Shown here piece by piece: positions 1-39,744 of a DNA stretch of 39,744 nucleotides. The stretch's first letter is position 1; each line of letters opens with the position of its first letter. A model generated the notes under the pieces. It had not been told where the DNA came from, ran no database searches, and worked only from the letters and a program-made list of their open reading frames with translations. The DNA is from Curvivirga aplysinae (GTDB lineage: Bacteria; Pseudomonadota; Alphaproteobacteria; UBA8366; Aestuariispiraceae), in assembly GCF_009711445.1 (NCBI RefSeq), contig NZ_SMMC01000198.1, positions 1 to 39,744 of the forward strand, written 5' to 3'. Made by a program: the position numbers and the translations under genes.

Positions 1-133
1 TAGTTTGTAATATTGTCAAAAGCTTATCTAATATTTTTGAAGATTTGATTAATAAAACGAAGAAAAACTAAGTAACTTGAAGTGATAATTAAAAGTTACG
101 AAGTAAAATTAAAGAAAATAATGACGTAAAAAA

Positions 134-159
134 GGCCCTGATAGAAAACTATCAGGGCC
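134..159 (-). terminator. Rho-independent terminator of the fliK-flgD-flgE operon
   Basis: A perfect 11-bp stem (134-144 pairing with 149-159) has a 4-base loop. Read on the minus strand it is followed by a run of seven T (complement of 127-133). It lies 25 bases past the flgE stop, as expected for the operon end. Confidence 0.9.
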
Positions 160-184
160 AGGTAGCGGTAGCCTCTTAGCTTAA

Positions 185-1663
185 TTACCGCTTGGTTCGA
201 ATTAATTCTTCGAGCATCTCATCCGCTGTTGTGATGATTTTTGTATTCGCAGAATAAGCCCGTTGTGTTGTGATCATGTCGGTAAACTCTGTCGCCAAAT
301 CTACTGTGGATGATTCAATGGAAGAGGGGGAAATTGCACCAGCACCACCTGTTGAGGCGGTATGTGCAATCGCTTCACCAGAGCTATCTGTTTGAATATA
401 TACGTTACCTGTTTGCTCTTGTAAGCCATTCGGGTTCGCAAATGTGTTTACAGGAACTTTGTACAAATCACGTGTTGAACCATTATCGAATAATGCTGTT
501 ACAACACCAACATCATCAACACTTACGCCTGTTAAGGAGCCAAATTGTTGGCCGTTTTGGGAGTAAGTATTAATAGTACTTGTCCCAGCAGCTTGAGAAA
601 GGCCTGTTGTTGTACCAGGGGTGCCAAGGTTAAGGTTGATCGCAACCGCATCATCGACACTTGCTGCAGAATAAGTGCCATCATGATCAATAAACACTTG
701 TAATACACCATTACCTGCGTTGTCATCGCCGCCGACGATTTGGTATGTGGAGCCTGCTGCGTTGGTAAGTGTTGTTGTTGTATCTGATACAATGCTAGAT
801 AAATTACCGCTGGCGTCAAATGTTACGACACCTAGTGCAACTGTTGTGCCGGCCGTAGCGGTGTCGCCACTTGCTTCATGTGTTGTGATTTCTGTATCAG
901 AGATACCGGCAGTACCATCGGTGTCTGCAGCAAAAGCACCATTATTACCCACATCTAAGTCAAGGAATTCACCGTTATCCAATGTGGCGAAAAGATTCCA
1001 TTGATCAGCAGTACCTGTTTTCTCAAAATTTAATGTTAATGTTCTTTGAGAACCCTGACGATCAAAAATCTGCAATGCAATATCAAAATTATCATTGGTA
1101 GCTGCGTCTGCATTTAAATTTGCACTGACATTATACTCGGTTGTGGGAATTGGATCCGACGAACGTGCCGATACATTCACAACCTCAAAAGCGGATTGCA
1201 CATTGGTTTCGGTAAAGCCTGTACCTGTGGAATTGGCTTCCCAGCCTAATAAATAGTAACCTGCTGCGTTGACTAGATTGCCATTCTCATCAGGGCGAAA
1301 CTCTGCTGCGCGAGTGTAGTAAATTGAACCATCACGGGACCAGTCACCAGTAGTTGCATCTTGGGTCACACTATCTGTAACAGTGAAAAAACCATCACCA
1401 GAAATTGCCAAGTCAGTTGAAGACGCAGATGCTTGTAATAAGCCTTGGGCATCATATTCACGCCATACTTGTGACTGTACACCACCGGAACTATACAGAG
1501 TCGGAGATGGATTATTAGTAACCAATGTGGAAAATTTGGCTTTGGATACTTTATAGCCGGTTGTATTCACATTGGCGATGTTGTCAGAAATCATGGCCAT
1601 AGCCTGACTGTTCACAAACATGCCAGATACGCCAGATCTTAATGCGCCGTATAAACTACTCAT
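185..1663 (-). CDS. flgE: Flagellar hook protein FlgE
   Basis: This is the structural subunit of the flagellar hook, the flexible joint between rod and filament, exported by the flagellar type III system. The 492-residue product opens with the rod/hook family N-terminus (SSLYGALRSGVSGM, then SDNIANVNTTGYK at about 26-38). It ends with the matching C-terminal segment (residues about 458-492, TQRAYSANTKIITTADEML). The middle is a Thr/Ser/Gly-rich variable region, longer than in the classical 400-residue enteric hook, as is common in alphaproteobacteria. The start has a good purine-rich ribosome site (GGAGGAG-type) on the minus strand. It is last in fliK-flgD-flgE, 104 bases behind flgD, and is followed by a strong terminator. 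Confidence 0.95.
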   Translation of the reverse strand: MSSLYGALRSGVSGMFVNSQAMAMISDNIANVNTTGYKVSKAKFSTLVTNNPSPTLYSSGGVQSQVWREYDAQGLLQASASSTDLAISGDGFFTVTDSVTQDATTGDWSRDGSIYYTRAAEFRPDENGNLVNAAGYYLLGWEANSTGTGFTETNVQSAFEVVNVSARSSDPIPTTEYNVSANLNADAATNDNFDIALQIFDRQGSQRTLTLNFEKTGTADQWNLFATLDNGEFLDLDVGNNGAFAADTDGTAGISDTEITTHEASGDTATAGTTVALGVVTFDASGNLSSIVSDTTTTLTNAAGSTYQIVGGDDNAGNGVLQVFIDHDGTYSAASVDDAVAINLNLGTPGTTTGLSQAAGTSTINTYSQNGQQFGSLTGVSVDDVGVVTALFDNGSTRDLYKVPVNTFANPNGLQEQTGNVYIQTDSSGEAIAHTASTGGAGAISPSSIESSTVDLATEFTDMITTQRAYSANTKIITTADEMLEELIRTKR

Positions 1664-1767
1664 TTATTTTCTCCTCCGTCTCTCTCATTTAAAAATCGGA
1701 GTTAATTCCATTTGGAACTTAACTTGGTGTTTTACTATTGTCTTTTGGTTATCTTTTGCGATCTTAA

Positions 1768-2442
1768 TCATGATGCAGGAGGCTCCTTAACTTCAATGAC
1801 CTTGCCTAAGTCGACACTGACATTGCCCATTTTCAGGGTTGTGTTTGTTTCTCCAAATTCAACGGAATCGACAACTGCCGAATATGCATATTTAATATTT
1901 TCGATCGTTTTTGCTTCTGCGTTTGTAGCGCTAACTTCAAAATGATAATCACCAGCAGGCATCGGGTTTCCGGAACCATCTTTGGCATCCCATGTTACGC
2001 TATGGGTGCCTTGCGCGGTTTCGACTGGTGCGGAGTAAACCAGATTACCTGCTTTATTGAAGACAAATAGTGCTGCATTTTTTGCTGTTTCAGGAAGGGT
2101 ATATTCGAATTCTTCGGTTGTCCCTGCCTTATGTGTGAATTCATTGTGATCTACTTTCACTGATTTACCCATATAACTTACGGCATTGTTCAGTTCAGTT
2201 GCTTTTTGTAAACCAATCAAATCTTCCAAACGTTGTGTTTGGTTGATCGCTTGTTCCACATTGGCAAATTCAACCAACTGGTTTGTAAACTCTGTAGAGT
2301 CCATCGGTGAAAGCGGATCTTGATTCTGCAATTGAGTGGTGAGAATCAAAAGAAAACTATCAAGATCTTCGGCGAGCTTATTTGAAGCCCCCGCAGAATT
2401 TGATGAAGCCGTTTGGCTTGCGATAATTGAACTTACACTCAT
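1768..2442 (-). CDS. flgD: Hook-capping protein FlgD
   Basis: FlgD is the scaffold that caps the growing hook and guides FlgE polymerisation; it is discarded when the hook is complete. The 224-residue product shows the conserved N-terminal block LQNQDPLSPMDSTEFTNQL (about 37-55) followed by QLVEFANVEQAINQTQ. The C-terminal half has the FlgI/tudor-like hybrid domain pattern with SVTWDAKDGSGNPMPAGDY, typical of FlgD. Length matches the family (about 220-230). It lies between fliK and flgE, its usual partners, and is probably transcribed from the sigma-54 promoter ahead of fliK. Confidence 0.94.
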   Translation of the reverse strand: MSVSSIIASQTASSNSAGASNKLAEDLDSFLLILTTQLQNQDPLSPMDSTEFTNQLVEFANVEQAINQTQRLEDLIGLQKATELNNAVSYMGKSVKVDHNEFTHKAGTTEEFEYTLPETAKNAALFVFNKAGNLVYSAPVETAQGTHSVTWDAKDGSGNPMPAGDYHFEVSATNAEAKTIENIKYAYSAVVDSVEFGETNTTLKMGNVSVDLGKVIEVKEPPAS

Positions 2443-2494
2443 TTCTTTTGTTCCTCACTCATCTCTCAATTACATCCATGGCGTCCGATAGTCA

Positions 2495-4087
2495 TTAGAC
2501 TTGAATGTCGTAACTACCATCTGCGTTTGGTTGGGCCTCCTCACCCAAGCCAAGCATGGTATTGGTGTTAGCTTCCTCTTCCGCAGCTTCGTCTCCCTCC
2601 AGAGAGAAGTTAGAGTCGGAGCCATTATTGGCGCCATTTCCGTCTGCGAATTGGTTATAGCCGTTACCTTGGTTGCCTAGATTAAAACTCAAGGAGCTAG
2701 AATCTGTTTGCATACCTGCATCATTCAAAGATTTAACAAGATTGTTTGAATCGCTTTTCAGCATATCCAATGTTTCTTGTTTTTCGGCAGTGATGACTGC
2801 TGTCATCTTGCCATCTTTGGCCATCTCCATCGTTACTTCGATACGTCCCAGTTCATATGGGCGAAGTTGGATTTTGATTTGGTCTTGTCCCTGACCAGCA
2901 GCACGCTGGATGTTAACCGACACCTGGTCTGAAACCAGTTGTGGGGGTACATTCGGGCGATTGTTATTTGCTGCTGCCTGAGTAGATGCAGAGTTTTTTA
3001 CTGTTTGGCCATTTTGACCATCCAATACTGCTGCGCCAGTTGCGCTATCCACACTTGCAACCTGACCAGTTGATCCTGCTGCTGCAGAAGGTGCGGCCGC
3101 TGTGGCTGCGCTGCCTGCATTTGCTACTGATGCAACTGTAGGGTTGAATTGCGGCGTTGCTGCTGTTGGAGCAGGTTGTGCTTCTTGAGGGGTAGGCTGT
3201 CCGTTAGGCAAATTTTGACCAGCTTGATTGCCGTTACCGCTATTCGCTTGGCTATCAGAGCCGGCAGGTTTTGCCTTGTTGGCAGAATTGCTACCATTCA
3301 ATGCTGCTTCTTCGGCTGTTTCTAATAGCATATCTGCAACAGTGGATTTTTCACCACCTACTTCTGCCGTTTTGGTTGTTTGTGCCGCTACGGTGGATGC
3401 TGCTGCCAATGTACTATTTTGTTGGCCTGTTACTGTCGATTGTCTGTCGGAAATAGTAACATTCATGCCGGAAGCATTTGTATTGGATTGTTTTTGATTG
3501 AGTTTTGCAGGGTCAATGTCGACAGTTTCATTCGTTGTTGAATTAACGTGAATGCCATCTGCGTTTTTGGTCTGCTGTTGGCCGGATTGTTGTGCATTCT
3601 GCGCCCCGGTCTTATCGGCTGATACCGCTTGTGCAGCTTGGCCTTGTGCCTGAGTTGCTTGGTTGCTTGTTGTATCAGTTTTTGCTGCTGCATTGGGGTC
3701 AATTACAGCGGCGTTCATTCCGGTTACAGTCGGGGCAGCATCGTCCGCAGCGCCTTGCTTGTCAGTTGTTGCTACTTCTTCCTGATCGGATTGATCGTCC
3801 TCTGCATATTGTCCGTCATCAACAGCGTCATCAGTTTCTGCTGCCGTATCATTATCAATATGACTTGTTTCGTTATTGGCGAAATCAAACTCTTCCGTCT
3901 GCGCGCCTTCTGGTATGCTGAGCTGTGAGCCCGGGTTAAAGAAAGTAATATTATTCGTAGCCTGATCACGTAACAGGTCTGAAAAGACTGTGCCGTCACT
4001 CGGGCTATTACTTCCTCTCGCCTGGGAATTCTTCTGATTACCCACGTTGGAGAGCTGATCAAATACTGTTTCGATTTGTGCGCTCAT
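2495..4087 (-). CDS. fliK: Flagellar hook-length control protein FliK
   Basis: FliK is the secreted molecular ruler that sets hook length and switches export specificity to filament substrates. Most of the 530 residues (about 1-380) are low-complexity and rich in Gln, Ala, Asn, Thr and Asp, as in other FliK proteins. The conserved C-terminal Flg_hook domain is at about 384-471, with the core IKIQLRPYELGRIEV and the downstream LKSLN/DAGM-type pattern. An acidic tail follows. The domain plus position ahead of flgD and flgE make the call secure although the N-terminus has no recognisable homology. It is first in the operon behind a -24/-12 promoter 34 bases upstream. Confidence 0.92.
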   Translation of the reverse strand: MSAQIETVFDQLSNVGNQKNSQARGSNSPSDGTVFSDLLRDQATNNITFFNPGSQLSIPEGAQTEEFDFANNETSHIDNDTAAETDDAVDDGQYAEDDQSDQEEVATTDKQGAADDAAPTVTGMNAAVIDPNAAAKTDTTSNQATQAQGQAAQAVSADKTGAQNAQQSGQQQTKNADGIHVNSTTNETVDIDPAKLNQKQSNTNASGMNVTISDRQSTVTGQQNSTLAAASTVAAQTTKTAEVGGEKSTVADMLLETAEEAALNGSNSANKAKPAGSDSQANSGNGNQAGQNLPNGQPTPQEAQPAPTAATPQFNPTVASVANAGSAATAAAPSAAAGSTGQVASVDSATGAAVLDGQNGQTVKNSASTQAAANNNRPNVPPQLVSDQVSVNIQRAAGQGQDQIKIQLRPYELGRIEVTMEMAKDGKMTAVITAEKQETLDMLKSDSNNLVKSLNDAGMQTDSSSLSFNLGNQGNGYNQFADGNGANNGSDSNFSLEGDEAAEEEANTNTMLGLGEEAQPNADGSYDIQV

Positions 4088-4120
4088 GTCCGTTCCTCAG
4101 TTAAAGTCACGAAAATATAA

Positions 4121-4135
4121 GCAAGAGCCGGGCCA
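4121..4135 (-). promoter_or_regulatory. Sigma-54 (-24/-12) promoter of fliK-flgD-flgE
   Basis: On the minus strand the sequence reads TGGCCCGGCTCTTGC: GG and GC elements exactly 10 bases apart, with the TTGC -12 box intact. It lies 34 bases upstream of the fliK start, so initiation would give a leader of about 20 bases. The match is by eye to the consensus TGGCAC-N5-TTGC. Confidence 0.7.
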
Positions 4136-4254
4136 GTTTTGAAAATATATAGAAAAATAAGATGTTTGAGGTTGTTAAATCTAAGATACCGGGCCGCTGG
4201 AAAGGCGAGGGAGGTAGGCTTTTCCTAGTAAGAGTTATATGGGGGAAAAGGATG

Positions 4255-4302
4255 CAAAAAAGCCCCGGGCAAAAATTATTTGCCTGTGAAGGAAGGGGCT
4301 TT
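4255..4302 (-). terminator. Terminator of the FlaG-like gene
   Basis: On the minus strand an outer stem AAGCCCC/GGGGCTT (4260-4266 with 4295-4301) encloses an inner stem GGCAAA/TTTGCC (4268-4273 with 4279-4284). It is followed by a T run (complement of 4256-4261). It separates the FlaG-like transcript from the fliK promoter. The rest of 4136-4387 shows no credible gene. Confidence 0.8.
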
Positions 4303-4387
4303 AAGCGTAGATATCATAGCTTTGTTTGTCGTATATATGATATATGACGGTCTGATAGTTTTATCTATTGTTTGGTTCTAGCCGAAA

Positions 4388-4813
4388 TCAAATAGAGCGA
4401 TCTAAGGAAGCGCTCGATTGAGGGGCTTCCTGAATCAGCTCATCGAACTTACTATCAAGATACTCGATCAAGCTTTCAGACGGAATTCTCTGAATCACAT
4501 TGTCAGAATCCGGCTGCAATACTTCCATAAAATATGTGTCAGTTTCATTGTCAAAGCCCAAACGTGTTTGAAAACCATCAATGCGCAAATTTTGATATGT
4601 ATCTAAAGTCGCTGGTGTATCAGGACGACTTTCCCGACGAGAGGCATCTTCATCTCGAACATTCGGTTGATCGGTTTCAGTTGCTGCGGTTACCACATTA
4701 TCTGGGGTGCGTTGCAAGGTTGACACTGCACCTGCTTCGGCAGTCGCGCCAGTTTGTGGTTGTGGTGTATTTGTTTGGGGCAGGTTTACCTGCGGGGTGA
4801 ATGCAATATCCAT
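4388..4813 (-). CDS. flaG: FlaG family flagellar protein
   Basis: The 141-residue product has a disordered Pro/Gln/Thr/Glu-rich first half. The C-terminal domain (about 73-123) follows the FlaG pattern: one beta strand (TRLGFDNETDTYFMEVLQ), a turn, then VIQRIPSESLIEYLDSKF. This mirrors the 'V.V.D..TGEVIRQIP.E..L' signature of FlaG proteins. In polar flagellates FlaG affects filament length and is usually encoded near flagellin or fliD; its biochemical role is unclear. The start is an ATG preceded by a GGAGAAA-type ribosome site on the minus strand. It stands alone with its own terminator, between fliK and flbT. No sigma-54 site was found upstream. Confidence 0.75.
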   Translation of the reverse strand: MDIAFTPQVNLPQTNTPQPQTGATAEAGAVSTLQRTPDNVVTAATETDQPNVRDEDASRRESRPDTPATLDTYQNLRIDGFQTRLGFDNETDTYFMEVLQPDSDNVIQRIPSESLIEYLDSKFDELIQEAPQSSASLDRSI

Positions 4814-5141
4814 GGCTTTTCTCCTTCAGCTTCTGCCTATGGGTTTATGCCTTAATATGTAAATAAGTGTTAAATCTAATTTTTAAATAATACTTACTTA
4901 CTTCATGTGTTTGTTCGATACCGACTGACAATTCTTGTTTTGTCGATTATCGCACATATAATTAGGTTTTTTAACTATATCGGAATTTGCATGTTTTTGC
5001 AAGCTAGCTATTGCTTGTAGATCGTCTAGGGTGTTTTAGTTTTCAAAAAGGGTAGAATCATGCCCCCTTATCCCTTATATATTGCAAGAGTTTCTATTAA
5101 TACGTTTTTCGATTTTTATCGAAAGGGCTTGGAGAGAGTTA
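4814..5141. other. Divergent intergenic region, FlaG-like gene / flbT
   Basis: An AT-rich 328-base gap must hold promoters for both flanking genes. No -24/-12 match with the required 10-base spacing was found on either strand. Only weak sigma-70-like hexamers are visible, so no promoter is called. No RNA gene or repeat was recognised. Confidence 0.5.
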
Positions 5142-5558
5142 ATGCCTTTAAGAATTAAGCTGCCAACAAATGAAAAAGTAATCATCAATGGTGCAGTGTT
5201 GGAAAATGCGGGTGATGCGACAACTATGATTATCCATAATAAAGTGGATATATTGCGTCGCAAGGAAGTGATGAATGAGGCTGATGCTGTATCTCCTGCG
5301 CGAAGAGTTTATTATGCTCTTCAATGTGCGTATCTATTTGAGAGTGATCGTAATGAGTATTTAACTTTAGCGAATGGTTTGATATCCGAATATGTTGAGG
5401 CCGCACCAAGTGCTAAGGAAATTGTGGATTCAATTGAGGGTAAGTTGCGCGATGAGAAGTATTATGATGCTTTAAAGAATACCTTGGACTTGATTGATCA
5501 TGAAACGGCACGTCTTGTTCAGATCGGTGTTTTAGAGCCAGAAGCTGTATCTGAATAA
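5142..5558 (+). CDS. flbT: Flagellin translation regulator FlbT
   Basis: FlbT is a small cytoplasmic RNA-binding regulator of alphaproteobacteria that acts on the 5' leader of flagellin mRNA, coupling flagellin synthesis to hook completion. The product begins MPLRIKLPTNEKVIINGAVL, the family's conserved opening. It continues with NKVDILRRKEVM, PARRVYYALQCAY and a helical C-terminus, 138 residues in all, the normal family size. An ATG 60 bases upstream is in frame but would add a 20-residue non-homologous tail. The start at 5142 has a strong GGAGAGAG ribosome site and is preferred. It faces flaF and shares its terminator. Confidence 0.93.
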   Translation: MPLRIKLPTNEKVIINGAVLENAGDATTMIIHNKVDILRRKEVMNEADAVSPARRVYYALQCAYLFESDRNEYLTLANGLISEYVEAAPSAKEIVDSIEGKLRDEKYYDALKNTLDLIDHETARLVQIGVLEPEAVSE

Positions 5559-5574
5559 GATCATAAATTTAGTT

Positions 5575-5604
5575 AAAAAAAGGCTCAAAAACGAGCCTTT
5601 TTTT
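5575..5604. terminator. Bidirectional terminator between flbT and flaF
   Basis: A 12-bp perfect stem (5575-5586 with 5593-5604) closes a 6-base loop. Its outer halves are A7 and T7, so it has a U tract in either direction. It sits 16 bases after the flbT stop and 12 bases after the flaF stop. Confidence 0.9.
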
Positions 5605-5616
5605 ATATGTTTAGAA

Positions 5617-6069
5617 CTAAATTTCTGTATTTGAGCTGCCGCTCGTTCCACCGGGGGCATATGGATTGCTTGGCTGTTGAGTGGGGGCTGCGGTATCTTC
5701 TGCTGATGTTTCGTTATTTTCCATTAGGCCGGCGCCAATTTGACGGTTAATATTTATAAGTACGTCAAGTTTGTCAGCCGTTGGGGATCCAATAACCTCT
5801 GTCGATCTTTTATCGATAAAGTTAGAAAGGCTTAGGAGATTTTCACGAATTTCTTTGGGAACCGTGCATTCGGGATCGACAAGTTCAGATTGAAGGATGG
5901 TCCAAATACGCCAGTTCAAGCGGCACTGGGTTAAGATCTCACTGCTGTCACCGCTTTGTTTTGCGGCGTCAAGTCGACGCGCCATTTCGATGAGTGCCCA
6001 GCCCTCCGCTTGAGGGCCTGAACCGCGATTGAGGGCTTGTTTCTGTTGTGAAGCGTATGGATTATTCAC
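5617..6069 (-). CDS. flaF: Flagellar biosynthesis regulator FlaF
   Basis: FlaF is an alphaproteobacterial protein needed for flagellin production and export, acting in opposition to FlbT. The 150-residue product shows the family pattern: a helical first half with REAE/ALIEMARRLDAAK, then RLNWRIWTILQSEL (about 51-64) and LLSLSNFIDKRSTEVIGSP. A Pro/Thr/Ser-rich tail of about 30 residues follows and is poorly conserved. It lies 132 bases downstream of flgL on the same strand and may be transcribed with it. No separate -24/-12 site is visible in the gap. Confidence 0.9.
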   Translation of the reverse strand: MNNPYASQQKQALNRGSGPQAEGWALIEMARRLDAAKQSGDSSEILTQCRLNWRIWTILQSELVDPECTVPKEIRENLLSLSNFIDKRSTEVIGSPTADKLDVLININRQIGAGLMENNETSAEDTAAPTQQPSNPYAPGGTSGSSNTEI

Positions 6070-6201
6070 GTCAGTACCAATCTTTCTTTCAACACAGTAT
6101 CATTTCTCTTTTCACTATATATAGATTCTCGAAATCTCGGCAAGTCATCTATTTCTTATCTAAGAGATTTTCTGAATAATACATGAAAAATGTTGAGAAT
6201 C

Positions 6202-7224
6202 CTATAAAAATTGCACCAAAGATAATTGTGACTTGCGGGAAATGACGGTGAAAGATGCTTGCATCATGGTTTGTAATGCAGACATTTCGGTTGCTGCTGT
6301 TGCTGTGTCTGCCACCGTAATCTTATCTAGTGCAATTTTGCTGATTGTAATGAAACTATCGTGAAGATTGCGCGCATTTTCCACTTCATTCAAAAATGTA
6401 CCATTTTTCGATTGTAGGTGACGAACTTCTGTACGTGTTGAATCTGCAAGCGTGCGCGCTTCGCTCAAAAATGAATTGCGTTGGTCAGTTGTTAATCCTG
6501 CTTGGGTTGCTGCTTTGAAGCGCATAATTGCATCTACTGCATTTTGAAAGGCAGGGTCTGTGGCTGTGATACCGTAGCTAATGGTCTGGTCGTTTGAAAT
6601 AGTAACCTGAGCTTCCTCCCATGCTTTTGTATTGATAGTACCTGTACCGGCGAAGCTGGTTAAGTAAGATTCAACCGTATTGGTACCACCGGAATCGATA
6701 ATGTGCTCGGGGATTTGATCTGCGGTTTCTAATGTATTTGCAACACCAATGTCATTTGTTGTGTAGGTAGACAATGTGCGCATATCGACAACTGGGGCTT
6801 CTGTGAAATTTGTGCCACCATATATATAACGTCCACCGATTTCCACATTGAGGTTGGATTGTAGGTCGAGTAAAAGGTTGTCTGCAAGGATGGCGTTGTC
6901 GGCTGCCCAATTGTCATCGTCTGGCGAAATAGGGTCTGCGGCATTCATTAATTGCTGTAATGTTTCCACAACGCGTTCTAAAGATGAATCGTAAGCATTG
7001 GCAGTTAATTCTGTTAGGTCGATAGAGCGTTTGTAGGCTTCCCTTGCATCAATCTCATGGCTTAGATCTAGGATGCGGGAAGCATTGGATCCGTAATCTT
7101 TGAGGTCTGCGTGTTTACGACCTGTGGAGATTTGGTATTGAAGTTCGCCAAATCTTTCATTCTGTTGCTGGATTTGAAAGCGGGTGTAGCTTAAACTGCC
7201 TGTTGTGCTAATCCGTTCAACCAT
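6202..7224 (-). CDS. flgL: Hook-filament junction protein FlgL (HAP3)
   Basis: FlgL forms the second junction zone between hook and filament. The 340-residue product begins MVERISTTGSLSYTRFQIQQ and carries the flagellin-type N-terminal coiled coil (QYQISTGRKHADLKDYG, about 30-46). A variable middle follows, then a flagellin C-terminal D0/D1-like helix (about 240-330, with ARNLHDSFITISKIALDKI). The N-terminus and smaller sequence conservation separate it from the two flagellins next door. It is divergent from flagellin gene 1. A -24/-12 promoter lies 88 bases upstream of the start. Confidence 0.88.
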   Translation of the reverse strand: MVERISTTGSLSYTRFQIQQQNERFGELQYQISTGRKHADLKDYGSNASRILDLSHEIDAREAYKRSIDLTELTANAYDSSLERVVETLQQLMNAADPISPDDDNWAADNAILADNLLLDLQSNLNVEIGGRYIYGGTNFTEAPVVDMRTLSTYTTNDIGVANTLETADQIPEHIIDSGGTNTVESYLTSFAGTGTINTKAWEEAQVTISNDQTISYGITATDPAFQNAVDAIMRFKAATQAGLTTDQRNSFLSEARTLADSTRTEVRHLQSKNGTFLNEVENARNLHDSFITISKIALDKITVADTATAATEMSALQTMMQASFTVISRKSQLSLVQFL

Positions 7225-7311
7225 GGTTTTGCCTTCCTTAAACGCTATTGAAGTCTCTGCATGAGGCTTTTTTGCGCATTTTTTCTATTTAAATATATGT
7301 TGTTCTTATAA

Positions 7312-7326
7312 GCATTTATAATGCCA
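7312..7326 (-). promoter_or_regulatory. Sigma-54 promoter of flgL
   Basis: On the minus strand the sequence reads TGGCATTATAAATGC: GG and GC 10 bases apart, with TGGCA at -24 and ATGC at -12. It lies in the divergent flgL/flagellin region and points towards flgL. Confidence 0.6.
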
Positions 7327-7410
7327 TTTTCATATAAATTGTTGAAAATAAATAACTATATGCGCGATTATTTTTTTATATAAAAGGGGGTTGATTTCGG
7401 TTTTAATCTG

Positions 7411-7436
7411 TGCCTATATAAAAGTACCGATAGGCA
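7411..7436 (+). promoter_or_regulatory. Inverted repeat with sigma-28-like -10 element upstream of flagellin 1
   Basis: TGCCTAT (7411-7417) and ATAGGCA (7430-7436) form 7-base arms around 12 bases. Overlapping the right arm is ACCGATAG (7426-7433), close to the sigma-28 -10 consensus GCCGATAA. A convincing TAAA-type -35 box is not seen at the right distance, so the promoter reading is tentative. The repeat could instead fold in the mRNA leader. Confidence 0.3.
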
Positions 7437-7475
7437 GAAAGCCTTGATTATATATTTCCAGAAAGGAAGATTAAA

Positions 7476-8378
7476 ATGTCTGATATTGCTCTTACAGCTG
7501 CGCAACGCACATCCCTACTATCTCTACAAAATACACAATCTTTGTCCGAACGTACACAAACACGTTTGTCCACTGGTCGTGCCGTAAATAACGTGGTTGA
7601 TGATGCGGTTAACTTTTTCCGTGCGAAGTCCTTGACTGACCGTGCTGCTGACTTTGAATTAAAGAAAACAGAAATTGACCAAGGTATCTCTACTTTGAAC
7701 TCTTCTCTTCAAGCGATTGAAAGTATTGATACGCTTGTTAAGCAGATGAAAGGTATTGTTGAGGCGGCTCGTTCTCAGTCTGCTACAGAGCGTAAATCTG
7801 CAACAACTCAGTTTGAAGAAATTGGTAAGCAGATTTTCCAGTTAGTAGAAGATGCTTCTTATCAAGGCTTGAACTTGGTTAGTTCTACAAACTCTACATT
7901 GGATGTATCTTTTGGTACACGTACAGCTTCTAAACTTCAGGTGTCTGGTATTGATTTGAATAAGACTTCTGGCGATGTAACAAATGGCTTGTTCTCCATT
8001 GATACTTTCTCTGCTGCAGGTAATAACATTAACATATCCAACTTTGGCTTGTCTGGTGGTACATTTACAACATTCGGTACAAATAACTCTGAAGTTGATA
8101 AAGCGAATGATATGATCCAGGTGTTGGATAAAGGTATTGAACGTCTTCGTGGTCACGCGGCGACATTGGGTTCTAACGTTGCGATTTTGCAAACACGTCT
8201 TGATTTTACAAATTCTTATGTGAATGAATTGACAGTTGGTTCTGATAAATTAACACTTGCGGATTTGAACGAAGAAGGCGCGAACCTTGTAGCGCTTCAA
8301 ACTCGTCAGCAGTTAGGTATTCAGTCTCTATCCATCTCCGGTCAGCAACAGCAGGCTGTACTAGGTTTGATTGGGTAA
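7476..8378 (+). CDS. fliC: Flagellin, paralogue 1
   Basis: Filament subunit of 300 residues, a short flagellin with almost no exposed D2/D3 domains. The N-terminal D0/D1 helices start SDIALTAAQRTSLLSLQNTQ and include TQTRLSTGRAVNNVVDDAVNFFRA (about 27-50). The C-terminal D1/D0 region (about 205-300) ends with LNEEGANLVALQTRQQLGIQ. The style is that of Rhodospirillales flagellins rather than enteric FliC. The ribosome site AGAAAGGAAG is strong. It lies upstream of a close paralogue and has its own terminator. No sigma-54 site is present, unlike paralogue 2, so the two genes are probably expressed differently. It is a likely substrate of the adjacent glycosylation enzymes. Confidence 0.95.
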   Translation: MSDIALTAAQRTSLLSLQNTQSLSERTQTRLSTGRAVNNVVDDAVNFFRAKSLTDRAADFELKKTEIDQGISTLNSSLQAIESIDTLVKQMKGIVEAARSQSATERKSATTQFEEIGKQIFQLVEDASYQGLNLVSSTNSTLDVSFGTRTASKLQVSGIDLNKTSGDVTNGLFSIDTFSAAGNNINISNFGLSGGTFTTFGTNNSEVDKANDMIQVLDKGIERLRGHAATLGSNVAILQTRLDFTNSYVNELTVGSDKLTLADLNEEGANLVALQTRQQLGIQSLSISGQQQQAVLGLIG

Positions 8379-8400
8379 GGTCTACCTTATATATGCAGAG

Positions 8401-8426
8401 AAGGCTCCCTTTTGGGGGCCTTTTTT
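8401..8426 (+). terminator. Terminator of flagellin gene 1
   Basis: A 9-bp stem with one G-T wobble (8401-8409 with 8414-8422), a TTTT loop and a following T run (8421-8426). It starts 23 bases after the stop codon. Confidence 0.85.
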
Positions 8427-8497
8427 GTTTTTTTATATTTTCTGTGAGGCAGTATTTTTTTTATTTTATTGTTTTAAAACAATGGTTTGCATTTTTT

Positions 8498-8512
8498 TGG
8501 CACACAGAGTGC
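8498..8512 (+). promoter_or_regulatory. Sigma-54 promoter of flagellin gene 2
   Basis: The sequence TGGCACACAGAGTGC has a perfect TGGCAC -24 box and a GTGC -12 box, with GG and GC 10 bases apart. Transcription should start near 8523, giving a leader of about 40 bases. Confidence 0.8.
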
Positions 8513-8516
8513 ATTG

Positions 8517-8550
8517 TTCTGGTCGATTTAGAAAATAATTTCGTCCAGAA
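8517..8550 (+). promoter_or_regulatory. Leader hairpin abutting the flagellin 2 ribosome site
   Basis: TTCTGGTCGA (8517-8526) and TCGTCCAGAA (8541-8550) pair over 10 positions with one T-T mismatch around a 14-base loop. The right arm runs directly into the AAGGA ribosome site. The motif CCAGAAAGGA is also present at the same place before flagellin 1. FlbT is known to act on flagellin leaders, so this is a candidate target; that is inference. Confidence 0.45.
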
Positions 8551-8562
8551 AGGAATGGAAAA

Positions 8563-9471
8563 ATGCCTCTTAGCGATATTGCTTTAACCGCCGCCCAGCG
8601 TGGGTCGCTTTTATCACTTCAAGATACTCAGACTTTATCTGAGCGTACACAAACTCGTTTAACCACAGGTAAAAAGATCAATAGTGTGGTTGATGACGCG
8701 GTGAACTTCTTCCGTGCAAAAGCCTTATCTGATCGTGCAGAAGATTTTTCTTTACGTAAGGATAATATTGACCAAGGCATTAGTGCTTTGAACTCCACAT
8801 TGCAGGCGATAGAATCAATTGATGCATTGGTGAAGCAGATGAAGGGTATCGTAGAAGCATCTCGATCTCAATCAACCCAGGAACGCCAAGCTGCTACTAC
8901 GCAGTTTGAGGAAGTTGGAACACAAATCTTCCAACTTATCGAGGATGCTTCCTATCAGGGTTTGAATTTGTTAAGTAATACAAACGCGATTCTTGATGTG
9001 GCTTTTGGTGTGCGTACCGCTTCACGTCTGACGGTGACAGGCTTGGATTTGAATGAAACTGCTGGCGATGCGGTTAATGGTTTGTTTACAGTTGCTGTAT
9101 TCTCAGCGGCAGGTCAAAATATTAATATTTCAAATTTTGGACTTTCTGGTGGTTCCTTTACGTCATTCGGCCCTGCTAACTCTAGTGTAAGTACCGCCAA
9201 TGACATGATTACAGTGATTGATAAATCCATCTCACGCCTTCGTGGCCATGCATCAACATTAGGGTCAAATGTCGCTATCTTGCAAACACGTCTAGACTTT
9301 ACAAATACTTATGTGAATGAACTCACAACGGGTTCTGATAAGTTGACTTTAGCGGACTTGAATGAAGAAGGTGCAAATCTTGTAGCGCTTCAAACTCGTC
9401 AGCAGTTAGGTATTCAATCCCTTTCCATCTCTGGTCAGCAACAACAGGCGATTTTATCCTTGTTACAATAA
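8563..9471 (+). CDS. fliC: Flagellin, paralogue 2
   Basis: Filament subunit of 302 residues, closely similar to paralogue 1 along its full length. The ends are near identical (LTLADLNEEGANLVALQTRQ at the C-terminus). Most differences are in the middle (about 150-220), the part that would be exposed on the filament surface. It has the same short D0/D1 architecture. Expression is predicted from a good sigma-54 promoter at 8498-8512, with an AAAGGA ribosome site. A strong terminator separates it from the sugar operon. Tandem duplication is the simplest origin. Confidence 0.95.
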   Translation: MPLSDIALTAAQRGSLLSLQDTQTLSERTQTRLTTGKKINSVVDDAVNFFRAKALSDRAEDFSLRKDNIDQGISALNSTLQAIESIDALVKQMKGIVEASRSQSTQERQAATTQFEEVGTQIFQLIEDASYQGLNLLSNTNAILDVAFGVRTASRLTVTGLDLNETAGDAVNGLFTVAVFSAAGQNINISNFGLSGGSFTSFGPANSSVSTANDMITVIDKSISRLRGHASTLGSNVAILQTRLDFTNTYVNELTTGSDKLTLADLNEEGANLVALQTRQQLGIQSLSISGQQQQAILSLLQ

Positions 9472-9497
9472 TTTTGATTTTTATAAATCAGTTATGG

Positions 9498-9526
9498 AAA
9501 AAGGAGAGCTTTGTCTCTCCTTTTTT
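9498..9526 (+). terminator. Terminator of flagellin gene 2
   Basis: An 11-bp perfect stem (9498-9508 with 9515-9525), loop of 6 bases, ending in six T. It isolates the flagellins from the sugar operon, which therefore probably has its own promoter in 9527-9596; none is clear there. Confidence 0.88.
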
Positions 9527-9596
9527 GTTTCTTTGCATTTTTTTGTGAATCTTATACAAATAATTTTACTACTATTTGCTTGGAAGTGTGCGGTCT

Positions 9597-11516
9597 ATGC
9601 CTCAATTAAGTATTGAAGATATAAGGTGGGCAGAAAGTGCCTTGCAGTATTTGGCTGGTCAAGATTTGAATGCAGCCATGGAAAAAATTTCAGCTGCTCA
9701 AGTTGATCAAGAATTACAACCAATCAAGACGCATCTATTAGGGTTGCTGTCTATTCGGATGAATAACTTTTCTGAAGCTTTAAAGCTTTTTAAGTTGGCT
9801 TCCGATATATCTCCTATGGGTAAAATACATTTCGAGGCTGCTAGCTATTGTGCCACTCGACTTGGAATGCTTAGTGACAGTGTTTTTTATCTTAAAATGT
9901 CTGCTACATGCCCAGAGCCTACAGAATTTGAGGTTAAGCTTTTACCTGAATGGCTAGGTAGCGTTGAAGATCAGCTTGCAAATATCCAAGAGCGCCCTTT
10001 CTTGCAGAAGGCAAAGGAAACCTTGGCTAATGAGCAATATACTGAGACTTTGCAGCACCTTCAGCAAGCTCTGAATGCAGATCCCTTTCATGTAGAGAGT
10101 TGGTTGGTTATTCAGAAAGTGATGAAAAAACTGGATCGTAAATATGATTCTGTTCATGCCGTAAAAGCAGCTTTGGATTCAGGTGATGTAAATGCAATAG
10201 CAATAGCGGAAGCAGCTTTGGTGGCTAGTCATTTGTCACTACCTGAAGCTAATGAATTATTTCAGAAAGCTCATCAACAAAATACCGAACATGGTAATGC
10301 TTATGATGTTGAGCTATATGAGCTTGAGGCCTTGGAAGCTCAGGTGAATTTAGATGATTTATTTATCGAAAAAAAACGAGCTTATTTAGAGAAGCTGAAC
10401 GGTGTTTCTGCGTCAGATAAGATAGTGGCTTTAGAAAATCAGGTTAATTTAGGGGTTTTCTCTGGGCGATTGAATGCTGGTCAGGGAGCTGATTTTTTCG
10501 TTAACTTTATATTGGATGTCCTTTCATTTGGGCGTGCTCCGTGGTTGGCGGTGAAGGTGTTTTCAAATTCCGACTATGATGACTTTCAGAGTAATCGATT
10601 GAAGACTAACGCAAGAGATTTTAGACATGTGGATATGATCGATCCATTGACATTGTCCCGTATTATCAGAAATGAAGCTATTCATATCTTGTGGGATTTT
10701 GATGGATTGCGTTCGACAGGTGGTCCGCAAATACATCAAGAGATCATGATACCATATCGCTTGACCCTTGATGAAACATCTATATCGCCTCTTATGACAT
10801 CCCTCGTTGGGGAAGATAAGTTTGATCTTGATTTTTTACCAATTGCTTTGCCAAGAAAATTTGACCCTTCTGAATTTGAGATTACCAAAGATAAAGACCG
10901 CAAGGTTATTCTATTATCAGTAAGTCCATCTGATCTAACTGATGAAATTTTGGATATGTTTTATCGAATTAAGACGGAACTACCATTTTTTGATTTGCTA
11001 TTGGATACAAGAAAGCTAGGCGGTGTTTCCTTTGTAGATAGGATCGAGGCAAAGTTTATAGAGAAGGGCCTTGGAAATTTTATACAATTTCATGAGGTTT
11101 GTGATCGAATGGAGGCATATAATGAGGCATTATATTCCAAAGCTGATTATCTTCTTACCAACTCAAGAAGTGATGGTTTGCAAGCTGTATATAACGGTTT
11201 TCTTCACAACTGTAATATCTTGGTATTAGAAAGCGGGATTAATACTTTGGTGAAATCTAGTTTAGTTCAGATAGGGCTTGAAAACAGATATTTCGATCAA
11301 GTTTCAGACCTAGAAAATATTATAAGAGATGAGCTTGAATCAGATGCAAGTTTTGTAAAGACGTTAACAATCCAGCATGAAAAACTGATAGATTTTGTTT
11401 CTGCAGAAAGGCGTTTTGAAAATGTACAGGCCTTTATTGGTTTTATCGAAACGAGTTTGTCCGAAATTTATAATAAAGATGATGCGTCTGGCATTTTGAT
11501 GAAAGATGGTAAGTGA
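9597..11516 (+). CDS. TPR protein with glycosyltransferase-like C-terminus
   Basis: The 639-residue product has helical, TPR-like repeats over about residues 1-250 (for example FSEALKLFKLASDISPMGKIHFEAASYCA and a second set around LQHLQQALNADPFHVESWLVI). A C-terminal part (about 300-620) resembles a GT-B Rossmann fold, with strand-helix alternation and a stretch SKADYLLTNSRSDGLQAVYNG. TPR plus GT is the layout of OGT-like flagellin glycosyltransferases, but no family-defining motif is certain. The start is taken at ATG 9597, which has GGAAG 10 bases upstream, rather than the in-frame TTG at 9576. Its stop overlaps the start of the Maf gene. It follows the flagellins, which suggests a filament-modifying role. 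Confidence 0.6.
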   Translation: MPQLSIEDIRWAESALQYLAGQDLNAAMEKISAAQVDQELQPIKTHLLGLLSIRMNNFSEALKLFKLASDISPMGKIHFEAASYCATRLGMLSDSVFYLKMSATCPEPTEFEVKLLPEWLGSVEDQLANIQERPFLQKAKETLANEQYTETLQHLQQALNADPFHVESWLVIQKVMKKLDRKYDSVHAVKAALDSGDVNAIAIAEAALVASHLSLPEANELFQKAHQQNTEHGNAYDVELYELEALEAQVNLDDLFIEKKRAYLEKLNGVSASDKIVALENQVNLGVFSGRLNAGQGADFFVNFILDVLSFGRAPWLAVKVFSNSDYDDFQSNRLKTNARDFRHVDMIDPLTLSRIIRNEAIHILWDFDGLRSTGGPQIHQEIMIPYRLTLDETSISPLMTSLVGEDKFDLDFLPIALPRKFDPSEFEITKDKDRKVILLSVSPSDLTDEILDMFYRIKTELPFFDLLLDTRKLGGVSFVDRIEAKFIEKGLGNFIQFHEVCDRMEAYNEALYSKADYLLTNSRSDGLQAVYNGFLHNCNILVLESGINTLVKSSLVQIGLENRYFDQVSDLENIIRDELESDASFVKTLTIQHEKLIDFVSAERRFENVQAFIGFIETSLSEIYNKDDASGILMKDGK

Positions 11517-13501
11517 TGGATCGGTCAGAATTATTCAAGAAAAACTTAGAAGCACTAAGAGGGCATCAGCAAATTCTAGCATATCAGTTAGAAAATCTCT
11601 CTTATGTGCATACAAAACTTGTTGAGACCGAATTTGATGGCGTGGCTGGGTATAACTTAGATTTGGGAAATACGCTGTTTTATGGTGAAAACCCTGAACT
11701 CTTAGCAAAGAAACAGCTGGAACAATACAAGAAAACACCTTCTCGTATTCATGGAGGGTGGTTGTTTAATCCTGTGTCTCCTTGGACAATTACAGAGCTG
11801 CTTTATGAAAAGGCATGGCTTTGGGCTGGAGAAAATAATTTTCAAGATGGTGGTGAATATCGCGCGGGTGATGGTGGGATCGGTATAATCCTTGGATTAG
11901 GTCTTGGTTATCATATTAATTTTTTAATTGATGAACTAGATTGTAGAATATTTTATATCGCCGAGGAACATATTGAATTTTTATATCACTTTATGCATTT
12001 GCATGATTTAAGTGAGATTTATGAAAAGCTTGAAAAGCGAGGCGGAGAAATTCGTTTTGTTCTGGATGATGATCCGGATACAATTGTATCAAGAATAAAT
12101 GTAACAATCCGTCAACATGATTTTGGTATTGTTGATGGGGCCTTCTTCTTTACGCATTATCATTCGAAGAATATGCTTGATATTCGTACGAAGTATTTGG
12201 AAGCCATTCCACTTATGAACATGAATCCTGGCTTCTTTGATGACGAATGCGTTATGATGCGAAATTCATTTGCAAATCTTACAAACAAAAAAGCAAGTCT
12301 CTATAAAATCGGTCCAAGGTTAAAGAAAAACACGCCTGCCGTAATTGTTGGGTCTGGCCCTTCACTTGATTCTTGTATTGAGCTAATAAAAGAAAATAGA
12401 GAAGAGATTTTTGTGATTTCTTGTGGGACTGCTTTGGGTGCTTTACTGCGTAATGGTATCCGGCCAGACTATCATGTGGAATTAGAAAATACGCCTGGCC
12501 CTCCTAAAATAGTCAAAGAGTTGAAAGATCAATTTGGATTAGATGATATTGATTTGATAGCACCGACTACAGTGAGACCAGAAATGGTAGAGCTTTTTGA
12601 TCGTTCGATTTTATTTTTCAGAGATTCTGTAACCTCTACCCATTTTTGGGGGGGGCAAGATATTGTCTCACTTGCTGCCCCTACTGTCAGTAATGCGGGG
12701 GCTCGAATAGCGGCGGGTTGGGGATTCGAAAATATATATCTTGTTGGCGTTGATTTGGGCGCACGTGAGCAAGAAGCACATCATTCAAAAGATTCTATAT
12801 ATCTTGCAGATAAAGAGTTTTTAAAAAATAGCCCCGCACATGCAGCTGCTTCAAAATATAATAATGTACAAAGTGGTAATTTTGGCGGCACTATTTATAC
12901 GAATACAAGTTTTCATGCTTCCGCTGTTGCCATGGGGCATTTATTCGAACTATTTCCGACCTTAAAACTTATTAATCTTTCTGATGGAATTCGCATAAAA
13001 AGGGCTATTCCTTGTTTACCAGAAGTCGTGCGCTTAACAGGAAATAAGACGGAAGCCGAATATGAGAAAAAACTTATTTCAAGTGAATTTGAGAATACAC
13101 GTAATAGCTTTCAATTCTCAATAGAGGAATTAGAGAAGCTACGTGAAGAGATGTTAAGCGATTGTCATCAAATTCATGAAGTCTTTGTAAAACATCTTGA
13201 TGATAAACTTGATGTATATAACTTGTATCAAGATATCCGGAAATGCTTGTTTTACTTCGCCAACAACAAGTATGAACGCGTCCGGCATTCTATGTATTAT
13301 GGTACATCAATGTTGATTTTTCAGTTAGCATTTATAGTCATCCGACGGTTGAAACATCGTCCAGAATTGATGACTTCCTATATGGAATTTTATGAACGCG
13401 AAGCTCTGAAAAGTTTGGATGAAGTTACGGAACAAACAAAAGAGTTGATGGATGAATTAGTGAGAAGCGGTGAAGTATATCTTCAACAAAAGGAACGCTA
13501 A
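11516..13501 (+). CDS. Maf-type flagellin glycosyltransferase (DUF115 / MptE-like)
   Basis: The 661-residue product carries the motility-associated-factor core: TPAVIVGSGPSLDSCIELI (about 277-295) followed by FVISCGTALGALLRNGIRPDYHVELE. This is the DUF115/6-hydroxymethylpterin pyrophosphokinase MptE-like domain. Maf proteins transfer nonulosonic acids such as pseudaminic or legionaminic acid from CMP carriers to flagellin before export. N- and C-terminal regions are helical and family-typical. ATG 11516 overlaps the upstream TGA (TGATG), so translation is coupled; GTG 11513 is an alternative. The neuB gene follows 2 bases after the stop, tying this protein to ulosonic acid use. Confidence 0.88.
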   Translation: MDRSELFKKNLEALRGHQQILAYQLENLSYVHTKLVETEFDGVAGYNLDLGNTLFYGENPELLAKKQLEQYKKTPSRIHGGWLFNPVSPWTITELLYEKAWLWAGENNFQDGGEYRAGDGGIGIILGLGLGYHINFLIDELDCRIFYIAEEHIEFLYHFMHLHDLSEIYEKLEKRGGEIRFVLDDDPDTIVSRINVTIRQHDFGIVDGAFFFTHYHSKNMLDIRTKYLEAIPLMNMNPGFFDDECVMMRNSFANLTNKKASLYKIGPRLKKNTPAVIVGSGPSLDSCIELIKENREEIFVISCGTALGALLRNGIRPDYHVELENTPGPPKIVKELKDQFGLDDIDLIAPTTVRPEMVELFDRSILFFRDSVTSTHFWGGQDIVSLAAPTVSNAGARIAAGWGFENIYLVGVDLGAREQEAHHSKDSIYLADKEFLKNSPAHAAASKYNNVQSGNFGGTIYTNTSFHASAVAMGHLFELFPTLKLINLSDGIRIKRAIPCLPEVVRLTGNKTEAEYEKKLISSEFENTRNSFQFSIEELEKLREEMLSDCHQIHEVFVKHLDDKLDVYNLYQDIRKCLFYFANNKYERVRHSMYYGTSMLIFQLAFIVIRRLKHRPELMTSYMEFYEREALKSLDEVTEQTKELMDELVRSGEVYLQQKER

Positions 13502-13503
13502 AG

Positions 13504-14520
13504 ATGAATTTATTCGGTAAGGATTTAACTGAGGAAATTGTAATTATTGCTGAAATTGGAGTAAACCACGAAGGTGATCTCGATAAAGCAAAGGAAATGA
13601 TTTCGTTAGCAGCGGAAGCAGGAGCTGATGCTGTTAAGTTTCAAAGTTACACTCCGGAGAGATTCATTTCTTCTGATGATGCTGAACGGTTAGAAAGGGT
13701 AAGACGTTTTGGCTTATCTGAATCAGACCATCATGAATTATCTAATTTTGCGAAGAACAAGCATATTCACTTTTTCTCCTCTGCTATTAGTGAAGATTGG
13801 GTCCCTCTGCTTGCTGAATTAGGTGAAGCGATTAAGATTGCGAGTGCTGATATAACTTTTGAACCGGTTATCAGGGCTGCTGCGAGTTCTGGTAAAATCG
13901 TTATCCTATCAACAGGTGGATCAACGATAGACGAGGTAGATACAGCAGTTGGCTGGGTGAGGGAGGAAGTTGGTCAGGATTTACTTTCTGAGCGTCTTGT
14001 AATTCTGCATTGTATTTCATCCTATCCAACACCTATGGAAGAAGCGAATTTGCTATCAATTCCTTATTTGCAAGAACGATACCCTGATGTTGTTGTAGGC
14101 TATTCCAACCATGCCAAAGAGCGTGAGGTAAATGTAAGTGCTGTGGCTCTTGGGGCACGGGTTTTGGAGGTGCATTTTACCTATCGTAAAGAAGATCAAA
14201 GCTTTCATGATCATGCATTATCAGCCGATCCCGAAGATATGGCATATTACGCGCAAATGTTACCAAAAATTGCTCAAATGAGGGGGCAATTTGGTAAGCA
14301 GCCTCAGGCATGTGAGCGGGAAATTGTACCGATTATACGTAAGGGACTGATCGCAGCAACTGACTTGCAAATGGGGCATATCTTAAATGACGCGGATATT
14401 CATTTTGCGCGTCCATCAACCGGTTTTCCTGCATCAGCCAGATCACATGTGATTGGTTGTCAGTTGAACGTAGATGTAAAAGCGGGGCAATCGCTGCAAC
14501 CTGAGATGCTGAAAGGATAA
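13504..14520 (+). CDS. neuB: NeuB-type nonulosonic acid synthase
   Basis: This enzyme condenses phosphoenolpyruvate with a six-carbon amino sugar to give a nine-carbon sialic-acid-like sugar (Neu5Ac, legionaminic or pseudaminic type). The 338-residue product has the NeuB barrel motifs IIAEIGVNHEGDLDKAKEM (about 13-31), DAVKFQSYTPERF, and IKIASADITFEPVI. The HYRLK-like region with C-terminal SAF/antifreeze-like domain is at about 280-338 (IRKGLIAATDLQMGHIL). Length matches the family. Whether the substrate is a ManNAc, Leg or Pse precursor cannot be told from motifs alone. It is tightly packed between the Maf gene and asnB. Confidence 0.9.
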   Translation: MNLFGKDLTEEIVIIAEIGVNHEGDLDKAKEMISLAAEAGADAVKFQSYTPERFISSDDAERLERVRRFGLSESDHHELSNFAKNKHIHFFSSAISEDWVPLLAELGEAIKIASADITFEPVIRAAASSGKIVILSTGGSTIDEVDTAVGWVREEVGQDLLSERLVILHCISSYPTPMEEANLLSIPYLQERYPDVVVGYSNHAKEREVNVSAVALGARVLEVHFTYRKEDQSFHDHALSADPEDMAYYAQMLPKIAQMRGQFGKQPQACEREIVPIIRKGLIAATDLQMGHILNDADIHFARPSTGFPASARSHVIGCQLNVDVKAGQSLQPEMLKG

Positions 14521-14523
14521 TTT

Positions 14524-16359
14524 ATGTGTGGGATTGCGGGGGGATTTGGACCAAAATCTATCACACCTGATCGGCTTGCTTCTTGCCATAAACTTATGGC
14601 GTTGAGAGGTCCAGACGGCAGCGGGCATTGGGCTTGTGAAACCCCGGCAGGAAACCATCTGAATTTCCTTCATTCACGACTTTCAATTGTAGATTTAGCA
14701 GAACGTTCCAATCAACCATTTGTTAAAAATCAACTGACTTTGGTTTTTAATGGAGAGATTTATAACCATATAGAATTAAGAAAAGAACTAGAGACGCTTG
14801 GGCATGTGTTTCACACCACAGGCGACACGGAAGTTGTTCTTGAGGCATATCGGCAATGGGGCACCGACTTCGTAACTCATATGGAAGGCATGTGGGCGAT
14901 TGCGCTTTATGATAGTCGCCAAGATCAGTTGATTCTTACTCGTGATCGTTTCGGCGAGAAACCACTTTATTTGTGGTGGGTGGATAATTGTCTTTATTTT
15001 GGTTCAGAAGTTCGATTTTTGATGGGGCTATCTGGGGTAAAAGCAGATGTAAACCAAGAACATCTAAGACGGTTTCTAGTAAATGGCTATAAATCACTTT
15101 TCCCGTCCGAGGACGATTACTTCTATGGGATTAAAGCATTTCCTGCTGGACATGTTGCGGTTGTCAAAACACCGTCTATGCCCATTAGCAAGCCTTTTTG
15201 GTCTGTGAGTTATAATCCTATCCAAATGACACAAGATGAGGCATTAGAAGGAACATATGACAAAATACGTCATGCGATTGAATTGAGATTAAGGGCTGAT
15301 GTCCCTATTGCTTTACGTTTAAGTGGGGGAATTGATTCGAATGTCGCTCTTGGCATGGCAGTACAGGAATTACAGCAAGATATTACGACTTTTTCCGTAG
15401 TAGAAGATGATCCGCGTTACGACGAAACCGCAAGTATTCTTGAAGCGATCAAGTATCATGGATGTTCTCATGAGATCATAAAAATACCTAAAGATAACTT
15501 TTTAGATCGTCTTTACGGATTAATTGATTATTTTGGTAAACCTATGATGACGATATCTTATTATCTTCATGCATTGGTGAGCGAGCATATTCATAATGCA
15601 GGGTTCAAAGTATCGCTTGGAGGTACAGGGGCTGACGAAATTTTTAGTGGCTATTATGACCATTATCTTTTCTGGCTGGCGGAAATGCAGAATCGTGCGG
15701 ATTTTTCCGATCTGGTCGGAGGTTGGCGAGATAGCTACGGCAAATTTGTTAGAAACCCCTTTTTGCAAGATCCCGAAGCATTTATTAAGCAGCCCAACCG
15801 ACGAGATCATATTTTTTTAGGTGCAGAGAAATTCTCTTCTTTTTTGAAGGAACCTTTTGAAGAAAGGCATCATGAAAAGACATTTTGTGAGCCGATTTTA
15901 CGTAACAGAATGTTGAACGAATTGCTGCATGAAACAGTACCAGTCATGCTTCATGAAGATGATTTATCTGCCATGGCTTATTCAGTAGAAAATCGCGCCG
16001 TTTATCTGGATAGCCAATTGGTGGAATTTGTTTCCACAGTGCCGAGCGAGCATCTATTTGGTAACAGTTTACCGAAATATTTACTGAGACGTGCGGGAAA
16101 GGGCATTGCGCCTGAAAGCATTTTAACGAACCCACGTAAGCAGGGAATTAATGCGCCTGTTACCAGTTTCGTTGATTTTACTGATGATGAGGTGCAAGAG
16201 GCAATATTGGACGATAGTTTAGTCTATGATATTATTCAAAAAGATAAGGTTGAGAAGCTTTTGAATTCCACCTTGGAACTGAATAGCGAAAGTAAGTTTT
16301 TATTCTCAATTATTTCTACAAAGTTGTTTTTGGACAGTCATTTGGCGTTTCAGCCATAG
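14524..16359 (+). CDS. asnB: Glutamine-hydrolysing asparagine synthetase-like amidotransferase
   Basis: The 611-residue AsnB-family protein begins MCGIAGGF, so Cys2 is the class II glutaminase nucleophile after Met removal. The glutaminase domain (about 1-200) has SRLSIVDLAERSNQPF and FNGEIYNH. The synthetase domain (about 235-590) has the PP-loop RLSGGIDSNVALG and the downstream GTGADEIFSGYYDHY. AsnB makes Asn from Asp, but copies in surface-sugar loci are often thought to amidate sugars or uronic acids. Its position directly before a second PP-loop amidotransferase suggests a sugar substrate here; this is inference. It starts 3 bases after neuB. Confidence 0.88.
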   Translation: MCGIAGGFGPKSITPDRLASCHKLMALRGPDGSGHWACETPAGNHLNFLHSRLSIVDLAERSNQPFVKNQLTLVFNGEIYNHIELRKELETLGHVFHTTGDTEVVLEAYRQWGTDFVTHMEGMWAIALYDSRQDQLILTRDRFGEKPLYLWWVDNCLYFGSEVRFLMGLSGVKADVNQEHLRRFLVNGYKSLFPSEDDYFYGIKAFPAGHVAVVKTPSMPISKPFWSVSYNPIQMTQDEALEGTYDKIRHAIELRLRADVPIALRLSGGIDSNVALGMAVQELQQDITTFSVVEDDPRYDETASILEAIKYHGCSHEIIKIPKDNFLDRLYGLIDYFGKPMMTISYYLHALVSEHIHNAGFKVSLGGTGADEIFSGYYDHYLFWLAEMQNRADFSDLVGGWRDSYGKFVRNPFLQDPEAFIKQPNRRDHIFLGAEKFSSFLKEPFEERHHEKTFCEPILRNRMLNELLHETVPVMLHEDDLSAMAYSVENRAVYLDSQLVEFVSTVPSEHLFGNSLPKYLLRRAGKGIAPESILTNPRKQGINAPVTSFVDFTDDEVQEAILDDSLVYDIIQKDKVEKLLNSTLELNSESKFLFSIISTKLFLDSHLAFQP

Positions 16360-16371
16360 AAGGATGGGATT

Positions 16372-17493
16372 ATGGAATATTGTGTTGAATGTATTTTGCC
16401 TGATACCCGTCCCGGTATTGAGTTGGATGAAAACGGAGTTTGTACGGCTTGTCATGGGCATCGCGATAAAGAAAGTAAGATTGATTGGCAGGATCGTGCA
16501 AAGAGTTTTGAGGGCTTGGTCGCCGATGCAAAGTCCCGATCTACGGGCTATGATTGTATTGTACCAGTTAGCGGCGGCAAGGATAGTTGGTATCAGATAA
16601 TCAAAGCACAGAGTTATGGTCTCAATGTGTTGGCGGTCACCTGGCGTACACCAGCCAGAACAGAAATTGGCCAAGAAAATGTGGAGCGCATGATTGAGAA
16701 GCTTGGCGTGGATCACATTGACTATACGATTAATCCGGATGTTGAACGTCGGTTTATGAAGGCTGCATATGAAAAACTAGGTGCGACCGGGTTGCCTATG
16801 CATATGGCTCTTTTTTCCATTCCTATTCGATTGGCTGTGCAGCTCAGAATTCCCTTGATCGTCTGGGGAGAGAATGCGCAGCTAGAATATGGTGGAAATG
16901 AGTGGGAGAGATTATCTACCAGCTTAGATGCCAGTTGGTTGTCTAAGCATGGATGTTTGCAATCGACACAAGCATCGGATTGGATTGGGCAAGACGGCTT
17001 AACAGAAAAAGAGTTATCTGCCTATACATTTCCCATTGATCCAGATTTTGAGGTGAGATCGGTATTTTTAGGCTCTTTCTTCAAGTGGAATAGTTTTGAG
17101 AATACTGAAATAGCTCAAGCACATGGGTTTAAATATGGAAAAGAGGATTTAAAAACGGGAACTTGGGATTTTGCCGATATAGATTGTAAATTTATTTCCC
17201 TGCATCATTTTTTAAAATGGTATAAGTTTGGAATGACAAGGGCCTTTGATAATCTGTCTGTGCAAATTCGATATGGTATGAGCACGCGAGATGAAGCCAT
17301 AGAAGCTGTTAGAAAGATGGGATTGCAACGACCGGATGCGGATATAGAGGCTTTTTGTGAGTTTCAGAAGCGCCCTGTAAACTGGTTTATGGAAGTCGCA
17401 GAAAGCTTCCGCAATAAGGATATCTGGAAACAGGAAAAGGGTCGCTGGATTTTGCCGAATTTTCTGATACAGGAATGGGATTGGGAACAATGA
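16372..17493 (+). CDS. N-acetyl sugar amidotransferase (PseA/WbpG/LegA-type)
   Basis: The 373-residue product begins with two CxxC pairs (Cys4/Cys7 and Cys24/Cys27) that look like a zinc site, then the PP-loop VPVSGGKDSWYQ (Ser67-Ser72). It contains LIVWGENAQLEYGG at about 163-176. This is the pattern of the N-acetyl sugar amidotransferase family (PseA, WbpG). These enzymes convert an acetamido group of nonulosonic or uronic sugars to acetamidino using ATP and ammonia from a glutaminase partner. No separate HisH-like glutaminase is seen; AsnB next door may supply nitrogen. Its stop overlaps the next start as ATGA. Confidence 0.88.
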   Translation: MEYCVECILPDTRPGIELDENGVCTACHGHRDKESKIDWQDRAKSFEGLVADAKSRSTGYDCIVPVSGGKDSWYQIIKAQSYGLNVLAVTWRTPARTEIGQENVERMIEKLGVDHIDYTINPDVERRFMKAAYEKLGATGLPMHMALFSIPIRLAVQLRIPLIVWGENAQLEYGGNEWERLSTSLDASWLSKHGCLQSTQASDWIGQDGLTEKELSAYTFPIDPDFEVRSVFLGSFFKWNSFENTEIAQAHGFKYGKEDLKTGTWDFADIDCKFISLHHFLKWYKFGMTRAFDNLSVQIRYGMSTRDEAIEAVRKMGLQRPDADIEAFCEFQKRPVNWFMEVAESFRNKDIWKQEKGRWILPNFLIQEWDWEQ

Positions 17494-18218
17494 CATCAAC
17501 TATGAAAATCGCACTGCTGACATCTGACATGCCTTTTTTGAAGGCTTTTGCAAAAGCGTTATTAGAACATTATCCCAATATTCAAATATTTGAAGAAAAA
17601 CGAGAAATTTCAGCCAGTTTTGAGACACGTCACGAAATTGATGATTTTCGGGATAAGTATGAAATTGATACCTATTTTGATGGTACTGAACCAAGGTTTG
17701 CTGATCTGGCACCAACGCATACATTTCGTGATGTGAACTCTGAAGAATGCGTTAAAGCGATCAAGGAATTTGAACCTGATGCACTTATTGCTTTTGGCAC
17801 AGGCGTAATTCGCGAGGAGTTGCTGAAAATTAAACCAGACCGTTTCGTTACATTACACGGGGCTGACCCCGAACAATATCGTGGATTGGATACCCATCTT
17901 TGGGCGATTTATCATGGTGACTTTGATGGATTGATGGCCTCCCTTCTTCGGGCACATGTTATACCGGATCAAGGTGGGGTAGTGATGAAAATGCCAATCC
18001 CAATAAAAGCTGGCATGAAGTTTTTTGAATTACGAAAAGCTTATTGTGATATTTGCATTAGCATGGTGCTTTCTGCGCTAAATATGCTGGAAAGCTTTGA
18101 TCAATTTATTAGCCAACCGCAACGATATATTGGTCGACATTATTCCTTTATGCCTGCGGTTTTGAAGGATCGCTGTATCCAAAAATTTTATTCACATGTC
18201 TTAACTATAAAAAAATGA
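17490..18218 (+). CDS. Formyltransferase-family protein, catalytic Asn replaced
   Basis: The 242-residue product matches the PurN/Fmt formyltransferase fold: FEPDALIAFGTGVI, then FVTLHGADPEQYRGLDTHLW, AIYHGD and IPDQGGVVMKM. These align with the family's Asn-x-His active site, the GLxTHxxA helix and the catalytic Asp before GG. The His and Asp are kept, but the catalytic Asn position is Thr (TLH instead of NIH). Sugar N-formyltransferases occur in surface-glycan loci and use formyl-tetrahydrofolate. The change may mean a different acyl donor, altered chemistry or loss of activity. The start 17490 shares ATGA with the amidotransferase stop. Confidence 0.72.
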   Translation: MTSTMKIALLTSDMPFLKAFAKALLEHYPNIQIFEEKREISASFETRHEIDDFRDKYEIDTYFDGTEPRFADLAPTHTFRDVNSEECVKAIKEFEPDALIAFGTGVIREELLKIKPDRFVTLHGADPEQYRGLDTHLWAIYHGDFDGLMASLLRAHVIPDQGGVVMKMPIPIKAGMKFFELRKAYCDICISMVLSALNMLESFDQFISQPQRYIGRHYSFMPAVLKDRCIQKFYSHVLTIKK

Positions 18219-18320
18219 TTGCGTTATCGAAATTACTATAACTTTGCTACCTTCAAATGTAGTTATTTGCTTCGACAACGAGATAAGCTTGGTTTCGATA
18301 AGTGAAATATGTAGGTTTAT
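18219..18320 (+). other. 102-base gap inside the plus-strand sugar operon
   Basis: This is the only sizeable gap in an otherwise overlapping gene string. No terminator or clear promoter was recognised. The methyltransferase start that follows has a modest TAGG ribosome site. It may mark a module boundary. Confidence 0.4.
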
Positions 18321-19145
18321 ATGAAAGATACTCAACAACCATGTGCCATTTGCAATCAGATTGAATGGAAATTCCATGCATTCTTTACTCAGAAACCAGA
18401 TATTGAGGCGGATTACGGGTTTCAACGGTATCAACGAAGTTTATTTGAATGCCAAACCTGTGGACATTTTGAAAACCGTTATGGCGGGGATATAGATTTA
18501 TCTTCTCTTTATGAGGGAGGCTATTGGGATAGCACCTATGCTGATCAGGTGAAGTCTACCTTTGACCGCATCATGTCTTTACCTGCGGATCAATCTGACA
18601 ATCGTGGACGGGTTGATTTTATTAATAGGTTCTGGGAACAAAACGCGTTGTTGAAAAAAACGGTTTTGGATATTGGTTCGGGTTTAGCAGTTTTTCCTGC
18701 TGTGATGAAAGAAACAGGTTGGGAAGTAACAGCGTTAGATCCAGATGCAAAGGCAGCAGAGCATGCCCGAAACAACGCTAATGTTAAGTCTGTTGCAGCT
18801 GATTATCTAAAAGATAATGTGGATGGAAAATATACCCTCGTAACACTTAATAAAGTGTTAGAGCATGTGCCGGATATGACTGGTATGTTGAACAAGGTGA
18901 AACACAACTTATCAAAAGATGGCCTTGTTTATGTTGAATTACCGGACGGAGAAACAGCTATTCATGATCCAGATAATGCAACGCGTGAGGAATTCCTGGT
19001 AGAACATTATTGTGCATTTTCTTTTGCCTCCTATAGCTTACTTGCAAGTAAAGCTGGTTTCAATGTTTTGACATTGGAACGCCTGATTGAGCCGAGCGGA
19101 AAGTATACTTTACGCGGTTTCTTGAAAGTCAAAGATAATGCATGA
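18321..19145 (+). CDS. SAM-dependent methyltransferase with N-terminal zinc-type Cys pairs
   Basis: The 274-residue product has two CxxC pairs (Cys8/Cys11 and Cys44/Cys47), likely a small zinc knuckle. A class I Rossmann methyltransferase domain follows. Motif I is VLDIGSGLAVFP (from about 115), the acidic end of strand 2 is VTALDPDAKAAEHA, and motif IV-like LNKVLEHVPDM follows. This layout is seen in sugar C- or O-methyltransferases of antibiotic and lipopolysaccharide loci. The substrate is not determined; the context suggests the flagellin sugar. Its end overlaps the GNAT gene by 8 bases. Confidence 0.78.
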   Translation: MKDTQQPCAICNQIEWKFHAFFTQKPDIEADYGFQRYQRSLFECQTCGHFENRYGGDIDLSSLYEGGYWDSTYADQVKSTFDRIMSLPADQSDNRGRVDFINRFWEQNALLKKTVLDIGSGLAVFPAVMKETGWEVTALDPDAKAAEHARNNANVKSVAADYLKDNVDGKYTLVTLNKVLEHVPDMTGMLNKVKHNLSKDGLVYVELPDGETAIHDPDNATREEFLVEHYCAFSFASYSLLASKAGFNVLTLERLIEPSGKYTLRGFLKVKDNA

Positions 19146-19833
19146 GAATAGATATTCAGAACTGCCATTTGAAACACAGGTATTTGGGCAACCTGTATGG
19201 CGTTTGGATGATATCTCATACGCATATGATGTCGTTCGTTTAGCCGAAGAGCAGAATGTTGGATTGATCAGCTATCGCGAAAAAGGTTCTGAAAATGACT
19301 TTTCATTACTAGATCAGTCCGGTTTTTATCCCGTTGAAATATTAACCACACTGGAAAGAGCTGTTACCCCAGAGGTTGAATGGCCAATTCACATCCGTAT
19401 TGCTGATAAGGATGATGCAGCATGTGTCGCAGAGATTGCGCGTAACTGTTTTGAACATGATCGTTATCATGCTGATAAGGCGATAGATGATAAGATTGCG
19501 GACGAGATTAAAGCAGTTTGGATGTTTAATTCTGTCTCAGGACGAGCGGACGCTGTTTTCTTATATGAAAAAGATCAAGAAATTTTAGGCTTTAACGCAT
19601 GCATGCTTAGGGATGGAAATGCGGTGATTGATTTGATTGGTGTTAGGCGGGATGCACAAGGTGGCGGTATAGGGCGTGATTTGGTTCGAGCAATGGATAG
19701 TTATTATTTTAATAAAGCTAAAAACTTGCGTCTAGGCACGCAGGAAATGAATAAAAAATCTCAAAATTTTTATCGAACACTTGGGTTTAAAGACGTTGCA
19801 AGATATCAAACCTGGCATTGGACAAGCTTCTAA
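19138..19833 (+). CDS. GNAT-family N-acetyltransferase
   Basis: The 231-residue product has a C-terminal GNAT domain (about 85-225) with the acetyl-CoA loop RRDAQGGGIGRDLVRAM (motif A) and motif B region NKKSQNFYRTLGFK. The N-terminal part, starting ENRYSELPFETQVFGQPVWRLD, resembles the extra beta domain of sugar-nucleotide N-acetyltransferases of the WecD/dTDP-fucosamine type. It most likely acetylates an amino sugar made by the DegT aminotransferase of the facing operon. The start lies inside the methyltransferase gene (coupled). Its stop overlaps the last gene of the opposite operon by 4 bases. Confidence 0.8.
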   Translation: MHENRYSELPFETQVFGQPVWRLDDISYAYDVVRLAEEQNVGLISYREKGSENDFSLLDQSGFYPVEILTTLERAVTPEVEWPIHIRIADKDDAACVAEIARNCFEHDRYHADKAIDDKIADEIKAVWMFNSVSGRADAVFLYEKDQEILGFNACMLRDGNAVIDLIGVRRDAQGGGIGRDLVRAMDSYYFNKAKNLRLGTQEMNKKSQNFYRTLGFKDVARYQTWHWTSF

Positions 19834-20351
19834 TCAATCTTGAAAAGTAGTGGGTCTTTTCCAAGTGGAGGGAGCGCCGCATCAGTGCCACGTAATCGCT
19901 CATAAATACTGCACCCAAAGATATAGTTTACATCGCCATATTTATCACACATTGGAAGATAAATACGTTCAGTATATTTAAATTCATCGTCGGTTGTGAC
20001 ACTATAATATGCAGCGGCCGGTGTCTCTCGAATGAATTTCCAACGTGTCATAACACTTTCAACAGATTCCGAATCCATAAAGTCGCTTATCAAAGGGCAA
20101 TTTTTTGTTTCTTGCCATGCGTCTTTTATATTTTGTCCAGCCAAAGTCTGCCGATAAGTATTCAGTTCGGTGACATATTCATAGATCCAGACATTTGAGA
20201 TGTATTTCTTAGGAATTGAAAGTGGGTCAATGTCATTACGTGCGGGAATTTTTTTGTCTGGTGCAAAATTAAGCCATGCTTGATAAATCTCATTGGACAT
20301 TCTCGTCGGGAAGGTTGCTGGCCCTTCTTTTAAGTCTTTGATACTATACAA
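19830..20351 (-). CDS. PAS_5-like domain protein
   Basis: The 173-residue product resembles the alphaproteobacterial PAS_5 (PF07310) family: LNFAPDKKIPARNDIDPLSIPKKY at about 27-50, then a strand-rich ligand-type core (VWIYEYVTELNTYRQTLAGQNI) and a C-terminal region with ERIYLPMCDKYGDVNYIFGC. Proteins of this family are small single-domain sensors of unknown ligand. No output domain is present. A ribosome site AGAGG precedes the ATG. It is the last gene of the minus-strand sugar operon, an unexpected place for a sensor. Confidence 0.65.
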   Translation of the reverse strand: MYSIKDLKEGPATFPTRMSNEIYQAWLNFAPDKKIPARNDIDPLSIPKKYISNVWIYEYVTELNTYRQTLAGQNIKDAWQETKNCPLISDFMDSESVESVMTRWKFIRETPAAAYYSVTTDDEFKYTERIYLPMCDKYGDVNYIFGCSIYERLRGTDAALPPLGKDPLLFKID

Positions 20352-20373
20352 ATGATGCCTCTTTTGAACCTAA

Positions 20374-20733
20374 TTATGCTATATTATTTTTTAGTTGAAT
20401 GTCATCTTGGTCAAGATAGGCAATAATTTCCATATCTTGAGAAGCTAGGTAAGTGGTAAATTCATCTTGTTTTTCTGTTTCATAGGCTAAAACATAAAAC
20501 AATCCATCTGGGTTACGTGAAAGCACTGTTCTATAACCTGCTTTTTTCATCCTACCATTGGTTGAGCCTGTAAGGTAATATCCCCAATCCTTCGCTGTGA
20601 TATCAAGTTCTTTACCTGAGGATGATTGAAATGTGATTAATTCATCGCTGTCTAAATTTATATCTGCAACATGAGAGAGTTCTACATTTTTGACTGTGAA
20701 TTTTCTGGTAGGAGATTTAGCTTTATAGTCCAT
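20374..20733 (-). CDS. Conserved-looking 119-residue protein of unknown function
   Basis: No family name is recognised. The protein is charged, soluble, with no signal peptide or membrane segment. It shows alternating short strands (KFTVKNVELSHVADINLDSDE, then ITFQSSSGKELDITAKDWG) and an aromatic/Gly patch (WGYYLTGSTNGRMKK, about 50-64). It looks like an all-beta plus helix domain. It is packed 3 bases after the SpsF-like gene and 22 bases before the PAS_5-like gene, so it is a real member of the operon. A role in sugar assembly or filament modification is only a guess. Confidence 0.7.
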   Translation of the reverse strand: MDYKAKSPTRKFTVKNVELSHVADINLDSDELITFQSSSGKELDITAKDWGYYLTGSTNGRMKKAGYRTVLSRNPDGLFYVLAYETEKQDEFTTYLASQDMEIIAYLDQDDIQLKNNIA

Positions 20734-20736
20734 ATA

Positions 20737-21468
20737 TCATACCTTACTTGAGGATAGGTGGTTTTGCTGCCAGGTTTCAGCCAAAGGTATAATATCCTTT
20801 AACTCCGCATGGATTGGGTCATCCAACTGATTGACCATCCAGATTGCTTTATCAAGATCTTGCGGCGTATCAACGGTAATGGATTGAATGTCAGTTGAAT
20901 AAGATTCTGTTGCACGAACTGGTAATATCTCAAATTGATCAGAATGTTTATATGCGTAAGCAGTGACGTGTTCGAGATAATATGGGTCATCCGTTAAGTT
21001 ACATATCTTTTGCATCGCTGTGCGTGTAATAATTTCAACACTACATCCATAAGGAAAATCATGCGATACAAAAACATTACTTGTGAGATCACTTTCACTA
21101 TTTAGAAACTCTGTAGCAACCAAATCAACAATTTTCGGATCCATCAATGGGCTATCTGCGCAAATCCTAATAAACCAGTCCAAATTATTCGTTTTCATTG
21201 CTTCCAGACAACGCCCAGCGACATTATTCACATCCCCACGGAATACGGGAATTTTATTTTCTTGTGCAAAGTCGACAAGAGGTTGATCAAGATCACGGTC
21301 TGTCGTCGTAACGATCATATCTGATATTATCTGACAACATTCAAGTCGCTTAACTAGCAAACTTAGAACTGTAAACTCTGTATTAAGTTGCTTGAGTTGT
21401 TTGTTCGGCAAACGAGTGGAATCCAGTCGTGCCAGCAAGAGCATAGCCCCTTTGCCACGTTTTGACAT
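20737..21468 (-). CDS. SpsF/NeuA-like nucleotidyltransferase
   Basis: The 243-residue product has the cytidylyltransferase opening MLLLARLDSTRLPNKQL (about 9-25), matching the ARxxSTRLPxK pattern of SpsF proteins. It then has MIVTTTDRDLDQPLVDFA and a metal-site motif WFIRICADSPLMDPKIV (about 98-114). SpsF-like proteins are taken to activate sugars as CMP (or other NDP) derivatives. In this island it is the only candidate for making the CMP-sugar used by the Maf protein, since no classical NeuA (LIPARGGSK) is present. It overlaps nothing but lies 11 bases from the SDR gene. Confidence 0.8.
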   Translation of the reverse strand: MSKRGKGAMLLLARLDSTRLPNKQLKQLNTEFTVLSLLVKRLECCQIISDMIVTTTDRDLDQPLVDFAQENKIPVFRGDVNNVAGRCLEAMKTNNLDWFIRICADSPLMDPKIVDLVATEFLNSESDLTSNVFVSHDFPYGCSVEIITRTAMQKICNLTDDPYYLEHVTAYAYKHSDQFEILPVRATESYSTDIQSITVDTPQDLDKAIWMVNQLDDPIHAELKDIIPLAETWQQNHLSSSKV

Positions 21469-21479
21469 TTTAGTAAGCC

Positions 21480-22562
21480 TTAGTAATCTTCGTTATTCTT
21501 GCGTTTGGCTTTTTCCCATGCATCTACATACCATTGGCAATAATCTTTATAGCCAGTTTCTAAGGTCCATTCAGGCTCAAAACCAAGAATGGTTTTTGCA
21601 CGATCTGTAGAGAGAGTTCCTCGTATTGGTTTATCAACTGCACGTGGTCGTTCTTCGAGAATGGCATCTGGAACAACGGACTTAACCACACCGGCAAGAT
21701 CAGCAATTGTACGGGCATTCCCAAAAGTTAAGTTGAAGGTATTACTGTCTTCTGGGGATTTGTGAAGTGCTAATGCACGTACCTGTCCCTGCACCAAATC
21801 TTTAATATAGGTGAAGTCTAGCTTTCCATCACCACCGCCTTCAAGAAGAAGTGGCTTTCCCGTAAGCGCATTTTCAATAAACATTTGGCTTACACGGCGT
21901 GAGATGCAACGCTCTCCATATAATGCGCTTGGTCGAATAACCGTTGTGCCTAAACCATATTGAGTTCGATATGTCCGAATGAGGCGCTCCCCCATAAATT
22001 TTGCATTGGCATAAATGCCTTCAGGGCGCGGGAAGGTAGTTTCATCCACACTATCGCCTTCAAAATCACCGTATACAGTACTTGAAGACATAAACATAAC
22101 TTGATTGATTTTATCTGTTCTTGGACGAATTAATTCCAGAGTGTTTCGTAAGGTGATCAGTTGTAAGTCAAAACAAAGCCCAGGTTCTGCTTTTGCATCA
22201 ACAGCGCTGGCAATAGCTGACAGATGAACGACTTTGGTTGGTTCGAATTCTTCAAAGATGCGTCCAAGATCAGCTAAATGTCTTGCATCACAATTTTTCA
22301 AGGCTACACCAGATTTTCGAAGGAGATGGAAACGTTCTAACAAGAAACCCTGATACGCCATGCGCTGAACTTTGTCTTTCTCAGCTTCAAATGTATTTTC
22401 AATTAAGCTATTGATCATCAAGTTATCAGCAATCATGACTTTAGAACCCATGTTTGCGAGTTCAAGTGCAAGGTTATGGCCGATAAATCCTGCACCACCT
22501 ATCAAGAGGATGCGCTGATCTTTCAATAATGGACGTAGTGTTTCATAGGGGATATGTGACAT
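21480..22562 (-). CDS. Extended SDR: NAD-dependent sugar epimerase/dehydratase
   Basis: The 360-residue product has the Rossmann motif LLIGGAGFIGHNLA (glycines at 22, 23, 25, 28). The catalytic triad pieces are SSSTVYG (Ser160/161) and YANAK (Tyr184, Lys188). This is the extended SDR pattern of UDP-sugar epimerases and 4,6-dehydratases. The gene context suggests it makes the keto-sugar that the DegT enzyme aminates, or an epimer of it. Epimerase versus dehydratase cannot be settled from these motifs. The usual TDEVYG-type Asp/Glu pair of 4,6-dehydratases is not seen: the position reads SSTVYG, which favours an epimerase or reductase. Confidence 0.85.
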   Translation of the reverse strand: MSHIPYETLRPLLKDQRILLIGGAGFIGHNLALELANMGSKVMIADNLMINSLIENTFEAEKDKVQRMAYQGFLLERFHLLRKSGVALKNCDARHLADLGRIFEEFEPTKVVHLSAIASAVDAKAEPGLCFDLQLITLRNTLELIRPRTDKINQVMFMSSSTVYGDFEGDSVDETTFPRPEGIYANAKFMGERLIRTYRTQYGLGTTVIRPSALYGERCISRRVSQMFIENALTGKPLLLEGGGDGKLDFTYIKDLVQGQVRALALHKSPEDSNTFNLTFGNARTIADLAGVVKSVVPDAILEERPRAVDKPIRGTLSTDRAKTILGFEPEWTLETGYKDYCQWYVDAWEKAKRKNNEDY

Positions 22563-22585
22563 GATGTACCTCGAATTCTTCTTGG

Positions 22586-23734
22586 TTATGCCTTTGAAAC
22601 CACAAGGGCTTGTTTTAATGCTTCTGCAATTCGCTCAGGACCATCTTCAGGCAAATGAGGGCCAACTGGCAAGGATAAAGTTTGTTCAGAAATCCATTCA
22701 GCATTTGGGAATTGTCCCTGTTTATAGCCGTATTTTTCTGCATAATATTCAAACATGGGAACTGGACCAGGATAATGTACAGAAAAACCAATACCATTTT
22801 CCTTAAGGCTATCCATTACTTTTGCACGATCAATAGATCCATCTTTGGGCAAGATTGTATTTAAGCAGTAATGGCTGTTAGGACCGTAGCCTTCCGGAGG
22901 TGGGAGGAGAGAAATTTCTTCCACCTCATTGAGCAACTCAACCAAGCGACGGTAATTCTCAGCACGAATTTTCTGAAAACCGTCCAAACGTTTTAATTGC
23001 TCAATTCCCACGGCTGCCTCAACATCACTCATGCGATAATTGAAACCCAATTGATTGACATCGTAAAGGCCTGGTTTGGCCCGTTCGCCAAGTGCTTTGT
23101 TATATCCAAAGGCACGACGTTTACGGAGTTGATCCGCAAGGTCATCATCATTTGTGGTAACCATGCCCCCTTCGATTGAGGTCATATGTTTCACAGGATA
23201 AAAGGAAAATGCACCAGCCAAACCATGATTACCCACTTTTTTACCGTCAAATTCTGCATCAAGAGAGACGGCGCAATCTTCAAGGATAAAGGCGCCATGA
23301 CGTTCGGCTGTTGTTTTAATACGGCGCATATTACAGGGAAGGCCAAGATAGTGAACTGGCATGATGACAGATAGATTTTCTTCAATTCTATCCAGCGCGC
23401 CCGGGCACATATTTCCGGTATTTGGGCTAATGTCGACAAAGACAGGTTTAGCACCTTGTAATTCCACGACATGGGCCGTTGCAGTATGGGTCATTGCTGG
23501 CAATGCAACCGTATCGCCTTTGCCAATGTTCTTCACAAAGAGGACCATATGAAGACCTGCGGTACAGGAGGCAACGGATACAGCATGTTTTGTTCCTACT
23601 CTCTCAGCAAATGCCTCTTCGAATTCAGGTGTTTTTTTTCCATGTACCAGCATACCGCTATCTAGTACTTCTAGCACAGCATGTTTTTCTGCATCACTAA
23701 TTTGTGGTTTACCGAATGGTATTGGATCAGCCAT
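22586..23734 (-). CDS. DegT/DnrJ/EryC1 aminotransferase
   Basis: The 382-residue PLP enzyme transfers an amino group from glutamate to a keto-sugar. It shows the family's opening (IPFGKPQISDAEKHAVLEVLDSG), the PLP phosphate/cofactor region with Asp153 in FILEDCAVSLDAEFDG, and the Schiff-base Lys182 in FSFYPVKHMTSIEGG. It also has the typical C-terminal HYPGPVP segment. Related enzymes are PseC, LegC and PerA/WecE types. It lies between the Gfo/Idh and SDR genes. This enzyme and the GNAT of the facing operon make a natural aminate-then-acetylate pair. Confidence 0.9.
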   Translation of the reverse strand: MADPIPFGKPQISDAEKHAVLEVLDSGMLVHGKKTPEFEEAFAERVGTKHAVSVASCTAGLHMVLFVKNIGKGDTVALPAMTHTATAHVVELQGAKPVFVDISPNTGNMCPGALDRIEENLSVIMPVHYLGLPCNMRRIKTTAERHGAFILEDCAVSLDAEFDGKKVGNHGLAGAFSFYPVKHMTSIEGGMVTTNDDDLADQLRKRRAFGYNKALGERAKPGLYDVNQLGFNYRMSDVEAAVGIEQLKRLDGFQKIRAENYRRLVELLNEVEEISLLPPPEGYGPNSHYCLNTILPKDGSIDRAKVMDSLKENGIGFSVHYPGPVPMFEYYAEKYGYKQGQFPNAEWISEQTLSLPVGPHLPEDGPERIAEALKQALVVSKA

Positions 23735-23746
23735 GTCCGTTTTCCT

Positions 23747-24766
23747 TTATCCCGCTTGAAAGCTATAGCTTACTGGCACTGTTTTTTTCTCCTTAACAGA
23801 TTCCCAGCAAGCGAAACAGATATCCATTACAGAATATACATCTTTTGCACCAACATTTGGTTCTTCGTTTTTACGAATGGCTTCAATAAAGTCTGGAAGT
23901 AAGTCACCTTTAGCCATAGCAGGGTAAGGGGTGGTGAAAGGGGATTCGTCTTTTTCTTCATCGCTATTAAAGAGGCGAGCATGCGGTTTTCCGTTTTCGA
24001 AGCTTAGTTTTGATCCATAAATATTTAAGGAGTGAAACTTATGGCGCTGGGGCATAAACATTGTAGTCGTTTTTGCTAAAACCTCGTCATCAAACCGTAA
24101 AAGATTCGTGATAATGTCAGGATATTTAAATTGGCTGGCATTGGTTGCTTTCTTAACACCCATGCCAGTAACTTCTATGACGTTTTTACCAATTATCCAG
24201 CGCATTAAATCGATAAGATGAATGCCTCCACCATAAGTGATGCAGTAAAAATCCATCGCCCCGCGCCATCCTTCGGTGATCTTCCAAAGGATTTGATGAA
24301 TATAATCACCTTCCATGTAATAAATATCGCCAAATTCGTCGTTTTGAACCATCTGACGAATTTCTTTGAAGCGCGGGCTTTCACGTAAGATTAGATTGGA
24401 AGAGATTTTTTTACCACTATCCTGTTGCGCGCGAATAACACGTTCCATATCAGGTTTATTTAACGCGATTGGTTTTTCAACGAATACATGCTTGCCGTTT
24501 TCAAATGCAGCAACCGCCTGATCGGCATGAAAATTGTCATAGCTACATATAGATATAACATCGATTTCCGGGTCTTCGATGATTTTCATTGGATCGGTAT
24601 GGCAATCAGAAACATGCCGTCTTAAGCCAACTTCATTTGCATGTCTATGGTTGATATCGCAAATAGAGGAAACCTCGACGTTAGGAATTGCATTATAGCT
24701 TTTTACATGCTGTTCCCCAACGCCTAGTCCTATAACACCAACCTTAAGAGGTTTGCTCTCAGTCAT
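23747..24766 (-). CDS. Gfo/Idh/MocA-family sugar oxidoreductase
   Basis: The 339-residue product has the N-terminal NAD(P) motif VGVIGLGVGEQH (Gly at 10, 13, 15, 17), the EKPIA signature (Glu97-Lys98-Pro99) and the C-terminal dimer domain with GGGIHLIDLMRW (His in the catalytic area). This family oxidises or reduces hydroxyl/keto groups of sugars. Campylobacter PtmF, in legionaminic acid precursor synthesis, belongs to a related group. Its ATG overlaps the flgK stop (TAATG), so it is translated directly behind a flagellar structural gene. Confidence 0.88.
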   Translation of the reverse strand: MTESKPLKVGVIGLGVGEQHVKSYNAIPNVEVSSICDINHRHANEVGLRRHVSDCHTDPMKIIEDPEIDVISICSYDNFHADQAVAAFENGKHVFVEKPIALNKPDMERVIRAQQDSGKKISSNLILRESPRFKEIRQMVQNDEFGDIYYMEGDYIHQILWKITEGWRGAMDFYCITYGGGIHLIDLMRWIIGKNVIEVTGMGVKKATNASQFKYPDIITNLLRFDDEVLAKTTTMFMPQRHKFHSLNIYGSKLSFENGKPHARLFNSDEEKDESPFTTPYPAMAKGDLLPDFIEAIRKNEEPNVGAKDVYSVMDICFACWESVKEKKTVPVSYSFQAG

Positions 24767-26811
24767 TAACGAACCGCTTGTTCAAGGGATTGGAACATTT
24801 CGTTTACAGTGGAAATTACACGTGCAGATGCTGCATAGCTATTTTGTAAGACTGTCAGCAATGCCATTTCTTCATCGATATCAACGCCAACTTCATTTCT
24901 CAATTTTGTGCTGAGGTTATTCATCACGGATTGGTCTTGTTTGAATAGGCCGTCATAGCGTTGTGAGCGAGTTGTGATATCGCTGATTAAACCACTTACA
25001 AGTCCCGTATAAGATTCATCTGTCAAGGTTAGTCCAGATCCAGAAGTATCTCTGTTAGAAGAAGATAGAGCTTCTACCATCACAGAACCCGAGCCATCCT
25101 TTAGGGAGGAGCTTCCATCAGACAAAACGTCATTCACGCGGATGTTGATACGACTTGCATTCTCATTTGGAGTTCCTGAAATAACTTCAAAAAAGCCAGT
25201 CTTTAACTCACCCGTGTTTGCAGCACCTGTAACGGCAGCATTACCGCCGTTAAAGGACAGACCAAGGCCGTTTGCACCCGAAAGAGGGGTGCCAGCTGTT
25301 TCTTGAATGACCAGATCGCCTAAAACAGTGGAAATGTTTAAAAAGCCATCATCTGTTGTGAAGGCTCTAACACCCTCAATTGCATTTAAATCTGCTAGTA
25401 AATCGGCGGTGCTATATGGGGATGCACCAATCGTAACTGTGGTCGCTGCTCCACCTCCGACAGAAACGGTAAAAGTGTTACCTGCAGTTACGCCTGCAAG
25501 TGTGGTCAGATCTGTATTGCCACCGATATCGGCGGTACCTTGAGAATATTCCTCCGCATATGCGTAGCTCAAAGATGGTGGCTCATCTGGGCTGTAGGTG
25601 CCTGCTGTTAATCCTAATTCCGTTAATGCAGTGCCACCTAATACAAAGCCTTCTGTGGATGTCAGGATTTGTAAATGGCCATGGGCATCTACACGTGCTT
25701 CCATATTAGTGATTGCATTAATTGCTGTGACTACATCGTCAATAGAATCACCTGCATTAATAGTGATTGTTGTTGCTGCGGCCTGTCCACCAGCATTGAT
25801 TGTGATGGTATTACCGGCTGTTACAATTCCGTCGGTTACAAGGTTTGTACTGCCTTCGACAAATACATTACCCTTTGTTCGTGCTGCAGAATCGTCAACT
25901 AGCGCAAAGGCAAATTCATCCAGTTGATTACGCAATTTTTCAACAGGATTGAAGATGCCATCGGCATTGTTAACCGCAGCGTCATCGGTGCGACCCATCT
26001 CAATCAAGGCACGTAATTTACCATCGGATAACCGACCATCAACGACAAGGTCGGTACTTGTGCTACCGGATTTGGTTAGAGAATGAGTGCCTTCATCCCA
26101 TGTGAAGGTGGATGCGTTTGCAACAGTAAGATCCATGCCGGAAGTTGCAAATACAGACATGGAACCATCTTCATTACGGATATAGTCAATTGTCATGATC
26201 TCGGAAAGATTTAGAAGTTGCTCATCTCGTAAGTTTTCTAAATGTGAGATTGGTAGGCCTTTTGCTTTGTCTCGAACGATTGCATCGTTGAGACGGTCAA
26301 TTTCTGCCAAAGTATCATTCAAGGTATTTACGGTCGCATTAATATCCGCCCGCAATGATTGCTCAACAGTATCCAAGGCTGTGGAAATACGACCAATTTC
26401 ACGGGTTAGATTTTCTGCAGCAAGGATAACTTGTCTTTCCGCCGCGTCACTTTCTGGTGCTGCTTCAAATGCTTTCCAAGCGGTATTCAAATTTTCAACA
26501 TAGTCAATAAGAGGGGTTTCAGAACCCGTTACGCCAAGAAGATCTTCGATACGCTCATAATAATTTTGTAAAACTTCATTTTGCGCTGTGTTGGAAATGG
26601 AAGCAGAAAGGTCATCAAAAAGACCTTCATTTACCTTCCGTGTAATGTCAGAGATACGTACACCACCTGTCTGTACATTGGCAAAATTGGCATCTCGGGC
26701 GTTGTAATCTTCGTTTTCCGAATTCGCAACGTTATCAGAAACAGTGGCGATAGCTGTGTTAATACTGTTAACAGAGCTAACCGCAATATTTAAAGCACTT
26801 ACCAATGACAT
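24766..26811 (-). CDS. flgK: Hook-filament junction protein FlgK (HAP1), enlarged
   Basis: FlgK is the first junction protein between hook and filament. The 681-residue product has a FlgK N-terminus (SALNIAVSSVNSINTAIATV, with SDNVANSENEDYNARDANF where NTPGY-type sequence is usual). A long D1 coiled coil spans about 80-220, and the C-terminal D0 helix is near 645-681 (VLQNSYAASARVISTVNEMF). It is longer than typical FlgK (about 550). The extra length is mid-protein, where two repeat modules at about 320-405 and 430-525 resemble flagellin IN (hypervariable) motifs. It is coupled to the sugar genes downstream and follows flgN by 63 bases. Confidence 0.9.
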   Translation of the reverse strand: MSLVSALNIAVSSVNSINTAIATVSDNVANSENEDYNARDANFANVQTGGVRISDITRKVNEGLFDDLSASISNTAQNEVLQNYYERIEDLLGVTGSETPLIDYVENLNTAWKAFEAAPESDAAERQVILAAENLTREIGRISTALDTVEQSLRADINATVNTLNDTLAEIDRLNDAIVRDKAKGLPISHLENLRDEQLLNLSEIMTIDYIRNEDGSMSVFATSGMDLTVANASTFTWDEGTHSLTKSGSTSTDLVVDGRLSDGKLRALIEMGRTDDAAVNNADGIFNPVEKLRNQLDEFAFALVDDSAARTKGNVFVEGSTNLVTDGIVTAGNTITINAGGQAAATTITINAGDSIDDVVTAINAITNMEARVDAHGHLQILTSTEGFVLGGTALTELGLTAGTYSPDEPPSLSYAYAEEYSQGTADIGGNTDLTTLAGVTAGNTFTVSVGGGAATTVTIGASPYSTADLLADLNAIEGVRAFTTDDGFLNISTVLGDLVIQETAGTPLSGANGLGLSFNGGNAAVTGAANTGELKTGFFEVISGTPNENASRINIRVNDVLSDGSSSLKDGSGSVMVEALSSSNRDTSGSGLTLTDESYTGLVSGLISDITTRSQRYDGLFKQDQSVMNNLSTKLRNEVGVDIDEEMALLTVLQNSYAASARVISTVNEMFQSLEQAVR

Positions 26812-26874
26812 AACATTTCTCCCAGGTTATTACCTGCATTCTTCCTTTGCCTGCAATCAAGTCAGGCCCAAATT

Positions 26875-27315
26875 TTATAGCGTTTGGTTAATTGCGATTG
26901 GGGCTGCACGAGGTGCCGCACCATTTTGAGCGTAACCACCAGTTTGGCCGTATCCGCGAACTTGTGTGCCTGCTGCCTTACGCGCTTCATCTTTAATACG
27001 ATCAGCAATCATTTGACTGGACCGTGTTGCCATACGTAGTTTATTCTCGTTGATCAAAGCGGCGTCTTGATAACGGGAACTTAACGCTCGTAACTTCCCT
27101 TTCATTTCTTCATTTAAGGTCTGAAAGAAATGTGGAGACACAGCCAATTGACTCAATTCACGTTCGTAATCCACAAGCAATTCTTGTTTACGAGTAACAA
27201 GAGGGCCTAATTCTTTGGAATTTGGCTGGTCTAATAGCTTGTTTTCTTGCTCAAGAACTTCTGTTAATTCGGTTAAAAGAAGAAAAAGTTGATTAGCTTT
27301 CTCATTTAGATTCAT
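26875..27315 (-). CDS. flgN: FlgN-like export chaperone
   Basis: The 146-residue product is a helical coiled-coil protein at about 1-110 (LLLTELTEVLEQENKLLDQ, RKQELLVDYEREL, MATRSSQMIADRI). A flexible Gly/Ala/Pro tail follows. This is the usual shape of FlgN, the cytoplasmic chaperone that holds FlgK and FlgL ready for export. Identity rests on the pattern and on its position directly before flgK. It overlaps flgJ by 4 bases (ATGA). Confidence 0.75.
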   Translation of the reverse strand: MNLNEKANQLFLLLTELTEVLEQENKLLDQPNSKELGPLVTRKQELLVDYERELSQLAVSPHFFQTLNEEMKGKLRALSSRYQDAALINENKLRMATRSSQMIADRIKDEARKAAGTQVRGYGQTGGYAQNGAAPRAAPIAINQTL

Positions 27316-27638
27316 GATCTTGCCTCCTGCATTTTGAGCATTTCGCGCGCAACTTCGTCCGCGATTCCGACCCCGCCATTAGAGGCCATCACCTTGCCGT
27401 ATTCCTGCGCCATCATAGAGCGAAAGATTTTCTCACCCTGACCACCGCCGAACATGCCGTCAGTAGATACGCCGGAGAACATCTGTTCTACCATCTGTGT
27501 TAAGAAAACGGCTTCGAAGTCTTCTGCTGCGGCGCGGATTTGCTCGTTTGTTTTCCCCGCCGGGTTTAAATTAGGTGCTTTGCTAGATTGACTTTGTGCA
27601 ACATCGAAAGCTTGAGATACATATGAGTCCATCATCAT
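27312..27638 (-). CDS. flgJ: Rod-binding protein FlgJ, single domain
   Basis: The 108-residue product is the N-terminal rod-binding domain only: AAAEDFEAVFLTQMVEQMFSG (about 31-51), FGGGQGEKIFRSMMAQEYG and GIADEVAREML. FlgJ helps rod assembly through the periplasm. The muramidase domain found in enteric FlgJ is absent, as in most alphaproteobacteria, so another lytic enzyme must open the wall. Three consecutive ATGs exist; the first has GGAG about 5 bases upstream and is used here. It lies 8 bases behind flgI. Confidence 0.9.
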   Translation of the reverse strand: MMMDSYVSQAFDVAQSQSSKAPNLNPAGKTNEQIRAAAEDFEAVFLTQMVEQMFSGVSTDGMFGGGQGEKIFRSMMAQEYGKVMASNGGVGIADEVAREMLKMQEARS

Positions 27639-27646
27639 TCGTCTCC

Positions 27647-28873
27647 TTACATCACTTCGATATCTGCATTTAGGGCACCAGCAGCTTTTACTGCCTGAAG
27701 GATTGTGATCATGTCACGTGGTCCCACACCCAATGAGTTTAGGCCATTTACCAAGTCTTGAATGCTTACACCGGTATTAACCACACCTAGCTGGTTCTCA
27801 GCCCCTTCATCGACTTCGATTTCTGTACGAGGCACTTCGACAGTTGTACCTGTGTTACTGAATGGTGTTGGTTGAGAGACCTGTGCGGTTTCACTAATGC
27901 GAATTGTTAGGTTGCCCTGTGCAATTGCAACTGTGTTAATGCGTACATTTTCGCCCATCACAATCACACCGGATTGTTCATCAATGATGATTTTCGCGAT
28001 TTGATCAGGTTCAACACGTAGCTGTTCGATATCTGTTACCAAATCGACGAGATTATCTTGATAGATTTCAGGAACGTTTACCATTACTGTACCTGGGTCT
28101 GTAACGCGTGTTGTATCTAAGCCAATGAAGGCATTGATCGCGCGGCTGATGCGGCGTGCAGTTGTGAAGTCTGGGTTACGTAAGCTTAAATGAAATTCGG
28201 TTAGAGAATTTAAAGCGAATGGGATTTCTTGTTCTACAATAGCGCCATTAGCGATGCGGCCACTTGTTGGAACACCTTTCACAATTGTCTCTGCATCGCC
28301 ACCCGCTTGAAACCCACCAATCGCTAATGTGCCTTGAGATACAGCATATACCTCACCATCAGCTGCAAGTAAGGGCGTTACCAAAAGTGTGCCACCTAAA
28401 AGACTACTTGCATCGCCAAGTGCGGAAACCTGAACATCAATACGGCTACCCTGTCGGGCAAATGGTGGAAGAGTGGCTGTTACCATAACAGCGGCAACAT
28501 TTGCCGTATTTAAGCTGCCATCACGTGCATTTACACCGAGGCGCTCTAGCATACCTACTAAACTTTCTTTGGTGAAAAGAGCTGAATTCAGGCCATCACC
28601 GGTACCGTTCAAACCAACTACCAAGCCATAGCCTACGAGCATGTTGTCGCGAACACCTTCCACATCAACAATATCTTTGATGCGGGATTGAGCTTGGCTT
28701 TCTTTAATGAGAACACCACCAATAATGCCGAGTGCGATCACAAGAGCAAATGCACGCAAGGCGGTATGAAACGCATCTGCAAACACTTTCTTGTCAAATC
28801 TTTTACCCAATTCCTTCACTTTTGCGAAGTTGAATTTGGTAGCGGCAAAACTTTCCTGCGAAATATCAGTCAT
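27647..28873 (-). CDS. flgI: Flagellar P-ring protein FlgI
   Basis: FlgI forms the periplasmic P ring around the rod. The 408-residue product shows the family body RIKDIVDVEGVRDNMLVGYGLVVGLNGTGD (from about 63) and the C-terminal LVNGLNSLGVGPRDMITILQAVKAAGAL. It has an unusual 35-40 residue charged N-terminus before a hydrophobic signal segment (about 42-56) and a predicted cleavage near SQAQS. A conventional signal peptide would begin about 35 residues later, but no better start codon with a ribosome site is seen there. It is first gene of flgI-flgJ-flgN-flgK behind a sigma-54 site. Confidence 0.92.
   Translation of the reverse strand: MTDISQESFAATKFNFAKVKELGKRFDKKVFADAFHTALRAFALVIALGIIGGVLIKESQAQSRIKDIVDVEGVRDNMLVGYGLVVGLNGTGDGLNSALFTKESLVGMLERLGVNARDGSLNTANVAAVMVTATLPPFARQGSRIDVQVSALGDASSLLGGTLLVTPLLAADGEVYAVSQGTLAIGGFQAGGDAETIVKGVPTSGRIANGAIVEQEIPFALNSLTEFHLSLRNPDFTTARRISRAINAFIGLDTTRVTDPGTVMVNVPEIYQDNLVDLVTDIEQLRVEPDQIAKIIIDEQSGVIVMGENVRINTVAIAQGNLTIRISETAQVSQPTPFSNTGTTVEVPRTEIEVDEGAENQLGVVNTGVSIQDLVNGLNSLGVGPRDMITILQAVKAAGALNADIEVM
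28492..28506. promoter_or_regulatory. ftr-like palindrome inside flgI
   Basis: CGGCAACATTTGCCG is a perfect inverted repeat of CGGCAA and TTGCCG separated by 3 bases. It shares this layout with the site at 36142-36156. Half-sites resemble the Caulobacter ftr enhancer bound by FlbD, as I recall it. It lies about 445 bases downstream of the flgI promoter, inside coding sequence, so it could be chance. Confidence 0.3.
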
Positions 28874-28949
28874 TCTCTCTAATCTTCCGGTAAAACGGCG
28901 AAAAACCGTTATTCATTTAACCATTAGTTCTCTTCTCGCTGATTACTAT

Positions 28950-28964
28950 GCGATAACCGTGCCA
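28950..28964 (-). promoter_or_regulatory. Sigma-54 promoter of flgI-flgJ-flgN-flgK and the minus sugar genes
   Basis: On the minus strand the sequence reads TGGCACGGTTATCGC: perfect TGGCAC, GG and GC 10 bases apart. It lies 77 bases upstream of the flgI start. All genes down to 19830 are packed on this strand with no terminator seen, so it may drive the sugar genes too. Confidence 0.75.
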
Positions 28965-29061
28965 ATTTATGGGGAGGGTAGAAATAAGATGGGTGTGTAG
29001 AAAAGTATGTGCAAGAATTTGGAAGCATGTATATACTATGTAGCAATATAATACTTCTTTC

Positions 29062-29089
29062 TTGATGAGCGCTGAATCGGCCTTATAAA
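29062..29089 (+). promoter_or_regulatory. Possible sigma-70-type promoter of fliX
   Basis: TTGATG (29062-29067) and TATAAA (29084-29089) are separated by 16 bases, with the fliX start about 47 bases downstream. This is consistent with an early (class II) flagellar gene not using sigma-54. The hexamers are approximate. Confidence 0.4.
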
Positions 29090-29136
29090 TATGGACAGAA
29101 GTTAACAGTTTGAAATTAGCAAAGAATTAGAAGTTT

Positions 29137-29589
29137 ATGAGTATTCGTGTTTCAGGGCCTTCAGGTCCACGGGCAACATCTTCAACGAAGAAAACTGGCA
29201 AAGTTCAGTCAGCAGGTAGTGGCTTTGCTTCTGCTTTGAATGAAACCAGTGATACTGATGAAACAGCTTCTGCCGCTTCTGTAGATTCTGTTGCACCCGT
29301 TTCTTCACTTGATGCTTTATTAGCGGTTCAATCTGTTGACGACGCAACTTCTGGTAAGTCACCGAAGCGTCAAGCGATTGACTGGGCTGAGAACTTGTTG
29401 GATCAATTAGATGGTATTCGTCATGCTTTATTAAGGGGCCAAGTTCCACCAGAGAAGTTGCAGCAAATTGCAAATGATATTGCAAAGCGTAAAGAAACTA
29501 CGAATGATCCGCGACTCGAAAGTATTTTGGACGACATAGAGCTTCGCACTGCTGTTGAATTGGCAAAACATAATCGCGGTCGAAAGTAG
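29137..29589 (+). CDS. fliX: Flagellar assembly regulator FliX
   Basis: FliX is an alphaproteobacterial protein that ties early basal-body assembly to activation of the sigma-54 activator FlbD. The 150-residue product has a disordered basic/Ser-rich N-terminus (about 1-60). It has the family's core SSLDALLAVQSVDDATSGKS (about 67-86) and C-terminal DPRLESILDDIELRTAVELAK. Length is typical. It is divergent from the flgI operon, which carries the class of promoter that FliX/FlbD controls. FlbD itself is not in the window. Confidence 0.88.
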   Translation: MSIRVSGPSGPRATSSTKKTGKVQSAGSGFASALNETSDTDETASAASVDSVAPVSSLDALLAVQSVDDATSGKSPKRQAIDWAENLLDQLDGIRHALLRGQVPPEKLQQIANDIAKRKETTNDPRLESILDDIELRTAVELAKHNRGRK

Positions 29590-29902
29590 AAAAACGTTAC
29601 TTTTAAAGAAAATTTACAATGATTTAGCTATTTTTATAAAAAATGGCTTGTTCTTTCCTGTCCAAGGTCCTATATACCCCTCCAATGACGAGGGGTGTCA
29701 TTGCAGTTTGAGTTTTTGTAAGAGGAGGTAAGTCTTACAAAAACAGAAAAATTGCAAAGTTAAGGGCGGGTTACAATCTTGGCTATTCATGCGAACGTCA
29801 TTACCATTTTATTCGCCCTTAAGGATATTGATTTGGATCTTGTCCTGAATTGGCATGTGCTGATTTCAGGCGGTTCCGGGGTAGACCGTAAGGGAGAGTA
29901 AC
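29590..29902 (+). ncRNA. Structured 5' leader (or small RNA) upstream of dksA
   Basis: A 313-base gap with unusually many inverted repeats. Downstream of a sigma-70 promoter (29648-29676), a transcript starting near 29683 would open with hairpin CAATGAC/GTCATTG (29683-29689 with 29697-29703). Next come an 11-bp hairpin 29712-29722/29734-29744 with AGGAGGTAAGT in the loop, an outer TTGCA/TGCAA pair (29701-29705 with 29753-29757) and a 9-bp stem 29760-29768/29814-29822. A small CCTGAA/TTCAGG pair follows before the dksA ribosome site. It does not match an RNA family known to me. Confidence 0.5.
29648..29676 (+). promoter_or_regulatory. Sigma-70-type promoter of the dksA leader
   Basis: TTGTTC (29648-29653), a 17-base spacer and TATATA (29671-29676) form a good housekeeping promoter. 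The expected start is about 29683, giving dksA a leader of about 220 bases. Confidence 0.55.
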
Positions 29903-30385
29903 ATGTCGCTGAACTCTGAAGCGGAAACAAAGGACCCAGAATTAAAGGGTGCAACAGCTGGTAGTGTAACCTCTACAATACTACCGCATGATTACCGTCC
30001 TAGTGACGATGAAGAATTTATGAATCCTGTACAGCTTGAATATTTTCGCCAAAAGCTTTTGGCATGGCGAAATGAGTTGTTAACTGAATCCAGTGAAACA
30101 TTGCAAAGCATGCAGCAAGAAAATCTTGCACAGCCTGATTTGACGGATCGTGCCAGTATGGAAACAGATCGTTCCTTGGAATTGCGTACACGTGATCGCG
30201 AACGGAAACTGATCTCAAAGATTGATGCGGCGCTGGAGCGTGTTGCGGATGGATCTTATGGATATTGTGAAGATACAGGTGAACCGATCGCATTAAAGCG
30301 TTTGGAGGCTCGTCCAATCGCAACGTTAAGTCTTGAAGCGCAAGAGCGTCATGAAAAAAGCGAATTAACACGTCGCGACGACTAA
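29903..30385 (+). CDS. dksA: RNA polymerase-binding transcription factor DksA, single-Cys type
   Basis: DksA enters the RNA polymerase secondary channel and, with ppGpp, resets rRNA and biosynthetic transcription. The 160-residue product has the coiled-coil tip motif DLTDRAS (Asp79, Asp82, Ala84; DxxDxA) that is essential for function. It also has the C-terminal YGYCEDTGEPIALKRLEARP domain. Only one of the four zinc cysteines remains (Cys122; the others are Thr125, Ser143 and Ala146). Single-Cys DksA is known in alphaproteobacteria, so this is probably functional without zinc. AGGGAG ribosome site; terminator downstream. Confidence 0.93.
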   Translation: MSLNSEAETKDPELKGATAGSVTSTILPHDYRPSDDEEFMNPVQLEYFRQKLLAWRNELLTESSETLQSMQQENLAQPDLTDRASMETDRSLELRTRDRERKLISKIDAALERVADGSYGYCEDTGEPIALKRLEARPIATLSLEAQERHEKSELTRRDD

Positions 30386-30407
30386 GTTATTCTGGAATAA
30401 ATAATTG

Positions 30408-30437
30408 AAAAGCCGCTGAGAAATTTCAGCGGCTTTT
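30408..30437 (+). terminator. Terminator of dksA
   Basis: A stem with a 9-bp GC-rich core (30411-30419 with 30426-30434), extended by A-T pairs and a T run. It lies 22 bases after the dksA stop and could also serve the facing DUF1330 gene. Confidence 0.9.
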
Positions 30438-30464
30438 TTTATTTTTATGTCCTAATTTATTAAA

Positions 30465-30773
30465 TTAGTAACGTGGGGTGATGACTTTCCATAGGTTGGG
30501 GGAGGCAAGGTTAAATAATATTCGCGCAAAAACGTTAGGTTCTGAGTGCCAGAAATCTTTAAGTAACTTTAAAGATGGGAATTTAATGATAGTGAGTTTC
30601 ATATCTTTTTCCCACTTGCCTTCATTATAAAAGATTTCGAGCATGTTGCTGTCTGGTACAATAATTTCTGCATTATGCTTGAGTAGTAATTCATTGATGG
30701 CTTTTTGATAGGCATTAATTGATCTTGGTGTCGGTGATCCAGCAACCAGATAGGCAAGTGTAATATCAGACAT
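30465..30773 (-). CDS. DUF1330-like small protein
   Basis: The 102-residue product follows the ferredoxin-like DUF1330 pattern: an initial strand (ITLAYLVAG), a helix (NAYQKAINELLLKHNAEII), a strand (KLTIIKFPSLKLLKDFWHS) and the end LWKVITPRY. Function is unknown for the family, which is related to dimeric alpha-beta barrel proteins. It is divergent from soxR, with the SoxR-box-like sequence in the shared gap, so it is a candidate SoxR target. Confidence 0.65.
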   Translation of the reverse strand: MSDITLAYLVAGSPTPRSINAYQKAINELLLKHNAEIIVPDSNMLEIFYNEGKWEKDMKLTIIKFPSLKLLKDFWHSEPNVFARILFNLASPNLWKVITPRY

Positions 30774-30848
30774 TATGCATCTCTTTTAATATCGTAAGTC
30801 AGGGTGGTATTTTCTTTGACTTCGTTGAAAATTGATGCGACGCTAAAA

Positions 30849-30866
30849 CCTCAACCTTACTTGAGG
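30849..30866. promoter_or_regulatory. SoxR box-like operator
   Basis: CCTCAACCTTACTTGAGG matches the E. coli soxS operator CCTCAAGTTAACTTGAGG at 15 of 18 positions, with both outer half-sites intact. It lies 11 bases before the soxR start. On the minus strand a TTGACC hexamer overlaps it, 19 bases from a weak TAGCGT; that long spacer is typical of MerR-family promoters and points to the DUF1330 gene. Confidence 0.7.
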
Positions 30867-30877
30867 TCAAGAGGAAA

Positions 30878-31324
30878 ATGAGAAAAATTATTGAATTTTC
30901 TGTCGGGGAAGTTTCCCGGCGTGCTGGTGTGCCAATTTCTACGATTCATTTTTATGAAGAGAAGGGGCTTATTAGATCACTGCGTAATAAAGCTAACCAT
31001 CGGCGTTATACGTCAGATGTTTTGAGGAAGCTATCCATTATCAAGGTCGCTCAGAAAACAGGTATTCCTTTAAAGGAAATAAAGGAAGCTTTGAATTCAG
31101 TGCCGGATGGTGAGAAGGTAAACAAGCGCCACTGGCAAAGGTTATCCAGAAATTGGCAAGCAGATTTGGATGCACGGATTGACCAGTTAACCAATCTGCG
31201 AAATTTACTAGAAGGGTGCATTGGATGCGGATGTTTATCTCTAACAGATTGCTGGATGTTGAATCCAGGTGATAAACTTGGCCGTGACGGGCCTGGGCCT
31301 AGGTTATTGGAGTTGGAAGAGTAA
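30878..31324 (+). CDS. soxR: Redox-sensing transcriptional regulator SoxR
   Basis: SoxR is a MerR-family activator with a [2Fe-2S] cluster that responds to redox-cycling compounds and nitric oxide. The 148-residue product has the winged HTH (FSVGEVSRRAGVPISTIHFYE, about 7-27), the dimerisation helix, and the cluster ligands Cys114, Cys117, Cys119 and Cys125 in GCIGCGCLSLTDC. The end NPGDKLGRDGPGPRLLE is also SoxR-like. The ATG is preceded by AAGAGG. The nearby box suggests autoregulation or control of the divergent DUF1330 gene. The sod genes lie tail-to-tail with it. Confidence 0.95.
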   Translation: MRKIIEFSVGEVSRRAGVPISTIHFYEEKGLIRSLRNKANHRRYTSDVLRKLSIIKVAQKTGIPLKEIKEALNSVPDGEKVNKRHWQRLSRNWQADLDARIDQLTNLRNLLEGCIGCGCLSLTDCWMLNPGDKLGRDGPGPRLLELEE

Positions 31325-31327
31325 CAA

Positions 31328-31654
31328 CTAATTCAGTTTTGAAATTTTGGATCCGTGTATACGAAAGGAAAGCTTGCCTTTAATATCTTTAACTGAAAGT
31401 AAGCCAAGATCAATGCTGGGGGCAGATAAAGGCCCATCACCCATTATATTAAAATCACCATTTGGGTGTTTTTTGGTCAGACGCTTGACCATTGCGTTTT
31501 CATCTCTTCGTTTGAAGAAAACAATATCGCCTTCTTTTAGTTTTGAATGAAGGCGGGAAGGAAAAACGGCGACACGCATGATTGCGTAATCGCCGTTTTC
31601 TAAACTGGGCGACATACTATGACCATTGATCTTAAGTAGTCGCCAACCGAACAT
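31328..31654 (-). CDS. sodX: Nickel-SOD maturation protease SodX (S24/S26 type)
   Basis: This small signal-peptidase-like protease removes the propeptide of NiSOD so that the mature N-terminal His can bind nickel. The 108-residue product has the Ser nucleophile motif GHSMSPSL (Ser at about 13), the catalytic Lys in NAMVKRL (about 57) and the gate region FNIMGDGPLSAPSIDLG typical of S24/S26 peptidases. No membrane anchor is visible, unlike classical SipF. It follows sodN by 23 bases, the standard pairing. It ends 3 bases from the soxR stop, tail to tail, with no terminator seen. Confidence 0.88.
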   Translation of the reverse strand: MFGWRLLKINGHSMSPSLENGDYAIMRVAVFPSRLHSKLKEGDIVFFKRRDENAMVKRLTKKHPNGDFNIMGDGPLSAPSIDLGLLSVKDIKGKLSFRIHGSKISKLN

Positions 31655-31677
31655 GTTTGTTCAACCAGTAATCAAAA

Positions 31678-32163
31678 TTACAATACTGGATAAACCATTT
31701 CCATGCTTGGTGGGAATGGGCTTGTTTTACGTGTTGTTTGCACGTCTTTTGTGCTCCAGAAGATTTCAGCGAACTGATTTACCAATTCAACCAATTCTTC
31801 ACCCGCTGCGCGATCAATACCTGTTTTACAAGCAGACGCTTTCAACATGATGCTATGTGCAACTTCGTGTACATTTGGGTGTTTTTCGATTTGTGGTGCT
31901 TTGATATAGTCACCCCAAATTACGCGGATTTCTTCTTTAACTTTTGCTGCTTCAGCTTCTTTCATCGCAACACAACGAGAAAGTGTGTTGATGGTTTCAG
32001 CTGTCATTTCTTTGTCTTTGTTTTCAGCGATGATGTCCATCATGCGAACAACGGAAAGAGCAGCTACGATTGCTGTATGCGGATCATAGATTTTGCATGG
32101 AATGTCGCAATGTGCGTCAGCTGTTTCAACATTTACCATTTTGTCTAGCATTGAAGTAAACAT
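31678..32163 (-). CDS. sodN: Nickel-containing superoxide dismutase (NiSOD)
   Basis: NiSOD converts superoxide to oxygen and hydrogen peroxide. The 161-residue precursor has a 17-residue propeptide, then the nickel hook HCDIPCKIYDPHTA. His18, Cys19 and Cys23 become His1, Cys2 and Cys6 of the mature enzyme and bind Ni. The rest fits the four-helix bundle (IWGDYIKAPQIEKHPNVHEV, AEIFWSTKDV at the end). Mature length (about 144) is a little longer than the Streptomyces enzyme (117). The ribosome site is GAGGAC. The sodX gene follows. Confidence 0.95.
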   Translation of the reverse strand: MFTSMLDKMVNVETADAHCDIPCKIYDPHTAIVAALSVVRMMDIIAENKDKEMTAETINTLSRCVAMKEAEAAKVKEEIRVIWGDYIKAPQIEKHPNVHEVAHSIMLKASACKTGIDRAAGEELVELVNQFAEIFWSTKDVQTTRKTSPFPPSMEMVYPVL

Positions 32164-32371
32164 TTTTTGTCCTCATTTGGTTTGTGTTGTTCAAGGTTTA
32201 TAGGAGGATACACATCTTTCCCTGTTGGCCCTGATAAAACTCGTTAATTATGTCAGCACACTAAAACAAGATGGCTGAAAGTCAATTATATAAAAAATAA
32301 TCTTTTGTGAATTTTCAAGAAGAATGGGTTGAAAAATATTTGTGAGAAATATGTCGAAGAGAGAAAACTAG
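32164..32371. other. Region upstream of sodN
   Basis: AT-rich region holding the sodN promoter. On the minus strand a TTGACT lies about 16 bases from TAGTGT, only a weak match. No SoxR box, Fur box or other operator was recognised. Nothing else is seen up to the flgH terminator at 32372. Confidence 0.35.
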
Positions 32372-32400
32372 AACGGGCCAGCTTGAGAGGCTGGCCCGTT
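32372..32400 (-). terminator. Terminator of flgF-flgG-flgA-flgH
   Basis: An 11-bp perfect stem (32372-32382 with 32390-32400) closes a 7-base loop. On the minus strand it is followed by a T-rich but not perfect tail. It lies 91 bases after the flgH stop; the stretch 32401-32491 shows no gene. Confidence 0.8.
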
Positions 32401-32491
32401 GAGTGAAATTACGCACGCTGAGAGAGAAGAGTGAGAGAGGAGAGTGCGGGCGTAATCTCGGTAACTTGTTAACTTGTTATGAAAATCTTCC

Positions 32492-33268
32492 TTAGAATGG
32501 TAGGATGATATCGATGATCTGTGAACCATAGCGTGGTTGCTGTACATCAGAGATATGACCACGCCCGCCATAAGCGAGTCGCGCCTCGGCAATATCTTCA
32601 TAGTTCACAGTATTGCTGTTTGTAATATCTTGTGGGCGAATAACACCTGCGATTTGAAGTTCACGAACTTCGTAATTGACACGTGTTTCCTGACGTCCAT
32701 GTAACACAAGATTTCCGTTTGGTAGGACCTGTGTGACAACTGCAGCAACAGTCAGTGTAATGTCTTCTTCGCGAGAAATATTACCTGTCCCACCTTGTGT
32801 GGAAGATGAGCCTAGATTGACGAAGTTATCCGTTGTAACTGCTTCAGGTAACACATCGTTCAAAGCGCCTTGAAAACCTGCTAGACCGGGAATATCCACA
32901 TCTTCACTGGTTGTCCGTGTGCGGTTGGTACTATTTGCAATTGTTGCTTCATCATCAATGCTGATGACAACAGTCACAATGTCTCCGACTTGTGTGGCGC
33001 GCAAATCCTTCAAAAAGGCCCGACTACCTAGGCGCCAGAGTGAATTGGCAGTATTCTTTGCTGTTGATGGCACTGGCATCGGCATAGAAACTGGCTGATA
33101 ATTTGGGTCATGCGTCGGGTTCTCGATCTCATTCAATTTAGGTTCTTCACCCATTTTAGCTAAGCGAGACAATGTATTACATGCAGTTAGTGAGGTGCCG
33201 ATAAGGGCAATAGCTGCAAAGCGAATAGCTGTTTTTCTCAGCTGTGTGTTCTTTGTAATGTTTAACAT
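32492..33268 (-). CDS. flgH: Flagellar L-ring lipoprotein FlgH
   Basis: FlgH forms the outer-membrane L ring. The 258-residue product has a lipoprotein signal with lipobox LTAC (Cys30). Family motifs are QPVSMPMPVPSTAKNTANSLW, GDIVTVVISIDDEA (about 92-105), and the C-terminal TRVNYEVRELQIAGVIRPQDI, NTVNYEDIAEARLAYGGRG. The YGGRG ending region and length match the family. It follows flgA by 56 bases and closes the flgF-flgG-flgA-flgH operon. Confidence 0.95.
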   Translation of the reverse strand: MLNITKNTQLRKTAIRFAAIALIGTSLTACNTLSRLAKMGEEPKLNEIENPTHDPNYQPVSMPMPVPSTAKNTANSLWRLGSRAFLKDLRATQVGDIVTVVISIDDEATIANSTNRTRTTSEDVDIPGLAGFQGALNDVLPEAVTTDNFVNLGSSSTQGGTGNISREEDITLTVAAVVTQVLPNGNLVLHGRQETRVNYEVRELQIAGVIRPQDITNSNTVNYEDIAEARLAYGGRGHISDVQQPRYGSQIIDIILPF

Positions 33269-33324
33269 CGTCTCTCTCCGGTTTATCTCAATATCTTTTC
33301 AAACTACAATCTTGTGGGTCTCAA

Positions 33325-34335
33325 TCACATTTGTGCAGATTGTAGTGGGGCACGAACTGTTACTGTGTTGTAACCAGTTACGATAGCTTCAAGTACTTGG
33401 CCACTATGGGAATTTCGAATGCGAATAACCTCTTTATGTGCACCATCTTCCAGGGCAACGCCTTGTGCTGTGAGGCGCATGCCCATGGATTCAAGTGTTA
33501 CTAAAACCATTTGTTTCTTTTTCACCAGCTGAGGTGCTTGCAGGTTGGCTGACAAAATTGGGCGACCAGGTGTGATGGTACGGCGAATTTGCTTACCAAT
33601 GAGGCTTGTGGCATCAACGACTGCTTTACGAGAAACCTTACGTGCACGCATTGTGACAACTTCGAGATCTTCTTGTTTCAAAATTTCTCCGGCTTGTATG
33701 CGGCGATTCGGAAGGGCAACTTCCATCAATTTGTGGACTTTGCCAGATACCTTACCCTTAACAATTGCTTTACCGGTTGCGGGTACAACATAAGTGGCTG
33801 TGAAACGGCTTTCGTTATCGGAAAGACGGAAATTTTTAATTGCTACAGACATATCTGCATCAATTGGAAGGCGCACAGTTGGGATCCGGCCGTTTAGTTG
33901 GATTTCTAATAACTCGGACTCACCTGTTTTTTGGATAATTGCATTGCGAAGACTATCTGTAAGAAGGCTTGGTTCCATTTCGAAATAATCACGTTCAACG
34001 ATTGCCTCATCCAATGTGGAAGACGGCTTCCAGTCGAGCTTGTAGAAATTTGCAACGCGCCATAACCAGGATGATGTCAGTTTTTGTGATTTGCCTAAGG
34101 CTGGTGCTTTTGCAACCACGCGATGTGCATTTTCTCCTGCATTTTGGAAAAGATCACCTAGGGTAATATTTTCCCCTTGTATCAAGATGTTATGGTTTAG
34201 AGTAACTTCTTGTTCAATTTCGAAGAACTCGGAATTTGCATAAGAAGGATTTGTGGTTGCTGCAATTGTGCCTAGAGACATTGCGCTTCCTAATAGAAAA
34301 GCGGCGATCATTTTATTTGTAGCTTGCTTTTTCAT
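33325..34335 (-). CDS. flgA: P-ring assembly chaperone FlgA
   Basis: FlgA is the periplasmic chaperone that helps FlgI form the P ring. The 336-residue product begins with a signal peptide (hydrophobic core about 9-25, cleavage near SYA, about 33). It has a SAF domain in the C-terminal half (about 210-265: LPNRRIQAGEILKQEDLEV, IGKQIRRTITPGRPI). The final domain has VLVTLESMGMRLTAQGVALEDG and the typical VRAPL end. It is somewhat longer than enteric FlgA (about 220) because of an N-terminal extra domain, as in other alphaproteobacteria. Confidence 0.9.
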   Translation of the reverse strand: MKKQATNKMIAAFLLGSAMSLGTIAATTNPSYANSEFFEIEQEVTLNHNILIQGENITLGDLFQNAGENAHRVVAKAPALGKSQKLTSSWLWRVANFYKLDWKPSSTLDEAIVERDYFEMEPSLLTDSLRNAIIQKTGESELLEIQLNGRIPTVRLPIDADMSVAIKNFRLSDNESRFTATYVVPATGKAIVKGKVSGKVHKLMEVALPNRRIQAGEILKQEDLEVVTMRARKVSRKAVVDATSLIGKQIRRTITPGRPILSANLQAPQLVKKKQMVLVTLESMGMRLTAQGVALEDGAHKEVIRIRNSHSGQVLEAIVTGYNTVTVRAPLQSAQM

Positions 34336-34406
34336 TATCTTTTTCCTTCTTAATCGTCGAATTTGATTTCTATCGTTTTCGATTTAAATTTCTATATTCT
34401 CAGCGA

Positions 34407-35192
34407 TTAACGCATTTGAGATACAGTGCTCATCATTTGATCTGAGGTTTCAATTACTTTGGAATTCATCTCATAAGCACGCTGTGCCGTGATGAGGTTG
34501 GTAATTTCTTCTACTACATTCACGTTGGATGTTTCGAGGAAACCTTGCTCGATTGTTCCGTAACCAGTACTGCCGGGTGTTGAACTTGATGGTGCACCAG
34601 ATGCTGGGGTTTCAAGGAATAGATTGTCGCCGACAGAAGAAAGGCCTGCTTCGTTGGCAAATGTTGATAGGCTTAACTGACCCAAATTACTTGGTGTTAC
34701 TTGTCCATCTAAGGATGCAAGCACTTCACCGCTGGAATTCACTGTGATGCCTGTTGCATCGGCAGGAACTGTAATTCCCGGTTCAACAGTGTAGCCATCA
34801 GTTGTCACAATGTTGCCTTGGTTATCCAATTGGAAAGAACCGGCACGTGTGTAAGCTGTATCACCGCTTGGTAAGGTGATCTGAAAATATCCTTTACCGT
34901 TAATTGCCAAATCCAAGGAATTTTCTGTAAGAGTTAAGTTGCCTGTTTCAGTAATACGGTAAACAGATGCAGTTTTAACACCTAAGCCTACTTGGATACC
35001 AACTGGTACGATTGTGCCCGTGTCAGAGGAGTTTGCTCCGGCGCGACGTTGGTTTTGGTACAGCAGATCTTGGAACTCAGCGCGGCGACGCTGATAAGCT
35101 GTTGTATTCATATTGGCGATGTTGTTTGAAATAACCTCAACATTAAGCTGTTGAGCTAACATGCCAGTTGCACCGATATTTAAGGATCTCAT
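34407..35192 (-). CDS. flgG: Distal rod protein FlgG
   Basis: FlgG is the distal rod subunit. The 261-residue product is close to the universal FlgG length. It opens MRSLNIGATGMLAQQLNVEVISNNIANMNTTAYQ. It includes the FlgG-type middle (AINGKGYFQITLPSGDTAYTRAGSF) and ends with LETSNVNVVEEITNLITAQRAYEMNSKVIETSDQMM. It is preceded by flgF (23-base gap) and followed by flgA, the conserved order. Confidence 0.97.
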   Translation of the reverse strand: MRSLNIGATGMLAQQLNVEVISNNIANMNTTAYQRRRAEFQDLLYQNQRRAGANSSDTGTIVPVGIQVGLGVKTASVYRITETGNLTLTENSLDLAINGKGYFQITLPSGDTAYTRAGSFQLDNQGNIVTTDGYTVEPGITVPADATGITVNSSGEVLASLDGQVTPSNLGQLSLSTFANEAGLSSVGDNLFLETPASGAPSSSTPGSTGYGTIEQGFLETSNVNVVEEITNLITAQRAYEMNSKVIETSDQMMSTVSQMR

Positions 35193-35215
35193 AGCTTCTC
35201 TCCTAGCTTAATGCG

Positions 35216-35935
35216 TTAACTGAACTGGCCAAGACGTTCTATCGCTTTTTTCACGCGGTCGTCTTCAGCTTGGGTGAATTTCTGCATAGAGGCATATTCG
35301 CGATGAACACGCATCATGCGGGTGATTTCCAGAATTGGCTGAACGTTTGATTCTTCCAGCATACCTTGAGTAATATTGTAACCCTCGGAGGCAATTGGAT
35401 CTTGACCTGTGGCATAAAGCCCCCCGGCGGACTTCTTCATTTCGTATTGGTTTTCAAAAGATACCACACGAAGCTTGCCAACTTCTCCATTGTCGTTGGA
35501 GATAGTACCATCGGATGCCACTAGAATTTCGCCACCGTCATTTGGGATGTTTAATGGGCCGCCGTCGCCTTGGATGGTGTAGCCATCTTTATTTACAAGA
35601 TTGCCTGTCGCATCTAGCTGAAAACGGCCATTACGTGTATATCTTTCACCCATTGGTGTATCGATAACAAAGTAACCATCACCGGAAAGAGCAAAATCAA
35701 ACGGGTTGTTTGTGGTGGTCATTGGGCCGTCGGTTAAATCACGCGCCAATCCTACATCTTGTACAAAGGAAAATTGCTGGCGATCATGTTGCGGCTTGGT
35801 AATGTATTCTTTAAATACCATTCCTTCGCGTTTAAAAGCAGGTGTATTCGCGTTAGCAATATTGTTTGCAACAATATTCATTTCGTTGCGAAGGCTTCTC
35901 TGCCTAGATAGTGCGATATAAGCGCTGTTTTCCAT
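35216..35935 (-). CDS. flgF: Proximal rod protein FlgF
   Basis: FlgF is a proximal rod subunit. The 239-residue product starts MENSAYIALSRQRSLRNEMNI and has the rod-family ANNIANANTPAFKREGMVF, a central GDGYFVIDTPMGERYTRNGRF, and the C-terminal VQPILEITRMMRVHREYA. The ATG at 35935 is preferred over an in-frame TTG at 35953 because GAGAGG, 8 or so bases upstream, would be inside the longer reading. It is first gene in flgF-flgG-flgA-flgH, driven by the sigma-54 site 64 bases upstream. Confidence 0.95.
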   Translation of the reverse strand: MENSAYIALSRQRSLRNEMNIVANNIANANTPAFKREGMVFKEYITKPQHDRQQFSFVQDVGLARDLTDGPMTTTNNPFDFALSGDGYFVIDTPMGERYTRNGRFQLDATGNLVNKDGYTIQGDGGPLNIPNDGGEILVASDGTISNDNGEVGKLRVVSFENQYEMKKSAGGLYATGQDPIASEGYNITQGMLEESNVQPILEITRMMRVHREYASMQKFTQAEDDRVKKAIERLGQFS

Positions 35936-35998
35936 GACGCTATCCTCTCTCAAATTTTTGTCGGTTTCTCAGGCCGACATCTCTCGACGCTTTACAAA

Positions 35999-36013
35999 GC
36001 AGGTAGTGTGCCA
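35999..36013 (-). promoter_or_regulatory. Sigma-54 promoter of flgF-flgG-flgA-flgH
   Basis: On the minus strand the sequence reads TGGCACACTACCTGC: a perfect TGGCAC -24 box and CTGC at -12, GG and GC 10 bases apart. Expected start near 35987. Confidence 0.8.
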
Positions 36014-36409
36014 AAATTAATTAAGTATTTGATAATAATTAATTTTTATTTTGATAAAGGTGGTTTTTTTGTGTTTTTCATGTGAGGCTACTTCGAAAAT
36101 TTACGAAAAATAGCAATTTAGAAAGGGGATTGATATTAAGGCGGCAAAGTTTGCCATAGGTTATGTATTTATTCAGGAAGAACTTGAGATTATTTATTGG
36201 AAACAATGAAATCAATTAAGAGTATTGCGTGAATATTTACGAATATTCGTTTCTTAATGATTGATTTCTGCTGCTAATTTCTGCAGTTTATAGTGAGTAT
36301 TTACAAAAATGGTCTATAACGTAATTAATCTCTATAATAATATAAAGATGTATGACGTTGTGATGAAAATCCGTGAAATGAAAGCTTCTATTGCTGAAGG
36401 GTGGCGAAT
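36014..36409. other. AT-rich intergenic region between flgF and fliL
   Basis: Nearly 400 bases without a credible gene. It holds the ftr-like site (36142-36156) and a 12-base palindrome ACGAATATTCGT (36239-36250). A promoter for fliL must be here, but no -24/-12 match towards fliL was found. Confidence 0.5.
36142..36156. promoter_or_regulatory. ftr-like enhancer upstream of the flgF promoter
   Basis: CGGCAAAGTTTGCCA is an inverted repeat with one mismatch at the outermost pair (GGCAAAGTTTGCC is perfect over 13 bases). It lies about 130 bases upstream of the -24 box, the usual distance for a sigma-54 activator. With FliX present, an FlbD-type activator is the natural candidate. Confidence 0.5.
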
Positions 36410-36946
36410 ATGGCTGATGAAGGTGAAGTAGCCGAAGGCGCAGATGGTGAAGATGAAGAGGGTGGTAAGAAACGCGTTAGTGGTAAAAAGCTAGTTCTAT
36501 TTATCTTATTGCCTATTTTGATTCTTGTTGGTGCAGGTGTCGGTCTGTTTTTGTCTGGAATGTTGGACCCGCTACTTGGTGGTGGAGATGAAGTGGCAGA
36601 GGAGGCGACAGAAGATGCGCCTGTTGAAGTGGCGGATGCGCCTAGTATCTTTTTACCTCTGGATGAAATTTTAGTGACTTTACGTTCGCCAGGATCAAAG
36701 CAAAAATTCCTTAAACTGCAAGTTTCATTGGAAATTTCTACCATTGAGGAGCAGGCACATATTGAAAACCTGAAGCCACGTATTGTTGATAGCTTTCAGG
36801 TGTTTTTACGTGAGTTGCGTCTTGAAGAGCTTGAAGGTAGTCAAGGCGTATACCGTATTAAAGAAGAATTATTAGATCGTGTGAATAAAGCAATTGCGCC
36901 AGTTAAGGCAAAAGATGTTTTATTTAATGATTTAATTGTTCAGTAA
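36410..36946 (+). CDS. fliL: Flagellar basal-body protein FliL
   Basis: FliL is an inner-membrane protein around the stator that affects torque and stator stability. The product, 178 residues from ATG 36410, has an acidic Glu/Gly-rich cytoplasmic head (1-25), one membrane segment (about 28-48, LVLFILLPILILVGAGVGLFL) and a periplasmic domain with the FliL pattern FLPLDEILVTL and FLKLQVSLEI. A GTG nine bases upstream is a weaker start; GAAGGG is well placed for 36410. It precedes fliM, as usual. Confidence 0.93.
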   Translation: MADEGEVAEGADGEDEEGGKKRVSGKKLVLFILLPILILVGAGVGLFLSGMLDPLLGGGDEVAEEATEDAPVEVADAPSIFLPLDEILVTLRSPGSKQKFLKLQVSLEISTIEEQAHIENLKPRIVDSFQVFLRELRLEELEGSQGVYRIKEELLDRVNKAIAPVKAKDVLFNDLIVQ

Positions 36947-36976
36947 GTCGCATAGTTTTCAAAGAGATTGAGAAAC

Positions 36977-36991
36977 TGGCGCGGCTTTTGC
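36977..36991 (+). promoter_or_regulatory. Possible sigma-54 promoter between fliL and fliM
   Basis: TGGCGCGGCTTTTGC has GG and GC 10 bases apart and an intact TTGC. It lies 149 bases upstream of the fliM start, giving a long leader of about 138 bases. It would allow fliM to be induced separately from fliL. Confidence 0.5.
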
Positions 36992-37139
36992 GTAGAGGTT
37001 TTTGGATGAATGTCATACGGCAGAAGTTACCAGATGATGTTTGTTTAAAATATAACGCAAAAGATTTGGCGCGACCTGTGTTTCATGATGAGTAGGAATA
37101 CGATTTAGGTTTAGCGGCATAGAAAGATCGAGGCTGAAT

Positions 37140-38204
37140 ATGGCTGATGAAGATGCTGATGCACTAATGGAAGAAGACGATGATGCCCTAGCCGCAGAAT
37201 GGGCGGCGATGGCAGAAGACGAACCCGATCCCTCGATGGGGGCGGCGGCGGCGCGTGTTCTTGATCAGGATGAAATTGATAGTCTTCTTGGTTTCCAAGA
37301 TGGTGCAGACGGGAATGATAACCAATCCGGTATCGAAGCGATTATCGATTCTGGTATGGTATCTTATGAACGCTTGCCAATGTTGGAGGTCGTCTATGAC
37401 CGCCTCGTTCGTATGATGTCGACTTCATTACGTAACTTCACCTCAGATAACGTTGAGGTGAGTTTGGATAACATCACTTCAATTCGCTTCGGTGATTATT
37501 TGAACTCCATTCCATTGCCAGCGATGTTGACGGTGTTTAAGGCAGAGGAATGGGATAACTATGGTCTAATTACCATTGATAGTTCCTTGATTTATTCCAT
37601 CGTAGATGTATTGCTTGGTGGACGTCGTGGTACTGCTGCGATGCGTATTGAGGGGCGCCCTTATACGACAATTGAGCGTAACCTTGTGGAGCGTATGATT
37701 AGTGTGGTGTTAGCAGATTTATCTGCGGCTTTCGATCCATTATCCAGTGTGACAATGCGTTTTGATCGATTGGAAACCAACCCGCGTTTCGCAACGATTG
37801 CCCGTCCGGCCAATGCGGCTATTCTGGCGCGTTTCCGTATTGATATGGAAGATCGTGGCGGGCGTCTTGAATTGCTATTGCCTTATGCGACATTGGAGCC
37901 TGTTCGTGAACTATTGCTTCAAATGTTTATGGGTGAGAAATTCGGTCGTGACAGTATCTGGGAAAATCACTTGGCTACAGAACTCTGGTTTACAGATGTG
38001 CCGATTGAAGTCGTTTTGGATGAATTCACAAGTAATTTAACAGAAGTTTTAGATTGGAAGGTCGGAACTTTCTTGCAATTACAGGCAACTCAGGATTCAA
38101 TGGTCGAATTACGTTGCGGTGAAATTCCTATGTTTAAAGGCTATGTCGGTCAAAAAGCTGGAAATCTTGCTGTGAAGCTGGATAGGAAAATTGATCCAGA
38201 TTAG
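37140..38204 (+). CDS. fliM: Flagellar motor switch protein FliM
   Basis: FliM is the C-ring protein that binds phosphorylated CheY and passes the switch signal to FliG. The 354-residue product has a 40-residue acidic extension (1-40), then the CheY-binding motif LDQDEIDSLLGF (41-52), which is normally at the very N-terminus. The middle CheC-like domain contains FGDYLNSIPLPAMLTVFKAE and DVLLGGRRG. The C-terminal SpoA domain ends with GEIPMFKGYVGQKAGNLAVKL. The ribosome site (GAGGCTGA) is modest. It is followed closely by the DUF6468-like gene. Confidence 0.95.
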   Translation: MADEDADALMEEDDDALAAEWAAMAEDEPDPSMGAAAARVLDQDEIDSLLGFQDGADGNDNQSGIEAIIDSGMVSYERLPMLEVVYDRLVRMMSTSLRNFTSDNVEVSLDNITSIRFGDYLNSIPLPAMLTVFKAEEWDNYGLITIDSSLIYSIVDVLLGGRRGTAAMRIEGRPYTTIERNLVERMISVVLADLSAAFDPLSSVTMRFDRLETNPRFATIARPANAAILARFRIDMEDRGGRLELLLPYATLEPVRELLLQMFMGEKFGRDSIWENHLATELWFTDVPIEVVLDEFTSNLTEVLDWKVGTFLQLQATQDSMVELRCGEIPMFKGYVGQKAGNLAVKLDRKIDPD

Positions 38205-38230
38205 TTTAATTTTGTGTTATATTAGGTCGT

Positions 38231-38941
38231 ATGAAATTGGATCTACTAGAAGCTACTCTTGATATTGCCTTTATTGGTTTGTTAATTGCCGTACTGATTT
38301 ATGCAGTGCGGCTTAACCGCAACATACGTATCCTTCAAGATAGTAAAGAAGAATTGCGTCAGTTATTGGGACAATTTGTCTCCTCAACGCAGCAGGCTGA
38401 AGAAGCGCTTTTGCGAATAAAAAATCGTTCTCGTGATGCAACGGAAACAATTGATGATGCGATTGCAGAGGCGAAAACGTTACGCGCAGACCTGATTGAA
38501 TTAATCCGTCGTGCGCAGGAAGTCGCCGGCCCAGTCGGGATTGCGGCTGCGAAAGTGGAGCGTGGTCAGGCGACCTATAATCCTGGATATAGCACTGGAC
38601 CTGCGAAGGGTAAGAAGGCGCGATCCAAGAAAGCTAAATCTGCAAAAGCGACACCGGCTTCACCACGTGAGCCGATGAATATGCCTGATATCACGGATAT
38701 GGATGCTGAAATTGATAAGGATTTGGAGGCGCGTCTTTCTAAGTTGATTGAATCTGTTGAGGCTGGTAATCCAGAGGTTATGGCGCCTCAGGCTGATATG
38801 TTTGGGGCTGAAAGCTCTGCTGTATCATCTGCACAGGAAGCTCAAGAAGCCGGTGTGGAATTGTCGGGTGTAGATGAAGCGCAAGAATCTAAAGCAAAAA
38901 GCAAAGAAGAGCTTCTAAAGGCTCTTCGTGGCATGCGTTAA
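38231..38941 (+). CDS. DUF6468-like membrane-anchored flagellar protein
   Basis: The 236-residue product has an N-terminal membrane helix (about 10-27, LDIAFIGLLIAVLIYAV) followed by a coiled coil (about 30-95, with LQDSKEELRQLLGQF and AIAEAKTLRADLIELI). It then has a Lys/Ala-rich linker and an acidic tail. It matches the alphaproteobacterial DUF6468 family found after fliM. Function is unknown; the location suggests a motor or stator accessory. It starts 26 bases after fliM and ends 11 bases before motE. Confidence 0.75.
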   Translation: MKLDLLEATLDIAFIGLLIAVLIYAVRLNRNIRILQDSKEELRQLLGQFVSSTQQAEEALLRIKNRSRDATETIDDAIAEAKTLRADLIELIRRAQEVAGPVGIAAAKVERGQATYNPGYSTGPAKGKKARSKKAKSAKATPASPREPMNMPDITDMDAEIDKDLEARLSKLIESVEAGNPEVMAPQADMFGAESSAVSSAQEAQEAGVELSGVDEAQESKAKSKEELLKALRGMR

Positions 38942-38952
38942 GAGATTAGTTT

Positions 38953-39705
38953 ATGAATTTTAAAATCCGTATATTACCTATTTTTCTCGTGATCATTTTT
39001 TTAATGCTATCCGTCCGTTTTGGCGATATGTGGGTAGAATTTACCTCTGTGACAGAAACAGCCTCAAATGAAGGGCGTTTCTCCGCACAAGATCTGGCAG
39101 CCATTACAAGCGGACAAGCCATCGCTCAAGAAGCAGGTGAGGCACCAGCGCTTGATGACCCAGCATTAATTGAAGACGATACTTTGGTTGAAGAAAGTCT
39201 TAATGGGACGCCTGAAGGTATGGAACCAACCGATGTCGTTGAGCAAGAGGATTATTTCTCAGGTGGTAATTTTGGGGATATGAGCCCCGGTGAAATTCGT
39301 CTTTTACATGATCTGGTTGCTCGCCGTGAAGCTTTGGATAAACGAGAGCGTGTTGTGAAAGAGCGTGAAGCATTGTTGAGAAGTGCAGAGCAGCAGCTCT
39401 TGGATAAGCAGTCTCAGCTGGAAGATATTAGAGCTTCTATCGAAGACTTGTTAAAGGTTTATAAAGAAGAGCAAACAGAAGAAGCCAAGCGTTTGGTGAA
39501 AATTTATTCTAACATGAAGCCTAAATCTGCTGCGCGTATTTTTAATGATATGGATATGCCGACATTGATTCAGGTTTTGCGAGGAATGAAAGAGCGAAGC
39601 ATCGCCCCAATTATGGCAGCGATGAATGCGGATAAAGCGCGCTTGGTAACAAGAGAGCTAGCGACTGTCGAAGCTGTCGATGGTGCAGAAGGGGTATTGC
39701 AATAA
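38953..39705 (+). CDS. motE: MotE-like periplasmic motility chaperone
   Basis: The 250-residue product has an N-terminal signal/anchor helix (about 6-24), a Glu/Asp-rich linker, a long coiled coil (about 115-175, LLHDLVARREALDKRERVV and following) and a C-terminal MgtE-N/FliG-like helical domain (KSAARIFNDMDMPTLIQVL, about 193-211). This is the arrangement of MotE, a periplasmic chaperone for the stator protein MotC in rhizobia and of related proteins elsewhere. The gene ends 39 bases before the window does; no terminator is visible in that tail. Confidence 0.8.
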   Translation: MNFKIRILPIFLVIIFLMLSVRFGDMWVEFTSVTETASNEGRFSAQDLAAITSGQAIAQEAGEAPALDDPALIEDDTLVEESLNGTPEGMEPTDVVEQEDYFSGGNFGDMSPGEIRLLHDLVARREALDKRERVVKEREALLRSAEQQLLDKQSQLEDIRASIEDLLKVYKEEQTEEAKRLVKIYSNMKPKSAARIFNDMDMPTLIQVLRGMKERSIAPIMAAMNADKARLVTRELATVEAVDGAEGVLQ

Positions 39706-39744
39706 GCCAATTATAAGAAAAAAAATATACAAAACCTGCTAAGT

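Follow-up and report, generated by a model that had tools for sequence, protein, structure and literature searches.

Two convergent gene blocks with separate flagellar neighbours appear to encode one nonulosonic-acid-type sugar pathway in Curvivirga aplysinae

In Caulobacter crescentus, flagellin O-glycosylation involves a six-enzyme pseudaminic acid pathway; the flmAB and flmGH operons and neuB are under CtrA, and FlmG is described as having a TPR + GT-B architecture (PMC7591256). Legionaminic acid genes of Plesiomonas shigelloides lie between two polar flagellar regions (PMC4481668). Helicobacter and Campylobacter express RpoN-dependent glycosylation enzymes together with the middle, hook-class sigma-54 genes (PMC3930126), and the Campylobacter Ptm/Leg and Leptospira clusters encode a NeuB-type synthase, a DegT aminotransferase, and a CMP transferase, along with the 4,6-dehydratase LegB and the hydrolysing 2-epimerase LegG (PMC3438082). 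Statements on these four papers, here and below, refer to excerpts of each.

The locus described here lies in a stretch of 39,744 nucleotides (contig NZ_SMMC01000198.1), hereafter the window, from C. aplysinae of the family Aestuariispiraceae (Rhodospirillales). About 15 kb of sugar genes between flagellin and flgK form two convergent blocks. The right block runs on the plus strand from an ATG at 9597 to 19833 and the left block on the minus strand from 24766 to 19830, their terminal stop codons overlapping (Table 1). Re-checking confirmed this layout of rightward and leftward halves, which had been reported in a first-pass annotation. By family searches for all but the TPR-GT41 and 119-aa genes (treated below), the right block contains, in order, genes for a TPR-GT41 protein, Maf, a NeuB-family synthase with a SAF domain, an asparagine-synthase-like protein, WbuX, a formyltransferase-like protein, a methyltransferase, and a GNAT acetyltransferase, and the left block contains those for a Gfo/Idh oxidoreductase, a DegT aminotransferase, an SDR, a cytidylyltransferase, a 119-aa protein, and a PAS_5 protein. 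Seven genes that the first-pass annotation does not name were added, namely, the TPR-GT41, asparagine-synthase-like, WbuX, formyltransferase-like, methyltransferase, 119-aa, and PAS_5 genes. The genes of FlaF, FlbT, and FliX are also present in the window.

The island has the content of a flagellin glycosylation island: a NeuB-family synthase, an aminotransferase, and a CMP transferase are encoded beside flagellin, together with two flagellin glycosyltransferase candidates, TPR-GT41 and Maf, the latter combining the Maf N-terminal domain (PF20157) with the MptE-like core (PF01973). With Caulobacter it shares alphaproteobacterial flagellin O-glycosylation genes, among them those of a NeuB-type synthase and of a transferase of TPR + GT-B form; its enzymes differ from those of that system (Gfo/Idh, an epimerase-like SDR, amidotransferases), Maf is encoded in addition, and half of the pathway is joined to a sigma-54 hook operon (PMC7591256). 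Likeness to P. shigelloides is seen in a glycosyltransferase beside flgL-flgK, the 326-aa oxidoreductase PtmF, and a CMP transferase, whereas the pathway there is a Leg pathway with PtmE, LegH, LegI, and others, and the excerpt describes no convergent halves joined to flgK and flagellin (PMC4481668). The Helicobacter and Campylobacter parallel comes from another phylum, and the excerpt describes no attachment of a half-pathway to flgK (PMC3930126). In contrast to the clusters of Campylobacter and Leptospira, neither LegB nor LegG was found in the island (PMC3438082). No description of the split arrangement was found among titles and abstract openings of the open-licence PMC literature.

Table 1. 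Features of the flagellin–flgI region of the window, by position.
Feature	Coordinates	Strand	Match
Flagellin 1, 300 aa	7476..8378	+	PF00669/PF00700 over cut-off
Sigma-54-like site, two mismatches, before flagellin 2	8498-8513	+	Consensus match
Flagellin 2, 302 aa, directly upstream of right block	8563..9471	+	PF00669/PF00700
Intrinsic-terminator-like hairpin, 12 pairs + T-run, between flagellin 2 and right block	9497..9526	+	
TPR + GT41-type glycosyltransferase, 639 aa, FlmG-like architecture, opens right block	9597..11516	+	
Maf flagellin glycosyltransferase, 662 aa	11513..13501	+	PF20157 + PF01973
NeuB-family nonulosonic acid synthase, 338 aa, SAF domain	13504..14520	+	PF03102 + PF08666
Asparagine-synthase-like amidotransferase, 611 aa, N-terminal MCG	14524..16359	+	TIGR01536 over cut-off
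WbuX-type N-acetyl-sugar amidotransferase, 373 aa	16372..17493	+	TIGR03573 over cut-off; no Pfam match
Formyltransferase-like protein, 247 aa	17475..18218	+	PF00551 just over cut-off
SAM methyltransferase, 274 aa	18321..19145	+	PF13489
GNAT acetyltransferase, 231 aa, last of right block	19138..19833	+	PF00583; weak WecD-like
PAS_5 protein, last of left block	19830..20351	-	PF07310 just over cut-off
119-aa protein, undescribed family, recurs beside wbuX and methyltransferase	20374..20733	-	
Cytidylyltransferase, 243 aa	20737..21468	-	PF02348; best PDB match 6oew cytidylyltransferase
Extended SDR, epimerase-like, 360 aa	21480..22562	-	PF01370
DegT-family sugar aminotransferase, 382 aa	22586..23734	-	PF01041
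Gfo/Idh/MocA oxidoreductase, 339 aa, opens left block	23747..24766	-	PF01408
flgK	24766..26811	-	TIGR02492 over cut-off
146-aa ORF (x146) between flgJ and flgK	26875..27315	-	No Pfam/NCBIfam match
flgJ, rod-binding domain only	27312..27638	-	PF10135
flgI, first gene of operon ending with left block	27647..28873	-	PF02119
Sigma-54 -24/-12 element TGGCACG-N4-TCGCA, one mismatch, upstream of flgI	28949..28964	-	
fliX, divergent neighbour of flgI	29137..29589	+	PF10768

Canonical legionaminic and pseudaminic acid pathways were considered and rejected on the basis of the dehydratase, the hydrolases, and the equivalog cut-offs. The island SDR scores 51.9 bits against a LegB cut-off of 475 and has Ser-Thr at the positions of the Asp-Glu pair of RmlB. 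The NeuB-family synthase falls below both the NeuB and the PseI equivalog cut-offs (205.8 of 340.25 bits for PseI), and the DegT protein reaches 304.6 bits against 423.5 for PseC. Neither a LegG/NeuC-type hydrolysing 2-epimerase (PF02350) nor a PseG hydrolase is encoded in the island. Since such hydrolases occur elsewhere in some genomes, a hydrolase-free route is a possibility and not a result: PF02350 is matched elsewhere in 5/8 family genomes tested and over the cut-off in 6/17 outside genomes, there not on the contig of the best NeuB, while PseG is found elsewhere in 4/8 family genomes (over the cut-off in two) and over the cut-off in none of the 17 outside genomes, six of which have weaker matches. 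One genome (G009) has a PseG over the cut-off beside another NeuB.

The product would be a sugar that carries an N-acyl group and is probably amidinated and methylated, and TPR-GT41 and/or Maf may transfer it to flagellin. The cytidylyltransferase is called SpsF here, and the WbuX-type amidotransferase and the methyltransferase resemble PtmG/PtmH. For the TPR-GT41 protein, the architecture of FlmG-type OGTs (N-terminal TPR, C-terminal GT-B/GT41) was recognized through the family profile, which matches XcOGT and SPINDLY; PF13844 (GT41) is matched by 9/12 family members, the window member by itself giving only a weak TPR match.

Outside the family, the same ten genes form a single colinear operon, mostly with no flagellar genes nearby. 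All ten are colinear in locus L092, and eight of them in L063, L065, L090, and L105; no neuB was seen on the contig stretches read in L063, L090, and L105. Several phyla have such single operons, in which genes of the two blocks stand together, and the gene order in the window equals the colinear order with one segment inverted. Moreover, in a Pelagibacteraceae record (L126), the 119-aa family is fused to a methyltransferase, i.e., to a gene of the other block; the methyltransferase part is 28% identical to that of the window. The view of the two halves as incomplete parts of one pathway is thus borne out by other bacteria. The 119-aa protein itself has no match in Pfam or NCBIfam, and its homologues occur in 29 of 80 loci. 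A structure model built from 26 sequences has a pLDDT of 92, with no PDB match at E ≤ 0.001 in Foldseek.

Of the best 80 related loci, 11 have a flagellar gene within the stretch examined and the other 69 show none there, a count limited by the many loci that end at contig ends. No flagellin was detectable in 8/28 genomes carrying the gene set. Weaker Gfo/Idh relatives outside the family were found in G019, G041, G043, and G050, and the stretches of the last three contain no flgK. The candidate notion of a left block linked exclusively to flgK was rejected, as most relatives among the listed loci lie elsewhere. A preponderance of homologues outside flagellar loci, named by the first-pass annotation as evidence against its reading, is thus largely the case outside the family.

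The spread of colinear operons over phyla, and not the wbuX tree, suggests that the colinear state is ancestral. The wbuX tree places the colinear loci among the family sequences with no strong support, and monophyly of the family is not rejected (AU p 0.29). In the SDR tree, the starred family clade consists of 12 family rows and L102; L105 is an outlier on a very long branch, its SDR match being in two pieces. The ancestor may have been one colinear operon for a general surface-glycan pathway, of which one segment would have been turned around and taken over by the flagellar locus in the Aestuariispiraceae.

Within the family, gfo directly follows flgK in all 13 genomes that have gfo (12/12 relatives and the window); the two genes are 1 to about 80 nt apart when the gfo start that fits the window protein is used. 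The right block follows flagellin in 14/14 genomes; in G008, flagellin is seen only as a short fragment at a contig end. In G002, G005, G007, and G013, the blocks are on different contigs or 88 kb apart, and still neither has the right block parted from flagellin nor gfo from flgK. In G007, gfo alone remains with flgK, degT-sdr being on another contig with a weak sigma-54-like site (p 0.063). Gene content varies as well: an orthologous neuB is absent from G003, G006, and G008, where the best NeuB elsewhere is 37–38% identical; the G001 locus lacks asnB, wbuX, and the formyltransferase-like gene, the last of which is also absent from the loci of G004 and G006.

The left block forms the end of a tightly packed gene series starting at flgI, with all gaps at most 63 nt. 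The x146 ORF is present in 11/12 relatives, and the PF02119 match of flgI begins at residue 64, so that the true start may be further downstream. The sigma-54 site that the first-pass annotation had placed at 28950-28964 corresponds to a consensus match at 28949-28964, and the motif recurs near the flgI start in 13/13 family genomes. The consensus match alone is weak evidence, as 59 matches with up to three mismatches were observed against 56.5 expected by chance; it is the recurrence of the -24/-12 element at the operon head that points to a sigma-54 regulon. The left block would thus be the tail of a flgI-flgJ-x146-flgK operon read from a sigma-54 promoter before flgI and, therefore, would be switched on with the middle (hook) class.

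Six genomes have inserts between degT and gfo/flgK, and all six have a sigma-54-like site of their own at degT (per-window p 0.0008–0.018), compared to none of six contiguous genomes at that level; one of the latter, G002, has a degT site at p 0.038. About two lineages account for the degT sites. Scattered matches at p < 0.05 in the same scan were seen at maf (G005, G011, G013), gfo and spsF (G010), asnB (G009), gnat (G013), dksA (G002), and fliX (G005). The flgK neighbourhood, the flgI motif, and the degT sites support the earlier linking of the leftward half to flgK and the sigma-54 site. Translational coupling, also proposed earlier, fits the window, where flgK and gfo overlap by 1 nt (TAATG), but this overlap is not conserved among relatives; in G002 and G007, an earlier in-frame gfo start could overlap flgK. 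The junction offers too little room for a promoter plus a terminator of its own; either could lie within the flgK coding sequence. A weak terminator-like site of five pairs (minus strand, 24835-24823) is situated inside the flgK end, terminator-like sites in the region being at chance level (13 found, 15.6 expected).

The right block is behind flagellin yet past a putative terminator. In the window, the hairpin starts 25 nt past the flagellin stop, and a comparable one is located within 35 nt of the stop in 8/12 genomes (a count made with no shuffled control); G006 and G012 have only poor ones, and the search yielded none of good quality for G001 or G003. In the ten genomes tested, the first gene of the right block has no sigma-54-like site at p < 0.05 ahead of it, and no promoter-like site is listed between the hairpin and position 9597. 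Hence, the notion that this block is hitched to flagellin by co-transcription is not supported: the hairpin weakens the case for straight read-through from flagellin, and expression would therefore occur by read-through past the hairpin or from a putative promoter of the block itself.

By assessing gene content and arrangement, we consider it rather likely that the island encodes one CMP-activated nonulosonic-acid-type sugar pathway with flagellin glycosyltransferases, in two convergent operons with different flagellar anchors, recruited as outlined above. Could it instead be an ordinary flagellin glycosylation island kept by inertia, the split and the flgK junction having no regulatory meaning? 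There are precedents for sugar genes located between flagellar regions, P. shigelloides being one (PMC4481668), the flgK overlap is not conserved, and degT-sdr has departed from the locus in G007. This reading is disfavoured, and we hold it to be rather unlikely, because it predicts neither that each block holds on to its own flagellar gene when the two lie far from each other nor that degT has a sigma-54-like site in the genomes whose inserts part it from gfo.

Two other explanations concern the product. The blocks might feed different sugars, a separate amino sugar from the left one and a nonulosonic acid, built on precursors made elsewhere, from the right one. This would agree with retention of the left block in the genomes lacking neuB (G003, G006, G008) or asnB/wbuX at the locus (G001), with the outside loci in which no neuB was seen, and with a second NeuB cluster in the window genome (contig C64). 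The colinear single operons of several phyla and the fusion joining the two blocks argue against it and make it quite improbable. Least probable, and very unlikely in our estimate, is a pathway serving a surface polysaccharide with an incidental flagellar location; the predominance of non-flagellar loci outside the family and the genomes with no detectable flagellin speak for it, whereas two facts speak against it: in the window, the right block begins with genes for an OGT-type TPR-GT41 and Maf, and in all 14 family genomes it follows flagellin.

The halves thus look like a single nonulosonic-acid-type pathway that has been both recruited to the flagellum and split. The split with its flagellar anchors probably ties sugar production to flagellum building. 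A further combination is tentative and rather doubtful as a whole: a non-canonical route that dispenses with both a 4,6-dehydratase and a nucleotide-sugar hydrolase and relies on Gfo/Idh and the epimerase-like SDR in their place, with the 119-aa family as a methyltransferase partner, joined to an AND gate spanning the stages of assembly. The enzymes for the precursor would then be made only while the sigma-54 hook operon is active, and the synthase and transferases only while the flagellin locus is, active sugar appearing at the onset of filament growth.

The pathway offers a natural rearrangement experiment: its genes are found in a single operon, in two operons facing each other, or in two that are far apart, and wherever it is split the pieces keep to different flagellar genes, G007 being a partial exception. 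How glycan supply is timed to the assembly of the filament can therefore be tested in named strains of Aestuariispira, Pacificispira, and Hwanghaeella, which are harmless marine bacteria. Moreover, the gene set is found in several phyla and lies outside the two textbook nonulosonic acid routes, and it may lead to an undescribed sugar and to the role of the 119-aa protein family.

The window constitutes the entire contig C207 of a 3.56-Mb draft genome, and two convergent blocks of sugar genes, with overlapping stop codons where they meet, lie between flagellin 2 and flgK. The right block begins 125 nt after the flagellin and encodes, in order, a TPR-GT41 glycosyltransferase (GT), Maf, NeuB, an AsnB-like protein, WbuX, a formyltransferase-like protein (fmt), a methyltransferase and a GNAT protein; its spacing is −19 to 12 nt, the exception being 102 nt ahead of the methyltransferase. 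The left block follows flgK and encodes a Gfo/Idh oxidoreductase (gfo), DegT, an SDR, a cytidylyltransferase (spsF), a 119-aa protein (o119) and PAS_5. Counted from flgI, the spacing of this left operon is −4 to 63 nt. The OGT-like TPR-GT41 and Maf genes stand back to back, overlapping by 4 nt in the window, and are adjacent in the 12 family genomes where the whole GT ORF was read. The 146-aa ORF between flgJ and flgK matches no Pfam or NCBIfam family, recurs in 11 of 12 relatives and is perhaps, at a guess, a divergent FlgN-like chaperone.

Coordinates of features of the flagellar sugar island in the window
Feature	Position (nt)	Remark
Flagellin 2	8563-9471	left-hand border of island
TPR-GT41 and Maf	9597-13501	right block
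119-aa protein	20374-20733	left block
flgK	24766-26811	right-hand border of island
146-aa ORF	26875-27315	
flgI sigma-54-like site	28949-28964	minus strand

Conservation was surveyed in 13 further genomes of the family, named here Aestuariispiraceae (Rhodospirillales) after the NCBI placement of Hwanghaeella and Pacificispira, the two checked. The gfo gene was found in 12 of the 13, in every case as the co-oriented gene immediately 3' of flgK, at a distance of 1 to about 80 nt when the start matching the window protein is used; G002 and G007 have an additional upstream in-frame start that would overlap flgK. In the thirteenth genome (G012), flgK is truncated at a contig end. The right block lies behind flagellin in all 14 family genomes including the window's, although in G008 just a fragment of that flagellin is present at the contig end. 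A face-to-face arrangement of the two blocks is seen in nine genomes (window, G001, G003, G004, G006, G008, G009, G010, G011). Individual genes are absent from the locus in some relatives, i.e., neuB in G003, G006 and G008, asnB and wbuX in G001, and fmt in G001, G004 and G006.

The strongest support for what may be two distinct anchors comes from the four genomes (G002, G005, G007, G013) in which the blocks are separated, lying on different contigs or, in G002, 88 kb apart. There the right block remains flgL-flagellin-GT-maf-neuB-asnB-wbuX-fmt-mtase-gnat, and gfo remains 3' of flgK in all four. The degT-sdr-spsF genes still follow gfo in three, directly in G002 and past inserted genes in G005 and G013. 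G007 is a partial exception: gfo is alone with flgK, and degT-sdr is on another contig (L056).

In the window, the flagellin stop codon is followed by a strong hairpin with a T-run; of 12 genomes, eight have a comparable hairpin no more than 35 nt from the stop (window, G002, G004, G005, G007, G009, G011, G013). The right block therefore adjoins flagellin without being a mere extension of the flagellin transcript. Between the hairpin and the first right-block gene, the window scan gave no sigma-70-like site, and no sigma-54-like site at p < 0.05 before that gene in 10 genomes, its start being placed roughly by tblastn.

On the flgK side, a sigma-54-like site TGGCACG-N4-TCGC(A/T) was observed at flgI in 13 of 13 genomes; those of the window and G013 were read separately, as the window's scanned stretch was too short and another G013 match scored higher. 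The annotated flgI start in the window is uncertain, because in several relatives the site is near or slightly beyond the start position extrapolated from it. A matrix trained on flgL and flgF promoters only was used to scan upstream of degT. Where degT directly follows gfo (window, G001, G002, G004, G006, G008), none of six genomes has a strong site (G002 has a weak one, p 0.038); where other genes stand between gfo and degT (G003, G005, G009, G010, G011, G013), all six have one (p 0.0008–0.018, the six amounting to about two lineages), and each interval contains gene-length ORFs on the opposite strand. In G003 and G010, from two genera, 213-aa proteins that resemble each other by eye, and are perhaps cupins as a guess, are inverted between gfo and degT. 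The degT site is weak in G007 (p 0.063) and present in L102 (p 0.013), a locus placed within the family by the SDR tree. In a control set of at most 53 further loci, a count taking in L102 and loci skipped for having <100 nt upstream, only L102 and L123 exceeded 8 bits. All these p-values are per window and uncorrected. The same scan gave scattered matches at p < 0.05 for maf (G005, G011, G013), gfo and spsF (G010), asnB (G009), gnat (G013), dksA (G002) and fliX (G005), and a weaker site of flgK's own in G001, G006 and G008 (p 0.013–0.047).

At least 464 relatives of the SDR were confirmed. Among the best 80 loci, flgK is nearby in at least eight, all from the Aestuariispiraceae, and other flagellar genes in at least three more (L070, L080, L091); these are lower bounds, since many loci end at contig ends. 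Outside the family, the gene set is often a single colinear operon, e.g., neuB-asnB-wbuX-mtase-gnat-gfo-degT-sdr-spsF-o119 on one strand in L092. Leaving aside the fmt and PAS_5 genes, the window arrangement is this order with gfo to o119 inverted. L063, L065, L090 and L105 share the order of L092 for eight of its genes, and mostly colinear versions, sometimes with fewer than 10 genes, occur in L109, L112, L114, L115, L117, L119, L122 and L125, from several phyla. Neither matches to window flagellar genes nor neuB were detected on the L063 contig (49 kb), the L105 contig (26 kb) or 58 of the 78 kb of the L090 contig; flagellins are present on other contigs of these genomes. Flagellin was undetected in 8 of 28 genomes with the set, including Pelagibacter, a weak absence given many MAGs and single cells. 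In L070 and L091, from other alphaproteobacteria, a related set has all its genes in one direction and neighbours flagellin and flbT, which suggests repeated recruitment to flagellar loci.

The 119-aa protein belongs to a family without Pfam or NCBIfam match, seen in nonulosonic-type operons of several phyla; its confident model (pLDDT 92) has no PDB match at E ≤ 0.001. In L126, this left-block family is fused to a methyltransferase with 28% identity to that of the window's right block, and in L122 its fusion partner is a methyltransferase-like domain of lower identity (17%).

Like the known nonulosonic acid routes, the set has an aminotransferase, an acyltransferase, a synthase and a cytidylyltransferase. 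The island SDR does not carry the Asp-Glu pair, which is catalytic in RmlB-type dehydratases. By analogy with Campylobacter PtmG/PtmH, WbuX and the methyltransferase suggest an N-methylated acetamidino group on the sugar. Family searches found no hydrolase in the island. PF02350 and PseG were also sought outside it, in 17 genomes that have all or a large part of the set and in each case a NeuB match: PF02350 passed the cut-off in six, never on the contig where NeuB matched best, and PseG in none of the 17, with weaker or partial matches to either in seven (G060, G061, G063, G071, G078, G079, G080), again off that contig.

Elsewhere in the window's genome, homologues of flagellin, flgD, flgE, flgK and flgL occur a second time on contig C123 (L158, L159), where the window sugar genes have no match at E ≤ 1e-4, and C11 (L160) has one more flagellin. 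On C64 (L161, L162), NeuB, Epimerase_2 and a WbuX-like gene belong to a nonulosonic-type cluster of its own at about 34000-60000.

Published work describes flagellar loci containing sugar genes (PMC4481668), RpoN-dependent glycosylation genes (PMC3930126) and TPR-GT flagellin transferases (PMC7591256); our searches of the open-licence PMC literature brought up no account of one pathway in two halves, each at a different flagellar gene. In Caulobacter, FliX and FlbD are described as gating sigma-54 following early flagellar assembly (PMC3930126). The anatomy, conservation, fusion and sites are observed, and the transcript, its timing, the sugar and its attachment are inferred. In our best reading, which we consider probable, sigma-54 would drive flgI-flgK and, along with them, the precursor enzymes; the synthase, tailoring enzymes and transferases are placed with flagellin.
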